A program made the translations under genes and the position numbers. Under the pieces are notes generated by a model. That model was given only the letters and a program-made list of their open reading frames with translations, had not been told where the DNA came from and made no database searches. From Hymenobacter gelipurpurascens (lineage in GTDB: Bacteria; Bacteroidota; Bacteroidia; Cytophagales; Hymenobacteraceae), in the NCBI RefSeq assembly GCF_900187375.1, contig NZ_FYEW01000001.1, positions 2,294,001 through 2,358,000 on the forward strand: DNA of 64,000 nt, written 5' to 3'. Of this stretch, positions 1-64,000 are shown piece by piece (the first letter of the stretch is position 1; each line of letters starts with the position of its first letter).

Positions 1-685
1 CCTGTGTCAGCTTATACTTGATTTCTTCGGCGTGCTCCAGCTGTTTTACTTCTTGCTCTACCTCCTCCTGGTTTTCATTATCGAGGCGGGCATCTTCCAG
101 CTCACTAAGCAGGAACGTGTGATAATCCAGCTCCTTGTTGGCCTGTGCAACCTGGTCTTCCAGTGCCTTCAGGTCGGCTTCCAGCTTGCGGTATTGGCGG
201 TGGGCATTGCTGTACTGGGCCCGGGTAGGCACTAGGCCAGCGTACAAGTCCAGCAGGTTGAGCTGAAACACCGCGTCGCCGAGCAGCAGCGTGTCGTGCT
301 GGGAGTGGATGTCCATCAGGTTGGCCCCGATGTTGCGCAGCGTTTCCAGCGTTACGGGCGTGTCGTTCACGAAGGCCCGTGACTTACCCGCCGGACTAAT
401 CTCGCGGCGCAAGATGCACTGCGTATCGTAGTCGAGGTCTTCGGCTTCGAAGATGTCCTGGAGCTGGTAGCTGGAGATGTTGAACTGGCCTTCAATCACG
501 CATTTTTTCTCCGTATCAAAGAGCATACGCGAGTCGGCGCGGTTGCCAAGCAGCAGGCCAATGGCGCCGAGCATAATGGACTTGCCGGCGCCGGTTTCAC
601 CCGTAATAATGTTGAGAAGAGCTGAAGGCCGTAGCTCCAGCTGCTCGATCAAGGCGTAGTTGCGAATGCGCAGGTCAACCAGCAT
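1..685 (-). CDS. recN: DNA repair protein RecN (N-terminal part, cut by window edge)
   Basis: This is the N-terminal part of RecN, an SMC-like ATPase of recombinational double-strand-break repair. The protein opens with MLVDLRIRNYALIEQLEL and a Walker A motif (TGETGAGKS) near residues 28-36. A Q-loop-like segment with DIHSQHDTLLL follows around residue 125, and then the start of the coiled-coil arm, rich in E, K and L. The coding frame is open to the window edge, so the C-terminal half lies outside. It is the last visible member of the minus-strand series bamD-rpoZ-coaC-coaB-DUF4835-recN, an order common in Bacteroidota. The identification is secure. Confidence 0.95.
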   Translation of the reverse strand, partial: MLVDLRIRNYALIEQLELRPSALLNIITGETGAGKSIMLGAIGLLLGNRADSRMLFDTEKKCVIEGQFNISSYQLQDIFEAEDLDYDTQCILRREISPAGKSRAFVNDTPVTLETLRNIGANLMDIHSQHDTLLLGDAVFQLNLLDLYAGLVPTRAQYSNAHRQYRKLEADLKALEDQVAQANKELDYHTFLLSELEDARLDNENQEEVEQEVKQLEHAEEIKYKLTQ

Positions 686-733
686 AGCAATTCCAAATGA
701 GGGCCGGGCAGCCGGCCATAGCTGAGAAAGAGA

Positions 734-774
734 GAAGCTACTACACCGCCCATGAGAGGAGGCATAGTAGCTTC
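734..774. repeat. Short inverted repeat between DUF4835 gene and recN
   Basis: GAAGCTACTA (734-743) pairs with TAGTAGCTTC (765-774) across a 21-base loop in the 150-base gap before recN. A third partial copy (AGCTACTAA) follows directly. There is no clear T-tract, so it could be a weak terminator, an attenuator or a small repeat. Confidence 0.4.
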
Positions 775-836
775 AACAAAGCTACTAACTCATTTAGTCA
801 GATACTACTATTATTCGCAAAAGATACTAAATTTTC

Positions 837-1757
837 TTACGGCTGCCGTACAATCGACTGGTACTTAGCCGAATTAGTAGGATCAACCTCCGAGAGCAAT
901 GTAGCCACTGCTACCTTCTGCTGCTGGTCGGGGCTGCTGCGGAACACGTTGGCAATTTCGTCGGATTTGGTGGTAAAAAACGACCGTGCCAGCAACGTGC
1001 CTGGCCTACGCTGCACCGCCTGCTGCACGCCTTGCAAGGCTGTGGCAATGCTGGCACGAGCTTCCTCCGGCTTCGTGATAAAGATATCCATTCCGCGGCG
1101 GTAGTAGGCGTAAATACCCGTCCGGAACGCTTCCAGCTGCGGATCCTGCAGGTTATTAAGCAGCCAATAGCGGTTATCGGGGCCCAAGTCTTTCCAGCCG
1201 TCGTCTTGCTCGTTGGTTGAGTTCTGCGAAGCAGCATTTGACAGCACAATCCGCGCCCGATCATAATATGGTGAGCCCCCTAGCGATGCAAAACTGTCTT
1301 GATCCATGCCAATAATGATATAGGCGTAGAAGGTCAGCAAGGAGGATAGGTTACCGACAAACGTGTTTTCGGAGTAATCTATGGGGTTTTGTGGCGTGTA
1401 GTTGAACCTCCAGCTCGGATCGGCGAAGCTGAGCAGATTGGTTTCGTAGCCGGTGCCGTATACGGGGCGGGTGCTTAGTACACGTACCGTGGCCACATAC
1501 GTGCCGTTCTGCGGAATCTGGCGGATACCCACGAAAAAGCGGCACCGTATTTTCTCCTGCGGACGATACGTTTGCCGCGTGAAGGAGCGCGTATTCAGAA
1601 ACGTCTGCATGTCGTTCTGCATCTGCTGCACCAGCTGGCGGTCCGAGATGGTCACGTTTTCCGTCGTGACGCGCACCTCGGCCAGAAGTTCCTGCGCGCG
1701 AACCGGGTAAGCCAGTAGCAGAGGCAGCAGCAGGAGCAACAGGGAGAGTTTACGCAT
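837..1757 (-). CDS. DUF4835 family secreted protein (PorD-like)
   Basis: This is a 306-residue exported protein. I chose the start at 1757 because it opens a typical signal peptide (MRKLSLLLLLLPLLLAYPVRAQ, cleavage after the AQ). An upstream in-frame start at 1805 would put 16 unlikely residues in front. The rest is rich in aromatic residues and Gln/Asn, with no catalytic motif I can name. Neighbourhood (next to coaB and recN) and length fit DUF4835. As far as I recall, some members of that family are annotated as type IX secretion protein PorD, and I cannot verify that here. The start overlaps the coaB stop in the string ATGCGTAA, so the two genes are probably translationally coupled. Confidence 0.8.
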   Translation of the reverse strand: MRKLSLLLLLLPLLLAYPVRAQELLAEVRVTTENVTISDRQLVQQMQNDMQTFLNTRSFTRQTYRPQEKIRCRFFVGIRQIPQNGTYVATVRVLSTRPVYGTGYETNLLSFADPSWRFNYTPQNPIDYSENTFVGNLSSLLTFYAYIIIGMDQDSFASLGGSPYYDRARIVLSNAASQNSTNEQDDGWKDLGPDNRYWLLNNLQDPQLEAFRTGIYAYYRRGMDIFITKPEEARASIATALQGVQQAVQRRPGTLLARSFFTTKSDEIANVFRSSPDQQQKVAVATLLSEVDPTNSAKYQSIVRQP

Positions 1758-2400
1758 GGTGAGAGAGGCGGGCAAGAACTGTCTGAACAATGTCGCGGGC
1801 CACATCGGCTTTGGGCTTCAACTCAAAGGTAGTGATTTGGCCCCCTGCCTCCAGCAGCGTCACCTTGTTGGTATCGTGGCGGAAACCGGCCCCAGCATCG
1901 CGCAAGGAGTTCAGCACCACCAGATCAAAGTTTTTGCGCCGAAGCTTATCGAGGGCGTAGGCCTGCTCGTTTGTAGTCTCCAACGCAAAACCCACGGAAT
2001 ATTGTTCAGGGCGTTTGGAGTGGCCTAGCGTACCGGCAATGTCCACGTTCTTCACTAGCTCCAGCGTGAGCGTATCGCCGTCTTTCTTAATCTTGTTTTC
2101 GGCAACAGTTTTGGGCTTGTAGTCGGCCACAGCCGCCGCAAACACCCATACATCAGCCTCCGGAGCTACCGCCGCCGCGGCAGCGTACATTTCATCGGCA
2201 GTCTGTACACGTTGGGTCTGAATGCGTGGGTGTGCCGGATCGGGCAGACTAGTTGGCCCACTTACAAGCGTTACTTCTGCCCCTTCTGCCGCAAAAGCCT
2301 CAGCCAGCGCGTAACCCATTTTACCGGTGCTGTGGTTGCCGATGAACCGAACGGGGTCAAGGGGCTCGTAGGTAGGGCCGGCAGTAATAAGGACGCGCAT
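1750..2400 (-). CDS. coaB: Phosphopantothenate--cysteine ligase, separate CoaB domain
   Basis: This is the synthetase half of coenzyme A biosynthesis, which joins 4'-phosphopantothenate to cysteine. The protein (216 residues from 2400) begins MRVLITAGPTYEPLDPVRFI, followed by GNHSTGKMGYALAE. This is the nucleotide-binding start of the CoaB domain, and the family motif DYKPK follows near residue 100. An in-frame ATG at 2430 would add ten residues, but those are encoded by the repeat arm upstream, so 2400 is preferred. In most bacteria CoaC and CoaB are one polypeptide of about 400 residues. Here they are two reading frames separated by a palindromic repeat. The gene ends inside the start of the DUF4835 gene. 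Confidence 0.93.
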   Translation of the reverse strand: MRVLITAGPTYEPLDPVRFIGNHSTGKMGYALAEAFAAEGAEVTLVSGPTSLPDPAHPRIQTQRVQTADEMYAAAAAVAPEADVWVFAAAVADYKPKTVAENKIKKDGDTLTLELVKNVDIAGTLGHSKRPEQYSVGFALETTNEQAYALDKLRRKNFDLVVLNSLRDAGAGFRHDTNKVTLLEAGGQITTFELKPKADVARDIVQTVLARLSHHA

Positions 2401-2421
2401 TCGAGGATCAGATAAATAACA

Positions 2422-2526
2422 GCACGTCATCCTGAGCAGAGCGAAGGACTTTCTCTCGCCTGAACGAGGCGCTAGGCCAGTCGTTCTCGCGAGAGAAAGT
2501 CCTTCGCTCTGCTCAGGATGACGTGC
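2422..2526. repeat. Palindromic element, family A, copy 1, between coaC and coaB
   Basis: This is a 105-base interspersed palindrome. The outer arm GCACGTCATCCTGAGCAGAG (2422 on) pairs with its complement ending at 2526, and the complementarity runs on through the AAGGACTTTCTCTCG stretch. The centre reads ACGAGGCGCTAGGCCAGTCG, the same centre as in the copies at 9059 and 17863. The arm sequence resembles REP/BIME-type repeats widespread in bacteria. The element supplies the last codons and stop of coaC. Confidence 0.9.
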
Positions 2527-3079
2527 CTTGTGATAGAAAAAACTGCTCCAGTTCCGTCATTATTTCTTCAGGCTCCAGCATGCGGCCGGGGCCCGCTAGG
2601 CCACTCGCCAGCTCACCCGAAGGCGAATCCCAGACGGTGGTGCCGTACTGGCGCAGGCGGGCAAGATTGGCCTGGGTGGCCGGGTGCTGGTACATATCCA
2701 GATCCATGGCTGGGGCCACGAACACAGGACAGCGAGCCGAGAGGTACACGGCATCTAGCAATGTGTCGCAGAGGCCGTTTGCCAGGTGGCCTAGCGTATT
2801 GGCCGAGGCTGGAGCAACCACCAGCGCATCGGCCCACAGGCCCAGGTGCACGTGGTTGTGCCATTCACCCGCGCGCTCATCCTTGATGAAACCCTGCAAA
2901 ACAGGTTTTTTGGAGAGCGTACCCAATGTAAGGGGCGTAACAAAGGCCGGGGCCGAGGGTGTCAGGATAACCTGTACCTCCGCCCCGGCCTTCACCAGGA
3001 GCCGCACCAATAGCGCCGATTTGTAGGCCGCAATGCTTCCGCAAACGCCCAGCAAAATCTTACGCCCGTGCAGCGACAT
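2513..3079 (-). CDS. coaC: Phosphopantothenoylcysteine decarboxylase, separate CoaC domain
   Basis: This is a flavin-dependent decarboxylase that makes 4'-phosphopantetheine for coenzyme A. The 188-residue protein starts MSLHGRKILLGVCGSIAAYK, the FMN-binding flavoprotein fold. It carries the family blocks HNHVHLGLWADALVVAPAS (active-site His region, about residues 74-92), APAMDLDMYQHP and ELASGLAGPGRM. The Cys of the E. coli substrate clamp (ACG) is replaced by ASG. From memory this is usual in Bacteroidota, so I do not read it as loss of function. The last residues, GTSS plus stop, are encoded by the repeat at 2422-2526, so the frame ends where a fused CoaBC would continue. Confidence 0.93.
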   Translation of the reverse strand: MSLHGRKILLGVCGSIAAYKSALLVRLLVKAGAEVQVILTPSAPAFVTPLTLGTLSKKPVLQGFIKDERAGEWHNHVHLGLWADALVVAPASANTLGHLANGLCDTLLDAVYLSARCPVFVAPAMDLDMYQHPATQANLARLRQYGTTVWDSPSGELASGLAGPGRMLEPEEIMTELEQFFLSQGTSS

Positions 3080-3102
3080 ATCGTTTTATAAGAACCGACC
3101 GA

Positions 3103-3453
3103 TTACTCAGGACGACGAGCAGGTGCTTCTGGCAGCACTTCCTCTTCGGGCGTGCGGTACATTACTTTGCCTTCCAAAAACTCCTCGATAGCCAGGTTGG
3201 TAGGCTTTGGCAGGCGCTCGTAGTGCTTGGAAATCTCGATTTGCTCGCGGTTCTCAAATACCTCTTCCAGGTTGTCAACCGTGGTAGCGAATTCAGCTAG
3301 CTTGCCATTCAGCTCCTCTTTCAGCTTCACGGCCAGTTGGTTAGCACGCTTCGAGATGATAGCAATGCTCTCGTACACGTTGCCGGTTTCATTGGCAAAC
3401 TCCGACATATTACGGGTCACGATGGAAGCGGAGAGGTTATTAGGAGTCTTCAT
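3103..3453 (-). CDS. rpoZ: RNA polymerase omega/Rpb6-like subunit
   Basis: This 116-residue protein is of the omega/Rpb6 family, which helps assemble and stabilise RNA polymerase. The recognisable core is NVYESIAIISKRANQLAVKL (about residues 26-45), followed by acidic and Glu-rich segments typical of the Bacteroidota version. It sits between bamD and coaC, the usual place in this phylum, with only 23 bases to coaC, which suggests a shared transcript. The assignment rests on the core motif and on synteny. Confidence 0.88.
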   Translation of the reverse strand: MKTPNNLSASIVTRNMSEFANETGNVYESIAIISKRANQLAVKLKEELNGKLAEFATTVDNLEEVFENREQIEISKHYERLPKPTNLAIEEFLEGKVMYRTPEEEVLPEAPARRPE

Positions 3454-3463
3454 ATGGCTTGAT

Positions 3464-3502
3464 CTTCTGATGTGCTGATTTTTGATGTACTAATGTGCTG
3501 TT
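3464..3502. repeat. Short degenerate direct repeats of a TGATGTGCTG-type unit
   Basis: The rpoZ-bamD gap holds three imperfect copies of a roughly 10-base unit (TGATGTGCTG, TGATGTACT, TAATGTGCTG) followed by a run of eight T. It is a small simple repeat, and I see no function. Confidence 0.45.
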
Positions 3503-3578
3503 TTTTTTATGGAGTTGGCATATTGCTGTCCATCGGCCCGTAGGCGCTGGCCAACAAATCAACCACATAACTAGCAGC

Positions 3579-4406
3579 TTACTTTGCGGCAGTTGTTTCA
3601 GCAGGCTTAAGCTTGTCTGCCTCCGTGCGGGAGGTATCATACATACGCTCAGCTTCCTTGAGGTTTTTGCTCTGCGGATAAGTATCTACGAAGCTCTGGT
3701 AGAAGGCAATGGCCTCCAGATATCGCTCACGCTGCTTTTCCGGTACGCTTTCCCGGGCCAGGTCATACTGGGCGCTAAGCTTCAGGTAAGCAGCCTGCTC
3801 ATTGAAACCCGACGACGGAAACTGCTGCTGGAAGCTGGTGAAGGCCGTCACGGCCGACTGATAATAGCGCAAATCGTAGTAGAGGCGGGCGCTTTGAAAC
3901 GCTTTGTTCTCCAGCTTCTTCTGTAGCTCCAACGACATCCCCTCCGTTTCCTGGCGGAATTTGCTTTCCGGATATCGGTTCAGAAACTCCTGAATGCCTT
4001 CGAGAGCCGAGAACGTATTCGTCTGGTCTAGTTGATATTCCGGCGAATCGCGGAATAATGATTTGGAGTGCAGGAACATAGCTTCCTCCGCCAAAGCAGA
4101 GTTAGGATATGTTTCGTAGAAGGTCTTGAAGTAATAGGCCCCAAGCGTGTAGTTGCGCTGCTTGAAGTTGGTATTGGCGAAGTAGAACTGCGCCTTTTCT
4201 GCCTCGGGGCGGCCTTTCAGCAGCGGAATCAGCTCCTCGAACAGCGTACCGGCCTTAAAGTAGTCGCCCTTCTCGTAGTACTGCAAGGCGGCTTCGTACT
4301 TCTTGTTCACGTCGCTGCTCTTCAGGAGCTTTTGGTAGCCCGTGCAAGAGCCGAGCAGCAACGTGCTCAATAACAGAACAAAGAAGGTAGGTCGAAAAGA
4401 GAGCAT
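3579..4406 (-). CDS. bamD: Outer membrane protein assembly lipoprotein BamD
   Basis: BamD is an outer-membrane lipoprotein of the BAM complex, which folds beta-barrel proteins into the outer membrane. The 275-residue protein has a lipoprotein signal (LLLSTLLLGSC, lipidation Cys near residue 21). It continues with TPR-like helical repeats: KYEAALQYYEKGDYFKAGTLF, AEKAQFYFANTNFKQ, SALAEEAMFLHSKSLF, and further copies to about residue 250. The C-terminus is Lys/Ala-rich. It heads the minus-strand bamD-rpoZ-coaC-coaB-DUF4835-recN run. Length and repeat pattern fit the family. Confidence 0.93.
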   Translation of the reverse strand: MLSFRPTFFVLLLSTLLLGSCTGYQKLLKSSDVNKKYEAALQYYEKGDYFKAGTLFEELIPLLKGRPEAEKAQFYFANTNFKQRNYTLGAYYFKTFYETYPNSALAEEAMFLHSKSLFRDSPEYQLDQTNTFSALEGIQEFLNRYPESKFRQETEGMSLELQKKLENKAFQSARLYYDLRYYQSAVTAFTSFQQQFPSSGFNEQAAYLKLSAQYDLARESVPEKQRERYLEAIAFYQSFVDTYPQSKNLKEAERMYDTSRTEADKLKPAETTAAK

Positions 4407-4489
4407 AAGGGGCGCAAAGGTAACGAAATGGTCTTGAATACATAGCCATGCTCTGCAGTGCTGCTATATAGGGCACTACGGCAGGCTAG

Positions 4490-6223
4490 CTATTTCTTCA
4501 CGGGCGTTTTCAAGGGAGCTGGCTTGGGGGTTGGCGTTGCCGCCTTTGGTGCGGTAGCAGGCTTTACGACGGGTGCTTTTTTCTTGACAGGAGCTTTTCT
4601 GGCCGCAGCTTTCTTTACGGTCACTTTCTTAGCGGGCTTGGCCGCAGACTTTTTCTTAGCCAGCGGCGCGAAGTGCTTTCCTAACGTCTGGCGGCGGGTG
4701 GGGCGTTCCTTGGGTCGCCAGCGCATGCCGGCAAGTTTCGATTCTTCGGGCTTTAGCTCATTGGGAGGTATGAAGCTGGCATCGGGGTTGGTCAGAAACG
4801 TGATGGTATTGAGTTTGCCTTCCGCAAAGCGCATGGCCATAGTCGCCGAAAGGGCCTTGTTCACGCCCGAAACGGCCGTGTCACCATCAAGAGCATAGTA
4901 GAGGCTCTCGGCGTTGCCAAGCACGTCAATTTTTTTTATCGACTTCTCCCCGAAATAGGCCACCATGTTGCGGCCCTTCACTTGGTTGAAGTTCAGCAAG
5001 GTATCCTGGCCTACACTGAACGCGTGGCCATAAAGCCGCATCTGGTCGATTTTACCCTTCCGCTGCTGAATCTCCATGCTGTCGGCGGTGAGCTGGTTTT
5101 TGTTGTTCCAGAGTACCGGATCGTGGCTCAGGTAGATGATGGAATCCTGCCGGTCGTAGGTCAGCGAGTCGCAGCGACCCTGCAGATCGGCGCGGAAAAT
5201 GCGGACTTTGCGGTAGGCGTAAATCACGCCGGCTTTGTTCTGAGGTGGCCTACCTTCCAGGCTCACCAGCGTATCGGCGGCCAGATAGAGCGTATCCTTC
5301 TGGTTGATGTTGCGCATTACGGGGGTGCCGTAGATTTTGGCCCGGCCCTGCGCCCGCCAATACCGGCCTACATCCCCGCGAATCACGATGTTATCCTTCT
5401 TGGCCGTCATCGAGACGTGGCCGGTAGCTACGCCGTACTGGTTGGCTTCATCGTAATACAGCTTGTCGCCACCGAGCAGATAATTGGGCGTCTCAATTTT
5501 GGCGTTGCTGGCGAAGTTCGAGACCTTCGTGACAGTGTTGTAGTTACCGTTTTCGGCATATAGGCTACCCTGTGGCCCTTTAATGCGCGTTGGACCGAAG
5601 AAGTAGGCAATCTTGGAGATGGTGTTGTACTGCAGCGTATCCGTATCGATGATGTTGTCCTTGGTGACGAGCTTCACGTTGCGCTTGAAGCTGAAGACCT
5701 TCGTAGCGGTGCTGTAGTAACCGAACTGGCTGTCGAGAGTGTTTTCGGGGTCCTGGAGGTGGCCGCCGGTGCTGTAGTAGGCCAGGTTGCGGTTCAGCTC
5801 GTAGTCGAGGAGCTGGGTGGTGAGCGTCATGCGCGGGTCGCGCAGGGTCACGTTGCCGGTTATGCGAGCCTTGCGGGTGTCGCCGTCGTAGAAGCCCCGG
5901 TCGCCGGTAATCGTGATGGTGTCGTTCTGGATGATGCGCACGTTGCTGAACGCTTCCAGCGCGTTGCGCTCCGTGTACTGGTAAGCCGAGTCGCAGAACA
6001 GCAGCGTAGTGCCCTGCTTCAGGCTCACGTTACCGAGCAGCTTCCGAATCTGAATGCCGTTGAAGGTGCCGCCTTCCAGTGCATCGGCCCGCACCAGCTC
6101 AATCGGCTGGCCTTTTTGGAGCGGCGAGGGCTGCGCGCCGGGCCGGGCCGGGCGCTGTTGAGCCACTCCCAGCAGTGGCAGCAGCGCGAGAAAGAGCAGA
6201 AAAACTGACTTCGATGACGACAT
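4490..6223 (-). CDS. OstA-like (LptA-related) periplasmic protein with Lys-rich tail
   Basis: This is a 577-residue secreted protein with a signal peptide (MSSSKSVFLLFLALLPLLGVAQ). Residues 40-460 are a long series of beta-strand repeats such as VRIIQNDTITITGDRGFYDG, ARITGNVTLRDPRMTL and ATGHVSMTAKKDN. These are characteristic of the OstA/LptA family that bridges lipopolysaccharide to the outer membrane. Bacteroidota carry such long OstA-like proteins. The last 70 or so residues are Lys/Ala/Pro-rich low complexity (AKKKSAAKPAKKVTVKKAAA and on), resembling a histone-H1-type tail. It is divergent from tilS. A role in LPS transport is inferred from the family. Confidence 0.85.
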   Translation of the reverse strand: MSSSKSVFLLFLALLPLLGVAQQRPARPGAQPSPLQKGQPIELVRADALEGGTFNGIQIRKLLGNVSLKQGTTLLFCDSAYQYTERNALEAFSNVRIIQNDTITITGDRGFYDGDTRKARITGNVTLRDPRMTLTTQLLDYELNRNLAYYSTGGHLQDPENTLDSQFGYYSTATKVFSFKRNVKLVTKDNIIDTDTLQYNTISKIAYFFGPTRIKGPQGSLYAENGNYNTVTKVSNFASNAKIETPNYLLGGDKLYYDEANQYGVATGHVSMTAKKDNIVIRGDVGRYWRAQGRAKIYGTPVMRNINQKDTLYLAADTLVSLEGRPPQNKAGVIYAYRKVRIFRADLQGRCDSLTYDRQDSIIYLSHDPVLWNNKNQLTADSMEIQQRKGKIDQMRLYGHAFSVGQDTLLNFNQVKGRNMVAYFGEKSIKKIDVLGNAESLYYALDGDTAVSGVNKALSATMAMRFAEGKLNTITFLTNPDASFIPPNELKPEESKLAGMRWRPKERPTRRQTLGKHFAPLAKKKSAAKPAKKVTVKKAAARKAPVKKKAPVVKPATAPKAATPTPKPAPLKTPVKK

Positions 6224-6310
6224 TTCGGGACAAAGGTACAGAAGGCCCGTCGCTAACGGTTTTCTTTGTGGATTATTGGCTGGTTGAATAGTAAGACTGG
6301 CCTAGACATT

Positions 6311-6478
6311 AGAGCTAGAAACTAGTTCCCCTCCTCAGCTCAGGAGGGATTAGGGGTGGTTGACCAGAGCGTTGCCCATCTTATTAGCCATTAGCTCTGG
6401 TTCTCGTTCTAGGCCACATCAACCACCTCTAGCCCCTCCTCAGCTGAGGAGGGGAACTAGTTTCTAGTTTTTAGCTCT
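6311..6478. repeat. Long palindrome, family B (AGTTCCCCTCCTCAG-type), upstream of tilS
   Basis: The arm at 6311-6363 (core GTTCCCCTCCTCAGCT, then AGGGGTGGTTGA) pairs with the arm at 6419-6478 (TCAACCACCTCTAGCCCCTC and on). Each arm contains a smaller CTCCTCAGCTGAGGAG palindrome. The centre holds a third hairpin, CCAGAGC (6364) with GCTCTGG (near 6400). The element ends 10 bases before the tilS start, so it must lie in its 5' leader or promoter. Confidence 0.85.
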
Positions 6479-6488
6479 ACAATTCCCC

Positions 6489-7817
6489 ATGCTCGACCAG
6501 ATCCAACAATTCATACAGGAACACAACCTCTTCTCCCCTACTGATACCTTGCTGGTAGCCGTCAGTGGCGGCATGGACTCGGTGGTGCTGACCGATGTGC
6601 TGCACCAGTTGGGCCAGCCGTTTGCCGTGGCGCACTGCCACTTTGGGCTGCGCGGTGAGGAAGCCGATGCCGACGAGCAGTTTGTGCGCAAGCTGGCCAA
6701 GAAGTACGACGTCCCCTACTTCGCGGAGTTCTTCCAGACCAAGCAGTTTGCCGAACAGGAAGGCATTTCGACGCAGATGGCCGCCCGCGCCCTGCGCTAC
6801 GAGTGGTTCGAGCGCCTGCGTCAGACCCAGGGACTGGCCTACATAGCCACCGCCCATCACCAGCGCGACGCTGCCGAAACCATGCTCCTCAACCTGACCC
6901 ATGGCACTGGCCTAGCGGGCCTGCACGGCATCAAGCCAAAGAATGGCTACTTAGTGCGCCCCCTCCTACCCATTGGCAAGATGGAACTCTACGATTATCT
7001 GGTAGAAAACCATCTGATGTGGCGCGAAGATGCCAGCAACGACAGCCCCGTGTATCAGCGCAACCGCCTCCGCCTGGAGGTGCTGCCGGTGCTACGCGAC
7101 ATCAACCCCAACCTCGACCAGACGCTGCAGATTACGGCGGAGCGCGTAGGAGGAGCCGAGGAAATTGTACGGCGCTACGTAGAGGATACTGCTGCCCAAG
7201 CCCAACGCGAAGAGGAGCAGGCCACCTACCTCGATATCCGGATGCTGCAGAAAACGGCCGCTACCACGCTGGTGCTCCACGAGTTACTGCGCCCCTTCGG
7301 CTTCTCCTACATTGTCACGAAGGACATCGTGCACAGCTTCGGGGCCGAGCCGGGCCGCCGCTTCGAGTCGCCGACGCACCGGCTGGTGAAAGACCGGGAG
7401 CAGCTAGTCATCACGCGCAAGAATCTCTCGAAATTCGGCACCCACCAGCTGGCGCTAGGTCAGGAGGCGCTCAAAATTGACGGACTGCACCTGCGCACCG
7501 AGTTGCATGAAGTAGCCGAAGGTTTTGATATTCCGCGGGGTAAGGCCGTGGCGGCGCTGGATGCGGATGCGCTGAAATTCCCGCTGATTGTGCGGGCCTG
7601 GCAGGAAGGCGACTGGTTTATGCCCATCGGCATGAAAGGCAAGAAGAAGCTCTCCGATTTCCTTATCGACCAGAAAGTACCCCTCAACCTCAAAGACAAC
7701 GTGCAGGTGCTGTGCTCCGCCGACGGCAAGATTGCCTGGGTCATCGGCTTTCGGCCCGATGAGCGCTTCAAGGTAACTGAAGAAACCGAGCGTGTGCTGG
7801 TAGTAAAGCGTATGTAA
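6489..7817 (+). CDS. tilS: tRNA(Ile)-lysidine synthase TilS
   Basis: TilS is an ATP-dependent enzyme that modifies the wobble cytidine of tRNA-Ile(CAU) to lysidine, changing its reading from AUG to AUA. The PP-loop SGGMDS (residues 26-31) lies in the N-terminal domain. YIATAHHQRDAAETMLLNL (around residue 118), the family ATP/tRNA block, and NRLRLEVLPVL (around residue 193) follow. The C-terminal substrate-binding domain carries GWF-like and KKLSDFLIDQKVP motifs, where Lys- and Phe-containing segments are typical. Length (442) is normal. The start is the first ATG after the long palindrome. Confidence 0.95.
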   Translation: MLDQIQQFIQEHNLFSPTDTLLVAVSGGMDSVVLTDVLHQLGQPFAVAHCHFGLRGEEADADEQFVRKLAKKYDVPYFAEFFQTKQFAEQEGISTQMAARALRYEWFERLRQTQGLAYIATAHHQRDAAETMLLNLTHGTGLAGLHGIKPKNGYLVRPLLPIGKMELYDYLVENHLMWREDASNDSPVYQRNRLRLEVLPVLRDINPNLDQTLQITAERVGGAEEIVRRYVEDTAAQAQREEEQATYLDIRMLQKTAATTLVLHELLRPFGFSYIVTKDIVHSFGAEPGRRFESPTHRLVKDREQLVITRKNLSKFGTHQLALGQEALKIDGLHLRTELHEVAEGFDIPRGKAVAALDADALKFPLIVRAWQEGDWFMPIGMKGKKKLSDFLIDQKVPLNLKDNVQVLCSADGKIAWVIGFRPDERFKVTEETERVLVVKRM

Positions 7818-7884
7818 GTGGCCTAGAACTGGCCTAGCTGCGAAGTTTCGCGGGGTTTACTACCGCCGAAAACGGTTTATAGGT

Positions 7885-7892
7885 TAGCTTTA
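7885..7892 (+). promoter_or_regulatory. Possible -7 box of the mdh promoter
   Basis: TAGCTTTA fits the Bacteroidota -7 consensus TAnnTTTG in all but the last base and lies 37 bases before the mdh start. No convincing -33 TTG was found at the right spacing, so this is weak. Confidence 0.3.
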
Positions 7893-7929
7893 CGCCAGAA
7901 CCCACATCTCACACCCATATTCCATCCCA

Positions 7930-8871
7930 ATGAAAGTTACCGTAGTTGGAGCCGGCAACGTAGGCGCAACCTGCGCTGATGTACTAGCCACCCGCGAAAT
8001 TGCCAATGAGATTGTACTGGTAGATATCAAAGAAGGCTTCGCTGAAGGCAAGGCGCTCGATATCTGGCAGAAATCCCCCGTTATCGGCTACGATTCCCGC
8101 ACGGTGGGCGTAACCGGCGACTACAGCCGCACTGCTGGCTCCGATGTGGTAGTAATTACCTCGGGCCTGCCCCGCAAGCCCGGCATGAGCCGCGACGACC
8201 TGATTTCGACCAACGCCGGCATCGTGAAAACGGTAACCGAGCAGGTAGTAAAATACTCGCCCAACGCCATCATCATCGTGGTGTCGAACCCGCTGGACGT
8301 GATGACCTACCAGGCGCACCTCACCTCGGGTCTGCCCCGCGAGAAGGTGTTTGGCATGGCTGGCATCCTCGACACGGCTCGCTACCGTGCGTTCCTGGCT
8401 GAGGCTCTCAACGTAAGCCCCAAAGACATTCAGGCGGTACTCATGGGTGGCCACGGCGACACTATGGTGCCTCTGCCCCGCTACACCACTGTAGGCGGCA
8501 TCCCCGTAACCGAGCTGATCGGCAAAGCTGAGCTGGACGCCATTGTACAGCGCACGGCTGTAGGTGGCGGTGAGCTGGTGAAACTGATGGGTACTTCGGC
8601 TTGGTATGCTCCGGGTGCTGCTGCTGCGCAAATGGTAGAAGCCATTGTGCGCGACCAGCGCCGCGTATTCCCCGTGTGCATTGAGTTGCAGGGCGAGTAC
8701 GGCATCAACGGTGTGTATCTGGGCGCGCCGGTTATCCTCGGCAAAAACGGCATCGAGAAAGTAATCGAGCTGCAGCTGAACGATGAGGAGAAGGCCATGC
8801 TGGAAACCTCCCGCGGCCACGTGAAGGAAGTAATGGACGCGCTCGACAACATGAGCAAAGCCACTGCCTAA
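7930..8871 (+). CDS. mdh: Malate dehydrogenase
   Basis: This NAD-dependent enzyme interconverts malate and oxaloacetate in the TCA cycle. The 313-residue protein starts MKVTVVGAGNVGATCADVLA (Rossmann GxGxxG). It has the LDH-type-MDH substrate loop SGLPRKPGMSRDDL near residue 80 and VSNPLDVMTY near 120. The catalytic His is in MGGHGDTMVPL near residue 176. Its length and motifs match the LDH-like malate dehydrogenases of Bacteroidota. It stands alone with its own terminator-like hairpin. Confidence 0.96.
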   Translation: MKVTVVGAGNVGATCADVLATREIANEIVLVDIKEGFAEGKALDIWQKSPVIGYDSRTVGVTGDYSRTAGSDVVVITSGLPRKPGMSRDDLISTNAGIVKTVTEQVVKYSPNAIIIVVSNPLDVMTYQAHLTSGLPREKVFGMAGILDTARYRAFLAEALNVSPKDIQAVLMGGHGDTMVPLPRYTTVGGIPVTELIGKAELDAIVQRTAVGGGELVKLMGTSAWYAPGAAAAQMVEAIVRDQRRVFPVCIELQGEYGINGVYLGAPVILGKNGIEKVIELQLNDEEKAMLETSRGHVKEVMDALDNMSKATA

Positions 8872-8895
8872 GCATCACGCCAACGCAAATTCTAC

Positions 8896-8927
8896 CGGCC
8901 GCTCTGCTCACGCAGGGCGGCCGTTTT
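8896..8927 (+). terminator. Probable rho-independent terminator after mdh
   Basis: CGGCCGC...GCGGCCG stem (with an inner CTGC/GCAG extension and one G-T wobble), followed by TTTT, starts 25 bases after the mdh stop. Confidence 0.7.
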
Positions 8928-9058
8928 GCGTTCTAGGCCACCCTCAAGTATGAGCAGGGAACTAACACTCAATTGAAAGTGGCCTAGAAGGCTATAGTTT
9001 ATCTTGTCTCAGACAGGACGGAGTTAGGACAGTTGACTATCCAGTTTCCCGATACCAT

Positions 9059-9171
9059 AAAAGCACGTCATCCTGAGTGCAGCGAAGGATCTACTCACGA
9101 TAGCACGAGGCACTAGGCCAGTCGTTCATACAAGGTAAGATACTTCGCTGCACTCAGGATGACGTGCTTTT
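9059..9171. repeat. Palindromic element, family A, copy 2
   Basis: AAAAGCACGTCATCCTGAGT at the left pairs with its complement ending GACGTGCTTTTTT at the right. The arms also contain GCAGCGAAGGAT, and the centre ACGAGGCACTAGGCCAGTCG is shared with copies 1 and 3. The rest of the 320-base gap between mdh and the rhomboid gene (8872-9191) holds only the mdh terminator and several CTAGGCCA motifs. Confidence 0.9.
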
Positions 9172-9191
9172 TTGAAGGTTGTTCTAGGCCA

Positions 9192-10088
9192 CTATTTCTG
9201 GCTGGCCCGGAAGAGCTTCTGCTTTTCATCTTTGGAAAGGCTCTCGTAGCCGGAGCGCGAAATCTTATCCAGAATTACATCAATTTCATCCTGCTCAGGC
9301 TTGGGTAGTGTGCCTTTTTTAGCTGGTGCGGCAGCGGGCGCGGCGGCGGCGCTGCGGTGCGTCACGCGTAGTCGGGGCCGGCCGCTTAGTAGCCCCCCCA
9401 CAAAGTCGCCGACGGCTTGCACGGGACGGCCCAGGTCGCGGCCTGCTTGGAGCTGCTTGATGAACAGATAGCCTATCAGCGCGCCGCCAATGTGCGCAAT
9501 ACCGCCGCCAGGGTTGCCCTGGTTGATGGCAATAATGGAGAGCAGGATAACTACTGCCGCAATGTATTTGATGCGGACCGGCCCGAACAGAAACAGGTTG
9601 AATGTATACTCAGGCAACAGCGTGGCCGCCGCCATGATAATGGCCGTGACAGACGCCGAAGCACCCAGCAACGACACATTGGGGTAAATCCGTAAGGCCG
9701 GAATTAGGTTGAAAGCCAGAAGAAACAGAACAGCTCCCGCCAAGGCACCCAATACATAGAGGCTCACCAAGCGTCGGTCGCCCAGGTATTCGCGAACAAG
9801 AGCCCCAAACCAATACAGGTTCAGTAAGTTGAAAAGGATGTGAAAGAAGCCTTCGTGGGTGAAGGCATACGTGAACAACGTCCAGGGGTGCCGGAGCAAC
9901 GAGGGCAAGTCGGCGGGCAGCTGAAACTGTCGCAGCACGTTTTCAAAATACACATCGGTTCCGGTCAGGAACATAATAGCTTTGACCAGAACCAGAAACA
10001 CAAACACCAGCACATTGATCAGCAACAGTTGATTCAGCGCATTATCGCGGCGGCTGAACGCTGTGCGGATATCGTTGGCAATACTCAT
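9192..10088 (-). CDS. Rhomboid family intramembrane serine protease (first of two)
   Basis: This is a 298-residue membrane protein with six or more hydrophobic segments and the rhomboid signature. Catalytic Ser144 lies in LLGASASV, His199 in GGIAHIGGALIGY, and the upstream HILFNLLNLYWFG block (residues 83-95) contributes to the oxyanion site. The motif is GASA rather than GASG. Serine is retained, so I expect activity. The C-terminal 70 residues are cytoplasmic and charged. Rhomboids cleave transmembrane substrates, but the targets here are unknown. A second rhomboid lies 195 bases upstream in the same orientation. Confidence 0.9.
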   Translation of the reverse strand: MSIANDIRTAFSRRDNALNQLLLINVLVFVFLVLVKAIMFLTGTDVYFENVLRQFQLPADLPSLLRHPWTLFTYAFTHEGFFHILFNLLNLYWFGALVREYLGDRRLVSLYVLGALAGAVLFLLAFNLIPALRIYPNVSLLGASASVTAIIMAAATLLPEYTFNLFLFGPVRIKYIAAVVILLSIIAINQGNPGGGIAHIGGALIGYLFIKQLQAGRDLGRPVQAVGDFVGGLLSGRPRLRVTHRSAAAAPAAAPAKKGTLPKPEQDEIDVILDKISRSGYESLSKDEKQKLFRASQK

Positions 10089-10283
10089 GGGTGGACGAAG
10101 AGAAGTAGAACAGAGAAACCGACCCGACCACTACCTAACGGTGCGCCGCCCGGGATGATGCAGGAAAGGGTCGCAATTTTCAGGCAAGCTTTCCGCTGGC
10201 ACCTAGTTACTGCCAAGCTGGCGGATGGCGAGGCAAGTATACCATATCTACCCGGATACTGGCCTGGCCGCCTGGCCTACGCC

Positions 10284-11069
10284 TTAGTACATTCGGGTAC
10301 GGTTGCGCTGCCAGAGCAGCACCAGCACCAAGCCCACCAGTAGGCCACCTAAGTGAGCAAAGTGGGCCACGTTGTCGCCGGGCGCACGCTGCACGCCGCT
10401 GTAAAACTCAAAAAGCCCATATAGTACCACAAAGTATTTGGCCTTGATAGGAAAAGGCAGCGGAAAAATCATGAGCGGCGTGTTCGGGAAGTAGAACGCA
10501 AACGCCAGCATAATCCCGAACAAGGCCCCCGAAGCGCCGACCATCGGACCACTCATGCTAGCCTGATAGATGTCTTCCATACTAGCCAAGGCACTTTGGA
10601 TCAAGCCTGTATCATCGGGGGTGGCATGGAGCTGCCGGGCTACGGCGGCGTACCGATCCCGGTAGTTAGACATATTATTGTCCACGAAATCCATCAGGTT
10701 GATATCCGTCGGCTCTGAGCGGAACACCTCAATATCGTGGCGCATCTGCTGCACTTCGTAGGTGCGCAGGCCATTATACAACATCCCGGCGCCCAGCCCG
10801 CAAATCAGCCAGAACGTCAGGAAACGCCGGCCGCCCCAGCGCTGCTCCAGCATCGGCCCGAACACAATCAGGCCCAGCATATTGGAGAATATGTGGCCCA
10901 GATTAGCATGCATGAACATGTACGTCAGGAACTGCCAGGGCTGAAACAGAGGCGAACCTATGGGATACAGCGCCAAAAAGGACAATTGCCCGTTGATCTG
11001 CAAAGACAGAAAAAACACCACAACATTGGCGATGAGCAAGTTGCGGACCGTAGGCGTAAGTTGAAACAT
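10284..11069 (-). CDS. Rhomboid family intramembrane serine protease (second of two)
   Basis: This is a 261-residue rhomboid with catalytic Ser180 (GASGALFG) and His239 (HFAHLGGLLVGL). HANLGHIFSNMLGLIVFG, the first conserved block, lies at residues 54-71. Between the early helices and the serine helix there is an unusually long soluble insertion (about residues 103-170, Asp/Arg-rich). This is likely a periplasmic or cytoplasmic cap that might set substrate choice. It lies between mutL and the other rhomboid, all on the minus strand. Confidence 0.92.
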   Translation of the reverse strand: MFQLTPTVRNLLIANVVVFFLSLQINGQLSFLALYPIGSPLFQPWQFLTYMFMHANLGHIFSNMLGLIVFGPMLEQRWGGRRFLTFWLICGLGAGMLYNGLRTYEVQQMRHDIEVFRSEPTDINLMDFVDNNMSNYRDRYAAVARQLHATPDDTGLIQSALASMEDIYQASMSGPMVGASGALFGIMLAFAFYFPNTPLMIFPLPFPIKAKYFVVLYGLFEFYSGVQRAPGDNVAHFAHLGGLLVGLVLVLLWQRNRTRMY

Positions 11070-11133
11070 TGAATCGTTGATTTTCGCGGGTAAAGTGGCC
11101 TAGCACCTTGGCCTATACGAGAACTACTCAACA

Positions 11134-11175
11134 GTTGCTACCTAGGCTAGTGCAGTAAGTGGCCTAGGTAGCAAC
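11134..11175 (-). terminator. Hairpin just after mutL
   Basis: GTTGCTACCTAGGC (11134-11147) is perfectly complementary to GCCTAGGTAGCAAC (11162-11175), with a 14-base loop. It starts 2 bases after the mutL stop on the minus strand. No T-run follows, so termination is possible but not proven. Both arms contain the CCTAGG core. Confidence 0.5.
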
Positions 11176-11177
11176 TA

Positions 11178-13244
11178 TCAGCGGTTAAAGAAGGCCTGTA
11201 GCTCGCTTAGCTCCAGCAGCACCAGCGTGCGGCGGCCATCGGGGGTGTAGCTGGGTACAGAACAGGCAAACAACTTGTCTACCAAGGCCGTCATTTCAAA
11301 TTCGGAGAGGCGGCTGCTGGCGGCGCTGGTGGCTACCCGGCGGGCCAGGGCGCGGGCCATCTGCTCGCGGCGGTCCAGCTTCACGGGCCCGGCGTGGTTG
11401 CGAAACTGCTCAATGAGGCCTTCCAGGAGCTCCTTCTCGTCGCGGGCCGGCACATCGGCCGGAATGCCTTCCACGGCAATGGTGTACTTGCCAAAATCGG
11501 TGAAGCGGAAGCCTAAAGCCTTTAGTGGCTCCTCTACTTCGCGCAGGATGGCAAAATCCTGGGGCGTAAACGTGACGGTACGCGGGAACAGCAGCGTCTG
11601 GGAAGCACTGGTTTCGCGCTCCAAAGCCTGCGCATACTGCTCAAACAGAATCCGCTCCCGCGCTGCCACCTGGTCAATCAGCATCACGCCCGATTTCACA
11701 GGCACCAGCAAATATTGCTGATGCAGCTGCAGCACTTTGTTGCCGGGCGCCACCGGAGCCGCCCGCAGCGGCAGCTCCGGCGAAGCGGCCGACGGCGCAG
11801 GCATTACAGTAAAGCCCTGCTCCGACTGGCCTACAGGCTCCGCTGGCAGCTCTAGGCCAGTTGGCAACATCAGCTCGGCGGGCGCCGGTGGAGTTTCCGC
11901 TTCCTCAGCTTGGCGGGCGGCGGCAATAGCAGCGGCGGAAGGCACAGGCACCCCGATAGCGGTGGCTTCGCGCTCCACATCGGGCACCTTCACTTGCTGC
12001 AGGCTTTTATAGAACTCCTCCAGCTCGCGCTTGGCTTGGTCGGTAGGCCTAGGCGGCAGCTGCCTTTCATACGCATCGGAACGGCCCGACCGGGACTCGC
12101 CTTTGCTGGGCGTACTCGCGGCGCGGGAAGCCGCGGAGGCCAGCGCATCGGGCTTAAAATCAGCTGCAAACGGATTCTGCTCGTTGCCGGACAGGCGTAG
12201 CGGCTGAATGGGAGCAAAATTCACGTCGCCCTCGAAATCCAGGGACGGGGCCATATTGTGCAGGCCCAGGCTCTGCTTCACGGCGGCCCGCACAATGGCG
12301 TACACGGTCTTCTCGTCCTCGAACTTGATTTCCGTTTTGGTGGGGTGCACGTTGATGTCGATGGTCTTGGGGTCGAGCTCCAGAAACAGCACGTAGAACG
12401 GGTGCGTGTCTTTGGGCAGCAGGCCCTCATAGGCCGTGAGCACGGCGTGGTTAAGGTAAGCCGAGCGGATGAACCGGTTGTTCACGAAGAAAAACTGGTC
12501 GCCCCTACTCTTCTTGGCTGATTCTGGCTTGCCGATGAACCCGCGCACCGAAATAAACGGCGTCACTTCCTCTACTTGCGCCAGCTGCTCCTTGTAGCCA
12601 TTGCCCAACAATGACACAATCCGCTGGCTCAGCTTGCCGGCAGGCAGGTTGAACACTTCCAGGTCATTCTGGAAAAGCGAGAAGCCGATCTGCGGATTAG
12701 CCAGCGCCACGTGCTGAAACTCATCCAGAATATGCCGCATCTCTACCGCATTGCTCTTGAGGAAGTTGCGGCGGGCCGGCACATTAAAAAACAGGTTTTT
12801 CACCGCAATACTGGTGCCGTCGGGGCAGGCTACGGGCTGCTGACTCGTTATCTGAGAGCCTTCTACCAGCAGCAGGCTGCCGGTATCCTGGCCGCGTTGC
12901 TTGGTGCGCAGCTCCACTTGGGCCACGGCCGCTATACTGGCCAGGGCCTCTCCCCGAAACCCCAGCGTGCGGATACGAAACAGATCGTCGGTGGTGCGAA
13001 TTTTGCTGGTAGCATGGCGCTCTAAGCTCATGCGTGCATCGGTGGCCGACATGCCGGTGCCGTTGTCCACAACTTGGACTAATTGTTTACCCGCTTCCTT
13101 GATGATGAGCTGCACCTGCGTGGCGCCGGCATCAACGGCATTTTCGAGTAGCTCTTTTACCGCGGAAGCGGGTCGCTGCACTACTTCGCCGGCCGCAATC
13201 TGGTTAGCTAAATATTCAGGAAGCAGTTGAATAATATCCGCCAT
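11178..13244 (-). CDS. mutL: DNA mismatch repair protein MutL
   Basis: MutL couples MutS mismatch recognition to strand removal. The 688-residue protein has the GHKL ATPase start (ENAVDAGATQVQLI, VDNGTGM, TLGFRGEALASIAAV). A disordered Pro/Ala/Ser-rich linker runs from about residue 350 to 480, and a C-terminal dimerisation domain follows. In that domain the place of the metal-binding endonuclease motif DQHAxxExxxxE reads DQVAARERILFE (about residues 518-530). The usual CPHGRP-type site near the end reads TPDGRRT. So the canonical endonuclease residues are not complete. The frame is intact and the length is normal. Confidence 0.95.
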   Translation of the reverse strand: MADIIQLLPEYLANQIAAGEVVQRPASAVKELLENAVDAGATQVQLIIKEAGKQLVQVVDNGTGMSATDARMSLERHATSKIRTTDDLFRIRTLGFRGEALASIAAVAQVELRTKQRGQDTGSLLLVEGSQITSQQPVACPDGTSIAVKNLFFNVPARRNFLKSNAVEMRHILDEFQHVALANPQIGFSLFQNDLEVFNLPAGKLSQRIVSLLGNGYKEQLAQVEEVTPFISVRGFIGKPESAKKSRGDQFFFVNNRFIRSAYLNHAVLTAYEGLLPKDTHPFYVLFLELDPKTIDINVHPTKTEIKFEDEKTVYAIVRAAVKQSLGLHNMAPSLDFEGDVNFAPIQPLRLSGNEQNPFAADFKPDALASAASRAASTPSKGESRSGRSDAYERQLPPRPTDQAKRELEEFYKSLQQVKVPDVEREATAIGVPVPSAAAIAAARQAEEAETPPAPAELMLPTGLELPAEPVGQSEQGFTVMPAPSAASPELPLRAAPVAPGNKVLQLHQQYLLVPVKSGVMLIDQVAARERILFEQYAQALERETSASQTLLFPRTVTFTPQDFAILREVEEPLKALGFRFTDFGKYTIAVEGIPADVPARDEKELLEGLIEQFRNHAGPVKLDRREQMARALARRVATSAASSRLSEFEMTALVDKLFACSVPSYTPDGRRTLVLLELSELQAFFNR

Positions 13245-13550
13245 ATAGAACTAAAATCAGAGGAAAAACGAAGCGCTTTTACAGCTTCCAAAAGACAGCT
13301 ATCCGCTTGATAACAACCAGCGTCGGGAAATTATCCGTAAGTTTACGGCCAACTTTTGTGTGTGCTGCATGAGACGGATTTCTCCGCTTATGCGTTGGAG
13401 GTTAGAAAGGCAGGGAACAGAAGGCCAACAGAAACGGCCCCCGCTCCACGCCGGAACCACCTCTTCACATGCTTCTATGAAGAGTCAAAAGTAGGGCTTT
13501 TGCCTCGCTTTTTACCTTATATCACCACTTAGCACGAACAACGGGAGCCG
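13245..13550. other. Divergent spacer between mutL and the GH3 fusion gene
   Basis: This 306-base gap presumably holds both promoters. I see a small hairpin, CTCTTCA (13461) with TGAAGAG (13478), and a stretch AACTTTTG near 13351 that partly fits the -7 consensus. I see no gene and no long repeat. Confidence 0.4.
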
Positions 13551-16502
13551 ATGCTCAAAGACTTTCGGATTGGACTTTTCCTTTTAGTACTGGCCATTAC
13601 GGGTCTGATCATTTCCTCCTCCGCTCCGCGCGCGGAAGAAGTGCGCCCCATGTCGGTAGCTGAACAGAACTGGGTGGATAGTGTCTTCAACTCGCTCACG
13701 CCCGACCAGCGCCTAGGCCAGTTGTTTATGGTGGCGGCTTACTCCAACAAGGACCGTAAGCACGTGCAGTACACGGAGTTTCTGGTAAAGAATTATGGCA
13801 TTGGGGGCGTGATGTTCCTGCAGGGCGGCCCGCGCCGGCAGGCCATCTTGGCCAACCGCTACCAAGCCGCTTCTAAAGTGCCGCTGCTCGTAGCCATGGA
13901 TGCCGAATGGGGCCTGGATATGCGCCTTGACAGCTCCATGCACTTCGCCAAGGGCATGACCCTAGGTGCCATGGACGACGACCAGTACGTGTACCAGATG
14001 GGCCGCGAAATTGCCCTCAAGATGAAGACGCTGGGCGTGCACGTGAGCTTCTCGCCGGTTATCGACGTCAACTCCAACCCCAGCAACCCCGTTATCGGCA
14101 ACCGTTCTTTTGGGGAGATCAAGGAGCAGGTAGCCAAGCACGGAGTGGCCTACATCCGGGGCCTGCAGGATCATGGCATTATGGCTGTGGTAAAGCACTT
14201 CCCCGGTCACGGCGACACCGATGTCGACTCGCACGTAGCCTTGCCGGTTATCAATTCCGACATGGCCCGCCTGACCAATGTTGACCTCTACCCTTTCCAG
14301 AAGTCGTTTCAGGCGGGCGTAATGGGCGTGATGGTAGGCCACCTCTACATGCCGCTTCTTGATACAGTGCGGTCGTTATCAGCTACCATCTCCAAGAACC
14401 TTGTAACGGGGCTCCTAAAAGAGAAAATGGGCTACCGGGGCCTTGTCTTTACGGATGCCCTGAACATGAAGAGTGTATCCAGCCTCTACAAGCCCGGCGA
14501 ACTAGATGCGCTGGCACTGGTAGCCGGCAACGATGTGCTCCTCTTCTCGGAAGATGTGCCGATGGCCATCCAGAAAATCAAGGAGACGCTGGCGGCTGGC
14601 CAACTCAACCAGGCCGATATAGACTCTCGGGTGCGGAAGATTTTGCGGGCCAAATATTGGGCCGGCCTCAACCGCTACCAGCCCATCGACTTGCCCAATC
14701 TGATGACAAACCTGAACCGGGCCACCAGCCGCACGGTGCAGCAACAGATTTATGAGCACGCCACCACGGTAGTGAAAAACGAGGACGACCTGCTGCCCTT
14801 CAGCCGGCTGGATACCGTGCGCATTGCCTCCGTTACCATTGGCTCCGATGCACTGACCTACAAGGAGATAATGGGTAAGTACCAGAACGGCCCCGTGTAT
14901 GCGGTGCCCAACCGCTACGCCCCTGACTCTTCGTTCACGCGCCTGCTCACACGCCTCACGCCTTATAACGTAGTGGTAGTGAGCCTGCACAACATGAACA
15001 ATACGCCTGCCCATAACTACGGTATTGGGGAAGGCGCCTTGAAATTCCTGAAAAACCTGCAGGCTAACCCGCGCGTCAAAACGGTGGTCATTGCCTTTGG
15101 CAATGCCTATGCCCTGAAGCACCTGGCCGATGCTCGCACCCTGGTATGTGGCTACGAAGACAACTATGCCTCGCAACTGGTAATGCCCCAGGTGCTGTTT
15201 GGTGCTCTGTCGGCTAAAGGGCGCTTGCCCGTTACGGTTTCGGAAACTCTGAAGGCAGGCCTAGGCGTACCAACGCCCGACCTCAAGCGCCTGCGCTACG
15301 GCACGCCGGAAGCCGTAGGCCTAGACTCGCGCGTACTCGCCCAGATTGACAACGTAGCGCTGGAATCAGTGGCCTACGCGGCCGCTCCGGGCTGCCAGGT
15401 GCTGGTGGCCAAGGATGGAATGGTGGTCTTTGATAAGAGTTACGGCTACTGCACCTACGATAAGTCGCAGCCAGTGAATAGTAGCACCCTGTACGATCTG
15501 GCTTCCGTAACGAAGGTTGCTGGTACGCTACAGGCTATCATGTACCTTAAAGACCAAGGCAAGCTCAACATTGATGACCGAGTAGCCTCCTACCTGCCGG
15601 AGCTGAAAGCCACAAACAAAAAGGACATGACGGTTCGGGAAGTATTGATGCACCAAGCCGGCTTGAAGCCAGGCATTAGTACCTGGGAGAAGACCATCAC
15701 CAAAACAGGTCCTAAGCCAACGTTCTACGCCAGCACCGCTTCCCCCGAATTTTCCCGCGAAGTAACCCCCGACCTCTACAGCCTCAGAACCGCCGATGAC
15801 TCTGTTTGGCGTTGGGTGCAGCGCTCCAGCTTGCTGCCTAAGGTGAAGGGCAAATACCCCGTAGAATACAGCGACCTGAGCTTCATTATCCTGAAGCGCG
15901 TAGCCGAGAAAGTGCTCCAGCAACCTATTGATGCTTTCCTGCAGAAGAATTTCTACCAGCCGCTAGGCCTAGGCACCATGACCTACAACCCGCTGGAGAA
16001 ATTCCCCAAGTCGTGCATTGCGCCTACGGAGAACGACACGTACTTCCGGCGGGCCTTGCTGCAGGGCACCGTACACGACCAAACCGCCGCTATGGTGGGC
16101 GGTGTGGGCGGCCACGCGGGCTTATTCTCCAACGCCAACGACCTGGCTATTCTGATGGAGATGAACCTACAGAACGGCCGCTACGGTGGGCAGCGCTTCT
16201 TCCAGACGCCGGTAGTAACGGAGTTTGCCAACAGCAAAGAAGCCGGCAGCCGCCGGGGCCTGGGCTGGGACCGTGGCGACCCAAGCAAGCCCGAAGGCCC
16301 CACCAGCAACCTGTCGCCGGCCAGCACGTTTGGTCACACGGGCTTCACTGGCACCTGCGTCTGGATGGACCCCGAAAACAAAATCCTCTACATCTTTCTT
16401 TCTAACCGCGTGTACCCCGATGCCGGCAATAACAAGCTGCGTCAGTACAACATCCGCACCCGTATCCACGACGTAATTTATAAGTCGCTGCAGAAGACAT
16501 GA
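13551..16502 (+). CDS. GH3 beta-N-acetylhexosaminidase fused to a beta-lactamase-like serine hydrolase
   Basis: This is a 983-residue exported two-enzyme protein with an N-terminal hydrophobic signal. Residues 40-380 are a GH3 NagZ-type hexosaminidase: KHFPGHGDTDVDSH at 215-228 carries the His/Asp dyad typical of NagZ. Residues 380-580 resemble the GH3 C-terminal domain. From about residue 590 a class C beta-lactamase/PBP-like domain follows, with Ser652-x-x-Lys655 (SVTK), YSDLSF as the YxN-like motif and HTGFTG near the end. Such fusions occur in Bacteroidota and are thought to act on peptidoglycan fragments. The substrate is inferred. A terminator follows. Confidence 0.9.
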   Translation: MLKDFRIGLFLLVLAITGLIISSSAPRAEEVRPMSVAEQNWVDSVFNSLTPDQRLGQLFMVAAYSNKDRKHVQYTEFLVKNYGIGGVMFLQGGPRRQAILANRYQAASKVPLLVAMDAEWGLDMRLDSSMHFAKGMTLGAMDDDQYVYQMGREIALKMKTLGVHVSFSPVIDVNSNPSNPVIGNRSFGEIKEQVAKHGVAYIRGLQDHGIMAVVKHFPGHGDTDVDSHVALPVINSDMARLTNVDLYPFQKSFQAGVMGVMVGHLYMPLLDTVRSLSATISKNLVTGLLKEKMGYRGLVFTDALNMKSVSSLYKPGELDALALVAGNDVLLFSEDVPMAIQKIKETLAAGQLNQADIDSRVRKILRAKYWAGLNRYQPIDLPNLMTNLNRATSRTVQQQIYEHATTVVKNEDDLLPFSRLDTVRIASVTIGSDALTYKEIMGKYQNGPVYAVPNRYAPDSSFTRLLTRLTPYNVVVVSLHNMNNTPAHNYGIGEGALKFLKNLQANPRVKTVVIAFGNAYALKHLADARTLVCGYEDNYASQLVMPQVLFGALSAKGRLPVTVSETLKAGLGVPTPDLKRLRYGTPEAVGLDSRVLAQIDNVALESVAYAAAPGCQVLVAKDGMVVFDKSYGYCTYDKSQPVNSSTLYDLASVTKVAGTLQAIMYLKDQGKLNIDDRVASYLPELKATNKKDMTVREVLMHQAGLKPGISTWEKTITKTGPKPTFYASTASPEFSREVTPDLYSLRTADDSVWRWVQRSSLLPKVKGKYPVEYSDLSFIILKRVAEKVLQQPIDAFLQKNFYQPLGLGTMTYNPLEKFPKSCIAPTENDTYFRRALLQGTVHDQTAAMVGGVGGHAGLFSNANDLAILMEMNLQNGRYGGQRFFQTPVVTEFANSKEAGSRRGLGWDRGDPSKPEGPTSNLSPASTFGHTGFTGTCVWMDPENKILYIFLSNRVYPDAGNNKLRQYNIRTRIHDVIYKSLQKT

Positions 16503-16536
16503 TCTGTTGTCCAGCTTTTCTGTTTCTTTGACCCGC

Positions 16537-16582
16537 AATCGGCGGTGAGGCGTTCTACGGAGCGACTTGCCGCCGATTTTTT
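16537..16582 (+). terminator. Rho-independent terminator after the GH3 fusion gene
   Basis: AATCGGCGG (16537-16545) pairs with CCGCCGATT (16570-16578), followed by a T-run, 35 bases after the stop. Confidence 0.75.
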
Positions 16583-16585
16583 GTA

Positions 16586-16677
16586 GCGCGAAGCTCCAGC
16601 CTCGCGCAGCGTACTGGCTCAACTGGTGTCGTTGCCAAACCTACTGCCCAACGCGGCGCAAAGCTGGAGCTTCGCGC
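16586..16677. repeat. Inverted repeat (GCGCGAAGCTCCAGC arms) upstream of bshA
   Basis: GCGCGAAGCTCCAGC (16586-16600) is the exact complement of GCTGGAGCTTCGCGC (16663-16677). The right arm ends 20 bases before the bshA start. It is a different sequence family from the GTCATCCTGAG element. Confidence 0.85.
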
Positions 16678-16697
16678 CACTGCTCCCCCGCCCCATC

Positions 16698-17843
16698 ATG
16701 AATATCGGCATTGTCTGTTACCCTACTTTCGGCGGCTCCGGCGTCGTGGCCACCGAACTAGGTAAAGCTTTGGCCCTTAAAGGCCACCGCGTCCACTTCA
16801 TCACGTACAGCCAGCCGGTTCGCCTGGATTTCTTCAACGAGAACCTGTTCTACCACGAGGTCTATATTCCGCCATATCCGCTGTTCCAGTTTCCGCCTTA
16901 TGAGCTAGCGCTGGCCAGCAAAATGGTAGACATTGTGCAGAACGAGAAGCTCGATGTATTGCACGTGCATTACGCCATTCCGCACGCTTCGGCGGCCTAT
17001 ATGGCCAAACAGATTCTCCTGACCAAAGGCATCCGCATTCCCGTTATCACCACGTTGCACGGCACCGATATCACGCTGGTGGGCAAAGACGCCAGCTATG
17101 AGCCCGTCGTGACGTTCAGCATTAACCAGTCAGATGGCGTGACGGCGGTTTCGGCGGATCTGCGCCGCGAGACCTACGAATACTTCGCTATTGAGAAGGA
17201 CATTGAAGTGATTCCCAACTTCATCAACCTGGAGCGCTTCAAGAAGCAGAACAAAGGCCACTTTAAGGCGGCCATTGCGCCCGATGGTGAAAAGCTGCTG
17301 GTGCATACCAGTAACTTCCGCTCGGTGAAGCGCGTGGAGGATGTGGTGCACATTTTCGATGGTGTACGCAAGCAGACACCCGCTAAACTCCTACTGGTAG
17401 GCGACGGACCCGACCGGCCGCGCATCGAGAAAATCTGCCGCGACCTAGGCCTATTGAGCAACGACGTACGTTTCCTAGGGAAGCTGGAAGCCGTAGAGGA
17501 AGTGCTCAGCATTGCTGACTTATTCCTGATGCCTTCGGAAAAGGAAAGCTTTGGCCTGGCCGCGCTGGAAGCTATGTCGTGCGAGGTGCCGGTTATCAGC
17601 ACGAATGCGGGCGGTATTCCGGAGCTGAACGTGCACGGCGTAACAGGCATGGTTAGCAACGTAGGCGACGTGGCCGACATGGTCAAAAATGCGCTCTATG
17701 TGCTCGACGACGAGAATCTGCCGCGATTCAAGGAAGCTGCCCGCGCCCGCGCCGAAGAATTCGCCGTCGACAACATCGTTCCACTCTACGAAGCCTGCTA
17801 CCAGCGCGCCATTGCGGCCCAGCTGGCTGCCATACAGGCCTAG
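16698..17843 (+). CDS. bshA: N-acetyl-alpha-D-glucosaminyl L-malate synthase BshA
   Basis: BshA makes the first intermediate of bacillithiol, joining UDP-GlcNAc and L-malate. It is a GT4 glycosyltransferase. I chose the ATG at 16698 because MNIGIVCYPTFGGSGVVATE is the family's N-terminus. An in-frame start at 16626 would read through the inverted repeat. The protein (381 residues) shows TLHGTDITLVGKD near residue 120, LVGDGPDRPRIE near 235 and the GT-B donor-site block MPSEKESFGLAALEAMSCEVPVI near 280. Its presence implies bacillithiol as the low-molecular-weight thiol. Confidence 0.95.
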   Translation: MNIGIVCYPTFGGSGVVATELGKALALKGHRVHFITYSQPVRLDFFNENLFYHEVYIPPYPLFQFPPYELALASKMVDIVQNEKLDVLHVHYAIPHASAAYMAKQILLTKGIRIPVITTLHGTDITLVGKDASYEPVVTFSINQSDGVTAVSADLRRETYEYFAIEKDIEVIPNFINLERFKKQNKGHFKAAIAPDGEKLLVHTSNFRSVKRVEDVVHIFDGVRKQTPAKLLLVGDGPDRPRIEKICRDLGLLSNDVRFLGKLEAVEEVLSIADLFLMPSEKESFGLAALEAMSCEVPVISTNAGGIPELNVHGVTGMVSNVGDVADMVKNALYVLDDENLPRFKEAARARAEEFAVDNIVPLYEACYQRAIAAQLAAIQA

Positions 17844-17862
17844 CACCTTCAGCAAGAAGCTG

Positions 17863-17981
17863 CATAAAAGCACCTCCTCCTGAGCGCAGCGAAGGATCTT
17901 GTCACGTTAGCACGAGGCGCTAGGCCAGTCGTTCCAGCGTGACAAGATCCTTCGCTCCGCTCAGGAGGACGTGCTTTTATG
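17863..17981. repeat. Palindromic element, family A, copy 3
   Basis: CATAAAAGCACCTCCTCCTG on the left pairs with its complement ending GTGCTTTTATG on the right. The inner arms GCGAAGGATCTTGTCACG and CGTGACAAGATCCTTCGC are exact complements. The centre ACGAGGCGCTAGGCCAGTCG matches copies 1 and 2. The arm has CTCCTCCTGAG where copies 1 and 2 have GTCATCCTGAG, with the change matched on the other side (a compensatory change). Confidence 0.92.
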
Positions 17982-18013
17982 ATCAAACGATACCCTAGGC
18001 CACTCTCCTGCCT

Positions 18014-18784
18014 CTATAGCTCCCGCACCCAGATGTTGCGGAAGCTAAGCGGCTCGCTCTTGTCGCCGTGCGATTGTAGCTTGATGGGTGACGGGCCGTG
18101 CGACTTATAGCTGGGCGGCCCAATGTACACCGTAGCGCCGGCCAGCTCCACGTTGTTCTGGACTACCACCCCATTGAACCACACCGTCACGCGGGCGGGC
18201 GTGAGCAGGGTACCGTCGGGCTTGAAGGTGGGCGCCGTCCAGAGCACGTCGTAGCTCTGCCATTCGCCGGGCTTGCGGGTGGGGTTGGCCAGCGGGATGC
18301 GCTGCTTATAGATGCTACCGGCCATACCATTCACGTAGGTTTTGTTCTGGTACGAGTCTAGAATCTGCAGCTCGTAGCCTAGGTCGCCTTTCCCCAACGA
18401 GGCCAGAAAAACGCCGCTATTGCCGCGCGCCTGCCCCGTACCGGAAATGTTGGCCGGCACGCGCCACTCTAGGTGCAGCTGGTAGTTGGTGAAGCTTTGC
18501 TTGGTTTCAATGTTGCCGGTGGCTTTGTCCACGGTAAATGCCCCGCTTGCTACCTTCCATTTGGCCGGCACATTGCGGTCATCCGCCGATACCCACTGGC
18601 TTAGATCTTTGCCATTAAAAAGCACCACGGCATCGGAAGGTGGCGGCAGGAAATTGGGGGTGGCCACCACGGCTTTGGGCACGGGCTCCCACACTTCCGT
18701 ATCCTCGGGTTTGCCCGCCGGCTGGGTTTGGGCCTGACAGCCAATGCTCATGAGTAAGGCGACTACAAGTACGAACTGCTTCAT
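18014..18784 (-). CDS. DUF1080 family lipoprotein (3-keto-glycoside hydrolase/lyase family)
   Basis: This is a 256-residue predicted lipoprotein (MKQFVLVVALLMSIGCQAQ, lipidation Cys 16). DUF1080 proteins have a jelly-roll fold like GH16 and have been linked to cleavage or hydration of 3-keto-sugars. Typical blocks are visible: VVLFNGKDLSQWVS, TKQSFTNYQLHLEWRVP, GNSGVFLAS, YELQILDS and GPSPIKLQSHGD near the end. I chose the start at 18784 because it opens the signal. It is the last gene of the nine-gene operon 27094-18014, which supports a role after oxidation of the sugar. The exact reaction is inferred. Confidence 0.88.
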   Translation of the reverse strand: MKQFVLVVALLMSIGCQAQTQPAGKPEDTEVWEPVPKAVVATPNFLPPPSDAVVLFNGKDLSQWVSADDRNVPAKWKVASGAFTVDKATGNIETKQSFTNYQLHLEWRVPANISGTGQARGNSGVFLASLGKGDLGYELQILDSYQNKTYVNGMAGSIYKQRIPLANPTRKPGEWQSYDVLWTAPTFKPDGTLLTPARVTVWFNGVVVQNNVELAGATVYIGPPSYKSHGPSPIKLQSHGDKSEPLSFRNIWVREL

Positions 18785-18839
18785 GCGACCTGGGTTGATA
18801 GATGCGTACAACGGACTGGTATGGTCAATTCCTGATTTT

Positions 18840-19727
18840 TCATACGTCACACAACTGAACCGCCTGCCGCAACGAGGCCAGCTTGTCGGGTTTGGTGGGC
18901 ATGAATTCCTGCGCTACGTAGCCTTTGAAACCGGTAGCCAGAATAGCGCGCATAATGGCCGGATAGTTCAGCTCCTGGGTTTCGTCTAGCTCATGGCGGC
19001 CCGGCACGCCAGCCGTGTGGTAGTGAGCAATGTAGTTATGGTGCTCGGTAAGGGTCCGGATAACGTCGCCCTCATTGATCTGCATGTGGTAGATATCGTA
19101 GAGCAGCTTGAAATGCTCAGAACCTAGCTTCTTCGCCAGCGCCACGCCCCAGGCGGTATGGTCACACTGGTAGTCTTTGTGGTCGATTTTGCTGTTGAGT
19201 AGCTCCATCACCAGCACCACCTTGTGCTTTTCAGCCAGCTTGAGGAGTGGCTGCAGGCCTTTGGCGCAGTTCTCTAGGCCAGTAGCATCCGACATGCCCC
19301 GCCGGCTCCCGCTGAAACAGATGAGGTTGGTGTAGCCCGCTTCCGCCACGCGCGGAATCATGGCAGCGTACTGCTTTTGCAGCTGGGCGTGGTAGCGCGG
19401 GTCGTTGAAGCCGTCGGTCAGGTTGATTTCGGCGCCGTTGCACATGGGCGAGTCGAGACCGTATTTCTTCAGCGTAGGCCAGTCGGCGGGTCCCACCAGA
19501 TCAATACCTCGGATGCCCATTTCCTTGGCGGCGATGCACAACTGCTCTACCGACAAATCGGAAAAGCACCACCGGCACACCGACTGCTTGATGTTGTTTT
19601 TCAACCCCGTTTGCTTCTCGGTTTGCTTTTCATCGGGAGTGCACGCGCCGGCTACCCCCAGCGCCCCCACGGCAGCGGTGCTGGTGAGCAAGCCCTTCAG
19701 CGCGGCACGGCGGTTCCAGACAGCCAT
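18840..19727 (-). CDS. TIM-barrel isomerase-like protein, hydroxypyruvate isomerase type, exported
   Basis: This 295-residue protein has an N-terminal NRRAALKGLLTSTAAVGALG stretch with twin arginines, followed by GVAGAC (possible lipobox). It is thus probably a Tat-exported, periplasm-facing lipoprotein. The barrel carries the metal-ligand motifs of the xylose-isomerase-like superfamily: VVLVMELLNSK (Glu), KLLYDIYHMQ (Asp/His), IAHYHTAGVPGRHELDE (His, Glu) and GYVAQEFMP (Glu). Hydroxypyruvate isomerases share HTAGxPGRHE, but export and context suggest a keto-sugar substrate instead. It is two bases from the MFS gene upstream, clearly in one transcript. Confidence 0.87.
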   Translation of the reverse strand: MAVWNRRAALKGLLTSTAAVGALGVAGACTPDEKQTEKQTGLKNNIKQSVCRWCFSDLSVEQLCIAAKEMGIRGIDLVGPADWPTLKKYGLDSPMCNGAEINLTDGFNDPRYHAQLQKQYAAMIPRVAEAGYTNLICFSGSRRGMSDATGLENCAKGLQPLLKLAEKHKVVLVMELLNSKIDHKDYQCDHTAWGVALAKKLGSEHFKLLYDIYHMQINEGDVIRTLTEHHNYIAHYHTAGVPGRHELDETQELNYPAIMRAILATGFKGYVAQEFMPTKPDKLASLRQAVQLCDV

Positions 19728-19729
19728 AG

Positions 19730-20983
19730 CTAGTTGGCCTGAGCCATGGAAGGCGCCGCTCCGTAGGCCACTGTATCGGAAGCTGGAGCGGTTTTTCGCT
19801 CTTTAAACAGCAGCAGAAACAGCAGCAGCACCACTACCGCAATACCCGCCGGAATCAGCCAGATCATGCGCCAGTCGTGTGTGCCTTCTGGAGTTTGGTA
19901 GGCATCAAAGATGCGACCCGAGAGCAGTGTCCCGATGAGCATGCCTACGCCATACGTAGCCAGTGTGATGAAACCCTGCGCCGAGCTTTTGAACCGCTCG
20001 CCGGCCAGGTTATCGGTGTAAATCTGACCCGTTACGAAGAAGAAATCGTAGCAGATACCATGCAGCACAATGCCCGCAATCAGCATCCAGTAGTTGCTTT
20101 CGCCATTGCCGTAGGCAAATAACACGTAGCGCAGTACCCACGCCAGCATCCCGATAGCCAGCATCTTCTTCACGCCCAACCGGCTAAACAGCACCGGAAT
20201 CAGGAGCATAAACAGCACCTCCGACACCTGGCCTAGGCTCTGTACGCCGGCGGCCTTTTTCATGCCTACCTCATTCAGAAATGGGTTCGTGAAGCCGTAG
20301 TAGAAAGCCAGCGGAATACAGATGGCAATAGACGCCAGAAAGAAGATCAAATACGAGCGGTTCTTCAAAAGCCCGATGGCATCGAGGCCCAGCATATCAC
20401 CCAGGGAGCTTGACTGACCAGATTTTACGGGTGGCGTAGCCGGTAGCGTAAAGCTGAACAGGCCTAGCAGCGCCGAAGCACCGGCTGCCATCAGAAAAGT
20501 AGCTTGCAGGCTACCGCTCTGCTCCCAGTTCAGCCAGCCAATGGTGAGGCCCGCCACAATCCAGCCCAGCGTGCCCAGCACCCGAATGGTAGCAAATTCT
20601 TTCTGTGGGTCCTGCATCTGCCGAAACGCAATGGAATTCACCAACGCCAGCGTGGGCATATACAGCACCATATAGGTCAGGATATTCGGGTAAAAGCTAC
20701 CGAAGTCCGGCGACTGGGAGGCGCGCCACAACAGCGCCGCGCCCGCTAGGTGCAGCACGCCCAGAATCTTCTGCGCTGAGAAAAACCGGTCGGCAATTAG
20801 GCCAATGATGAATGGCGCCACAATGGCCCCGATGGACTGCGTCAGGAACGCTACGCCTACCTGCGTGCCTGTAGCGCTCAGGTTACGCAGCAGATATGTA
20901 CCCAACGTCACGAACCACGCGCCCCAGATGAAAAACTCCAGGAACATCATAATGGACAGCTTAATCCGGGTGGTGGCGGTCAT
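19730..20983 (-). CDS. MFS permease of the nucleoside/sugar (NupG-like) family
   Basis: This is a 417-residue inner-membrane transporter with about 12 hydrophobic helices. It begins IKLSIMMFLEFFIWGAWFVT, the hallmark of the nucleoside:H+ symporter family, and has LIADRFFSAQKILG as the loop 2-3 motif. The C-terminal tail is short and polar. In Bacteroidota such NupG-like genes often stand next to DUF1080, TIM-barrel and oxidoreductase genes. A role in taking an oxidised sugar or its product into the cytoplasm is therefore more likely than nucleoside import. The substrate is inferred only. Confidence 0.87.
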   Translation of the reverse strand: MTATTRIKLSIMMFLEFFIWGAWFVTLGTYLLRNLSATGTQVGVAFLTQSIGAIVAPFIIGLIADRFFSAQKILGVLHLAGAALLWRASQSPDFGSFYPNILTYMVLYMPTLALVNSIAFRQMQDPQKEFATIRVLGTLGWIVAGLTIGWLNWEQSGSLQATFLMAAGASALLGLFSFTLPATPPVKSGQSSSLGDMLGLDAIGLLKNRSYLIFFLASIAICIPLAFYYGFTNPFLNEVGMKKAAGVQSLGQVSEVLFMLLIPVLFSRLGVKKMLAIGMLAWVLRYVLFAYGNGESNYWMLIAGIVLHGICYDFFFVTGQIYTDNLAGERFKSSAQGFITLATYGVGMLIGTLLSGRIFDAYQTPEGTHDWRMIWLIPAGIAVVVLLLFLLLFKERKTAPASDTVAYGAAPSMAQAN

Positions 20984-21035
20984 GGGCAGCGGGAATTATG
21001 GGTAGGTAGATAGCGGGAAGAAAGGGGCAATTGGC

Positions 21036-21503
21036 CTACTTCAGGCTGAGAATGTAGCGGGTCATCTCCTGGGCGTCGGCTTCGGAGATGTTGGGGTGAG
21101 GCGTCATGGCGATGTCGCCCCAGTTGCCTTTGCCGCCGCTAATGATTTTGCCCGCCAGCATTTTGACGTTGGCATCGGTGGCGGGGTATTTCAGCGCCAC
21201 ATCGTGGTAGGCAGGGCCCAGCAGCTTCTCGTTTTCGCGGTGGCAGCTGGCGCAGTCGGCACCTTCCATCAGCTTGGCGCCCGTGGCTACGGCTCCGCCT
21301 GTCGGGGCCGTTCCGATTTTGGTGACGTTGGTATCTACCTGAGGCTGACGCGCTACAGCCGTTACGTTGGCACCCGTGGTGCTGTCGTTGGCCAGGTTAT
21401 AGTCGGGCTCCGCCAGGGTGTATTTCTCCTGGGTCTTGGGTTTATCCGGATTGCAGGCGGCCAGGCCAGTGCAAAGGCTGAGTAGCAGAAATACTTTTTT
21501 CAT
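21036..21503 (-). CDS. Cytochrome c lipoprotein (class I, single haem)
   Basis: This is a 155-residue lipoprotein (LAAC lipobox, Cys17) with a 60-residue polar linker and then a c-type domain. CASCH at residues 84-88 binds one haem, and Met133 in DIAMTPHP is the likely sixth ligand. The C-terminal helix (MTRYILSLK) is typical of cytochrome c551/c552. It lies in the same operon as the GMC oxidase and its small subunit. In gluconate-dehydrogenase-type enzymes these pass electrons to a cytochrome c, so this is the likely electron acceptor. Confidence 0.92.
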   Translation of the reverse strand: MKKVFLLLSLCTGLAACNPDKPKTQEKYTLAEPDYNLANDSTTGANVTAVARQPQVDTNVTKIGTAPTGGAVATGAKLMEGADCASCHRENEKLLGPAYHDVALKYPATDANVKMLAGKIISGGKGNWGDIAMTPHPNISEADAQEMTRYILSLK

Positions 21504-21520
21504 AGCACAGAAAGAGTAAG

Positions 21521-22573
21521 CTAGAGGCCTAGCAGCGTTTTATTGAAGGTTTCATCAGTTCCCGAGGCGGCGAAATCGTCGAAGGCTTTGTCGGTTACCC
21601 GAATGATATGGTCGCGGATGAAGGCCGCGCCTTCGCGGGCGCCATCTTCGGGGTGTTTGAGGGCGCATTCCCACTCCAATACGGCCCAGCCGGGAAAATC
21701 GTATTGGGCCATCTTGCTGAAAATGGCCTTGAAATCTACCTGTCCATCGCCGAGAGAGCGGAACCGGCCGGCGCGGTCCACCCAGCTTTGGTACCCGCCA
21801 TACACGCCCTGCCGCCCCGTGGGGTTGAACTCAGCATCCTTGACGTGAAACATCCTGATGCGCTCATGATAGATATCAATGTACTCCAGATAATCGAGGC
21901 ATTGCAGTACGAAATGTGAGGGGTCGTAGAGCAGGCAGGCGCGGGCGTGGTGGCCTACCTTATCCAAGAACATTTCGTAGCTGATGCCATCGTGCAGGTC
22001 TTCGCCCGCATGCACTTCGTAGCAAACATCCACGCCGCATTCGTCAAACGTGTTCAGGATGGGCAGCCAGCGCTTGGCTAACTCCGTGAAGCCTGTTTCC
22101 ACCAAGCCAGCCGGGCGCTGGGGCCACGGGTACACCATCGGCCACAGCAGGGCACCGCTGAAGGTGGCGTGAGCGGTCAGGCCGAGGTTTTGGGAGGCTT
22201 TGGCGGCATACTTGAGCTGCTGCACGGCCCACTCCTGCCGCGCCTTGGGGTTGTTGCGCACAGCTGCGGGAGCAAAGCCATCAAACAGCTGGTCGTACAC
22301 CGGGTTCACGGCCACCAGCTGGCCCTGCAGGTGCGTAGAGAGCTCCGTGATTTCCAGACCAGCGGCCTGCACTTTGCCTTTCAACTCATCGGCGTAGGTT
22401 TTGCTTTCGGCGGCTTTTTGCAGATCTATGAAGCGGCTATCTAGCGTGGGCAGCTGCACGCCTTTGAAGCCCAGGCCACTTGCCCACTGGCAAATAGCCT
22501 CCAGGCTGTTGAATGGCGGCGTATCACTGATAAACTGCGCTAGGAAAATAGCAGGGCCTTTTATAGTCTTCAT
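21521..22573 (-). CDS. TIM-barrel sugar isomerase/epimerase-like protein (cytoplasmic)
   Basis: This 350-residue protein has no signal peptide. It starts MKTIKGPAIFLAQFISDTPP and shows the metal-site motifs of the AP-endonuclease-2 superfamily: VDVCYEVHAGEDLHDG (Glu), CLLYDPSHF (Asp/His), RIRMFHVKDAEF (His/Asp) and GWAVLEWECALKHPEDG (Glu). It lies six bases from the Gfo/Idh gene upstream, so the two are translated together. Close relatives are annotated only as sugar phosphate isomerase/epimerase. The cytosolic location separates it from the other two barrel proteins of the operon. Confidence 0.88.
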   Translation of the reverse strand: MKTIKGPAIFLAQFISDTPPFNSLEAICQWASGLGFKGVQLPTLDSRFIDLQKAAESKTYADELKGKVQAAGLEITELSTHLQGQLVAVNPVYDQLFDGFAPAAVRNNPKARQEWAVQQLKYAAKASQNLGLTAHATFSGALLWPMVYPWPQRPAGLVETGFTELAKRWLPILNTFDECGVDVCYEVHAGEDLHDGISYEMFLDKVGHHARACLLYDPSHFVLQCLDYLEYIDIYHERIRMFHVKDAEFNPTGRQGVYGGYQSWVDRAGRFRSLGDGQVDFKAIFSKMAQYDFPGWAVLEWECALKHPEDGAREGAAFIRDHIIRVTDKAFDDFAASGTDETFNKTLLGL

Positions 22574-22579
22574 GCGCGG

Positions 22580-23728
22580 CTATACGGTGAAATCGGTCCA
22601 CTTCCTATCGGAGCGGCCCGAGGCAATTACGTTTTCAATAAAGGCCATGCCGCGCACCCCGTCGGCAATGCCGGGGTAGTCGAGGGCTTCCGGCGAGGCG
22701 GTTTCGCCCGCTAGCTCCGCTTGCAGCGTTAGGGCAAAGTTGCGGTAGAGGTTGGCGAAGGCTTCCAGGTAGCCTTCGGGGTGGCCAGCGGGGGTGCGGG
22801 TGTTGTGGCGTGCAAAGGAGCCAACGTAGCCCGTGCCCGCCCGTCGGATTTCAGTAGGCCTATCCAGCCACTTTACCTGCAGCGTATTGGCGTCGGCCTG
22901 CTGCCACTCTAGGCCACCTTTCTCGCCGTAGATGCGCAGACGCAGGTTGTTCTCCTCCCCGGCGGCTACCTGGGTGGCCGTAAGCACGCCACTGGCGCCA
23001 CCCGACAGGCGCAGCAACACGGCCCCGTCATCATCGAGCTTGCGGCCGGGCACTACTGTATTGATATCGGCGCAGAGCTGCGTAACGGCTAGGCCACTCA
23101 CGTACTCCAGCAGATTGAACGCGTGCGTACCAATGTCGCCCATAGCACCGGCTAGGCCACTCTTTGTGGGGTCGGTGCGCCAAGCGGCCTGCTTGTTTGC
23201 AGTACCTTCTTCAAAGGCGCTTAGCCAACCCTGCGGATACTCCACGTACACTTTGCGGATCGTACCTAACTCACCAGAGGCCACCAGTTGGCGAGCTTCT
23301 TTTACCATGGGGTAGCCGGTGTAGGTGTGCGTCAGGCAGAAATGACAGCTGCTGGCCTCTACCACGGCTTGCAGCTCCTTGGCTTCGGCCAGCGAAAAGG
23401 TCATTGGCTTATCCAGAATTACATGGAAGCCATTTTCCAGGGCCAGCTTAGCGGGCGCAAAGTGCAGGTGGTTGGGCGTCACGATGGACACTACCTGCAC
23501 CCTCTCCGACTCTGGCAGCTGCTTCTCGCGCTCAATCAATTCCTGATAGGAGCCATATACCCTCTCCGCCGACAGGCCTAGGAGCTGACCGCTGGCCTTG
23601 GAGGTTCCGGGGTTGCTGCTGAAGGCGCCGGCCACCAGGTCATACTGTCCATCGAGGGCCGCCGCCAACCGGTGCACCCCCCCAATGAAAGCGCCCTGAC
23701 CGCCGCCAATCATGCCCAATCGTATCAT
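22580..23728 (-). CDS. Gfo/Idh/MocA family NAD(P)-dependent oxidoreductase
   Basis: This is a 382-residue cytosolic dehydrogenase. The Rossmann start is MIRLGMIGGGQGAFIGGVHR. VSIVTPNHLHFAPAKLALENG (around residue 78) and VILDKPMTFSLAEAKEL with the catalytic EKP-type Lys (here DKP) follow. A C-terminal domain has GDIGTHAFNLLEYVSG with the conserved His. The family oxidises or reduces sugar hydroxyls, including C3. Together with the adjacent TIM barrel this suggests NAD-linked handling of a keto-sugar inside the cell. Specificity cannot be read from the sequence. Confidence 0.92.
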   Translation of the reverse strand: MIRLGMIGGGQGAFIGGVHRLAAALDGQYDLVAGAFSSNPGTSKASGQLLGLSAERVYGSYQELIEREKQLPESERVQVVSIVTPNHLHFAPAKLALENGFHVILDKPMTFSLAEAKELQAVVEASSCHFCLTHTYTGYPMVKEARQLVASGELGTIRKVYVEYPQGWLSAFEEGTANKQAAWRTDPTKSGLAGAMGDIGTHAFNLLEYVSGLAVTQLCADINTVVPGRKLDDDGAVLLRLSGGASGVLTATQVAAGEENNLRLRIYGEKGGLEWQQADANTLQVKWLDRPTEIRRAGTGYVGSFARHNTRTPAGHPEGYLEAFANLYRNFALTLQAELAGETASPEALDYPGIADGVRGMAFIENVIASGRSDRKWTDFTV

Positions 23729-23730
23729 TC

Positions 23731-23823
23731 AGTTATCAGTTGTGAGTTGCCGGTTATGAGTTGCTAGTTGCGGGTTGACGGTTGCAAGTAAGAACGGCAC
23801 TGGCAACCCGCAACTGATAACTC
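23731..23823. repeat. Inverted repeat (AGTTATCAGTTG arms) after the GMC small-subunit gene
   Basis: CAGTTATCAGTTG with GAGTTGCCGGTT on the left pairs with GGCAACCCGCAACTGATAACTC on the right. The interior is full of GTTGC/GTTGA repeats. It abuts the stop of the small-subunit gene and resembles the repeat near 26140-26205 at the other end of the GMC pair. Confidence 0.7.
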
Positions 23824-24435
23824 TTAAGTCGTAGCCCAGGCCCGGTCGCCTTTTTTGTACGGTACGCACCCCTCGTATTTGCCCGGAACGGGCGAGTAGC
23901 GCAGGGCCTTCGTGCTCCCGACTTCGGAGGTAAAGTAGCCCAGAAGCGTCAATTCTTTCATCATCCGGAAATAATGATTGGGCGCTTCCAGGGTTTTGGT
24001 GCTGGTATACTTCTTTTGCTCCGCATCGAGGGCCGTCAGCAGGGCCGTGCGTTGGGCGGCGTCAAGAGCCATGAAGCCTTTGCCATTTGCCTTCTTGCTG
24101 GCTTCCTCCAGTTGCGTCAGGCCCTTCAGGAACACCTGTTGATCGGCGGGCTTGTAGCAGTCGCGCACCATTACGGCCATGAAACCGCCTACGTCGGCGG
24201 CTTTGGCGCCGGGCGTTTTGGTGGTTGGCAGAATGGTATCGCCGACTTCATTGAGGTAGGCCACTTGCTCCTGGTTCAGGAAGGGTTTTTCCTGCTTGGG
24301 GGTGGTCTTGGCCTGCTTTTCTTCTTTCTCCTGCGTGGGCGAGGAGCAGCTCGTCAGGAAATAATCGCCCCCGATGATGGCGCCGCCCATAATCAGGGCT
24401 ACTCTTGCTACTGCGTCTCTTCTGTTCATGGCCAT
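23824..24435 (-). CDS. Gluconate 2-dehydrogenase subunit 3 family protein (GMC partner)
   Basis: This is the small subunit of a membrane-associated GMC-type sugar dehydrogenase, 203 residues. The N-terminus is MNRRDAVARVALIMGGAIIG (twin Arg; start at 24435 or the second Met at 24429), followed by YFLTSC, a possible lipobox. A Lys/Glu/Gln-rich linker comes next. Then comes the family core YLNEVGDTILPTTKTPGAKAADVGGF (around residue 60) with MVRDCY. The GMC subunit has no export signal of its own, so this subunit probably carries it out of the cell by a hitch-hiker Tat mechanism. It lies 5 bases from the GMC gene. Confidence 0.9.
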   Translation of the reverse strand: MAMNRRDAVARVALIMGGAIIGGDYFLTSCSSPTQEKEEKQAKTTPKQEKPFLNQEQVAYLNEVGDTILPTTKTPGAKAADVGGFMAVMVRDCYKPADQQVFLKGLTQLEEASKKANGKGFMALDAAQRTALLTALDAEQKKYTSTKTLEAPNHYFRMMKELTLLGYFTSEVGSTKALRYSPVPGKYEGCVPYKKGDRAWATT

Positions 24436-24440
24436 AGGAG

Positions 24441-26117
24441 TTAGATGTTCTGCTTCTTCATCTCCCCTACTGCGTGATCTACGGCGCGGGCCGTGAGGGC
24501 CATGTAGGTCAGGGAAGGGTTCTGGCAGGCGGCTGAGGTCATGCAGGCGCCATCGGTCACGTACACGTTCGGGGCGTCCCAGACCTGATTGTGGCTATTG
24601 AGGACCGAAGTTTTGGGGTCGCGGCCCATGCGGGCAGTGCCCATTTCGTGAATACCGCCGCCCATGGCGTAGCCGTTGTTGTAGGTCTTCACGTTCTTAA
24701 CGCCCGCCTTTTCCAGCATCTCCTTGGCGTCCTCCATCATATCCACGCGCATTTTCTGTTCGTTCTCCCGAATGCTGGCATCCATCACCAGCACGGGCAG
24801 GCCCCACTTATCCTTCTTGGTTTTGTCGAGGTAGGTGCGGTTGTCATGATATGGCAGGGTTTCTCCAAACGCACCCAGGCCCATCGTCCAGTGGCCGGGC
24901 TCGGAAAGCGCATCCTTGAACTCGCCCCCGATGCTCATTTCGGCAATGTCGCGGCTCCAGCCTTCGCGTCCGGCGCCACCCTGGTAGCCAAAGCCTCGGA
25001 TGTAATCGCGCTTATCGCCGAACAGGTTGCGGAAACGAGGCACGTAAATCCCGTTGGCGCGGCGTCCATACACATATTTATCCTCGTAGCCCTCCATGTC
25101 GCCGTGCGCACCGGCCCGGAAGTGGTGGTCCATGAGGTTGTGGCCTAGCTCGCCGCTGCTGCTACCTAGGCCCTCCGGCCACACATCGGTAGCGGAGTTC
25201 ATAAGCACCCACGCCGAGTTAAGCGTGGAGGCGTTCAGGAAGATGATCTTGGCGAAGTACTCGTAGGTCTGGTTGGTTTCGGCATCCAGCACTTCCACTC
25301 CCTTGGCCCGCTTGGTATCCTTATCGTAGAGGATTTTGGTGACGATGGAAAACGGCCGCAGCGTCAGGTTGCCGGTAGCCACGGCGGCTGGCAACGAGGC
25401 CGATTGCGTACTGAAGTAAGCCCCAAACGGACAGCCCAGCCAGCATTTGTTGCGGTACTGGCAGCTGGTGCGGTTGTTATGCGCCACCGTGATATTGGCC
25501 GTGCGGCCAATCACCATGTGGCGGTCTTTGTAGTTCTTTTTGATGCGCGCCGCCACGTCTTTTTCCACGCAGTTCATTTCCATAGGCGGCATAAAGTCGC
25601 CATCGGGCAGCTGGGGCAGGCCGTCGCGGTTGCCGCTGATGCCCGCAAACTTCTCTACGCGGCTGTACCAGGGCGCTAGGTCTTTGTACCGGATCGGCCA
25701 GTCAACGGCAATGCCATCCTTGGCATTGGCCTCGAAATCATAGTCGCTCCAGCGGTACGACTGGCGGCCCCACATCAGGGAGCGGCCGCCCACGTGGTAG
25801 CCCCGGAACCAGTCAAATGGCTTGGCCTCCACGTAGGGGCTCTCCTTCTCGTTTACCCAATAATCCAGGTTGCTTTCGTTGAGCGTGTAGTCGCGACTCA
25901 GCACCGGATAATCTTTGATCATCTGCTGGGTTTTGCCTCCGCGGTGCGGAAATTCCCAAGGTGCTTTGTTGGCATTTACATAATCCTTGATGTGCTCAAT
26001 ATTGCGCCCTCGCTCCAGCATGATGGTTTTCAGGCCTTTCTCTGTCAGCTCTTTGGCGGCCATGCCACCCGAAATGCCGGAACCAATGACGATGGCGTCG
26101 TATGTATTCTTTTCCAT
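24441..26117 (-). CDS. GMC family FAD-dependent sugar oxidoreductase (large subunit)
   Basis: This is a 558-residue flavoenzyme. YDAIVIGSGISGGMAAKELT (residues 5-24) is the FAD dinucleotide motif. GYHVGGRSLMWGRQSYRWS follows near residue 110, with a Cys-rich stretch CQYRNKCWLGCPFG near 225. GGIHEMGTARMG carries the active-site His, and CQNPSLTYMALTARA closes the flavin site. It matches gluconate 2-dehydrogenase/glucoside 3-dehydrogenase large subunits. With the small subunit and cytochrome c it would form a periplasmic sugar dehydrogenase that feeds electrons to respiration. Oxidation at C3 is inferred from DUF1080 and the barrel partners. Confidence 0.93.
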   Translation of the reverse strand: MEKNTYDAIVIGSGISGGMAAKELTEKGLKTIMLERGRNIEHIKDYVNANKAPWEFPHRGGKTQQMIKDYPVLSRDYTLNESNLDYWVNEKESPYVEAKPFDWFRGYHVGGRSLMWGRQSYRWSDYDFEANAKDGIAVDWPIRYKDLAPWYSRVEKFAGISGNRDGLPQLPDGDFMPPMEMNCVEKDVAARIKKNYKDRHMVIGRTANITVAHNNRTSCQYRNKCWLGCPFGAYFSTQSASLPAAVATGNLTLRPFSIVTKILYDKDTKRAKGVEVLDAETNQTYEYFAKIIFLNASTLNSAWVLMNSATDVWPEGLGSSSGELGHNLMDHHFRAGAHGDMEGYEDKYVYGRRANGIYVPRFRNLFGDKRDYIRGFGYQGGAGREGWSRDIAEMSIGGEFKDALSEPGHWTMGLGAFGETLPYHDNRTYLDKTKKDKWGLPVLVMDASIRENEQKMRVDMMEDAKEMLEKAGVKNVKTYNNGYAMGGGIHEMGTARMGRDPKTSVLNSHNQVWDAPNVYVTDGACMTSAACQNPSLTYMALTARAVDHAVGEMKKQNI

Positions 26118-26139
26118 AAACGATTGTGGGATGGATGTG

Positions 26140-26205
26140 AGTTGCCAGCTACCGGTTATCAGTGTGGTGGTTATAGTTGCTATCAGCTGATAACCGGCAA
26201 CTGAG
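26140..26205. repeat. Inverted repeat (CCGGTTATCAG arms) before the GMC gene
   Basis: CCGGTTATCAG near 26152 pairs with CTGATAACCGG ending near 26198, flanked by GTTGCC and GGCAACTGAG. It is related in sequence to the repeat at 23731-23823. The pair brackets the GMC and small-subunit genes. Confidence 0.65.
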
Positions 26206-26212
26206 AACTAGC

Positions 26213-27094
26213 CTATACCAAGGTGCGCTTGATGTGGGAAATGCTTTTCTGGATGCTGTCGAAGGGCGAGCCGGGAGTTTGGTCCTGCTCCACGAAGAAG
26301 TATTTCAGGCCGGCGGTACTGGCCTGGGCGAAGATTTTCTTGAAATCGATGACGCCGCTGCCTACCTCCGTAAAGTTGTGCTTGGGCGTGTTGTCCATGT
26401 CCTTCACGTGCCAGAGCGGGAAGCGGCCGGGGTGTTGCTTGAACAGGGCCACGGGGTCTTTGCCGGCTTTGGTGGCCCAATACAGATCCAGCTCCATCTT
26501 CACCAGGTCCTTGTCGGTGGCCAGCAGCAGGTCGTAGGGCAGCTTGCCATCCTGGGCCATAAACTCGAAGTCGTGGTTGTGGTAGCAGAGCTGGATGCCG
26601 GCTTTCTTGCTCCGCTCACCGGCCAGGTTCAGCTGGTCGGCCACGTACTTATAATGGTCTAGGTTGCCCCGCTCGGCATCGGAGAGGTAAGCGCATACCA
26701 TATACTTCACGCCGGCGGCGGCGGCATCGTCCACGGCTTTGTCCCAGCCATAGAGCATGGTACCCTGTACGGGCTGGCCTTTCTCCTTCTCCTCCCCCAG
26801 GCGGTAGTGGCTGCTGGGCATGATCAGGCCATTTTGCTGGAGCACTTTCGCGAAGGCTACGGGCGTCATGCCGTAGAATTTCTGACTGCCGGTATACGTG
26901 GCGCCTTCCACCGAATTGTAGCCCAGCTTAGCCACGCGAGCCAGCGTGCCAGCGGGGTCCTTCTGCATGGCGTCGCGCACGGTATAGAGCTGCAGGCCGA
27001 TGTACTTTTTGGGGGCAGCCAGCAAGGACGGGCTCAGCAGGGCACCTGCGGAGAGCAGGGCGGCGGACTTTACAAAGGAGCGTCTGGAGGTCAT
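26213..27094 (-). CDS. TIM-barrel sugar isomerase/epimerase-like protein, exported
   Basis: This 293-residue protein has a Tat-like N-terminus, MTSRRSFVKSAALLSAGALL (twin Arg, hydrophobic stretch). It should therefore act in the periplasm. The metal-site motifs are GIQLCYHNHDFEF, VKMELDLYWATKAG, FPLWHVKDMDN, EVGSGVIDFKKIF and YFFVEQD, as in many Bacteroidota sugar phosphate isomerase/epimerase proteins encoded near oxidoreductases. It is the first gene of the minus-strand operon, so its 5' side (27095 onward) should hold the operon promoter. A lyase or epimerase step on a keto-glycoside is a reasonable inference. Confidence 0.87.
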   Translation of the reverse strand: MTSRRSFVKSAALLSAGALLSPSLLAAPKKYIGLQLYTVRDAMQKDPAGTLARVAKLGYNSVEGATYTGSQKFYGMTPVAFAKVLQQNGLIMPSSHYRLGEEKEKGQPVQGTMLYGWDKAVDDAAAAGVKYMVCAYLSDAERGNLDHYKYVADQLNLAGERSKKAGIQLCYHNHDFEFMAQDGKLPYDLLLATDKDLVKMELDLYWATKAGKDPVALFKQHPGRFPLWHVKDMDNTPKHNFTEVGSGVIDFKKIFAQASTAGLKYFFVEQDQTPGSPFDSIQKSISHIKRTLV

Positions 27095-27684
27095 AGGGAA
27101 ATCAGTAGGAGCATAAAACCGATGGCAGCCGTGCTAGGCCAGTCGGCAACAGCGGCTTGTGAAATAGGCGTGACAAGCGGTGTACTAATGGCGCACGAAG
27201 TGTGGGATACAGGCTTCGGAACGGGAAGGGCCTTTTCGCCCGGAAGCTCCGAAATGACTGACCCTAGCACCCGGCGTTGCCCTAATGTATTAGTACTGCC
27301 GGAGTAATTGCAAGCTCCAGATGACAATTAACACGCTTTAAATCAATCACAACCCTATATATTATACACTTACCACACACGCAAATCCCGCTTCTGATGT
27401 AACTGAAGGGATTCCAGGCTTCGCTACGCCACTTCCATGTGTCAGATAAAAAACAAGACTTGTGTGCACAATTTTGCCCACTAAATGGCCCACTGTCTTC
27501 AGATACCCTTTCTCTTATTAGTAAGTGCGCACTCACCTTCATAAGGCCACTATCACACAGATGCCACTAGCAGGCAGTGAGCTTTTACTGCCGGAGTAAG
27601 GTTTTCTAGCCAGCTTATTATACTTTACTTGCATGCTTGTACTCCTTCAAGAAATTCCAAGCCGTCGTGCATCGCTCTTTATAT
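27095..27684. other. 590-base AT-richer divergent spacer with a direct repeat
   Basis: This gap lies between the sugar-oxidation operon (leftward) and the 27685 gene (rightward). I see no convincing gene. An 86-codon minus frame at 27282-27542 has no family features. The part around 27310-27420 is much richer in A/T than its surroundings (AAATCAATCACAACCC, CTATATATTATACAC), as expected of promoters. Two exact copies of TACTGCCGGAGTAA, at 27294-27307 and 27586-27599, bracket it. A possible leftward promoter is TTG, 19 bases, TAATTGTC (about 27320-27350), a weak match. Confidence 0.5.
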
Positions 27685-28209
27685 ATGAAAGCTTTTTCCG
27701 CAACTATCTGTCTGTTTGCTTTACCCCTTATCACTGTGCAAGCTCAGGACGTTCAGCCTGGCCTAGATGCACTTGATGATACCTATGGCTTCCGGGGTGC
27801 CAAGTTTGAGACGCCCCTCTCCTCCTACAAGGATCTGGTGCTGGCCGAAAAGGCTGGGCAAACCCAATACTACCGCCGCACCAGTGAGCGAAAGCAGCTA
27901 GGCAGCGGCGAGGTAACCGATGTTACATATGGCTTCTATAAGGGCAGACTGGCCGTGATTATGCTCAAAACCACTGGCCTGGCCAACAGTCGGGCCATGC
28001 TGGAAGCCCTGGAAGCGCAGGCTGGCCCGGGCACCCGCAGCAACCCCTACGCCCAGCGCTACGCCTGGAACGCCAGCAGAGTACACATGAGCTACGATGA
28101 AAATGCGCTCAGCAATGACGCCCTGGTTCTGCTGACCTGCAAGAAGCTGAAAGAGCAGGAAGTAAAGCAGAACCTGCGCACCCGCCAAACGGCGCCGCTA
28201 GGTAAATAA
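27685..28209 (+). CDS. Exported protein of unknown function
   Basis: This is a 174-residue secreted protein that I do not recognise. I chose the ATG at 27685 because it opens a signal peptide (MKAFSATICLFALPLITVQAQ). The frame can be extended to a TTG at 27637, which is unlikely. The mature part has YGFRGAKFETPLSSYKDLVL, then a segment with paired basic residues (YYRRTSERKQL), a YGFYKGRL strand and WNASRVHMSYDENAL. This alpha/beta pattern reminds me of small Bacteroidota periplasmic proteins of unknown role. It converges with the GH43 gene at 28228. Confidence 0.7.
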   Translation: MKAFSATICLFALPLITVQAQDVQPGLDALDDTYGFRGAKFETPLSSYKDLVLAEKAGQTQYYRRTSERKQLGSGEVTDVTYGFYKGRLAVIMLKTTGLANSRAMLEALEAQAGPGTRSNPYAQRYAWNASRVHMSYDENALSNDALVLLTCKKLKEQEVKQNLRTRQTAPLGK

Positions 28210-28227
28210 TGGAAGTGGCAAATGGGT

Positions 28228-29295
28228 CTAGGGCAGCGGCTGAGGCGTGTAGCTTGGTCCCTGGCAGCGCGGCCCTTGCGCAGTCCAGGCCAGTTTGTCG
28301 AGGCAAAGTTGGCGTTCTTTCATGCCCTTGTCCCAAGCATGATATACCAGATATTCGGTTTTGCCATTGGGGCTGAGTACGTGGGAGTGATGGCCAGGGC
28401 CGCGCACATGCCCCGCTACGGCGTGTAGCACGCGCGGTCCTTGTTCGGCGCCGGTGTCTATGTAAGGTCCCAGAACGGTATCAGCCACGCAATAATCGAC
28501 ACCGTAGCGGGGCGTAAGGAAGTTGGCACCACTGTAGAAGCAGTAGTATTTGCCCCTATGCCGGCGCACGAAGGGTCCTTCCAGCGTATGCCACTCCGCA
28601 AACGTCTGGTTGTTGTAGAGGGGCATGGTGCGGTTCTTTTCAAACACGGTCCAGTCGTGACGGGCGCGTATAACGGTCCGGCTTTCGCCTGCCAGGTGGG
28701 TCATATCCCGGAGGCGGTCTACTGCTAGGCCAGTGCCAGGTCGGTAGCCATTCTCCGTATCGATGAAGTCGCGGGCATAGAACAGGTACCACTGCCCATC
28801 GGTATCCTGAAAGGGGTGTGCATCAATAGTAAACTTGCTTTCCGGCACATCCAGCAGCGCTAGTTGCTGGTAGGGCCCTTCGGGCTTTTTGCTGGTGGCT
28901 ACGTACAAGCGGTGGCCTACGCTGGCCCCGATAGCCCCACCGCCCATGGAGTAATACATATAGAACGTGCCGTTATGATACACCACTTCCGGCGCCCAAA
29001 AATCGGCTTTTGCCGCATTAGGTGGGGGTATAAGAGCTCCGCCAGCCGGTTTCCAATCAACCAGATTGCTGGAGGTGAGCAGCGTGAAGATTCGGCCACC
29101 GGGGGTGCGCCCCTGCCCCGTGGTCCCGAAAGCGTAATAGTGTCCCTCGTAGCGCAGGACAAACGGATCGGGAAACTGCCCGGCGTATACAGGGTTGGTG
29201 TAGGTGCGCGCCGCCCGAGCCGCCGCTTGGTGGAGAACAGCCAACGAAGCTAGGCCGGCAGTGGCCTGCTGCAGAAAACGACGACGGGAAGCCAT
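28228..29295 (-). CDS. Glycoside hydrolase family 43 protein, exported
   Basis: This is a 355-residue five-bladed beta-propeller enzyme of the arabinanase/xylosidase type. The start at 29295 opens MASRRRFLQQATAGLASLAV, a Tat-like signal; an ATG at 29316 would only add residues in front. Catalytic acids of GH43 are visible: Asp in GQFPDPFVLRYEGHYYAFG (base), Asp in FTIDAHPFQDTDGQWYLFYA, and Glu in EWHTLEGPFVRRHRGKYYCF (acid). It is transcribed away from the GH5/GH43/GH43/mutarotase genes, so the set shares the control region at 29296-29487. Substrate (arabinan or xylan) is inferred. Confidence 0.9.
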   Translation of the reverse strand: MASRRRFLQQATAGLASLAVLHQAAARAARTYTNPVYAGQFPDPFVLRYEGHYYAFGTTGQGRTPGGRIFTLLTSSNLVDWKPAGGALIPPPNAAKADFWAPEVVYHNGTFYMYYSMGGGAIGASVGHRLYVATSKKPEGPYQQLALLDVPESKFTIDAHPFQDTDGQWYLFYARDFIDTENGYRPGTGLAVDRLRDMTHLAGESRTVIRARHDWTVFEKNRTMPLYNNQTFAEWHTLEGPFVRRHRGKYYCFYSGANFLTPRYGVDYCVADTVLGPYIDTGAEQGPRVLHAVAGHVRGPGHHSHVLSPNGKTEYLVYHAWDKGMKERQLCLDKLAWTAQGPRCQGPSYTPQPLP

Positions 29296-29331
29296 AATCG
29301 ATAATAAGTTAAGCATCTAGCTTTCAAGCAC

Positions 29332-29349
29332 CAGTATTTGTGCTGGTGA
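29332..29349. repeat. Small hairpin in the GH43/GH5 divergent region
   Basis: CACCAG and CTGGTG are separated by TATTTG and lie 35 bases upstream of the leftward GH43 start. Could be a regulator site or an mRNA leader hairpin. Confidence 0.35.
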
Positions 29350-29369
29350 GCTAGACCGATGAAGCAAGA

Positions 29370-29385
29370 TGTGTATAATTACACA
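29370..29385. promoter_or_regulatory. Candidate operator palindrome TGTGTA-TAAT-TACACA
   Basis: Perfect 6-base arms around a 4-base centre, midway in the 192-base region between two divergent glycoside hydrolase genes. The form is typical of dimeric repressor sites. No regulator gene is encoded next to it, so the binding protein is unknown. Confidence 0.45.
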
Positions 29386-29487
29386 ATCGTTTGCGCGAAA
29401 CAAGTTCTCCTTCTGACCTAGCATCTACTCCATAGGCTTATCCAGAGCCTTTCGTCTTTTCGTTGTGCTCCTCTGACTCCCGCCCGC

Positions 29488-30585
29488 ATGAAAAAACTCC
29501 TTCTCTCGCTGCTGCTCCTGCTGGCTACTCAGGGCGTATACGCGCAAAAAACCAAGGTAAAGCTCAAAACCGCTACTACCAACACAGTGGCCGCGGGGCA
29601 GCGCTGGTCTGTAGAGAAGGCGCAAAGCTGGTATAAGGTGCACCCCTGGATCAGTGGTGCCAACTTTACCCCCAGTACAGCTATCAATCAGCTGGAAATG
29701 TGGCAGGCCGCCACCTTCGACCCCGTCACCATTGACCGGGAACTGGGCTACGCTGAAGGCATTGGCTTCAATACGTTACGGGTATTTCTGCACAGTCTGG
29801 CCTGGCAACAAGACCCAAAGGGCTTTAAGAAGCGCCTGAACACCTACCTTGCCATAGCCGATAAGCACCACATCCAGACGATGTTCGTGTTTTTTGATGA
29901 CTGCTGGAACAAAGATGCCAAGGCCGGCCCGCAGCCTGCGCCCAAGCCCGGTATCCATAACTCGGGGTGGGTGCAGGACCCCGGCGAGCCAGCTTCCCGC
30001 GATTCTACCACATTTGTGGCCCTGAAGCCCTACGTGCAGGACGTGCTTACGTCGTTTAGAACTGATAAGCGTATTCTGCTCTGGGACTTATATAATGAAC
30101 CCGGCAATAGCGGGAAGCTGGCTACTTCGCTGCCGCTGCTGCGCAATGTATTTGCCTGGGCCCGCGAAGTAAATCCGCAGCAGCCACTGAGCGTAGGCCT
30201 ATGGGCCTGGGATTTTCAGGCGCTAAACACCTTTCAGGCGCAGCACTCTGACATTATTACCTACCATAATTACGACGATGTGCCCGCCCATCAGCGCATT
30301 ATTGAGCTGTTGGAAACGCATGGCCGCCCGCTGATCTGCACAGAATACATGGCCCGCCCACGCAATTCCTCGTTCACGAACATTATGCCGCTCCTGAAGA
30401 AAGAGAACGTAGGCGCCATAAACTGGGGCTTGGTAGATGGCAAAACCAACACCAAGTATCAGTGGGACAGTCCCCTACACGATGGCCGCGACCCAGCCGT
30501 CTGGTTTCATGAGGTGTTTCGCAAAGACGGTACGCCCTACCGCCCCGACGAAACCGAGCTGATCCGGAGCCTAAATGGCAAGTAA
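29488..30585 (+). CDS. Cellulase-family (GH5-like, clan A) glycoside hydrolase
   Basis: This is a 365-residue secreted (beta/alpha)8 hydrolase with a signal peptide (MKKLLLSLLLLLATQGVYAQ). WDLYNEPGNSGKL contains the catalytic NEP acid/base of clan GH-A, and RPLICTEYMARP holds the nucleophile Glu. FNTLRVFLHSLAWQQDP and MFVFFDDCWN are beta-strand blocks that relatives share. Such genes are usually labelled 1,4-beta-xylanase or cellulase in Bacteroidota. I would keep the class but not the substrate. Its stop overlaps the start of the next GH43 gene by 11 bases, which implies coupled translation. Confidence 0.87.
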   Translation: MKKLLLSLLLLLATQGVYAQKTKVKLKTATTNTVAAGQRWSVEKAQSWYKVHPWISGANFTPSTAINQLEMWQAATFDPVTIDRELGYAEGIGFNTLRVFLHSLAWQQDPKGFKKRLNTYLAIADKHHIQTMFVFFDDCWNKDAKAGPQPAPKPGIHNSGWVQDPGEPASRDSTTFVALKPYVQDVLTSFRTDKRILLWDLYNEPGNSGKLATSLPLLRNVFAWAREVNPQQPLSVGLWAWDFQALNTFQAQHSDIITYHNYDDVPAHQRIIELLETHGRPLICTEYMARPRNSSFTNIMPLLKKENVGAINWGLVDGKTNTKYQWDSPLHDGRDPAVWFHEVFRKDGTPYRPDETELIRSLNGK

Positions 30586-31663
30586 GATGCACGGGCTCAT
30601 GTTGCGCGGTCGGCTAGGCCTGTTGCAGGTACTATGGTCGGTTGGGCTACTGCTAGCTATTCCGGGACAGGCGCAGCCATCAAACTCAGCCGCTACGTTT
30701 ACCAACCCGTTGCTGCCCGCCGGTGCTGATCCGTGGAGCATTTACCATGAGGGTTTCTACTACTACACGCATACCACTGGCCGCAACATTACGCTTTGGA
30801 AAACTACATCGTTGAGCCAGTTGGGCAGCGCACCGCATCGGGTGGTCTGGTCGCCACCGGCTACTGGCCCCAACTCCCATGACATTTGGGCGCCAGAGCT
30901 GCACCGCATACGGGGCAAGTGGTACCTGTATTATGCCGCCGATGCAGGCTCCAACCACAGTCACCGCCTCTGGGTGCTGGAAAATAGCTCCTCCGATCCG
31001 CTGCTAGGCCAGTGGACGGACAAGGGCCAACTTACGGATGCCACCAACAAGTGGGCCATCGACGGGTCGGTGTTTGAGAACCAGGGCCAGCTTTACGTTG
31101 TGTGGTCGGGATGGGAGGACGATGTGAACGGCCGGCAGGATATTTTCCTGGCGCGCCTGAAAAACCCCTGGACGATCGACGGCCCCCGGCTGAAAGTCTC
31201 GACGCCCGTGTACGGCTGGGAGCGAAACGGCGACCTGCACGATGCTCAAAATCCGCCGCACGTGGATGTGAACGAAGGCCCACAGGTAATTCAGCATGGC
31301 AGCAAGCTTATTCTGCTCTACTCCGCCAGCGGTTGCTGGACTGACTTTTACGCCCTGGGCATGCTCACGGCTCCCTGGACCAGCAACTTGCTAGAGCCGG
31401 GCTCCTGGACGAAGTCGCCGACGCCGGTGTTTCAGCAGGATAAGGCGGCCGGCGTGTACGCGCCGGGACACAATTCCTTCTTCAAGTCGCCGGATGGCAC
31501 CCAGGACTGGCTGCTTTACCACGCCAACGACCAGCCCGACCAGGGTTGTGGCCGGTTCCGCTCGCCGCGGGCTCAGCCACTCACCTGGAACCCCGATGAT
31601 ACGCCCCACTTCGGCCGGCCCATAGCGCCAGGTCAGCCCCTGGCTAGGCCTTCCGGCGAATAG
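30575..31663 (+). CDS. Glycoside hydrolase family 43 protein, secreted
   Basis: This is a 362-residue beta-propeller enzyme with an N-terminal hydrophobic signal (LLQVLWSVGLLLAIPGQAQ). GH43 acids are visible: Asp in PAGADPWSIYHEGFYYYTHT, Asp/Glu in HDIWAPELHRIRGKWYLYYA, Asp in KWAIDGSVFE, and Glu in VNEGPQVIQHGSKLILLYSA. GHNSFFKSPDGTQDWLLYHA is the family's closing motif with His. The ATG at 30575 overlaps the GH5-like stop; a second ATG at 30587 is possible. The set up to 34576 looks like one transcript. Confidence 0.9.
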   Translation: MASKMHGLMLRGRLGLLQVLWSVGLLLAIPGQAQPSNSAATFTNPLLPAGADPWSIYHEGFYYYTHTTGRNITLWKTTSLSQLGSAPHRVVWSPPATGPNSHDIWAPELHRIRGKWYLYYAADAGSNHSHRLWVLENSSSDPLLGQWTDKGQLTDATNKWAIDGSVFENQGQLYVVWSGWEDDVNGRQDIFLARLKNPWTIDGPRLKVSTPVYGWERNGDLHDAQNPPHVDVNEGPQVIQHGSKLILLYSASGCWTDFYALGMLTAPWTSNLLEPGSWTKSPTPVFQQDKAAGVYAPGHNSFFKSPDGTQDWLLYHANDQPDQGCGRFRSPRAQPLTWNPDDTPHFGRPIAPGQPLARPSGE

Positions 31664-31717
31664 TGCCTGCTAGGACACCTGGTCGTCGCCGTTTCTCATC
31701 ACTCATCTTTTTTGCTG

Positions 31718-33325
31718 ATGCGTTTGCTATCGAACTTCGGAAAATCACTTGCCCTGCTCCTGATTAGCCTGGGGGCTTTTGGCAGCTGCCAGCAGCATCT
31801 CACAACGTCAGCGAGTACCGGCGTCGGCAGTATGGTTCCGGCTTCGGCGGCCTTGTCTATTGCCAACCCCGTACTGGCCGGCGACTTCCCCGACCCATCG
31901 GTGGTAAAAGTGGGCAACGCTTACTGGGCCACAGCCACCTCCTCCAACTGGGGACCGGCGTTTCCACTGCTCATGTCGCAGAACCTGACCAGCTGGGAAT
32001 TGGTAGGCCACGTGTTTCCCGATGCCCCGCCGGCCTGGGCCGACTACTACTTCTGGGCCCCGGAAATTAGCCAGGAAGGCAACAAGACGTATGTGTTCTA
32101 TACGGCGCACAAGCGCGGCGGCAACCTGGCCGTGGGCGTGGCCAGCGCTACTAACCCCGCCGGTCCTTACACCGATCATGGTCCCCTCGTAGGTCAGCCC
32201 GACGGCTCTATTGACGGCTTCCCGATGCGCGACGAAAAGGGCCAGCTATACCTAATCTGGAAGGAAGATGGCAACAGCGTGCAGCAGCCCACGCCCATCT
32301 GGGCGCAGCGCCTGAACGAGGAGCGCACCGCGCTGGTAGGCGAAAAGCAGGAGCTATTTCGCAACGACCCCAGCACTTGGGAAGGCAACCTAGTAGAAGG
32401 TGTTTCGATGGTTCGGCGCGACGGATATTTCTATGCTTTTTATGCTGGTAACGGCTGCTGCGGCAATGGCTGCACCTATGCTACCGGCGTGGCCCGTTCC
32501 AAAACCCTGTTAGGCCCCTGGGAAAAATATGCGCAGAACCCTGTGCTCGTGAACAACGATACCTGGAAATGTCCCGGCCATGGTACTGTGGTAGAAAACC
32601 AGGGCCGCTGGTATTTGCTGCATCATGCTTATAACACCGCAAGCCAGGAGTTTGTAGGCCGCCAGGGCGTACTAAGCGAGCTAACCTGGACGGCCACTGG
32701 CTGGCCTGCTTTCACCGGAGGCAGCACGCCGGCCCAGGCGGCGGCACCAGCCCCGCGCTCTTTCACCGATGAGTTTACGACCACCACGTTGCAGCCCTCC
32801 TGGCAGTGGCCTATTGAGCAGCGGCCCATGTTCATGCTGCAAAGCGGGCAGCTGCGCCTCACTGCCCGCCCCGACCACAGTGGCGCGGCCCTAGGCCAGT
32901 CGACCACTAGCCCCAACTATACCGCTACCACTTCCCTGCTCCAGCCCGCCAGTTTGGCGAAGGGTAGCCGGGCCGGCTTGGCCGCCCACGGTGACCCCGA
33001 TAATACCCTGGCTTTGCTGGCGGGCGGTGGCACGGTACAACTCACGCAAATCGAGAAGGGAAAAACGAAAGTTGTAGCGGAAGCTCCATTGCCCGCCAAC
33101 CAAGCCGTGCAACTGCGTATGCAGGCCCGCCAGGGCAGCCAGTTCACCTTCGCCTGGAGTACCGATGCCGGCACCACCTGGCACAACTTACCTGCCGATG
33201 GGGCCGCCATTGATGGCCGCTACCTTCCGCCATGGGACCGGGGTATTCGGGCTGGCGTGTTGGTGCAAGGGCCGGCCACTGCCACCGCCTCTTTTGAGCG
33301 GTTTTCCCTGGAGCCTCAACCGTAA
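31718..33325 (+). CDS. Glycoside hydrolase family 43 lipoprotein with C-terminal lectin-like domain
   Basis: This is a 535-residue enzyme. I prefer the ATG at 31718 (MRLLSNFGKSLALLLISLGA, then FGSC as lipobox) over a TTG at 31712. Residues 50-350 form the GH43 propeller: AGDFPDPSVVKVGNAYWATA, YFWAPEISQEGNKTYVFYTA, GSIDGFPMRDEKGQLYLIWK, and Glu in LVEGVSMVRRDGYFYAFYAG. After a Pro/Ala-rich linker, residues 360-535 form a concanavalin-like domain as in beta-xylosidase C-termini. It is probably surface or periplasmic and acts on xylan or arabinan side chains. Confidence 0.9.
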   Translation: MRLLSNFGKSLALLLISLGAFGSCQQHLTTSASTGVGSMVPASAALSIANPVLAGDFPDPSVVKVGNAYWATATSSNWGPAFPLLMSQNLTSWELVGHVFPDAPPAWADYYFWAPEISQEGNKTYVFYTAHKRGGNLAVGVASATNPAGPYTDHGPLVGQPDGSIDGFPMRDEKGQLYLIWKEDGNSVQQPTPIWAQRLNEERTALVGEKQELFRNDPSTWEGNLVEGVSMVRRDGYFYAFYAGNGCCGNGCTYATGVARSKTLLGPWEKYAQNPVLVNNDTWKCPGHGTVVENQGRWYLLHHAYNTASQEFVGRQGVLSELTWTATGWPAFTGGSTPAQAAAPAPRSFTDEFTTTTLQPSWQWPIEQRPMFMLQSGQLRLTARPDHSGAALGQSTTSPNYTATTSLLQPASLAKGSRAGLAAHGDPDNTLALLAGGGTVQLTQIEKGKTKVVAEAPLPANQAVQLRMQARQGSQFTFAWSTDAGTTWHNLPADGAAIDGRYLPPWDRGIRAGVLVQGPATATASFERFSLEPQP

Positions 33326-33400
33326 CGCATGACCAGCTGATAGGAAGCCCCCCCGTCACTGCTTGATTTGACCCTATATTCTTTCGTCTTACCCTTCCGT

Positions 33401-34576
33401 ATGCTACGCCTTCTTCCTGCTGGTCTATTAGCCAGTTTGCTGTTCACAACAGCCTGTAACCAATCTACTTCAACTGAGACATCTGCCAGCACTGAAATGG
33501 CTTCTTCCTCTACATCTACGCAGGGTGCTGCCCCAACTTCGGCGTCCTTCGGCAAGACGACCGATGGCACGGAGGTGCAGCTGTTCACGCTCACCAACGC
33601 CCACGGCCTGAAAGTGAGCATCACGAACTACGGCGGAACGGTTACCAGCCTGCTGGTGCCCGACAAGGCCGGCAAGCTCGGCGATGTGGTGCTCGGGTTT
33701 GACAACGTGAGCGGCTACCAGAGCCCCGCGTTTCTCAAGTCAGGCCCGTACTTTGGCGCCCTGATTGGCCGCTACGGTAACCGCATTGCCAAAGGCAAAT
33801 TCACGCTGGACGGTAAGCAGTACACGCTGGCCAACAACAACGGCGAAAACACGCTGCACGGCGGCAAAAAAGGCTTCGACAAAGTGGTGTGGCAGGCCAC
33901 GCCCGGCACCTCGGCTGAGGGCCAAACGCTCACGCTCACGTACCTGAGCCAGGACGGCGAGGAAGGCTACCCCGGCAACCTGCAGGTGACAGTGGTCTAC
34001 ACGCTCACCCCAGACGATGCGCTCAAAATCGACTATTCCGCCACCACCGATAAAGCCACGCCCGTTAACCTGACCAACCACGCCTACTTCAACCTGAGTG
34101 GGGGCAACGATGTGCTCGGCCACCAGGTCACCCTTCCGGCTGACCGCTACACGGTGGTCGATGCGGGCCTGATTCCGACTGGCGAGCTGCGCCCCGTGAA
34201 AGGCACCCCGTTTGACTTTACCAGCCCCCACGCCATTGGCGAGCGGATCGGGCAGGTGCCCGGCGGCTACGACCACAACTGGGTGCTGAATGAAGCGAAG
34301 GGGATGCACGCGGCCGCTACGGTGTATGAGCCCACCACGGGCCGCACCATGGAAGTCCGGACTACTGAGCCGGGCATCCAGTTTTATACCGGCAACTTTC
34401 TGGATGGCACGCTCAAAGGCAAGGGCGGGCAGGTGTATGGCAAGCACGCTGGCTTCTGCCTGGAAACCCAGCACTTCCCCGATTCGCCCAACCAGCCCTC
34501 GTTCCCCAGCACTATTCTCAAGCCCGGCCAGACGCTGCACTCTACTACCACCTACACATTCGGCGTCCGCCAGTAA
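33401..34576 (+). CDS. galM: Aldose 1-epimerase (mutarotase), lipoprotein
   Basis: GalM equilibrates alpha and beta anomers of aldoses. The 391-residue protein opens with a lipoprotein signal (MLRLLPAGLLASLLFTTAC) starting at the ATG 33401. A TTG at 33368 would add 11 residues. Then comes a Ser/Thr-rich linker and the mutarotase fold. GRYGNRIAKGKF (substrate Arg), NLTNHAYFNLSGG with the catalytic His, GYDHNWVLN and PGIQFYTGNFLD carry the conserved residues, and the catalytic Glu lies in FCLETQHFPDSPN. A surface or periplasmic mutarotase fits sugars released by the neighbouring GH43 and GH5-like enzymes. Confidence 0.93.
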   Translation: MLRLLPAGLLASLLFTTACNQSTSTETSASTEMASSSTSTQGAAPTSASFGKTTDGTEVQLFTLTNAHGLKVSITNYGGTVTSLLVPDKAGKLGDVVLGFDNVSGYQSPAFLKSGPYFGALIGRYGNRIAKGKFTLDGKQYTLANNNGENTLHGGKKGFDKVVWQATPGTSAEGQTLTLTYLSQDGEEGYPGNLQVTVVYTLTPDDALKIDYSATTDKATPVNLTNHAYFNLSGGNDVLGHQVTLPADRYTVVDAGLIPTGELRPVKGTPFDFTSPHAIGERIGQVPGGYDHNWVLNEAKGMHAAATVYEPTTGRTMEVRTTEPGIQFYTGNFLDGTLKGKGGQVYGKHAGFCLETQHFPDSPNQPSFPSTILKPGQTLHSTTTYTFGVRQ

Positions 34577-34596
34577 CCAGCTGCCGCGTTCTACTT

Positions 34597-34650
34597 AACA
34601 GAAGCGTCCCCTTGGATACCGCTAGAGGTATTCAAGGGGACGCTTCTGTT
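34597..34650. terminator. Strong hairpin between convergent galM and the 34668 gene
   Basis: AACAGAAGCGTCCCCTTG pairs with CAAGGGGACGCTTCTGTT, and inner ATACC pairs with GGTAT. The stem is about 23 bp. There is no long T-run on either side, but its place after two converging genes fits a bidirectional stop. Confidence 0.55.
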
Positions 34651-34667
34651 AGGGCATTTAAGGTTGC

Positions 34668-35204
34668 TTAGAACATACCTACTGCCTCGCGCTTCACGGC
34701 CAGTAGTGCGGCGGCTGTGGGGTCGGCTTCGTCGGTCATGAGGCTTTCAAGGATACGCTTGGCCAGCTCGGGGCCGCGGGCCTCCTGTGGGTTAGGCAAC
34801 GCGCGGAACTGGGTATTGATCAGGTTTACTACGCTTTCCTGGCCCTGCTTCACGTAGGCCCAGGTTTCGGGCTGCATGTAGAGCTGCTGGCTGAGGTTGT
34901 GTTCCACCTCGGCCCGAATTTCCTGGAGTAGCAGCCGGTGGTAGTCGGGCGCTGAAATACCGGCGCTGCTCACGCGCACCAGCAGGTTGCTGGGCGATAT
35001 CCGCTCCAGCAGCAGCGTTACGCGCTCCAAGGCTTGCAAACGCAAAGGAAGCGTGGTTTTGCTGGCTTCCAGACGCAACTCTACTAAGCGGCGCTGCTGC
35101 TCTTTCTCAAGAAATTGTTGAAACAGGAAGAAAATAGCCCCCGCTACAATGAGCGCCGGCAGAATAATTTTGAGCAGGTCGAAGAGATACGCGGTAGAAT
35201 CCAT
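34668..35204 (-). CDS. Small membrane-anchored protein of unknown function
   Basis: This 178-residue protein starts at 35204 (MDSTAYLFDLLKIILPALIV). An upstream in-frame start at 35348 reads through the spacer and is unlikely. One N-terminal transmembrane helix (residues 8-28) precedes a long charged helix (EKEQQRRLVELRLEASKTTL) and an alpha-helical domain with RISPSNLLVRV and EIRAEVEHNLSQQLYMQPE. Proteins like it are common in Bacteroidota, and I cannot name a function. It is divergent from the Fe-S carrier gene. Confidence 0.75.
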   Translation of the reverse strand: MDSTAYLFDLLKIILPALIVAGAIFFLFQQFLEKEQQRRLVELRLEASKTTLPLRLQALERVTLLLERISPSNLLVRVSSAGISAPDYHRLLLQEIRAEVEHNLSQQLYMQPETWAYVKQGQESVVNLINTQFRALPNPQEARGPELAKRILESLMTDEADPTAAALLAVKREAVGMF

Positions 35205-35438
35205 AGGAGCAATCGGGCCAGCGGAGGCGGGCAGGTGAAGGAACGGCAAGCGTGGCGTGTAGGCCACTTTTGAGAGGAACTTGTATACGAAACAGTGGCC
35301 TAGCAGGCCTACGTCAATACACAAAGATAGCGGTGAACCGTAGGCCACCCTACGGTGTTATGCTCTCAAACGAACCAATGGCCACGGGTAGTACCCAGGG
35401 CCACCAGCGGCAACGTGCGACAACTGCCTTGGGCTTCG

Positions 35439-35446
35439 TATATTTG
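35439..35446 (+). promoter_or_regulatory. -7 promoter box TATATTTG before the Fe-S carrier gene
   Basis: This is a perfect match to the Bacteroidota -7 consensus TAnnTTTG, 31 bases before the ATG at 35477. I did not find a clear -33 TTG. Best promoter candidate in the window. Confidence 0.45.
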
Positions 35447-35476
35447 TCGCCTTACTTCTCTAAAAACGAACATCCT

Positions 35477-35830
35477 ATGGCAACGGCCGTCTCCACGAAA
35501 CTTGCTCCTATCAGCCTCACTCCACGCGCCTTGGCTGAGGTTCGAAATATATTGGTCGAAAAGGCCGTTCCCGGCGAATATGGCCTCCGCGTAGGCGTGC
35601 AGGGTGGTGGTTGCTCGGGCATGAGCTATCTGCTCGGCTTCGACAAACCCAAAGACCAGGACGAAACCTTCGACCTCGATGGCGTACTGCTCATCATGGA
35701 TAAGAAGCACGCCATGTACGTATTGGGCATGGAAGTTGACTTCCAAGATGGCCTGAACGCCCGCGGTTTTGTGTTCAACAACCCCCAGGCCAAGAGCACC
35801 TGCGGCTGCGGTTCGTCGTTCTCGTCGTAA
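35477..35830 (+). CDS. A-type iron-sulfur cluster carrier (IscA/ErpA/SufA family)
   Basis: This is a 117-residue HesB/IscA-family protein that carries Fe-S clusters to apo-proteins. I chose the start at 35477 (MATAVSTKLAPISLTPRALA). The larger open frame begins far upstream in the spacer. Three cluster-binding cysteines are present: one in GVQGGGCSGMSYLLGF (about residue 51) and two in the C-terminal TCGCGSSF. The set is complete, so it should be functional. No other isc/suf gene is nearby, so I cannot say which A-type subgroup it is. Confidence 0.93.
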   Translation: MATAVSTKLAPISLTPRALAEVRNILVEKAVPGEYGLRVGVQGGGCSGMSYLLGFDKPKDQDETFDLDGVLLIMDKKHAMYVLGMEVDFQDGLNARGFVFNNPQAKSTCGCGSSFSS

Positions 35831-35849
35831 GCTGCCGCACACAACTTAC

Positions 35850-35885
35850 AAAAAGGCCTGTCCGCACTCCGGACAGGCCTTTTTT
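35850..35885. terminator. Rho-independent terminator after the Fe-S carrier gene
   Basis: AAAAAGGCCTGTCCG pairs with CGGACAGGCCTTTTT. Stem followed by T-run on the plus strand and by a T-run on the minus strand as well. It could serve both the Fe-S carrier and the converging hydrolase gene. Confidence 0.88.
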
Positions 35886-35900
35886 GTGGTTGTTACTGGC

Positions 35901-36701
35901 CTAGGCAGCCAGAAACGCCTCAATGGCGGTGAGCGTTTCTACCGGCGCGCTCAACTGGGGGCAGTGCCCGTTGATGGGCAGCGTAACCAGCGTGGCATCC
36001 GGAATGGCCGCCTCCAAATACGCGCCTACTTCCAGCGGCGCAATCAGGTCTTGCTCGCACTGTACCACCAGGCAGGGCAACTGCACATTGCGTACATCCA
36101 GGCGGTTGTCCGACAGGAACGTGACGCGGGCAAACTGCCGGGCAATGGCCGGATTGGTCTGACAAAAGCTGTGTATAAGCTCAGCGGCTAACGTAGGCCT
36201 ATCAGGGTTGCCCATGATGAAGGGCCCGAAGGTATCGGCCCAGCCCACGTAGTCCGTTTCCATAAACTTGAGCATCGATTCGATATCGGCACGGTCGAAG
36301 CCGCCATGGTAGCCCGCTACGTTGAGGTAGCACGGCGAGGGGCACAGCAACAGCAGCTGCTTGAAACGCCCCGGCTTGGCAATGGCCGCCAACACCCCAA
36401 TCATGCCGCCCACCGAATGCCCAATCAGGATGACGTTGTGCAGTTGGAGAACCTCGCAAATATCCAGCAAATCCTGGGCGTAGGCCTGTAGAGAAACGTA
36501 TTTATCGGGCTCGTAGGCCTCTATTGCCGACTGCCCGCCGCCCACATGATCGTAGAGAACCAGCGTGAACTGCTCGGGGTCGGAGAAAGCCGGCGTGATG
36601 TAGCGCCACATGGTTTGGTCACAGCCGAACCCATTCACGAAGAGCAACGTCTGGGGGCCGCGCCCTAATATTCGGACATTATTTCGTTGCAGAATATCCA
36701 T
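35901..36701 (-). CDS. RsbQ/KAI2-like alpha/beta hydrolase
   Basis: This is a 266-residue alpha/beta hydrolase closely similar to Bacillus RsbQ and the plant KAI2/D14 receptors. The blocks VNGFGCDQTMW, YDHVGGGQSAIEAYE, SLQAYAQDLLDICEVL, CPSPCYLNVAGYHGGFDRAD and FCQTNPAIARQFARVTFLSD align with my memory of RsbQ. The catalytic triad is Ser in GHSVGG, Asp in QCEQDLIAP and His in NGHCPQLS. I chose MDILQRN at 36701 over an ATG 48 bases upstream because RsbQ starts there. RsbQ works with the PP2C phosphatase RsbP, and no such partner is adjacent. Confidence 0.88.
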   Translation of the reverse strand: MDILQRNNVRILGRGPQTLLFVNGFGCDQTMWRYITPAFSDPEQFTLVLYDHVGGGQSAIEAYEPDKYVSLQAYAQDLLDICEVLQLHNVILIGHSVGGMIGVLAAIAKPGRFKQLLLLCPSPCYLNVAGYHGGFDRADIESMLKFMETDYVGWADTFGPFIMGNPDRPTLAAELIHSFCQTNPAIARQFARVTFLSDNRLDVRNVQLPCLVVQCEQDLIAPLEVGAYLEAAIPDATLVTLPINGHCPQLSAPVETLTAIEAFLAA

Positions 36702-36888
36702 ACGCACCCGGCTGCCTGTGTGCGGCGGGCCGGTAATGTAAGTACGCAATGAATTTCAATAAGACAAGTAATTATCAAAATAGGACAAATAATCAAATTA
36801 AGAACAGCCCATTTGTGCAAAAAGACCTTTGCCGCGTAGCAAAGGGCTTTAAGATAGTAGCCTTTCCAGAAATGGAAAAGCAAGTGGC

Positions 36889-37242
36889 CTAGGCCTTGGC
36901 TGAACTTAGCAGCTCCAGCACCGCCGCTGGGTTTTCTACTTCAATGATCAGCTCATCATACTCGTCGTGCTCCAGTTCAATGATGAGGGCATTTTCGGCG
37001 TGGTGCACATCCCAGAAGATGCGCTTATCCTGCTGCAGGAACGTGCCGGCCGCAAGGATGCCGGGAATGTGGGTGCCGGGCATACGAAACCCCTTCCACC
37101 ACCCTTTCAGAATCTCCGGGTCCTGCCGAATGCTCTTGATGTTGCCTAGCGGAATCTGCAACTGGCTTTTGAAGGCCCACAGTTTGTGCAGGCCTTTCAC
37201 TTGGAACAAGACGTTCTCGCCTTCCTTGGTAACTTCAACCAT
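36889..37242 (-). CDS. PH-like domain protein of unknown function
   Basis: This is a 117-residue soluble protein. The pattern WAFKSQLQIPLGNIKSIRQD, then FRMPGTHIPGILAAGTFLQ and FWDVHHAENALIIELEHDEYDELIIEVENP, resembles a small bacterial family with a PH-like beta barrel, also seen in actinobacteria. Its function is unknown to me. It lies between the RsbQ-like hydrolase and the divergent Ntn hydrolase. Its start at 37242 is 102 bases from the latter's start. Confidence 0.72.
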   Translation of the reverse strand: MVEVTKEGENVLFQVKGLHKLWAFKSQLQIPLGNIKSIRQDPEILKGWWKGFRMPGTHIPGILAAGTFLQQDKRIFWDVHHAENALIIELEHDEYDELIIEVENPAAVLELLSSAKA

Positions 37243-37344
37243 GCTGTTTGCGGTGTGAGCGGGATAGAAGATATTGGCGGTAAGTTAGCGTTTCAGTCGC
37301 AGCAAGTGCAGCGCGCTGCCCACCCTATTCCGATCCACTGCTCC

Positions 37345-39543
37345 ATGCGTGCTTTTCTACCTCTAGGCCTGTTGCTGATGGCCGTTACGGGTGCTCAGGC
37401 CCAAGCGTTTACCTCCGCCGAAATTGCCCGCTGGCAGCAGCAGGCCAAACAGGTAACCATCACGCGCGATACCTGGGGCGTGCCGCACGTGCAAGGCAAG
37501 ACGGATGCAGATGCGGTTTTCGGCCTGCTGTACGCGCAGTGTGAAGATGACTTCCCGAGGGTAGAAACCAACTACCTGGACGCCATCGGGCGGCTGGCGG
37601 AAGTAGAGGGCGAATCGGCTATCTACCACGATTTGCGCGCCCGCCTGTTCATGGACAGCACTCAGGCCATCAGCCTCTACCAGAAAAGCCCCGCCTGGAT
37701 GAAGCAGTTGCTGAACGCCTTTGCCGACGGCACCAACTATTACCTCTACTCCCACCCCACCGTGCAGCCCAAATTGCTGCGCCGCTTCCAGCCCTGGATG
37801 CCGCTGATGTTTAGTGAGGGCAGCATTGGCGGCAACATCAGCGTGGTGCCACTGGAGCGGCTGAAGAATTTCTACGCCAACCGCAAATCCACGTCCTGGC
37901 AGCGGCCCGATTTTGAGAAGGCGGAGCGGGAGCCGGTGGGCTCCAATGGGTTTGCCATTGCGCCGGCCAAAAGCGCCAGCGGCCACGCCCTGCTGCTCAT
38001 CAACCCGCACACCTCCTTCTACTTCCGCCCCGAGGTGCAGGTAACCAGCGAAGCGGGCCTGAACGCGTATGGCGCCGTTACCTGGGGGCAGTTTTTCGTG
38101 TACCAGGGCTTTAACCAGAACTGCGGCTGGATGCACACCTCCAGCCAGGCTGACTCGATGGACGAATACCTGGAGACAGTGGAGCAGAAAGACGGCAAGT
38201 ATTACTACCGCTACGGTAAGAAGCTGCGTCCCATGCAGGCAACCACCATGTCGATACCGTATCTGCGGGATGGCAAGATTGCGCGCAAGGACTTCATTAC
38301 CTACCGCACCCACCACGGCCCCGTGGTAGGCCAGCAGGCCGATGATAAGTGGGTGACGGTGCGCATGATGGACACGCCGCTGGAGGCTCTGGAGCAGTCG
38401 TACCTGCGCACCAAAGCCACCGACTACGCCAGTTTCCAAAAGACGCTCAAACTCAACGGCAACGCGTCCAACAACACCGTGTTTGCCGACAGCAAGGGCA
38501 CCATTGCGTACTGGCACGGCAACTTCATGCCCCGTCGAGACCCACAGTTCGACTGGAGCCAGCCGGTAGATGGCAGCAACCCCAAAACCGACTGGAAGGG
38601 TCTGCATAAGCCAGAGGAAATTGTACAGGTAATGAACCCTGCCAGCGGCTTCATCCAGAACTGCAACTCCACGCCCTACACGGTATCGGGCCCCAGCAGC
38701 CCCGACAAGGCGAAGTACCCCGCCTACATGGCTCCCGACGCGGAGAACTACCGCGGCATCAACGCCGTGCGCGTGCTCAGCCGCAAGCCGGTGTTCACGC
38801 TCGATACGCTGATTGCAGCCGCCAAGGACCCGTATCTGGCCGGTTTTGAAGAGTTGCTTCCAGCGCTGGCCAAGGATTTCCAGTATGTGCTAGACAGCAC
38901 GAACCCGCCACAGGGCGAGGTAGTGGAGGCTATGAAAATCCTGCAGGCCTGGGACAAGCGCTACAGTAAAACCTCCGTAGCCCAGACGCTAGCCACCTAT
39001 TGGGGCGAAAGAATCCTGCGTCTGGCTCGCCCGCGCGTGCCCGCCAACCAGGTGCTGGACTACATCAGCCTCATCAAATTCACCATTGCCAATACCACGC
39101 CCCAGGAGAAAGTGGCCGCCCTGCAGGAAACGCTCGATGAGCTAACCCGCGACTTTGGCACCTGGAAAAAGCCCTGGGGCGACATCAACCGCTTTCAGCG
39201 CCTCACCGGCAACATCCAGGAGGCCTACGACGACCAGAAGCCCAGCCTGCCGGTAGCCTTTACCTCCTCGGCCTGGGGGTCGTTGGCCGCCTTCGGCTCC
39301 CGCACCTTCCCCGGCACCAAGAAGCGCTACGGCTACGTGGGCAACAGCTTTATTGCGGTAGTCGAGTTTGGCCCGCGCATCAAGGCCCGCTCCGTGCTGG
39401 CAGGTGGTAACAGTAATCAGCCTACTTCCCCACACTTCACCGATCAGGCTGGCCTATATGTCGAGGAGAACTTCAAAGACGTGCTCTTCTACCCCGAAGA
39501 CGTGAAGCAGCATGCGGAACGCACGTATTCACCGGGGCAGTAG
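37345..39543 (+). CDS. Penicillin acylase family Ntn hydrolase
   Basis: This is a 732-residue secreted amidase of the penicillin G/aculeacin acylase family. I chose the start at 37345 (MRAFLPLGLLLMAVTGAQAQ, a signal peptide); an earlier ATG reads through the spacer. The alpha part has ITRDTWGVPHVQGKTDADAV and YAQCEDDFPRVE. Self-cleavage should expose Ser200 in EREPVGSNGFAIAP as the new N-terminus and nucleophile. INPHTSF, then NASNNTVFADSKGTIAYWHG, carries the oxyanion Asn, and HFTDQAGLY lies near the end. It probably acts on N-acyl amides such as acyl-homoserine lactones or beta-lactams, but the substrate is unknown. Confidence 0.92.
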   Translation: MRAFLPLGLLLMAVTGAQAQAFTSAEIARWQQQAKQVTITRDTWGVPHVQGKTDADAVFGLLYAQCEDDFPRVETNYLDAIGRLAEVEGESAIYHDLRARLFMDSTQAISLYQKSPAWMKQLLNAFADGTNYYLYSHPTVQPKLLRRFQPWMPLMFSEGSIGGNISVVPLERLKNFYANRKSTSWQRPDFEKAEREPVGSNGFAIAPAKSASGHALLLINPHTSFYFRPEVQVTSEAGLNAYGAVTWGQFFVYQGFNQNCGWMHTSSQADSMDEYLETVEQKDGKYYYRYGKKLRPMQATTMSIPYLRDGKIARKDFITYRTHHGPVVGQQADDKWVTVRMMDTPLEALEQSYLRTKATDYASFQKTLKLNGNASNNTVFADSKGTIAYWHGNFMPRRDPQFDWSQPVDGSNPKTDWKGLHKPEEIVQVMNPASGFIQNCNSTPYTVSGPSSPDKAKYPAYMAPDAENYRGINAVRVLSRKPVFTLDTLIAAAKDPYLAGFEELLPALAKDFQYVLDSTNPPQGEVVEAMKILQAWDKRYSKTSVAQTLATYWGERILRLARPRVPANQVLDYISLIKFTIANTTPQEKVAALQETLDELTRDFGTWKKPWGDINRFQRLTGNIQEAYDDQKPSLPVAFTSSAWGSLAAFGSRTFPGTKKRYGYVGNSFIAVVEFGPRIKARSVLAGGNSNQPTSPHFTDQAGLYVEENFKDVLFYPEDVKQHAERTYSPGQ

Positions 39544-39568
39544 TGGCCTAGGATGGTCTATAAACAAG

Positions 39569-39600
39569 AAGCCCCGGCCTTACGGTCGGGGCTTTTGTTT
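39569..39600 (+). terminator. Rho-independent terminator after the acylase gene
   Basis: AGCCCCG pairs with CGGGGCT around a loop, followed by TTTTGTTTT, 25 bases after the stop. Confidence 0.8.
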
Positions 39601-39624
39601 TAGGCAGTTTCCTTGCTAATCAGC

Positions 39625-41025
39625 TTATTTCTTCAATATAATATACCCATAAGCTGGCAGCGAAACCTGAGTACCCAGCGTGATAGAACCGCCTTGCAGG
39701 GCATTGGTCCAAGTAGAATTAGCTAAGGCAGCAGGCATTACATATTCCTTGGCGCTGTTGCGCACGTTCACCAGCACCAAGGCCTGCTCCGTGCCGGCTG
39801 TTTTGGTGAAGGCGCAGACATCGGTGGAGCTGTAGGCCACTGGCGTGCCGTGCCGGAGAGCAGCGCTGCCGGCGCGGGTAGCAAGCAGTTGCTTGTAGGC
39901 CTTCGTGACATCGGAATGAATGCCCCAGCTGACTTTCACGGAGGTGAAGGGGAAAGGAATGGCGGTGGTCATGCCGGCTTCCTGGCCGTTGTAAATCATC
40001 GGCACGCCCTTGTAGCAGGAGGCAATAACGAAGGCCGACATGGCCCCAGCATTGCCCCCAAACAAGGCTACCGGGGTGCCATCGGAGCCGTTTACATCGT
40101 GGTTGGTGATGTAGCGCACCACCTGTTGGGTACCGGTGGCCTGCGCGTACTCGCTATTATTCAGCGCATCGAAGGTGGTAGCCGGAGCATTACGGCGGTA
40201 TACATCCCAGAAGCCGCCGTAGAAATTGAAGCCGAAGTTGTAATCGAAGCCCGCCGTAAAGTTGGCGTTACGGGAGCTTTCGGACAGCAGCAGCAGCTTA
40301 TGCGACTTCACGTTGCGCAGCGTATCGATGGCCTGCTTCCAGAAATCAACGGGCGGCGCATCGGCATAATCGAAGCGGAAGCCATCGACATTGGCCGTGT
40401 ACACCCACGACTTCATGGCGTCAATCATGGCTAGGCGCATCGGGGCACTGGCAAAATTCAGCTGGGCTACGTCGGTGTAATTGGTATTGGGTGGGCTCTG
40501 AATGACGCCGGAGGCATTGCGCAGGTACCACTCGGGGTGCTGCGTAATCCAGGCATTATCCCAGCTGGTGTGGTTGGCCACCCAATCCAGCATCACGCTC
40601 ATGCCGCGGCTATGGGCCGCGTCCACCAGCGCCCGTAGGTCGGTGAGTGTTCCAAACTCAGGGTTCACGGCCGTGTAGTCCTTCACGGCATAGGGCGAGT
40701 TCACTCCTTTCACCTGGCCTACCGGGTAAATGGGCATCAGGTACACCACGTTTACGCCCAAGGCCTTGATAGAATCCATGCGAGTGGTTACGCCCGCGAA
40801 ATTCCCGCTTTGGCTGAAGGCGCGCATGTTCACCTGATATATCACCGCATCCTCGCGGTTAGGAACCGCCGTGAAAGGAGTACCATACTGAGCGGGCGTG
40901 GTGGATACGGGTGGGGCAACGGGCGCCGGGGCATCTGCCGCCGAATCCGATTTACAGCTGGTCAGTAGCCCGACAGTGAGAAGTACAGTTAGGCTGTTTT
41001 TGAACGCTGATTTTAGAAAGGACAT
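39625..41025 (-). CDS. GH13 alpha-amylase family lipoprotein
   Basis: This is a 466-residue alpha-glucan-degrading enzyme on the cell surface or in the periplasm. Start 41025 opens a lipoprotein signal (MSFLKSAFKNSLTVLLTVGL, then LTSC). The open frame to 41151 reads through a hairpin. GH13 regions are clear: VMLDWVANHTSWDN (region I), GFRFDYADAPPVDFW with nucleophile Asp (II), LLLSESSR with acid/base Glu (III) and VRYITNHDVNGSDG with Asp (IV). Its upstream neighbour on the same strand is the GH97 alpha-glucosidase. Together they could degrade maltooligosaccharides. No SusC/D pair is nearby. Confidence 0.92.
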   Translation of the reverse strand: MSFLKSAFKNSLTVLLTVGLLTSCKSDSAADAPAPVAPPVSTTPAQYGTPFTAVPNREDAVIYQVNMRAFSQSGNFAGVTTRMDSIKALGVNVVYLMPIYPVGQVKGVNSPYAVKDYTAVNPEFGTLTDLRALVDAAHSRGMSVMLDWVANHTSWDNAWITQHPEWYLRNASGVIQSPPNTNYTDVAQLNFASAPMRLAMIDAMKSWVYTANVDGFRFDYADAPPVDFWKQAIDTLRNVKSHKLLLLSESSRNANFTAGFDYNFGFNFYGGFWDVYRRNAPATTFDALNNSEYAQATGTQQVVRYITNHDVNGSDGTPVALFGGNAGAMSAFVIASCYKGVPMIYNGQEAGMTTAIPFPFTSVKVSWGIHSDVTKAYKQLLATRAGSAALRHGTPVAYSSTDVCAFTKTAGTEQALVLVNVRNSAKEYVMPAALANSTWTNALQGGSITLGTQVSLPAYGYIILKK

Positions 41026-41054
41026 CACGTAGAGTTTACAGAAGATAGTAATGA

Positions 41055-41105
41055 GCAGCAGCGCCATGCGGTAATGGTTTTCACCGCATGGCGCTGCTGC
41101 TTTTT
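41055..41105. repeat. 18-bp perfect hairpin with T-run between GH97 and GH13 genes
   Basis: GCAGCAGCGCCATGCGGT (41055-41072) is fully complementary to ACCGCATGGCGCTGCTGC (41083-41100), followed by TTTTT on the plus strand. It has the form of a terminator for rightward transcription, but no rightward gene lies before it. On the minus strand it sits in the leader of the GH13 gene. Confidence 0.7.
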
Positions 41106-41129
41106 GAGTTGTATACTGTTGAATACAGT

Positions 41130-41207
41130 CGTTCAGTTGGCATGACCCCACCCCCGGCCCCTCTCCCGGAGAGGAGGGGCCGGGGGTGGGGTCATGCCAA
41201 CTGAACG
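41130..41207. repeat. Near-perfect 37-bp-stem palindrome after the GH97 gene
   Basis: CGTTCAGTTGGCATGACCCC and its full complement at 41188-41207 continue inward as CACCCCCGGCCCCTCTCC/GGAGAGGAGGGGCCGGGGGTG around CGG. It is a very stable, very GC-rich hairpin in the 197-base gap to the GH13 gene. Distinct from the GTCATCCTGAG family. Confidence 0.9.
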
Positions 41208-41222
41208 AAGAACTGGCCTAGA

Positions 41223-43328
41223 TTACTTCCCTACCTGCTTGATGCTCACGGCTGCACCACCACCGGCGGCCAGCTGCAGCTTGAGCGTGGTTTTGCTGTC
41301 TACCTTCTGCTTGCGAATTTGGTAGGCCTGGGGGTTCTTATCCCAGGAAGCGCCTTTGCCGTCGGTGTAGAGGATGGCTTCGTACTTGGTGCCGGGCGTG
41401 AGGAAGTCGAGCTTGACGGTTTGGGTGCGGGCGTTTTCATCGGTGATGCTGCCCACGTACCACTCCTCCTTGCCTTTGGCTTTGCGGGCCGTGGTGATAT
41501 AGTCGCCGGGCTCGGCCAACAGGATGCGCGTGTCGTCCCAGTCTACGGCTACGTCTTTAATGAACTGGAAGGCGTCGAGGTGCTGCTCGTAGGCCTCGGG
41601 TAAGTCGGCGGCCATTTGCACGGGGCTGTACATGGTTACGTAGAGGGCCAGCTGTTTAGCCAGCGTGGTGTGCACCTGCTTGCCTTGGTTGCGCTCCGGG
41701 TTCCAGCCTTCCAGCTTGATTTGGAAGATGCCGGGCGTGTAGTCCATGGGGCCGCCCATGAGGCGGGTGAAGGGCAGAATGGTCTCGTGCTCGGGCGGGT
41801 TGCCGCTGCTCCAGGCGTTGAACTCATTGCCGCGGGCTGCTTCCGAGGCTAGCCAGTTGGGGTACGTGCGGTGGAGGCCAGTCGGGCGCACCGACTCGTG
41901 CATGTCCACCATAATCTGGTTTTCGCCGGTTTTCTGGGCCGTGCGGTTGTAGTGGTTCACCATCCACTGGCCGTCGTGGTGCTCCCCGCGCGGGATGATG
42001 CGGCCCACGTAGCCGGTTTTCACGGCGTCGTAGCCGTACTGCTTCATGAAGCGGTAGGCGGCATCCTGGCGGCGCTCATAGTTGGTAACAGAGGAGCTGG
42101 TTTCGTGGTGCATCATCAGCTTCACGCCTTTGCCGGCGGCGTAGGCCTGTAGCTCGGGCACGTTGAAATCGGGGTACGGCGTCACGAAGTCGAACACCTC
42201 TTCCTTCCAGTTATTCGCCCAGTCTTCCCAGCCCACGTTCCAGCCTTCTACCAGCACGCTGGCTAGGCCATGTTTGGCGGCGAAGTCGATGTAGCGCTTC
42301 ACGTTCTGGGTGTTGGCGCCGTGGTGGCCGTTGGGCTTGAGCTTGCTCCAGTCGGTGCCGGCGAGCTTGATGTTGCTGGTATCGGCGTAGTTCCAGCTGG
42401 CTTTGTTGACGTGCATTTCCCACCACACGCCCACGAATTTCTGGGGCTTAATCCAGTCGGTGGTTGCGAAGGAGGTAGGCTCATTCAGGTTTAGGATGAG
42501 CTTGCTGGCCAGCACTTCGGGGGCTTTGTCGCTGACAATGATGGTGCGCCACGGCGTGTGCTCGGGGGCTTGCAGGTAGGCAGCCGCGCCAGTGGCAGAA
42601 GGCACCAGCTGGCTGCTCAGCCCAAAGCTCTTAGTATCCACATTGAGCATCATGGCCGGGTAGTTCACCAGTGCCGCCTCGTGGATGTTCACGTACAGCC
42701 CATCATCCGACTTGAGCATGAGCGGCGTCTGCACCCGATTTGGGGCTGATTTCTCCTGAATATGCTCAATGGGGGTGGTATTGACCTCGCTCAGGCGCGT
42801 CTGGCTATATGTGTATTCGTTGGAATCGTAGTCGCCGGGAATCCAGAAGGCCTTGTGGTTGGCGGGCAGGTTGAACTCGGATTTCTCTTCCTGCACCACG
42901 AAGTACGTGAGGCCGGGTTGCTGCGGAAACTCGTAGCGGAAACCCAGGCCATCATCATACAGGCGAAAGCGCACCACCACGCGGCGGCCGTTGCTGGTTG
43001 GCTGCTGCAGCGTCACGGCCAGTTCCTTGTAGTGGTTCCGAATCTGCTTCACCTCGCCCCATACGGGCGCCCAGGTATCGTCGTGCTGGCTGGAATCGAC
43101 GCGCGCAATGGTCAGGGCCTTATCCAGCGCCTGCTGGCCTTGCAGCAACATGCCGAGGCGACTGGGCTTTAGGACTGGCCTAGCGCCGAAGCGGAGCTGG
43201 TAGGTCGGCTCGCCGCTGGGGCTGAGTTGAAAGTTGAGGGTGAGCTTTTTACCGGGCGAGTGAACGGTTTGCGCCTGGGCAGAGAAACCGATGAAGCCAG
43301 CCAGTAGCAGGAAGGAAAGTCGTTTCAT
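41223..43328 (-). CDS. GH97 alpha-glucosidase (SusB-like)
   Basis: This is a 701-residue exported glycosidase with a clear signal peptide (MKRLSFLLLAGFIGFSAQAQ). The N-terminal beta-sandwich has HSPGKKLTLNFQL and VRFRLYDDGLGFRYEF. The barrel has FVGVWWEMHVNKASW, VLVEGWNVGWEDW, MMHHETSSSVTNYERR, MVDMHESVRPTG and ARGNEFNAWSSGNPPEHETI. These contain the Glu residues that act as acid, base and calcium ligands in SusB-type GH97 enzymes. It would release glucose from alpha-glucans. The pairing with GH13 at 39625 fits starch or maltodextrin use. Confidence 0.93.
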   Translation of the reverse strand: MKRLSFLLLAGFIGFSAQAQTVHSPGKKLTLNFQLSPSGEPTYQLRFGARPVLKPSRLGMLLQGQQALDKALTIARVDSSQHDDTWAPVWGEVKQIRNHYKELAVTLQQPTSNGRRVVVRFRLYDDGLGFRYEFPQQPGLTYFVVQEEKSEFNLPANHKAFWIPGDYDSNEYTYSQTRLSEVNTTPIEHIQEKSAPNRVQTPLMLKSDDGLYVNIHEAALVNYPAMMLNVDTKSFGLSSQLVPSATGAAAYLQAPEHTPWRTIIVSDKAPEVLASKLILNLNEPTSFATTDWIKPQKFVGVWWEMHVNKASWNYADTSNIKLAGTDWSKLKPNGHHGANTQNVKRYIDFAAKHGLASVLVEGWNVGWEDWANNWKEEVFDFVTPYPDFNVPELQAYAAGKGVKLMMHHETSSSVTNYERRQDAAYRFMKQYGYDAVKTGYVGRIIPRGEHHDGQWMVNHYNRTAQKTGENQIMVDMHESVRPTGLHRTYPNWLASEAARGNEFNAWSSGNPPEHETILPFTRLMGGPMDYTPGIFQIKLEGWNPERNQGKQVHTTLAKQLALYVTMYSPVQMAADLPEAYEQHLDAFQFIKDVAVDWDDTRILLAEPGDYITTARKAKGKEEWYVGSITDENARTQTVKLDFLTPGTKYEAILYTDGKGASWDKNPQAYQIRKQKVDSKTTLKLQLAAGGGAAVSIKQVGK

Positions 43329-43428
43329 AAACGGGGCAGGAATGGAATAGGAAAGATACGCTGCTGCTTTCCACGCCTGCTAGGCCAGTGTTGCCCGCTA
43401 CTGGTTTTGTATTACCCAAAGGACGAGG

Positions 43429-44295
43429 TTATTTCGGCTTTTTATATAACGTCTCAAAGGCCTTATATACCGCTCGGTGCAGGATGGTGGCGTGCGTTTC
43501 TTCGGGGAACGGCACGTAGTCAATGCGCCCAACCCTTGCCGGAGTGGCGCGCAGTAAAGCCACCATGCCCTCCGTGGCTTTCTTCATTTCGGGGCCTTCG
43601 TTGCCGAGGGCCACGAATACGTTGGCGGGTGCAGCCGTGGAGGACTGCTTTAGTAAGCCGGGCGCTTGCGCTACCAGGGATTCATCGTCCCACCACAGAC
43701 TGGGGCTGGCAATGATGTAGGTATTGAAGAGCGTAGGCTTTTTCAACAGCACTTCCATGGCAAACAACCCGCCCAACGACTGGCCTATGATGGTTTTTTG
43801 CCCGTTGGTGCGGTAGGTTTTCTCCACGTACGGCTGCAGGTCCTGCTCCAGAAACCGCATAAATGCCGCCGACTTGCCGGTGGTTGGGTAATCCTTGAGG
43901 TCCTTGGCATTGCGGGTTGGAAAGGTGAAGTCGCGCCTTCTGTCCACGGTGGCAATGCCTACCACAATGGATTTGGGCAATACGTCAATCCAGGGAAACG
44001 TCAGGTACTGCACCAGGCCTACGATGTGGATGAAGTCCTCATCGGCAGAGCCATCCAGCAGGTAGATTACGGGATACTTCACCTTGGGGTCGGCGGCGTA
44101 CCCGTCGGGCAAGTAAATGTTCAGCACCCGCTCTTCGTTCAGCTGCACCGATTTGATGCGGTCGATGTGGCCTAGCACGAACGGTTCGGGCTTTGGTTGC
44201 TGACTTTGGGCATGAGCAGTTGACAATACCAGCAACGCCAGAATAAACAGGGTGACCTGGCCTAGAAAAGAGGTACGCAGAGGGGAGTGAAGCAT
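43429..44295 (-). CDS. Alpha/beta hydrolase of the esterase D family, exported
   Basis: This is a 288-residue secreted esterase-like protein (signal LFILALLVLSTAHAQ). KYPVIYLLDGSADEDFIHIV is the early block of the putative esterase family. KTIIGQSLGGLFAMEVLLKK has the nucleophile Ser near residue 163, and the His is probably EETHATILHRAVY near the end. Relatives include trilactone siderophore esterases and tributyrin esterases. The neighbours are polysaccharide enzymes, so a feruloyl- or acetyl-esterase role is possible. I see no siderophore genes. Confidence 0.85.
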   Translation of the reverse strand: MLHSPLRTSFLGQVTLFILALLVLSTAHAQSQQPKPEPFVLGHIDRIKSVQLNEERVLNIYLPDGYAADPKVKYPVIYLLDGSADEDFIHIVGLVQYLTFPWIDVLPKSIVVGIATVDRRRDFTFPTRNAKDLKDYPTTGKSAAFMRFLEQDLQPYVEKTYRTNGQKTIIGQSLGGLFAMEVLLKKPTLFNTYIIASPSLWWDDESLVAQAPGLLKQSSTAAPANVFVALGNEGPEMKKATEGMVALLRATPARVGRIDYVPFPEETHATILHRAVYKAFETLYKKPK

Positions 44296-44362
44296 GAGGC
44301 TAAGCTAGCGCAGAAAGTTAAACCATGCGGCTGTGTTGAGTTGGCCGAATATATAACGCCAA

Positions 44363-44477
44363 GCCGATGTAGAGACGCAATATGATGCGTCTCGTCGTTG
44401 AACAATTGGCCTAGCGTAATACGTGGCAAACAACATCAGCAACGACGAGACGCAACATATTGCATCTCTACATCGGC
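44363..44477. repeat. Palindrome of the GATGTAGAGACGCAA family
   Basis: GCCGATGTAGAGACGCAATA and on through GCGTCTCGTCGTTG pairs with CAACGACGAGACGCAACATA and on through CTCTACATCGGC. The arms have a few matched mismatches. The centre contains TTGGCCTAGCG. It lies in the gap between the esterase and phosphodiesterase genes, and a further CATCGGCCTAGCG tail follows. Confidence 0.85.
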
Positions 44478-44543
44478 CTAGCGTCAGCACGCGAGATATC
44501 CTGACAAGCTCGACATGACGTGTAGTATCGTTTAATAAAACGC

Positions 44544-45500
44544 TTAAAACTCCAGCCGCCGACCTTGCTCCGGGAATACCAGTTTCAGTTGGAGCTTATT
44601 GGCTTCGGTGAGCTGTTTTCTGATGATGGCTTCGTTGCCGGGCTTGATGTGCGTGATGACCACCGGCAGCCCACGAAGGGCAGCCAGGCCAGTTAACTGG
44701 CCTAGTGCCTCCATTTCCTGCAGGAGCAGCGCCGGCGTGAGGTGGCCGAACAGCTGCTTTTCCGGCTGCGTGTTGGGGTAGGATGCTTCGATGAAAATGG
44801 CCTTGAGCTGGTGGGCCTTTATTAGTGGCTGCACAGCTTGCCACACGGTGCGTAGGTTCTGGCTTTGCTCCACGGCATCGGCACCGGTGTCGCCGAGGCA
44901 AAGCAGGTAGTTGCTGCCGCTACGCACCAGAAATGCGGCGCTTTGGTAGGGTTTGCCGTGGCTGAGCGGAAATGCCTGCACCCGGAGTGTGGTGTTCTCA
45001 ATGGCTGTTTCCTGCTGCGGCACCAGTGCCCGCAGCTGATATTTCTTCAGGGCCGGTGGGTTGCCACCGCTGCCGAAGTTCGGCCAGGCGCGCCAGTTGA
45101 AGTAGTCGTTTTGGATGATGGTGAGGCAGCTCTGGAGCCCGTAGATGTTTTTGGGCGTATCGTCAGGCGCACCCAGGAGCAGGCCGGCGACGTGGTCGAG
45201 GTGAGCGTGGGAAATGAGGTAGGCTTTGATCTGGTTGCGCACCACCTGCCCGGCCGGAGCGGAGAATACCTTGTTACTGATGGCTTTTTCGACTCCGCTA
45301 TACACGGTTCCGGCATCAAGGCAGGCGTAGGAAGAGGAACCAGCCGGAGCTACCAGATAGGCCGAGAGGTTGCTTTCCTGTAGGCCACCTTTTACGCCCA
45401 GCGGAACTATGGTGAAGCTCGGGACAGTCTGGGCGGAAGCGGCTGGGTTAACCAAGAGAAAAGCCCAGACAAGCCCTGATAAATGAACAGAGAAGCGCAT
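44544..45500 (-). CDS. Class II 3',5'-cyclic-nucleotide phosphodiesterase family, exported
   Basis: This is a 318-residue secreted metallo-beta-lactamase-fold enzyme (signal to SAQ). The metal-binding motif is ISHAHLDHVAGLLLGAP near residue 97, and LLCLGDTGADAVEQ near 205 and VITHIKPGNEAI near 285 supply further ligands. FIEASYPN is typical of class II PDEs of the yeast PDE1/CpdP type. The reaction (cAMP or cGMP hydrolysis) is the family's. In a periplasmic protein it may act on external cyclic nucleotides. It is 38 bases from the GNAT gene. Confidence 0.87.
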   Translation of the reverse strand: MRFSVHLSGLVWAFLLVNPAASAQTVPSFTIVPLGVKGGLQESNLSAYLVAPAGSSSYACLDAGTVYSGVEKAISNKVFSAPAGQVVRNQIKAYLISHAHLDHVAGLLLGAPDDTPKNIYGLQSCLTIIQNDYFNWRAWPNFGSGGNPPALKKYQLRALVPQQETAIENTTLRVQAFPLSHGKPYQSAAFLVRSGSNYLLCLGDTGADAVEQSQNLRTVWQAVQPLIKAHQLKAIFIEASYPNTQPEKQLFGHLTPALLLQEMEALGQLTGLAALRGLPVVITHIKPGNEAIIRKQLTEANKLQLKLVFPEQGRRLEF

Positions 45501-45538
45501 CAGTCAGCTTTTAAGTAAGATTTTATACGACATCCCTG

Positions 45539-45973
45539 CTACCCCTTCCACTCCCCTATCGTCATCTCAAACCGCACTTCCCCACTTTTAGTCCGACCGG
45601 TTTCTTGCCAGCCTTGGCGGCGGTAGAACGCCTCAGCACGGGTGCCGGGAGCTGTGCTCAGCCACACAGTTTCGGAGGCTTGGGCGAAGTACCAGTTGAG
45701 CATCAACTCATGCAGCCGCTTACCAATGCCTTGCCCGGCAAACTCTGGCAACACGAACAGCGCCCAGATGCTGTGGCCTAGCAGATCGGCAATACCAAAG
45801 CCCACGATAGTGCCTTCTGCTTCGCACAGCCAGCCTTTGCCGCGCTGGGTGAGGTAGTCGGTGTAGTCTCGGGCTGTGACCAGCGCGGGGTTGGATAGGC
45901 GGTTTTCCTGCACCGACAGGCGTACCATCGAGAGCTGTGGGATATCGGGTGTCTGCGCCTCGCGAAACAGCAT
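45539..45973 (-). CDS. GNAT family N-acetyltransferase
   Basis: This is a 144-residue acetyl-CoA-dependent acyltransferase. The acetyl-CoA site is ALFVLPEFAGQGIGKRLHEL (residues 73-92; the Q/RxxGxG/A loop is Q-G-I-G-K), followed by TVWLSTAPGTRAEAFYRRQG and a FEMTI strand. The start MLFREAQTPDIPQ is typical. The acceptor is unknown, as in most members. Confidence 0.9.
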   Translation of the reverse strand: MLFREAQTPDIPQLSMVRLSVQENRLSNPALVTARDYTDYLTQRGKGWLCEAEGTIVGFGIADLLGHSIWALFVLPEFAGQGIGKRLHELMLNWYFAQASETVWLSTAPGTRAEAFYRRQGWQETGRTKSGEVRFEMTIGEWKG

Positions 45974-46081
45974 GAGAGAAATGGTTAAGGCCTGAGAACG
46001 GCTGAAATTATCTATTTCCGCGGCAATCCGTTGATGTAGGGAGTGGCCTAGGCCACTGAGTCTGGTTCCCTACTCTTTCCT

Positions 46082-47704
46082 ATGCAGCAGAACCCACCCC
46101 AAAACCTGTTTCAGCGCGAGCACCTTGTACAGCAGCTTGCTGCGCATCCCGTCTGGGACCTGCTTGTGATTGGTGGTGGCGCGACTGGCCTAGGCATTGC
46201 CCTCGACGGGGCCAGCCGCGGCTACAGAACGCTACTACTGGAGCAGGTAGATTTTGCCAAGGGCACCAGTAGCCGCAGCACCAAGCTCGTGCACGGCGGC
46301 GTGCGCTACCTCGCGCAGGGCGACGTAGGCCTGGTGCGCGAGGCGCTGTACGAGCGGGGCTTGCTCCTGAAAAATGCGCCTCATCTCGTCAAGAATCAGG
46401 ATTTCATCATCCCGAACTATGAGTGGTGGGGCGGCCCCTTTTACACTATCGGCCTGAAGATGTACGACCTGCTGGCCGGTGAGCTGAGCCTGGGTGCCTC
46501 CGTGCATCTGAGCAAGGACGAAACCCACCGACGCCTCAGCAACCTGAAAACGACTGGCCTACGCGGCAGCGTGCTGTACCACGATGGGCAGTTTGATGAT
46601 GCGCGCCTGGCCATTAATCTGGCGCAAACGGCAATTGAGCACGGCGCGGTGCTGCTCAACCACTTTGGGGTGCACGGGCTGCTGAAAGACGCGCTAGGCC
46701 AGATTACGGGCGTAGCAGCCACCGATGAGGAAACTGGCACCACGTACGAGCTGCGAGCCAAAGCGGTAGTGAATGCCACCGGCGTTTTTGTGGATGATAT
46801 TCTGCAACTGGACCAGCCCGACGCCCCCAAGTTGGTGCGGCCCAGCCAGGGCGTGCACATTGTGGTGGAGAAGTCGTTTCTGCCCGGCGATGATGCCCTG
46901 ATGATTCCCAAGACCGAGGACGGCCGCGTGCTGTTTGCCGTGCCGTGGCACGGCCGGGTAGTATTGGGCACCACCGATACGCCGCTCAATGAACACAGCC
47001 AGGAGCCGCAAGCCCTCGACGAGGAAATCGAATTCATCCTGCGCACCGCCGGCCAGTACCTCACCCGCGCCCCACAGCGCCAGGATGCGCTCAGCGTTTT
47101 CGCGGGGCTGCGGCCGTTGGCGGCTCCGCAAGACGGTTCGGAGAAGACCAGGGAGATTTCGCGCAGCCACAAAATCCTGGTTTCGCCGGGCGGCCTCATT
47201 ACCATCACGGGTGGCAAATGGACTACCTACCGTCGTATGGCCCAGGATGCGGTAGACCGGGCCATTGCCCTCGGCAAGCTCCCCCTCGCCCCTACTCAAA
47301 CGGCCCACCTTCCTATCCACGGCGCGCAGCCCACCCCCGACCGTAGCAGTCACCTCTACGTGTACGGCTCCGATCAGCCGGCCCTGCAAGATCTTATCAA
47401 TTCAGACCCCACACTAGGCCAGTTGCTGGATAATACGCTGGAATTCCTCAAGGCGGAAGTAGTATGGGCGGCCCGCTACGAAATGGCCCGCACCGTGGAA
47501 GATGTGCTGGCCCGGCGGGTGCGCGTGCTGTTCCTGGACGCCCGGGCCGCACTACGCATGGCGCCAACGGTAGCCGCGCTGCTCGCCCAGGAACTCGGTA
47601 AAGACCCACAGTGGCAACAGCAGCAGGTGGCCGCCTTTACAGAGGTAGCTCAGCATTACGTGCTGAAGGAGAAATCTATTGTGGCTAAAGCATTTGTGAG
47701 CTGA
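46082..47704 (+). CDS. glpD: Glycerol-3-phosphate dehydrogenase/oxidase
   Basis: GlpD is an FAD enzyme that oxidises sn-glycerol-3-phosphate to dihydroxyacetone phosphate and passes electrons to the quinone pool. The 540-residue protein has the FAD motif LLVIGGGATGLGIALDGASR (residues 27-46) and LLEQVDFAKGTSSRSTKLVH. GVRYLAQGDVGLVREALYER and SVFAGLRPLAAPQDGSEKT are family blocks. FAVPWHGRVVLGTTDTPLN and LITITGGKWTTYRRMAQDAV close the cofactor domain. The glycerol kinase gene lies 183 bases downstream in the same orientation. No glycerol facilitator gene is seen here. Confidence 0.95.
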   Translation: MQQNPPQNLFQREHLVQQLAAHPVWDLLVIGGGATGLGIALDGASRGYRTLLLEQVDFAKGTSSRSTKLVHGGVRYLAQGDVGLVREALYERGLLLKNAPHLVKNQDFIIPNYEWWGGPFYTIGLKMYDLLAGELSLGASVHLSKDETHRRLSNLKTTGLRGSVLYHDGQFDDARLAINLAQTAIEHGAVLLNHFGVHGLLKDALGQITGVAATDEETGTTYELRAKAVVNATGVFVDDILQLDQPDAPKLVRPSQGVHIVVEKSFLPGDDALMIPKTEDGRVLFAVPWHGRVVLGTTDTPLNEHSQEPQALDEEIEFILRTAGQYLTRAPQRQDALSVFAGLRPLAAPQDGSEKTREISRSHKILVSPGGLITITGGKWTTYRRMAQDAVDRAIALGKLPLAPTQTAHLPIHGAQPTPDRSSHLYVYGSDQPALQDLINSDPTLGQLLDNTLEFLKAEVVWAARYEMARTVEDVLARRVRVLFLDARAALRMAPTVAALLAQELGKDPQWQQQQVAAFTEVAQHYVLKEKSIVAKAFVS

Positions 47705-47730
47705 TTGGCCTAGAACGATTACAGTAAACC

Positions 47731-47803
47731 GTCATGCTGAGTTTGCCGAGACATCTTGCGTGCTTAACACGCGCACGTCATCCTGACGTAGGAAGGATCT
47801 TTT
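47731..47803. repeat. Degenerate remnants of interspersed repeats
   Basis: CCGTCATGCTGAGTTTGCCG (47731-47750) and GCACGTCATCCTGACG with AGGAAGGATCTTTTCACG (from 47773) resemble left arms of the GTCATCCTGAG family. No right arm is present. Seems to be a decayed copy in the glpD-glpK gap. Confidence 0.6.
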
Positions 47804-47887
47804 CACGGGCTGGCTCAACAGGACGTTTTTCTATCCTTAACCGCTCCTTTATTTCTCCCTTCCACCCACTTCTATCCCACCCTTCCC

Positions 47888-49414
47888 ATGCCACAATACA
47901 TCCTCGCTCTCGACCAAGGCACGACCAGCTCCCGTGGCATTGTGTTCGATAAGAAAGGCCGCATTGTGGCGCAGGCGCAGAAGGAGTTCACGCAACTCTT
48001 TCCTAAGCCGGGCTGGGTGGAGCACGACCCGCTGGAAATCTGGTCGACGCAGGCGGGCGTGGCGGCGGAGGCCACGGTGAAGGCGGGCCAGAACGGCAGG
48101 AGCATTGCCGCCATCGGTATCACCAACCAGCGCGAAACGGTGGTGGTCTGGAACCGCAAGACTGGCAAGCCCATCTACAACGCCATTGTGTGGCAAGACC
48201 GCCGCACCGCCGAGTACTGCGACCAGCTGCGGGCCGAAGGCCGCGAAGACCTGATTCGGGGGAAGACTGGCCTACTGCTCGATGCGTACTTCTCGGCCAG
48301 CAAAGTGCGCTGGATTCTGGATAACGTGCGCGGCGCCCGCAAAAAAGCCGAAGCCGGCCAATTGGCTTTTGGTACCGTGGATAGCTGGCTGATCTGGAAT
48401 TTCACGCAGGGCGAGCTGCACATAACGGACGTGACCAATGCCTCGCGCACCATGCTCTTTAACATCCACACGTTGCAGTGGGACGAGGAGCTTCTAGGCC
48501 TGTTTGATATTCCGCGAAGTATGCTGCCCGAGGTGCGGCAGTCGAGTGAGGTGTATGGTGTAACCAAAACCACCGTTTTTGCCTCCAAAATTCCGATTGC
48601 GGGCATTGCCGGCGACCAGCAGGCGGCCTTGTTCGGGCAGCTCTGCACCCGGCCCGGCATGGTAAAAAACACCTACGGCACGGGCTGCTTCCTGCTGATG
48701 AATACCGGCCCAACGCCCAAAACCTCGCATAATAATCTGCTTACTACAATAGCCTGGCAGCGCAACGGGCAGGTAGAATACGCCCTGGAAGGCAGCATTT
48801 TTATGGCGGGCGCCGTGGTGCAATGGCTGCGCGACAATCTGGGCATCATCAAAACCTCTGCCGAGGTGGAGCACCTGGCCAGGCAGGTCAGTAGTACCGA
48901 GGGCGTGTATTTCGTGCCGGCTTTTGCGGGCCTGGGAGCGCCGCACTGGGACCCGTACGCCCGCGCCACCATTTTCGGGATGAGCCGCGCCACCACAGCC
49001 GCCCACATAGCGCGGGCCGCCCTGGAATCTATTGCCTTTCAAACCATGGATGTGCTCCAGGCCATGAAGGCCGACTCTGGCCTGCCCATCACAGAGCTGC
49101 GCGTAGACGGTGGTGCCTCAGCCAACAACCTGCTCATGCAGTTTCAGGCCGATATCCTCAGCACACAAGTTATCCGTCCGCGCATCACAGAAACCACGGC
49201 GCTGGGTGCCGCCTACCTGGCGGGCCTTGCGGTGGGCTACTGGCAAAGCGTGGAAGAGCTACAGGCGCTAGGCCAGTCGGATACTTCGTTCAGCCCTACG
49301 CCCAACCACACCGGCAGCCAAGATAGCATCTCGCATTGGCACCGCGCCGTGCAGGCGTTGCGCATGTGGTCACAAGCGCCACCGGCCGCTGCCGAGCCGG
49401 CTACTGCCCAGTAA
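47888..49414 (+). CDS. glpK: Glycerol kinase
   Basis: GlpK phosphorylates glycerol with ATP, feeding glpD. The 508-residue FGGY-family protein begins [20 protein letters not shown]. It has the substrate block [49 protein letters not shown] and [34 protein letters not shown] follows, then [20 protein letters not shown]. All expected regions are present, and the length is typical. The start is the ATG at 47888, preceded by an A/T-rich leader. Confidence 0.96.
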
Positions 49415-49421
49415 AATGCAA

Positions 49422-49453
49422 GTAGGCACTGCCAGGAGTTTGGCAGTGCCTAC
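49422..49453. terminator. Hairpin between convergent glpK and the GH16 gene
   Basis: GTAGGCACTGCCA (49422-49434) pairs exactly with TGGCAGTGCCTAC (49441-49453). A T-run is lacking. Lies 8 bases after the glpK stop and 32 bases before the GH16 stop. Confidence 0.6.
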
Positions 49454-49485
49454 TAACAAGCTCAGAAAGACAGACCTGGCAAACG

Positions 49486-50949
49486 CTATTTGACGAAGCG
49501 TTGCGTGAGGCGTTGGTTATCGGCGGTAAGGAGGGTCAGTTGATACACCCCAGTCTTGAGCCCCGACACATCGATGCGTTCCGTCTGGAGCCGTCCGCTG
49601 CTCACGGTGCGCCCCACGCCATCGACAATCTGGTACTGACTACCCGCCAGCGTCGCATCGGCCTGGATGCGCAGGTTGCCATTTTCTACCGGATTGGGAT
49701 ATAGCTGTAGGCCTGTTGCGCGCGTGCCAGCGGCTGATTCCGTGCTCAGTATGGACGCCGTTTGCGTGGCCGTAGCCGTAGCCGTGGTGGTTTTGGTAAT
49801 CCGAATCCAGTTGAGGTTCCAGCCGCCGGTTTGGGCAAACACGCCGAAGTTGTAGGTACCTGCATTCACGTTCACGGTCTTGGAAACGGTGGTCCAGTTT
49901 TGCCAGCCGCCGGTGGCCGGAATGGTGGTATTACCGAGCTGAATAGAGCCCGCGTTCAAATCCGACGACAGCGTGCCGCCGCTGGGGCTGGCCACGCGGT
50001 ACTCAATGTTGTAAGTGCCTGAGGTGGGGAAGTTGATATTGTTGTAGGCCATCCAGTCGCCGGCATCGATGTAGGCCACATTCTGCCCGCCGCCGGTATC
50101 GGTGGTGGCTTCCGTCTGCACCCCGTTCATGGAGCTGTAGGCCTCCGCCTGAATGGTGATGGAGGTACCCGTAGGTGGTGGCGTGGTGGTCGTGTTTTTC
50201 TGGTATACCCGCACGTAATCTACGTACATGGTGGCGGGCAGCTTGCTTTCATCCACGGTCTGGCCGGGCCAGTTGCCGGCCACGGCCAGGTTCAGGAGCA
50301 GGAAAAAGGGCCGCTGAAACTCCTCGGTGCCGCCCGTGCCGTTGGTGATGTTGATTTCGTGGTACTTGGTACCATCCACGAACCAGCGGATGTAGGTGGG
50401 CTCCCACTCGATGGAGTACACGTGGTAGTCCTGAGGCGTGGTGATGATGTTGCCGCCGTATTCGGCGTGGCCGTTGCTGTCCCAATGCACGGTACCGTAC
50501 ACCTTGTTTTCGGCGTTGATATGCTCCATCACGTCAATCTCACCGCAGGCTGGCCAGCTCACCGTGTTGATGTTGGCTCCCAGCATCCAGAAGGCGGGCC
50601 ACAGCCCCTGGCCTAGCGGCAGCTTCATGCGGGCCTCTACTTTGCCGTACTTAAACTCCTTGAGGCCCTGCGTTTTCATGCGGGAAGAGGTATAGGGCAT
50701 GCCGCCTACATTTTCCTTCTTGGCTGTAATCTGCAGAATACCATTGGCCACGGTAGCGTTGGCGCGCTGGTAATACTGCTTCTCGTTGTTGCCCCAGCCG
50801 CCGCCGCCGGTTTCAAACACCCAGCTGGAGCTGATGCCGGTGGTAAACTCATCGGCCCAGACCTGCTGATAGGTTTGGGCATGGGCGGTGGAGTGGCCTA
50901 GCAGCGCCAACGCGGCCGCGCCGAGGGTAGAAAGTAGCCTGTTTTTCAT
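49486..50949 (-). CDS. GH16 beta-glucanase with CBM6 and type IX secretion sorting domain
   Basis: This is a 487-residue secreted enzyme. I chose Met at 50949 (MKNRLLSTLGAAALALLGHS, ending in HAQ) over an earlier ATG at 50988. The catalytic motif E-I-D-V-M-E is at residues 137-142 (WPACGEIDVMEH), in the laminarinase/lichenase subgroup. After a Thr/Pro linker comes a CBM6 module (ITIQAEAYSSMNGVQTE, GGQNVAYIDAGDWMAYNNIN). The last 75 residues (LQLYPNPVENGNLRIQAD and on to QRLTQRFVK) are a type A T9SS sorting domain. The protein is therefore sent to the cell surface or medium through the phylum's type IX system. Confidence 0.95.
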   Translation of the reverse strand: MKNRLLSTLGAAALALLGHSTAHAQTYQQVWADEFTTGISSSWVFETGGGGWGNNEKQYYQRANATVANGILQITAKKENVGGMPYTSSRMKTQGLKEFKYGKVEARMKLPLGQGLWPAFWMLGANINTVSWPACGEIDVMEHINAENKVYGTVHWDSNGHAEYGGNIITTPQDYHVYSIEWEPTYIRWFVDGTKYHEINITNGTGGTEEFQRPFFLLLNLAVAGNWPGQTVDESKLPATMYVDYVRVYQKNTTTTPPPTGTSITIQAEAYSSMNGVQTEATTDTGGGQNVAYIDAGDWMAYNNINFPTSGTYNIEYRVASPSGGTLSSDLNAGSIQLGNTTIPATGGWQNWTTVSKTVNVNAGTYNFGVFAQTGGWNLNWIRITKTTTATATATQTASILSTESAAGTRATGLQLYPNPVENGNLRIQADATLAGSQYQIVDGVGRTVSSGRLQTERIDVSGLKTGVYQLTLLTADNQRLTQRFVK

Positions 50950-51383
50950 GGTGTTTTGGTGGTTTGGTGGAAGTATGGAGCGGGGCAATAGGTACCAGAA
51001 CCCACAGTGGCCGTTTTCTCATCCTGGTTTTCTCCAAAACGCATCAGCTGTTGCCAGCTGCTTACGCTAACAGAATACACTACCGAAAGCAGGAAGGGAA
51101 ACCGGCCAAAAGCGGGTCGCGGTTCTCTAATATACCTGGGAGCTAACCCGAAACACAAGCCCTAAAAATCACTTCATCGCACCAAAACACGCTTTTCGCC
51201 TCTTCCTTACTCACTTACTGCACACGCACACGGGCCGCATATCCGGCCTGCGGCCCAAACCATTAGGCTGACAGCGCGACCGGATAATCAGTTAAAAAAC
51301 ACCTAAAAAAATTATGACTTACAGGTTTTATTCAATCTGCGGAAGCCGCTGCGCCGAGGGTGCTTGAGAAAAACTTGCTGCCG
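50950..51383. other. 434-base spacer upstream of the GH16 gene
   Basis: This region lies between the GH16 start and the end of the 51384 gene. I see no gene. It holds a candidate leftward promoter (51127-51158) and an A-rich stretch (AGTTAAAAAACACCTAAAAA near 51295) that may be the leader or tail of the upstream gene. Confidence 0.4.
51127..51158 (-). promoter_or_regulatory. Possible promoter for the GH16 gene
   Basis: Read on the minus strand: TTG, 21 bases, then TATATTAG, which fits the Bacteroidota -33 TTG and -7 TAnnTTTG with one mismatch. It lies about 175 bases before the GH16 start, so a long leader would follow. No other support. Confidence 0.3.
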
Positions 51384-52019
51384 CTAGAACGAGAAAGGAT
51401 ACTTGATTTCCGTCAGATCTTCGCGGAGTTGCTCCCAGTCGGTTACTTGCCGGGAGATGCGCTCTACCAGCTCTCGGGTAAGCGGCTGCCCCTGGTATAC
51501 CTGCGCTATGGCTTCCGGGGAAATCCCTTTTGCGGGCAGCGCTTCCGATTCAAAATATTCTTCGGCCCACTCCTGATAGGTCTGCGGGTTGCCATCAAGC
51601 ACGTTCAGCATCTCCTCCGAGGCATCTTCAGCCACAGCATTCTGGCTGATTTGCCACTCGCCCGATTCGGAGGTCCAGAGGCAGAAAGTGGTGCCGATAG
51701 ACGCAACAGGCTCTCCGAATATAAACTCGTGAAAATGCGGAGGCAGGTCGTCGGTCAACTGCTCTTTATCAATTTCCTCGCACCCCAGCCCAAAGCCATT
51801 AATGACGCAGCCCTCGGGCCGAAATAGCACCAGCATCTGGTCGCCTTCGCCATCGTTCATCTCAAAAACCTCCTCTCCTTCCGCCCACTCGGCATTATAG
51901 GTGTGGTACCGGTACTCCCACTCCGGCGAAAGCATGGCATCGAGGGCAGCCACGGCTTTGCAGACGCGCTGCATGGTTTCTCGGTTGGGAAGCGCTGAGT
52001 AATTCTGCGTGGAAAGCAT
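51384..52019 (-). CDS. Acidic protein of unknown function
   Basis: This 211-residue protein is not one I recognise. I prefer Met at 52019 (MLSTQNYSALPNRETMQR) to an ATG at 52043. It is strongly acidic (many Glu and Asp: WAEGEEVFEMNDGEGDQMLV, CEEIDKEQLTDDLPPHFHEF) with aromatic-rich segments (WEYRYHTYNAEW, TTFCLWTSESGEWQ) and no signal or membrane helix. Composition and lack of enzymatic motifs recall immunity-type or SMI1-like proteins, but that is only an impression. There is no toxin gene beside it. Confidence 0.72.
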   Translation of the reverse strand: MLSTQNYSALPNRETMQRVCKAVAALDAMLSPEWEYRYHTYNAEWAEGEEVFEMNDGEGDQMLVLFRPEGCVINGFGLGCEEIDKEQLTDDLPPHFHEFIFGEPVASIGTTFCLWTSESGEWQISQNAVAEDASEEMLNVLDGNPQTYQEWAEEYFESEALPAKGISPEAIAQVYQGQPLTRELVERISRQVTDWEQLREDLTEIKYPFSF

Positions 52020-52116
52020 GGCGGAGGGGTTATGGATGAGCATATTCTACGCCTAGGCCACCCAGAATGGTGCACGGGCACTTACAAAACGCAGCAATAC
52101 TGGCCTAGGATATTCT

Positions 52117-52995
52117 TTAGTACGTCTTGGTCATGTCTTGGGGCACCACCAGCACAAAATCGGCTTTCTGCTCATGCTCCTTCTCCAGCTTGCCCATCTG
52201 TTCCTGCAGCACCGTGCTGATGGTGAGCACCTTTAGCTTCGGGTTTTGCTGACGCAGATAAGCCAGTATACCATCATGGTTATCGGAGTGGTAGCTGCCG
52301 TTGAGATGGAGCAGCAGGTGGCCTTCGGGGCGGGCCTGGTTGAGGAAGTGGGCCATGGTGGCGTCTTTGAGCGCCTGGGCCTGAATGATATTCTGCACGC
52401 CCGCCGCATGGGCGGCATCGCCCCCGAACATTTTGGCCATGTTCTTATAGCCGGGCAGCTCATAATCGACGGTAAGCGGCAGCGGCATCAACCAGGCTTT
52501 TTCCTCCGTGGGCAGTTCATTCAGCACCGTAAGGCTGCCTTTCGCAACTTGCGAGGCGTAGCGGCGCGGCACGTTGGTGCCCACCACCCGGAATTTCTGC
52601 TGTTTAGCTAGTTGCAGCAGGGGCTTGTAGTCGGTGGCGTAATTGGGCCAGGGGCGGCTTTGCTCTTCAAATTCTTTGTCAGATAGCTCACCCGTGGCGT
52701 ATTGATCGACGAGAGGCTGCACATCGCGCTCAAACATTTCCAGGCCCAGCACCAGTTGCCCTTGTTTCAGGCGTAGCAAGTCTTTGGTGAGCTCCAGCTC
52801 CAGCCAGTGCGCAATCGGGTCGTTGTGCTGCTCCCCGAAGAACACGACATCGGCGGCGGCCAGCTGCCGGAGCATTTTGTCGTAGGCCACTGGTTTGCCA
52901 TTACTTCTGAATAAGCGGTACGCGGGCTTGTCTTCCTTCATGGTGAAGCTAAAAAGCAGGCACAACAGGGGGAGCAACAGGAATTTCCGGATCAT
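52117..52995 (-). CDS. ChaN/haem-binding family protein, exported
   Basis: This is a 292-residue protein of the ChaN-like family. Start 52995 gives the signal peptide MIRKFLLLPLLCLLFSFTMK. The family blocks are VVFFGEQHNDPIAHWLELEL (GExH motif), LGLEMFERDVQPLVDQY, RPWPNYATDYKPLLQLA, VVGTNVPRRYASQVAKG and LHLNGSYHSDNHDGILAYL. ChaN of Campylobacter binds haem, and a role in iron or haem handling is what the family suggests. No iron-uptake genes are next to it. Confidence 0.87.
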   Translation of the reverse strand: MIRKFLLLPLLCLLFSFTMKEDKPAYRLFRSNGKPVAYDKMLRQLAAADVVFFGEQHNDPIAHWLELELTKDLLRLKQGQLVLGLEMFERDVQPLVDQYATGELSDKEFEEQSRPWPNYATDYKPLLQLAKQQKFRVVGTNVPRRYASQVAKGSLTVLNELPTEEKAWLMPLPLTVDYELPGYKNMAKMFGGDAAHAAGVQNIIQAQALKDATMAHFLNQARPEGHLLLHLNGSYHSDNHDGILAYLRQQNPKLKVLTISTVLQEQMGKLEKEHEQKADFVLVVPQDMTKTY

Positions 52996-53054
52996 AAAGA
53001 AGCAAAACAAAGGCGGCCATAGAGTGGCAACGGCCAGCGGCGAAAGTACACAAC

Positions 53055-53093
53055 AAAGCCCCGGCTGCTGCCTTACAACAGCAACCGGGGCTT
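53055..53093 (-). terminator. Rho-independent terminator after the 53116 gene
   Basis: AAAGCCCCGG with TGCTG pairs with CAGCA and CCGGGGCTTT around a loop. On the minus strand it ends in TTTGTTGTGT, 23 bases after the 53116 gene's stop. Confidence 0.75.
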
Positions 53094-53115
53094 TCGTATT
53101 TGGTTACTAAGTGGC

Positions 53116-53865
53116 CTAGGCCACGGCTTTACCAGCATAGCCGGGCAGCGTCATCTGCGCCCGCGCCAGTTGCCGAATGGCTACCAGATGCCCCAACAAC
53201 ACGATGGGCACCACTACAGCCGGCAGCCACACGAAAGGGAACTTCAGGATAGCCACATTGGGCTGCTCAAAGGCAACCTGCTGCAGGGGCATTGGCGACG
53301 ACAGGATGGCCCACGCTACAATATTGAGGAGCAAAGCCAGCGCTACCACATGCCAGATCAGCAATGTTGCCCGGGAAATACGGGGGTGCGTGAAACCCCA
53401 AAAGCCTACAAGCGGCGCCGTGAGTCCTGCCACAATATCCCAGTTGCGCCCTTCAAACGTCATCAGCTGCGGCACTTGCCCCGCCAGAAACAACCCATAT
53501 AATACCAGCTCCACCGGCACGCGCACCACGTTAAGATACGTCAGGTGGCCTAGCGGCAGGGCATCCAGAAACCGTCGACCGGGTTTGGTAGCAAACAGCG
53601 CCCCCATCACCAGCAGCGTCGGCAGAATGGCGAATAGTAACAGGCGCGGTGGCCTAGGCGCCAGCTCCTGATAAAACCCTTGCACTGCCAGCCCGGCCTG
53701 CACAGCCAGCCATGCTGCCAGGCCTAGCAACACGGCTCCTACAGCTTTAGGAGCAGCCCGGCGCACCGCCAGCCAGAACCACAATACGGTTCCGAGCGTG
53801 ATGGCGCCAAAGGCAACGGCTAACCCTACCGGGGCTGCAGTATGCAAGTAAGCGGGCTGAACCAT
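53116..53865 (-). CDS. Multi-pass membrane protein of unknown function
   Basis: This 249-residue protein has about seven hydrophobic helices (APVGLAVAFGAITLGTVLWF, AVGAVLLGLAAWLAVQAGLA, LLLFAILPTLLVMGALF, VPVELVLYGLFLAGQ, ATLLIWHVVALALLLNIVAW, FVWLPAVVVPIVLLGHLVAI). Charged loops such as EGRNWDIVAGLTAPLVGFWG separate them. I do not recognise the family. It lies 14 bases from the ABC-2 permease gene, in the same direction, so it probably belongs to that transcript. Confidence 0.75.
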   Translation of the reverse strand: MVQPAYLHTAAPVGLAVAFGAITLGTVLWFWLAVRRAAPKAVGAVLLGLAAWLAVQAGLAVQGFYQELAPRPPRLLLFAILPTLLVMGALFATKPGRRFLDALPLGHLTYLNVVRVPVELVLYGLFLAGQVPQLMTFEGRNWDIVAGLTAPLVGFWGFTHPRISRATLLIWHVVALALLLNIVAWAILSSPMPLQQVAFEQPNVAILKFPFVWLPAVVVPIVLLGHLVAIRQLARAQMTLPGYAGKAVA

Positions 53866-53879
53866 GTTGGGAGAGTGGC

Positions 53880-55208
53880 CTAGCCCTTATAGAACATCCA
53901 CTTTGAGAGCTCCCCGTAGGTCACCTTCTTGCCGTACATTAGGATACCCACGCGGTAGATGCGGGCGGCCAACCAGATGGCGCCTACAAACCCGATAACC
54001 AGGAACAGCATCGAGAGGCCTAGCTGCCACATGGGTACGCCGCCGAAGGGCAGGCGCATCATCATAGCAATGGGTGAGGTAAAGGGAATCATCGACATCC
54101 AGAAGGCCACTGAGCCGTTGGGGTTGGTAGTCAGGATGGCCTGCGACACCACGAAGGTGAGCACCAGCGGCATCGTCACGGGCAGCATGAACTGCTGGGT
54201 ATCGGTTTCGCTATCCACGGCCGAGCCAATGGCTCCGAAAAGCGCCCCGTAGAACAGATAACCGCCCAGGAAGTAGAACAGGAAGCAGCCGACGAGCAAG
54301 GGCACGTTCAGATCGGCCTGCTTGAATGCCTGCATGATTTTGTTGCCTTCTTCTTTCGTCTCTTTGACCTGTGTGGCAGAAGCGCCGGATGCGGTATTTA
54401 CGCGCTCAACCCGGTTTTGTACGATGGCATCTGGGCTCATGGAGCCTGCCATAGCCGAGCTGATACCTATCGACAGCAATACCCAGAGGCCTAGCTGCGT
54501 GAAACCAACGGCTGCAATTCCGAGCACTTTGCCCATCATCATCTGGAAGGGCTTCACGGAGGAAATAACCACTTCCACAATGCGGTTGGTTTTCTCCTCC
54601 ATCACGCCGCGCATAATCTGGATGCCGTAGATGAAGATGAACATGTAAATCAGGAAACCACAGAAGTAGGCCACGCCGGTGCTGATGCCCGTGCTGGAGC
54701 TCCGTTCGCCGTCATCGCTCAGGCTCACGGTTTGCAGATCTACGTTGGATTTCATGTTGTCGAGCACCGCACGCTTGATGCCAGCCTCACTCAGGCGCTT
54801 AGTCTCCACCGCGTTGTCTACGGCGCGCTTAATGTCCCGCTCCAGCGACAGGCCTAGCCCTTTGCGCGAGAACACCTGAAAGCCGTTGGGGTTGGCTAGG
54901 TCCAGCTTCGGCACATACAATAGCGCGTCGTACTTGGCCTTCTGAAACTCCGCTTTGGCGGTGGGCAAGTCCGACGACACCCGGGTGAAGCGGATATCCT
55001 CCTTGTCTTCGGGCAACTTTTCGGCGAACATGCCGCCAGCATCGGCTACGGCCACCACCTTGCCGCCATCCGACATCTTGGCGATGAGCACAGGCACCGC
55101 AAACAGGGCTACCGTCAGCAGCGGCCCAATCAGCGACATAATGATAAAGCTCTTCTTGCGTACCCGCGTGAGGTATTCGCGCTGAAATATGAGTATGATT
55201 TTGTCCAT
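53880..55208 (-). CDS. ABC-2 type transporter permease (NatB-like)
   Basis: This is a 442-residue membrane subunit of an ABC exporter. One helix (residues 19-43, KSFIIMSLIGPLLTVALFAV) is followed by a large extracytoplasmic domain (about residues 45-185). Then come six helices with the family block GIQIMRGVMEEKTNRIVEVVISSVKPFQMMMGKVLGI (residues 216-252). Downstream helices end in KVTYGELSKWMFYKG. The ATPase partner is encoded immediately upstream (17 bases). NatB-like permeases export Na+ or small molecules, but the cargo here is unknown. Confidence 0.9.
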   Translation of the reverse strand: MDKIILIFQREYLTRVRKKSFIIMSLIGPLLTVALFAVPVLIAKMSDGGKVVAVADAGGMFAEKLPEDKEDIRFTRVSSDLPTAKAEFQKAKYDALLYVPKLDLANPNGFQVFSRKGLGLSLERDIKRAVDNAVETKRLSEAGIKRAVLDNMKSNVDLQTVSLSDDGERSSSTGISTGVAYFCGFLIYMFIFIYGIQIMRGVMEEKTNRIVEVVISSVKPFQMMMGKVLGIAAVGFTQLGLWVLLSIGISSAMAGSMSPDAIVQNRVERVNTASGASATQVKETKEEGNKIMQAFKQADLNVPLLVGCFLFYFLGGYLFYGALFGAIGSAVDSETDTQQFMLPVTMPLVLTFVVSQAILTTNPNGSVAFWMSMIPFTSPIAMMMRLPFGGVPMWQLGLSMLFLVIGFVGAIWLAARIYRVGILMYGKKVTYGELSKWMFYKG

Positions 55209-55224
55209 GATGCGGCTGAGGAAA

Positions 55225-56169
55225 TTAAACGGTGGCTTCTAGCAGGCTTTCGGGCATCGTTTCCTGCACCCGACGAATGAAGATATCATTGATACTGGGT
55301 ATCAGCTCCTTAAAGGCATGTACCTCTACATTGTTGATGAGGTAGCGCAGCAGGTCGTTGGACGTGGTGCCGGCGTGGAGCTTAATGATATCGTAGAAGT
55401 GGTCGTTTTCGCGCTCATGATGTTCCAGCACTTCAAAATCGGGGTGCAGCACCATGGGGCGGCCTTTGCCTTCCACCACGTAGGTCTGAGTTTTGAAGGT
55501 GTCCTTGATGTCGCGCACAGTACCATCGAGCACCTTGCGGCTGCGGTTGATTAGGGCAATATTGTCGCAGAGTTCTTCCACCGACTCCATGCGGTGCGTA
55601 CTGAAGATAATGGTAGCCCCGCCATCGCGCAGCTTCAGAATCTCGTCCTTAATGAGGTTGGCATTGATGGGGTCGAAGCCCGAGAAAGGCTCATCCAGAA
55701 TAATAATGCTGGGCTCATGCAATACCGTGGCAATAAACTGCACCTTTTGCTGCATGCCCTTGGAGAGGTCTTCGACGTTCTTCTCCGCCCACGCCTTGAT
55801 ATCCAGACGCTCCAGCCAGGCCTTGATGCGCAGGGTAGCATCATTACGACTCAGGCCCTTCAGGCGCGCCAGGTACAGGAGCTGCTCCCCTACTTTCATT
55901 TTTTTGTAGAGGCCTCGCTCCTCGGGCAAGTACCCAATCTGGCCAATGTGGCTGGGGTTGAGGCGCTCACCCCGCAGGCGGATTTCGCCGGAATCAGCAC
56001 CGGTAATCTGGGTGATGATGCGGATGAGCGAGGTTTTGCCGGCGCCATTGGGGCCCAGTAGCCCGAAAATGCTGCCTTCCGGAATGTCAAGACTAACGCC
56101 ATTGAGAGCAACGTGCGCGGCATAGGCCTTGTGCACATCAATGGCTTGAAGAATAGGTTGCGCGGCCAT
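55225..56169 (-). CDS. ABC transporter ATP-binding protein (NatA-like)
   Basis: This is a 314-residue ATPase that powers the permease at 53880. I chose Met at 56169 (MAAQPILQAIDVHKAYAAHV). An ATG at 56241 adds 24 residues that do not resemble the family. Walker A is GPNGAGKTSLIR (about residues 39-50), the signature is LSKGMQQKVQF, and Walker B is IIILDEPFSGFDPINANL. The C-terminal 80 residues (RPMVLHPDFEVLEHHE and on) are the regulatory tail of the NatA type. It forms a clear two-gene ABC unit with the permease. Confidence 0.95.
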   Translation of the reverse strand: MAAQPILQAIDVHKAYAAHVALNGVSLDIPEGSIFGLLGPNGAGKTSLIRIITQITGADSGEIRLRGERLNPSHIGQIGYLPEERGLYKKMKVGEQLLYLARLKGLSRNDATLRIKAWLERLDIKAWAEKNVEDLSKGMQQKVQFIATVLHEPSIIILDEPFSGFDPINANLIKDEILKLRDGGATIIFSTHRMESVEELCDNIALINRSRKVLDGTVRDIKDTFKTQTYVVEGKGRPMVLHPDFEVLEHHERENDHFYDIIKLHAGTTSNDLLRYLINNVEVHAFKELIPSINDIFIRRVQETMPESLLEATV

Positions 56170-56250
56170 TAGTTGAGTAGTGTTTTGATCTACAGCGAAT
56201 GTAGAATTTTTACTATGTCTTATAGGATGTATTTCAACCAACAGGCTGCT

Positions 56251-56883
56251 TTAGGCCTCTAACTCGCGTAGGGTGGCTTCCAGTTGGTCGAGGTAGCGGC
56301 CGTAGCGGCGCTGGTGCTCCAGCTTGCCTACCGCGTACCCCGCATACATAAGCCCCAGTACCGCCACCACGCCCATGCCTGCCACCAGCCAGTGCCAGCC
56401 CCAGTCGATGCCGGAAGGCTGCAGGTACTTCAGCAAATCGGTTTGCCGGGCCAGCGCCGCCGCCAGCACCACCAGCGCCAGGGCGCCTACCCCCATATAG
56501 TCGTGCAAACGCATCAGGTGCCGGAACCGGGCAATGCGATTTTTCAGGGACTGGTACAGGTTCTCGTGCTGCTGCTCCATTTCCCGCAACACCTGCAGCC
56601 GCTGATAAACTATCACGCCTACCCCTACCAACATCACCATGGTACCCAGCACAAATAGCTGCAGGTTCGGCAAGTTGCGGGCGAAGAATAGGGCGTTAAA
56701 CCCGCTTACGGCAAAAACGGCTATTATCCAGTTTAGCTCCTGAGAGGCATTTTTTTTCAGTTTGAGCAGAGGATTTGCGGAAGAGGGTGAAGTAAGCATG
56801 GTGCGTAGTTTTTGTTCGGTTAAAGAAGATTGGGAAGGTTCAACGGGCTGCTGCCAGCGGCGGCGAAAATCATCGAGTTCCAT
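56251..56883 (-). CDS. Membrane protein, probable partner of the ECF sigma factor
   Basis: This is a 210-residue protein with a 50-residue cytoplasmic N-terminus (MELDDFRRRWQQPVEPSQSS), two hydrophobic helices near residues 50-90, a coiled-coil-like charged stretch and two more helices near 125-175. Its start codon overlaps the stop of the sigma factor gene (ATGA), so it is translated with it. This is the usual arrangement for an anti-sigma or sensor partner. No known anti-sigma domain is recognisable, so the role is inferred from place alone. Confidence 0.8.
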   Translation of the reverse strand: MELDDFRRRWQQPVEPSQSSLTEQKLRTMLTSPSSANPLLKLKKNASQELNWIIAVFAVSGFNALFFARNLPNLQLFVLGTMVMLVGVGVIVYQRLQVLREMEQQHENLYQSLKNRIARFRHLMRLHDYMGVGALALVVLAAALARQTDLLKYLQPSGIDWGWHWLVAGMGVVAVLGLMYAGYAVGKLEHQRRYGRYLDQLEATLRELEA

Positions 56884-57386
56884 CAGGCGGGTTGGGTTAG
56901 CAATTGGCGAAGCTTGTCCTGCACGCGGTGCATTTTCACACGCACATGGTTTTGGGTGATGCCGAGGATATCGGCCATTTCCTCGTAGGTCCGCTCCTCC
57001 AGGTAGAGCAGCACAAAGGCCTTTTCTACATCCGAGAGCCGCTCGATGGCCTGGTATAACTGTCCTAGGTCGTCGGCATCGGGGCCCGTGTCGGGTGGCG
57101 GGGCTATGTCGGGAATCGTATCTCCGAAGCGTTCAGGCGCAGGCCGGCGGGTGCGTTGGCGCAGGTTGGAGATGGCCACGTTCAGGGCCACGCGGTAGAG
57201 CCAGGTGCTGAACTTGGCTCGTGCCTCGTAGTGTGGGTACGCCCGCCAGAGCTGCAGCACAATCTCTTGGTATAAGTCTTGGCGGTCGTCGGCGTCGGCG
57301 CAGTACATCCGGCAAATGCGCAGGAGCATCGGCTGGTGCGCATTCACCTGGGACACGAAAGGCTCAGCAGAAGTAGATGTAGGCAC
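56883..57386 (-). CDS. RNA polymerase ECF-type sigma factor
   Basis: This is a 167-residue sigma-70 family factor of the ECF group. Region 2 is visible as YCADADDRQDLYQEIVLQLW and FSTWLYRVALNVAISNLRQR, and region 4 as FVLLYLEERTYEEMADILGI followed by the recognition helix TQNHVRVKMHRVQDKLRQL. It lacks regions 1.1 and 3, as in ECF factors. It overlaps the next gene by one codon. The regulon is not deducible, but the S41 peptidase gene is divergent from it. Confidence 0.93.
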   Translation of the reverse strand: MPTSTSAEPFVSQVNAHQPMLLRICRMYCADADDRQDLYQEIVLQLWRAYPHYEARAKFSTWLYRVALNVAISNLRQRTRRPAPERFGDTIPDIAPPPDTGPDADDLGQLYQAIERLSDVEKAFVLLYLEERTYEEMADILGITQNHVRVKMHRVQDKLRQLLTQPA

Positions 57387-57596
57387 AGCGAAGAGGCGAA
57401 GGAAGCAATGTACACTACATGAGTCGGCGCGCTAGGCTACTCATTACAGCTGTTGCCGAAAATATTTTTCAGCGCCTGTTTTTCAGCCTCCTGATGGCCT
57501 AGCGCCAACTATTTCCATACTACCAACCAACTTTATCCGCCGGTTGCCCATCTTACTCCTGAATTCAACTTCACTTATTCATTCGTGCTATTTCTT

Positions 57597-59348
57597 ATGC
57601 GCATTTTTTCGCGAGCAGGCCTGCTAAGTGGCCTAGGAGTGTTGCTAGGCCTAGTGGCCCAGGCCCAAACCCCGGCGGCCGATACGGAGGCACCTGTTTA
57701 CAAGGCATTACTTGACACTACTTTCCAGCAAGGCTCCGGACTTGTCTTAGCCAAACTAACGGCGCAGCAACTTGAGAATCTGACGGCGCTAGGCCAGGTT
57801 TGGGGCTTCGTGAAGTATTACCATCCGGTAGTGGCCGCGGGGCAAGTCGATTGGGACAAGGAGTTGTTTCGGGTTTTACCTGCTGCCTTGGCCAGCCGCA
57901 CCACAGCCGAGCGTAGTGCCTTGCTAGGCCAGTGGATTACCAAACTCGGTCCCGTTGCCCCGTGCGCTACCTGCACCAAACGGCCTGCCTTTCCTGTGCG
58001 CCAGGAGCCCGATTTGGCGTGGCTAACAAATAAAAACCTTTATACCCCTGAGTTTCAACAGCAACTAGACTACCTAAAAAATAACCGAAACCAAGGCCCT
58101 CATTACTATGTAGCCCAAGGCAACGCCTTGAGCCCCGGTTTTAAGCACGAAGAAGCCTATGCCACGCATACCTACCCCGATGCAGGCCTACGCATTCTAG
58201 CCTTGTTCCGCTACTGGAACATGATTCAGTATTTCTTCCCTTATAAATACGCCATCGGGGATAACTGGCAACAGGTGCTACCCGAGTTTCTGCCGCAGTT
58301 TGTAGAAGCCTCCGATGCGCTCCAGTATCGATTAGTCACACTACGTTTGTTGGCCCGCATCCATGATGGCCATGCCACCCTCAACCCCGATGCTACTCTG
58401 GACCAGTACACAGGCACCTACATTGTACCAGCGGCGGTCAAATTCATCAACAGACAAGCGGTGGTGCTCCGGGTGCGGCAAGATGGCCTGGTGCCCCGGC
58501 CCCCGTTGGAACCCGGCGACATTCTCACGCATATTGATGGAGTAGCTGTAGAAGATATCCTGAAGCAGCGCCTGCCACTTACCCCGGGCTCCAATGAAGC
58601 GGGCCAACTGCGTATGCTGGCCTCGGATATACTTCGTGGCAACACCGACCAGGCACAGCTAAAGCTCTTGCGCGCTGGAAAGCCCCTGACCATATCGGCC
58701 CCGCGTTATCTGCTGGATAAGCTACCTCCCGTAACTCCCCTGCCCGCCGACAGCGCCTACCGATTTCTGAAGCCTGATATTGGTTACCTGACGATGGCCA
58801 AAACCAGGAAGCAACAGCTACCTCCCATCTTCCGCGCCTTCGAGAACACCAAAGGCTTAGTGATTGACATCCGGAATTACCCGATAGATTTCGCCGCAAC
58901 GCAGCAGTTACCGGGCTATTTCCTCAAGAAGCCCAAGGCTTTCACCAAGTTTGCCAAGTTTGATACCAGTTACCCCGGTCGCTTCCTGTGGTTTCCAGGC
59001 AAATTCCTGAAACCCATCGGCAAACCATATACGGGCAAGCTGATAGTGCTTGTAGATGAAACCTCCCTTAGCCTGGCCGAATATGCGGCCATGGCCTTAC
59101 GCGCTACCCCACACGCCATTATCCTGGGTAGCCCTACCGCCGGTGCCGATGGAGACGTAACCCGAATTGTACTGCCTGGCAACTTAGTAACCCGCATCAG
59201 TGGTACTGGCGTCTATTATCCTAATGGCCGCGAAACCCAACGCGTGGGCATCGTGCCTGATGTACAGGCCTACCCTACTCCGGCCGGCATTCAGGCAGGC
59301 CGCGACGAGGTGCTGGAAAAAGCCATTGAACTGATACAGAAAGGCTAG
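57597..59348 (+). CDS. S41 family (C-terminal processing type) peptidase, exported
   Basis: This is a 583-residue secreted serine peptidase. Met at 57597 opens the signal MRIFSRAGLLSGLGVLLGLV, ending in AQAQ. A GTG at 57585 is an alternative start. An N-terminal domain has GQVWGFVKYYHPVVAAGQVD, common in this Bacteroidota type. A PDZ-like region (VPRPPLEPGDILTHIDGVAV, residues 300-330) follows. The catalytic core near 480 is LVDETSLSLAEYAAMALRAT, with Ser in the TSLSLAE motif, then ILGSPTAGADGDVTRIVLPG. The substrate is unknown. It stands alone with a strong terminator. Confidence 0.9.
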   Translation: MRIFSRAGLLSGLGVLLGLVAQAQTPAADTEAPVYKALLDTTFQQGSGLVLAKLTAQQLENLTALGQVWGFVKYYHPVVAAGQVDWDKELFRVLPAALASRTTAERSALLGQWITKLGPVAPCATCTKRPAFPVRQEPDLAWLTNKNLYTPEFQQQLDYLKNNRNQGPHYYVAQGNALSPGFKHEEAYATHTYPDAGLRILALFRYWNMIQYFFPYKYAIGDNWQQVLPEFLPQFVEASDALQYRLVTLRLLARIHDGHATLNPDATLDQYTGTYIVPAAVKFINRQAVVLRVRQDGLVPRPPLEPGDILTHIDGVAVEDILKQRLPLTPGSNEAGQLRMLASDILRGNTDQAQLKLLRAGKPLTISAPRYLLDKLPPVTPLPADSAYRFLKPDIGYLTMAKTRKQQLPPIFRAFENTKGLVIDIRNYPIDFAATQQLPGYFLKKPKAFTKFAKFDTSYPGRFLWFPGKFLKPIGKPYTGKLIVLVDETSLSLAEYAAMALRATPHAIILGSPTAGADGDVTRIVLPGNLVTRISGTGVYYPNGRETQRVGIVPDVQAYPTPAGIQAGRDEVLEKAIELIQKG

Positions 59349-59370
59349 GCCACCTCTTAACCGGCCTACA

Positions 59371-59413
59371 AGCAAACAGCCCGCTTTCCTCTGTAGGAAA
59401 GCGGGCTGTTTGC
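59371..59413. terminator. Strong terminator between the S41 peptidase and dnaJ
   Basis: AGCAAACAGCCCGCTTTCCT is fully complementary to AGGAAAGCGGGCTGTTTGCT with a 3-base loop. The TTTGCTTT end serves the plus strand, and the mirrored end can serve the converging dnaJ. Confidence 0.88.
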
Positions 59414-59459
59414 TTTAATCAGAATTCGTGAAATTCGACGAATCCGTCTACATCCGTGC

Positions 59460-60599
59460 TTACTGGAAGTACTCCTTCACTTTCTCGAAGAAGCCTTTCT
59501 CGTTTTTGCCGGGGTTCGGGGTGAAATTCTGGGCATTGCGCAGCTTCTCCAGCAGCTCCCGCTCCTCGCCGGTCACGTTCTTCGGCGTCCAGACGCTGAG
59601 GTGGATAAGCTGGTCGCCGCGGCCGTAGCCGTTGAGGTCTTTGATGCCTTTGCCACGCAGGCGCAGGATCTTACCAGGCTGGGTACCGGGATCTACTTTG
59701 ATTTTCACCTTGCCCTCAATGGTCGGCACCTCAATGCTCGCGCCCAAAGCGGCATCTACGAACGAGATGTACTGCTCGAACATGATGTTGTTGCCGTCGC
59801 GCTTCAGCAGCTCGTGCGGCTCCTCTTCAATCTGAATGAGCAGGTCGCCGGCCACACCGCCGCGCTCGGGGTAGTTGCCTTTGCCGTTCATGGAAAGCTG
59901 CATGCCTTCCGCTACGCCAGCCGGAATATTGATTGGAATAACCTCCTCGTGGAGCTGGCGGCCTTCACCGTGGCAGACATCGCACTTGCTGGTTACCACT
60001 TTGCCTTCGCCGTTACAGGTGGGGCAGGTAGCGGTACTCACCATTTGGCCTAGCATGGTGTTTACCACACGCTTCACTTGGCCCTGGCCATGACAAGTAC
60101 CACAGTCGCGCAGGTCGGTGCCGTTTTTGGCGCCAGTGCCTGTGCAGGTGGTACAAGCTACGTAGCGCTTCACCTTAATCTTTTTCTCGACGCCGTTGGC
60201 TACTTCCTCCAGATCGAGCTTCAGCTTGATGCGCAGGTTGGAGCCTTTGCGTACGCGCCGACCGCCCTGACCGCGGCCACCGCCGCCAAAGAAGCCCTCG
60301 AAGCCGCCGCCCCCGAAGATGTCGCCGAACTGAGAGAAAATGTCCTCCATGTTCGGGCCACCGCCGTTGCCGCCCATGCCCTGGTGGCCGTACTGGTCGT
60401 AACGGGCACGCTTGTTCTGGTCCGATAGTACCTCGTAGGCCTCTGCGGCTTCCTTGAACTTGTCTTCGGCCGTCGGGTCGTCGGGGTTTTTATCGGGGTG
60501 AAACTTGATGGCCACCTTGCGGTAGGCCTTCTTGATTTCATCCGCCGCCGCGTTTTTGGCTACGCCCAGCACCTCGTAATAATCTCGCTTCGCTGCCAT
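59460..60599 (-). CDS. dnaJ: Chaperone protein DnaJ
   Basis: DnaJ is an Hsp40 co-chaperone that delivers substrates to DnaK and stimulates its ATPase. The 379-residue protein has the J domain ([23 protein letters not shown] at FHPDKNPDD) and a Gly/Phe-rich region ([20 protein letters not shown]). Four zinc-finger CxxCxGxG repeats follow ([32 protein letters not shown]), and then the client-binding domain. All parts of a type I DnaJ are intact. It is in the same minus-strand pair as grpE (48 bases apart). No dnaK lies in the window. Confidence 0.97.
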
Positions 60600-60647
60600 T
60601 TCTTACTTACAACATCAGTCAGGCCTCGTCAGCCTGTGCAACTACAA

Positions 60648-61229
60648 TTACTGGCCTAGCACCACTTTGGCATGACGGATCACCTTGTCGCCGAGGTAAT
60701 AGCCCTTCTCTACCTCATCCACGATTTTTCCTTTCAGGTCTTCCGAGGGAGCCGGAATCTGGGTAATGGCTTCGTGCAGATCAGGATCAAACGCGCCACC
60801 TTTCGCTTCCATGGGGGCAAGGCCCTTCTGGTTGAGCGTTTTCTGGAGCTTGCCGGAAATAATCTCGATGCTTTCGCGCACGGCGTTGGCATCCTGGGTG
60901 TCTTTGGTATGATGACGAGCCCGGTCGAAATCATCAAGCACAGGCAGCAACGCTACCATTAGCTCCTGGTTAGCAGTCTTGAACAAATCAGCGCGCTCCT
61001 TGGTGGTGCGGCGCTTGTAGTTTTCAAACTCAGCGGCCAAGCGCAGGTATTTATCCTTCAGATCCGCCAACTCGGCTTCCGTTTTGGAGCCTGTCGTCTG
61101 CTGTCCCTCCGGACCTTCTACCTCCCCTATTTCGGGGGCATTAGGCTCTTGGGGCAGTTCACCAGCTACATGATCAGCGGTTTGGTCGAATTGAGTTTCT
61201 TCGGATTGGGGTGTTTTATCGTCAGCCAT
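60648..61229 (-). CDS. grpE: Nucleotide exchange factor GrpE
   Basis: GrpE releases ADP from DnaK. The 193-residue protein starts at 61229 (MADDKTPQSEETQFDQTADH). An open frame to 61322 has an Arg-rich extension that no GrpE has. After a disordered acidic start comes the long coiled-coil (LADLKDKYLRLAAEFENYKR, residues 60-80) and the beta-domain with PVLDDFDRARHH, EAKGGAFDPDLHEAI and VEKGYYLGDKVIRHAKVVLG. The dnaJ gene follows, as in many Bacteroidota. It shares its upstream region with a divergent unknown gene. Confidence 0.96.
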   Translation of the reverse strand: MADDKTPQSEETQFDQTADHVAGELPQEPNAPEIGEVEGPEGQQTTGSKTEAELADLKDKYLRLAAEFENYKRRTTKERADLFKTANQELMVALLPVLDDFDRARHHTKDTQDANAVRESIEIISGKLQKTLNQKGLAPMEAKGGAFDPDLHEAITQIPAPSEDLKGKIVDEVEKGYYLGDKVIRHAKVVLGQ

Positions 61230-61315
61230 TTTCGCTTGAAATCGTCGGAATGGGTTGAATCTTGAGGACATACGTAGCGGCACCGGGCGCAAGGAACTTG
61301 CCAAAGCCCTAATCA

Positions 61316-61330
61316 GTGCCAATTTGGCAC
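61316..61330. promoter_or_regulatory. Candidate operator GTGCCAA-T-TTGGCAC
   Basis: This is a perfect 7-base inverted repeat about one base in the 192-base region between grpE (leftward) and the 61422 gene (rightward). It differs from the CIRCE heat-shock operator (TTAGCACTC-N9-GAGTGCTAA). Its position suggests a regulatory site for grpE-dnaJ, the small gene, or both. Confidence 0.4.
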
Positions 61331-61421
61331 GAGAACTACAACTACTTAGGGTTTAGTTCGGACGAGGTGACGTAAAGCCGCATTATCGCACTAGTTTCGG
61401 GCTACTTACTCTACCTTCCTT

Positions 61422-61763
61422 ATGCACATTAACTTAACCCGTGACAGTGTAGCCATGGGCGATGATGTGGACGCTCCGCACGCGCACCGCTTCAGTATGC
61501 CTGATGGTAGCACACTGGCTCAAGTGCTACAAACTGTGCTCAGTCAGCGTTATTTAGCTTCCATTACTGGCGGCGAGGCCACGTGGGTAGCGCTGCTAGA
61601 GCAGAAACCAATAGCAGTGCTAGCCCAACAATGGCAGCAGCCGGTGTTACTAGGCCCCGACTTAGTGCTGCCACCCAATGTGGCGGTACAGTTGCATTTC
61701 CGCTACCGTACGCAGCAAGACCCGGAAGAAGTACTGGCAGAACTACGTAAGCAAGCTGTTTAA
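61422..61763 (+). CDS. Small protein of unknown function
   Basis: This is a 113-residue soluble protein ([20 protein letters not shown]) that I do not recognise. It has the segments [20 protein letters not shown] and [20 protein letters not shown], no signal and no membrane helix. Its stop codon overlaps the converging obgE stop in the palindrome TTAA. Transcription reads away from grpE. The coding pattern (no internal stops, GC at third positions) is like that of real genes nearby, so I keep it. Confidence 0.68.
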
Positions 61764-62821
61764 GCTTCTTCTTGTTCGTCGTCGTTGCTACGGTAGCCAC
61801 CACGCGTAGACTCTGCGGCATCGAGGCGTGACTGCTGCAGCGCCTCCCAAATCAGGTCTTTGAGCTTCTGGATGTTCTTGTTCGTCAAGCTGGAAATAAA
61901 GACGGTCGGCAGATCCGTGGGGAGTACCTGACGGATTTCTTCTTCCAGTTCCTCGTCCAGCATATCGGATTTGGTAATGGCCAGCAAACGCCTCTTCTCC
62001 AGCAAGTCTGGGTTGAACTGCTGCAATTCGCTGAGCAGCACTTCATATTCGGCCGCAATATCCGGGGAGTCGCAGCTGATCATGAACAGCAGAATAGAGT
62101 TGCGCTCAATATGACGCAGAAAGCGTGTGCCGAGGCCTTTGCCTTCCGCCGCGCCCTCAATGATGCCCGGAATATCGGCCATCACAAACGACTTATAGTC
62201 GCGGTAGGCCACTACGCCCAGGTTTGGGGTAAGTGTGGTGAAGGCGTAATCCGCAATCTTCGGCTTCGCGGCCGAAACTACGGATAGCAACGTGCTTTTA
62301 CCAGCGTTGGGGAGGCCCACCAGGCCTACGTCGGCCAGCAGCTTCAGCTCCAGAATCACCCACTCGTCAATGCCAGGCTCGCCGGGCTGAGCGTAGCTGG
62401 GCGCTTGGTTGGTGGCTGATTTGAAGTGGTCGTTGCCGAGGCCGCCGCGGCCGCCCGGCGTTAGGATCAGGCGCTGGCCATCTTCCGTTATTTCCAGCTT
62501 CTTCTCACCGGTTTCAGCATCGCGGGCAATAGTACCTAGGGGTACCTGAATGATAATATCGTCGCCTTGGGCACCGGAGCGCAGGTTTTCGCCTCCACCC
62601 TCTCCTGCTTTCGCAATCAAGTGCTTCTGGTACTGCAGGTGCAGCAGCGTCCAAAGCTGGGAGCTGCCTTCCAGAATAATATGTCCGCCGCGGCCACCAT
62701 CACCGCCATCGGGACCACCGTTGGGCAGGCCTTTGGCGCGGAAAAAGTGGTGCGACCCCGCTCCGCCTTTGCCGGAGCGGCAGTTAATCTTAACGTAATC
62801 GATGAAGTTATTGGAAGCCAT
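61760..62821 (-). CDS. obgE: GTPase ObgE/CgtA
   Basis: ObgE is an essential GTPase tied to the 50S ribosomal subunit and stress responses. Start 62821 gives [20 protein letters not shown]; an ATG at 62929 would extend it by 36 odd residues. The Obg fold shows its glycine-rich repeats ([33 protein letters not shown]). The G domain starts with [12 protein letters not shown] (G1), and the G3 motif is [24 protein letters not shown] (G4) follows, and the C-terminus ends in a short acidic tail. It lies next to adk on the same strand, as usual in this phylum. Confidence 0.97.
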
Positions 62822-62846
62822 GCTACTGCGCGCAATTAAAAAACGG

Positions 62847-62888
62847 CATCCCGAGCACTCAGCGTAAGTACGCCGAATGCTCGGGATG
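62847..62888. repeat. Short palindrome before obgE
   Basis: CATCCCGAGCACTCAGCGTA and TACGCCGAATGCTCGGGATG are near-complementary. It lies between adk and obgE, just upstream of the obgE start. Confidence 0.75.
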
Positions 62889-62931
62889 ACAGAGGGTTCT
62901 GCCACTACCCAAGCGGGTAGCAGCGGCAAAG

Positions 62932-63555
62932 TTACGCTTTTACTTCGTCGGTTGCCTGCCGGCTTCCTTCGGTGGTTGCAGGCTGGTTCTGATCGAGGAT
63001 TGTACAGATCTGCCCGAAGATGTCTTCGATGGCTCCAATGCCGTTCAGGGCATGGAATTTCTGCTGTTGGGCATAGTAGCCAGCCACTTGCGCCGTCTCA
63101 GTATTATAGACTGTCACGCGCTTCCGGATTTTGGTTTCGTCCTGGTCGTCGGGGCGGCCGGAGGTTTTGCCACGCTCCAAAAGGCGCTTCACCAGTTCTT
63201 CTTCAGCCACTTCCAGCGCCACCATGCACGACACCTTGGTGTTATGTTGGCCTAGCAACTGGTCGAGGCTTTCGGCCTGGGGCACGGTGCGGGGGAAGCC
63301 ATCGAAAATAAAGCCAGCGGCCTGTTTATTGGCGTTCAAGGCGTGGTCGATCATGCCGATAACTACTTCATCGGGCACCAAAAGCCCCTCGTCCATCAGT
63401 TTTTTTGCCCGTAGGCCTAGGTCCGTGCCCTGCGCGATTTGAGCGCGAAGCAGGTCGCCAGTAGACAGATGCACCAGGTTATAGCGGGCAATGAGCTTCT
63501 GGCTTTGCGTTCCTTTGCCGGCACCGGGAGGGCCGAAGAGCACGAGATTCAGCAT
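62932..63555 (-). CDS. adk: Adenylate kinase
   Basis: Adk interconverts ATP + AMP and 2 ADP. The 207-residue protein starts [20 protein letters not shown] (P-loop). It has the AMP-site block [37 protein letters not shown] and the LID arginines ([20 protein letters not shown]). The LID is short and lacks the zinc-binding cysteines. The 23 C-terminal residues are an Asn/Thr/Gln-rich tail. It lies in the hpt-adk-obgE order typical of Bacteroidota. Confidence 0.96.
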
Positions 63556-63665
63556 GGCAAGCGGGGAGTTTCGCGAGGAAAGGGAAAACGTGGTGTTTGG
63601 GAAAGATAAGCAATGCGGGGGAATGCCCCTGTACGCAGACCAGCGAATTTTAGCTGGCGCGGCGC

Positions 63666-64000
63666 CTACACGGCCTTATATACATCGGGGTAATTTCGGC
63701 CTAGGCCATCATAATCAAGCCCGTAGCCCACAATAAAATCGTTCGGAATGCTCAGGCCTACATAGCGCAGGCTCAGCTCGTGCTGCAGGCACTCGGGCTT
63801 CAGGAACAGCGTCGCTACTTCCAAGGAAGCCGGCTGTTTGGCACCTAGTGTATCCAGCAGCATACGCATGGTATGGCCGGTGTCAACTATGTCTTCTAGA
63901 ATGACCACATGCCGGCCGTTAATTTCCTGAGACAGGCCTAGCACCTCCTGCACTTTGCCGGTGCTGCTGGTGCCTTGGTAAGAAGCTACTTTGATGAAGG
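63666..64000 (-). CDS. hpt: Hypoxanthine phosphoribosyltransferase (C-terminal part, cut by window edge)
   Basis: This enzyme salvages hypoxanthine or guanine with PRPP. Visible is about the last 111 residues: FIKVASYQGTSSTGKVQEV, then the PRPP-binding signature HVVILEDIVDTGHTMRMLLD, ATLFLKPE and the base-binding block VGLSIPNDFIVGYGLDYDGL. The N-terminus lies outside the window. Gene order hpt-adk-obgE supports the call. Confidence 0.93.
   Translation of the reverse strand, partial: FIKVASYQGTSSTGKVQEVLGLSQEINGRHVVILEDIVDTGHTMRMLLDTLGAKQPASLEVATLFLKPECLQHELSLRYVGLSIPNDFIVGYGLDYDGLGRNYPDVYKAV

Follow-up and report, generated by a model that had tools for sequence, protein, structure and literature searches.

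The best-known genome-wide iterated words with dialects belong to the cyanobacteria and to two families of transformable bacteria. In published work, the over-representation of uptake sequences in H. influenzae and N. gonorrhoeae declines as mismatches accumulate, a drop quoted for DUS/USS at 82 to 92-fold (PMC1939737), DUS dialects track the tree of the Neisseriaceae, and overlapping inverted pairs are known for the Simonsiella DUS (PMC3630211). HIP sequences are put at 1000 to 2000 per Mb (PMC4390886), and Riemerella columbina, of the same phylum as Hymenobacter, is described as preferring its own DNA in transformation (PMC7965970). Among open-access papers, taken at the level of titles and the beginnings of abstracts, we found no iterated word in Hymenobacter or Pontibacter, and no reports of DNA uptake were found for the genus Hymenobacter. 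The Bacteroidota add a further set: a single family has four words that are strongly enriched, alongside close relatives that lack them.

The word STAGGCCWST in the window and the genome

The window, which is the whole stretch of 64,000 nucleotides of Hymenobacter gelipurpurascens analysed here, contains the word and two of its overlapping inverted pairs as follows.

1..64000, both strands: STAGGCCWST, iterated, with CTAGGCCA as its octamer core; 73 ten-mers (35 forward, 38 reverse) and 69 octamers
46044..46055, no strand assigned: overlapping inverted octamer pair TGGCCTAGGCCA
53112..53123, no strand assigned: second overlapping inverted pair TGGCCTAGGCCA

A preliminary description of this DNA had claimed that an octamer is strongly iterated through the window, and our counts bear this out: the exact octamer CTAGGCCA/TGGCCTAG occurs 69 times against a mean of 2.94 (sd 1.61, maximum 7) in 100 dinucleotide shuffles, it is the top over-represented 8-mer of the window by order-2 Markov score, and all 14 positions quoted in that description lie at most 3 bases from a real copy. 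The octamer is part of a ten-base word, STAGGCCWST (S, C or G; W, A or T): it is degenerate at position 1 (C or G) and at position 8 (A or T), and it is followed by an S and a T. The earlier remark that GTAGGCC is also frequent, with TAGGCC as a possible core, is confirmed by the S at position 1. In the 5.06-Mb genome the octamer is present in 4306 copies (2137 forward and 2169 reverse, 851 per Mb) and the ten-mer in 4967 (2477 and 2490 on the two strands, 981 per Mb), so that the genome-wide count proposed as a check does not come out at expectation, and the word occurs in coding and spacer DNA alike, as had been stated. The control for the 4306 copies was the word read backwards, with 91 copies, a comparison that overstates the enrichment because the backward control contains GATC, which is rare in Hymenobacter. 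Fairer measures are the 69 octamers against 2.94 in the window and the enrichment of the ten-mer in 504 kb, 56-fold over base composition and 41-fold over an order-2 resample; the ten-mer's observed/expected ratio is 56, 3.05 and 1.08 at 0, 1 and 2 mismatches. Single-change versions at the six core positions stand at 0.2 to 1.4 of expectation, and CTAG, apart from its occurrences in the word, remains depleted (observed/expected 0.54). Overlapping inverted octamer pairs number 36 in 624 kb of the same genome, against 1.4 expected.

Codon usage, repeats and placement

Codon usage, mutation bias or dispersed repeats might have produced the word as a side effect. CTA is favoured before GGCC, where it makes up 260 of 358 CTR codons compared with 1361 of 10390 in other contexts, so the word does influence codon choice, and some copies lie within REP-like repeats, two of which are found in the window.

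2424..2524, no strand assigned: REP-like inverted repeat with CTAGGCCA at its middle (2472-2479)
9065..9165, no strand assigned: second REP-like inverted repeat with CTAGGCCA at its middle (9113-9120)

However, synonymous shuffling leaves 29 coding octamers of the 326 real ones, and all five stop-free reading frames are enriched for the word. The shuffle, which runs the codon-usage check named in the preliminary description, rejects codon usage as the cause. Dispersed repeats, also rejected as a cause, hold only 34 of 576 sites. Two further observations argue against a by-product: spacers are 2.7-fold richer in sites than genes (2.09 vs 0.77 per kb, with genes called simply as the longest ORFs of 90 aa or more, as in the codon, gene-strand, spacer-type and repeat tests), and core versions one change away fall at 0.2 to 1.4 of expectation. 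We consider this origin highly improbable.

Within genes, 114 copies of CTAGGCCA lie on the gene's strand and 115 against it, and on this even split an RNA-level signal is rejected. The ten-mer is split 159 to 257 in the same sense, and this split, in its direction only, fits the fact that sense-strand copies put TAG in frame in one of the three frames. A first impression that intergenic copies favour convergent over divergent spacers was not reproduced by the sister genomes.

Site density is even across the sampled stretches of contigs C1, C2 and C3, and the gaps between sites are near random, not regular. Acquired-looking stretches are nearly without sites: one chromosomal stretch of 40 kb has a single copy, and contig C4 has six over its first 160 kb, against about 1 per kb elsewhere. 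The even density in both orientations on the sampled stretches would suit the binding site of an abundant architectural protein of the nucleoid, one that gives the chromosome its organisation, if selection or drive kept up about one site per kb, and changes in such a protein would yield clade-specific words. The strict ten-base specificity seen here, where versions one change away lie near background, is unusual for nucleoid proteins; the near-random gaps and the near absence of the word from the 40-kb stretch and the sampled part of contig C4 also speak against this explanation, to which we give little weight.

Chi words are short and differ between lineages, and the word could in principle be a lineage-variable recombination or repair signal of this type, recognised by a helicase-nuclease or some other conversion enzyme, since conversion in favour of the word would drive it in the same way. 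Chi is an oriented signal, whereas the 20 stretches sampled on contig C1 show no significant heterogeneity in strand use from one to another (p 0.20 for the octamer, 0.87 for the ten-mer) and word orientation on them shows no correlation with GC skew, so that the strand bias put forward for checking in the preliminary description was not found on this contig. An oriented Chi or KOPS-like signal is rejected on these stretches, and with two of the related words being palindromic (see below) we regard a signal of the Chi kind as very unlikely.

Words in related genomes and the question of methylation

STAGGCCWST (word A) is present in bulk in 4 of 120 Hymenobacter genomes, namely H. gelipurpurascens itself, H. 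wooponensis, H. fodinae and G111, and the comparison with related Hymenobacter that had been suggested thus finds the word in a few relatives, while others carry different ones. The palindromes ASCTAGST (word B) and CCTAGG (word C) each occur in 3 of the 120. A sister genus has AGGTATAG (word E) in 12 of the 50 genomes compared, and a further genome there (G158) is intermediate with 435 + 398 copies. Five genomes with word B or word C hold 341 to 544 copies of CTAGGCCA, well below the four A carriers. The enrichment of word E rests on whole-genome counts, its ratio at zero mismatches being 2.8 against an order-2 resample and 100 against base composition. Two more candidates were noted along the way. 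Word D (GGGTAGG), at loci of H. ginkgonis, UV11, citatus and profundi, is hardly denser in intergenic than in coding DNA (ratio 1.2), is split 25 to 67 by gene strand, and is left out of the secure words; word F (GCTAGC) comes from one 22-kb locus (L078) and is doubtful as a word.

One gene of the window provided the marker used to build the tree and to compare sites across species.

11178..13244, minus strand: mutL, outside the word system

In the MutL tree, a quick one based on this single gene, words A and E fall on one branch each and word C needs two changes. Between species with the same word, sites turn over and are retained only modestly more than control six-mers.

The likeness to HIP1 drawn in the preliminary description holds only partially: STAGGCCWST itself is asymmetric, but palindromic words do occur in related lineages; the interpretation given there is, as a whole, partly supported. 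In a HIP-like explanation the word would carry a methyl mark, and its high frequency would be kept up by repair guided by methylation or by the distinction of self from non-self. The ten-mer density of 981 per Mb is close to the HIP range, words B and C are palindromic, and every cyanobacterial genome in which sequences are highly over-represented is described as having a candidate methyltransferase (PMC4390886). Besides the asymmetry of STAGGCCWST, what counts against methylation is that, of the four DNA methyltransferase families tested, none occurs in every one of the four carriers. PF00145 (C5) has no match in H. gelipurpurascens itself or in G111, which rejects C5 methylation as the common cause; PF01555 has none in the carriers G024, G111 and G119, PF02384 none in G111, and PF07669 none in G119. 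The comparison covers these four families only and would be compatible with an unrelated enzyme in each carrier. We judge a HIP-like origin to be unlikely.

A possible self tag and its comparison with known systems

The reading that we put forward tentatively, as the best of those considered, is that the word may be a self tag resembling DUS that biased exchange has spread. STAGGCCWST would act as a self-recognition tag in double-stranded DNA, read in either orientation by a putative sequence-specific DNA-binding protein. If some exchange step preferred word-carrying DNA, copies would accumulate by molecular drive wherever the sequence is free to change. This step would most resemble the sequence-biased uptake of natural transformation (DUS/USS), without type IV pili, and readers in related lineages would have other preferences and hence other words. 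A density of about 1 copy per kb without strand bias, the steep mismatch profile, the spacer preference, the near absence from acquired-looking stretches, the clade-specific words, of which A and E each keep to one branch of the MutL tree, and the excess of inverted pairs all point to a DUS-like tag, and the preference of Riemerella columbina for its own DNA lies in the same direction. ComEC, found in 119 of 120 Hymenobacter genomes, counts for uptake, but genomes that lack a word have it just as often, which counts against. Also on the negative side are the site turnover between same-word species, the mismatch drop from 0 to 1 (27-fold after subtracting 1, below DUS/USS) and the palindromic words B and C; to our knowledge, known DUS/USS are not palindromes. 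With 14 of about 30 first-look candidates scored per genome, the pilus/secretion ATPase PF00437 has real matches in 3 of 120 genomes and no match in carriers of words A, B or C.

A broader and more doubtful proposal is that the Hymenobacteraceae possess a pilus-independent, sequence-specific DNA exchange whose dialects change fast: clade-specific tags (STAGGCCWST, ASCTAGST, CCTAGG and, in the sister genus, AGGTATAG) would label self DNA in thousands of copies, be recognised by a receptor with a conserved TAG core, and hinder gene exchange between clades. If true, Bacteroidota would gain their first demonstrated system of this sort. The words of this family offer a natural experiment on the origin of a word, its reader gene and the barriers to gene exchange. 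They could also serve to mark recently acquired DNA and assist the design of DNA that transforms genera in which manipulation is difficult.

Like Chi, KOPS and other oriented signals, the Hymenobacter word is short, frequent and lineage-variable, but on the stretches sampled on contig C1 it shows no orientation bias or link to GC skew. It comes near HIP1 and the other cyanobacterial iterated palindromes in density, at 981 ten-mers and 851 octamers per Mb, and shares with them clade specificity, relatives without the word and, in ASCTAGST and CCTAGG, palindromic sister words; unlike them, STAGGCCWST is asymmetric and its carriers have no methyltransferase family of the four tested in common. 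It differs from the DUS of Neisseriaceae and the USS of Pasteurellaceae in belonging to the Bacteroidota, in carriers without a type IV pilus ATPase match and in having some palindromic related words. It resembles both in being a 9 to 12-base word present in thousands of copies on both strands, denser in permissive regions, with a steep mismatch profile, forms that differ between clades and, in some genomes, overlapping inverted pairs.

Abundance and anatomy of the iterated word

The octamer CTAGGCCA/TGGCCTAG is the top 8-mer of the window by order-2 Markov score and occurs there 69 times against 2.94 expected from 100 dinucleotide shuffles. This bears out the iteration described in the preliminary description, whose 14 example positions all lie within 3 bases of a copy. 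The whole genome of 5,060,948 bases, in which the window spans C1:2294001-2358000, holds 2137 + 2169 copies. The reversed octamer occurs 91 times, but we do not rely on the ratio of the two because this control contains GATC, which is depleted in our sequence (observed/expected 0.45) and in three sets of Hymenobacter relatives (0.01 to 0.27). GATC is nearly absent from many Hymenobacter stretches (L043 to L083, L078; 0.00 to 0.27 by set), which suggests a separate avoidance.

A logo built around the core from 464 kb of this genome (the window and 20 further stretches) showed preferences at positions beyond the octamer, with nearly flat flanks further out, and defined the asymmetric ten-base word STAGGCCWST (S = C/G, W = A/T; hereafter word A), present in 2477 + 2490 copies. 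Within the suspected TAGGCC core, single changes at the six positions reach only 0.2 to 1.4 of expectation, and the only enriched single changes of the octamer are the permitted G (position 1) and T (position 8), at about 7-fold each. In 504 kb of our sequence (word-poor stretches L014 and L208 and contig C4 set aside), the observed/expected ratio for 0 to 3 mismatches was 56, 3.05, 1.08 and 0.97 by base composition, and 41, 2.26 and 0.92 for 0 to 2 mismatches against an order-2 resample. Seven relatives lacking the word (154 kb) gave 0.69, 0.75 and 0.95 at 0 to 2 mismatches. This anatomy fits a self tag maintained by biased exchange.

Placement in genes, spacers, repeats and putatively acquired DNA

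In 624 kb of this genome (L014, L208 and C4 left out), ten-mer sites were denser between genes (182; 2.09 per kb) than within them (416; 0.77 per kb), 52 more lying on borders; in the sister carriers and for words B, C and E described below, the intergenic/coding density ratio was 2.0 to 4.6. Codon usage, which the preliminary description had named as a possible full explanation, does not suffice, as shuffling synonymous codons within genes yields 29.3 coding octamers against the 326 observed, and all five reading frames without an in-frame TAG are enriched, by 2.5 to 43-fold. Strand counts varied between stretches within chance (p 0.20 and 0.87), with no relation to GC skew in the sampled stretches. 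Octamer spacing was close to random (variance over squared mean 1.07), short gaps being somewhat in excess. Overlapping inverted pairs TGGCCTAGGCCA numbered 36 in 624 kb against 1.4 expected, assuming random bases at the four positions preceding the octamer. Dispersed repeats hold 34 of 576 octamers, including REP-like hairpins with the word centred. One REP-like element recurs in the window:

Window 2424-2524: REP-like element with ACGTCATCCTGA arms
Window 9065-9165: REP-like element with ACGTCATCCTGA arms
Window 36425 and 47775: further occurrences of the element

The copies at 2424-2524 and 9065-9165 form inverted repeats that carry CTAGGCCA at an offset of 48 bases from their first base. 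Outside the window, further hairpin families likewise have the word in the middle. A separate feature, at 13551-16502 of the window, is a 983-aa ORF in which a glycoside hydrolase family 3 domain precedes one of the beta-lactamase type.

Ten-mer density in the sampled stretches is 0.93 per kb on contig C1, 1.13 on C2 and 1.02 on C3; the value for C1 includes two adjoining word-poor stretches (L014 and L208, C1:1440001-1480000) with a single copy in 40 kb. The first of these contains:

L014: 1467-aa ORF uniting AcrB-type (RND efflux) and outer-membrane efflux domains; also a P-type ATPase

Contig C4 (L157, L189 to L201) has six copies in its first 160 kb and 56 in the following 120 kb (0.3 to 0.6 per kb), which makes it look like a patchwork of younger and older DNA. 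We infer that the word-poor C1 and C4 stretches were acquired, both because they lack the word and because of the kinds of gene present. Among the five smallest contigs, three were countable (C5 and C9 have masked bases): C6 (5.2 kb) holds two copies, and C7 with C8 (9.6 kb) hold none.

Related words and turnover of sites

Four of 120 Hymenobacter genomes carry the octamer in bulk (4306 in our genome, 4554 in H. fodinae, 4381 in H. wooponensis and 2587 in G111); the next highest count is 544. Among 395 genomes drawn from the class, a draw without the three sister carriers, only our genome has the ten-mer in bulk (runner-up 102).

Other iterated words emerged from stretches sampled in 20 additional genomes and from 80 named loci surrounding mutL. 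ASCTAGST (word B) has 6974 sites in H. cavernae, 6129 in G019 and 6632 in G105; none of the remaining 117 genomes exceeds 1076. CCTAGG (word C) occurs at 8806 sites in G070, 8591 in G086 and 7530 in G054; it is also raised in the three word B genomes (5585-5949) and the four word A carriers (1209-2331), whose words often include it, and stays at or below 888 elsewhere. AGGTATAG (word E), counted in 204 genomes of the family, reaches 1397 to 2713 copies on each strand in 12 of the 50 that form group g5; the named loci L094, L095, L096 and L102 indicate that this group is Pontibacter. A quick single-gene tree of MutL (68 rows, labelled from some 22 kb of each genome, the doubtful words GGGTAGG and GCTAGC included) places words A and E on one branch each (support 100 and 99). 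Word C requires two changes, and the full set of labels requires nine; Solirubrum puertoriconensis carries word C separately from the pair H. setariae/BT559. Iteration is weaker or unclear for GGGGCCCC, GGGTAGG and GCTAGC, seen at L069 (H. nivis), L074, L077, L087, L052 and L078; GGGTAGG is gene-strand biased.

In mutL and comEC alignments at 81 to 83 percent identity, the TAGGCC core was kept at 83 of 168 sites in same-word relatives (five comparisons with our sequence) and at 5 of 53 in two non-carriers (81 to 82 percent identity); the Fisher p of 5e-8 is too small because our sites recur across several comparisons. Sister-carrier pairs, outside this pooled count, kept 0.49 to 0.54. For the stricter STAGGCCW, our sites were kept at 19/34 in H. 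fodinae, 9/24 in H. wooponensis and 1/22 in H. latericoloratus (gapped sites excluded: 3, 2 and 1). Control six-mers in these five same-word alignments were retained at 0.24 to 0.41. The word is thus only modestly more conserved than ordinary sequence, and its sites turn over, which is what a word held by drive and not site by site would show.

Candidate readers and comparison with known systems

Of 120 genomes, 119 have ComEC (PF03772) and the one without it is 82 percent complete, so this protein does not separate carriers from others. The pilus/secretion ATPase PF00437, with 14 of about 30 candidates scored per genome, had no above-cut-off match in carriers of words A, B or C; three of the 120 genomes had one, full-length at L143, L144 and L145 (G112, G036, G099). 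None of the four DNA methyltransferase families searched is common to all four word A carriers: PF00145 (45/120 genomes) is not in our genome or G111, PF01555 (72/120) is in our genome and not in the three sisters, PF02384 (100/120) is not in G111, and PF07669 (106/120) is not in H. wooponensis.

Word A may be an uptake tag of the DUS/USS kind, spread by biased exchange, a reading that we hold tentatively and with some doubt because no pilus ATPase match was found in carriers and words B and C are palindromic. With the pilus machinery looked for and no match among the candidates scored, we do not class word A with DUS/USS. The suggested likeness to HIP1, an iterated palindrome of cyanobacteria, is partial: words B and C are palindromes, and word A, being asymmetric, is not placed in that class.

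In transformation, Riemerella columbina favours DNA of its own kind (PMC7965970), so that self-preference is on record in the phylum, with no known tag; the k-mer table of that paper has A/T-rich words only. In Riemerella anatipestifer, proteins of unknown function are required besides ComEC, DprA, ComF and RecA (PMC8459023). The Neisseriaceae DUS comprises eight dialects limiting between-species exchange, with a CTG core needed for transformation (PMC3630211). The words described here have TAG in common.
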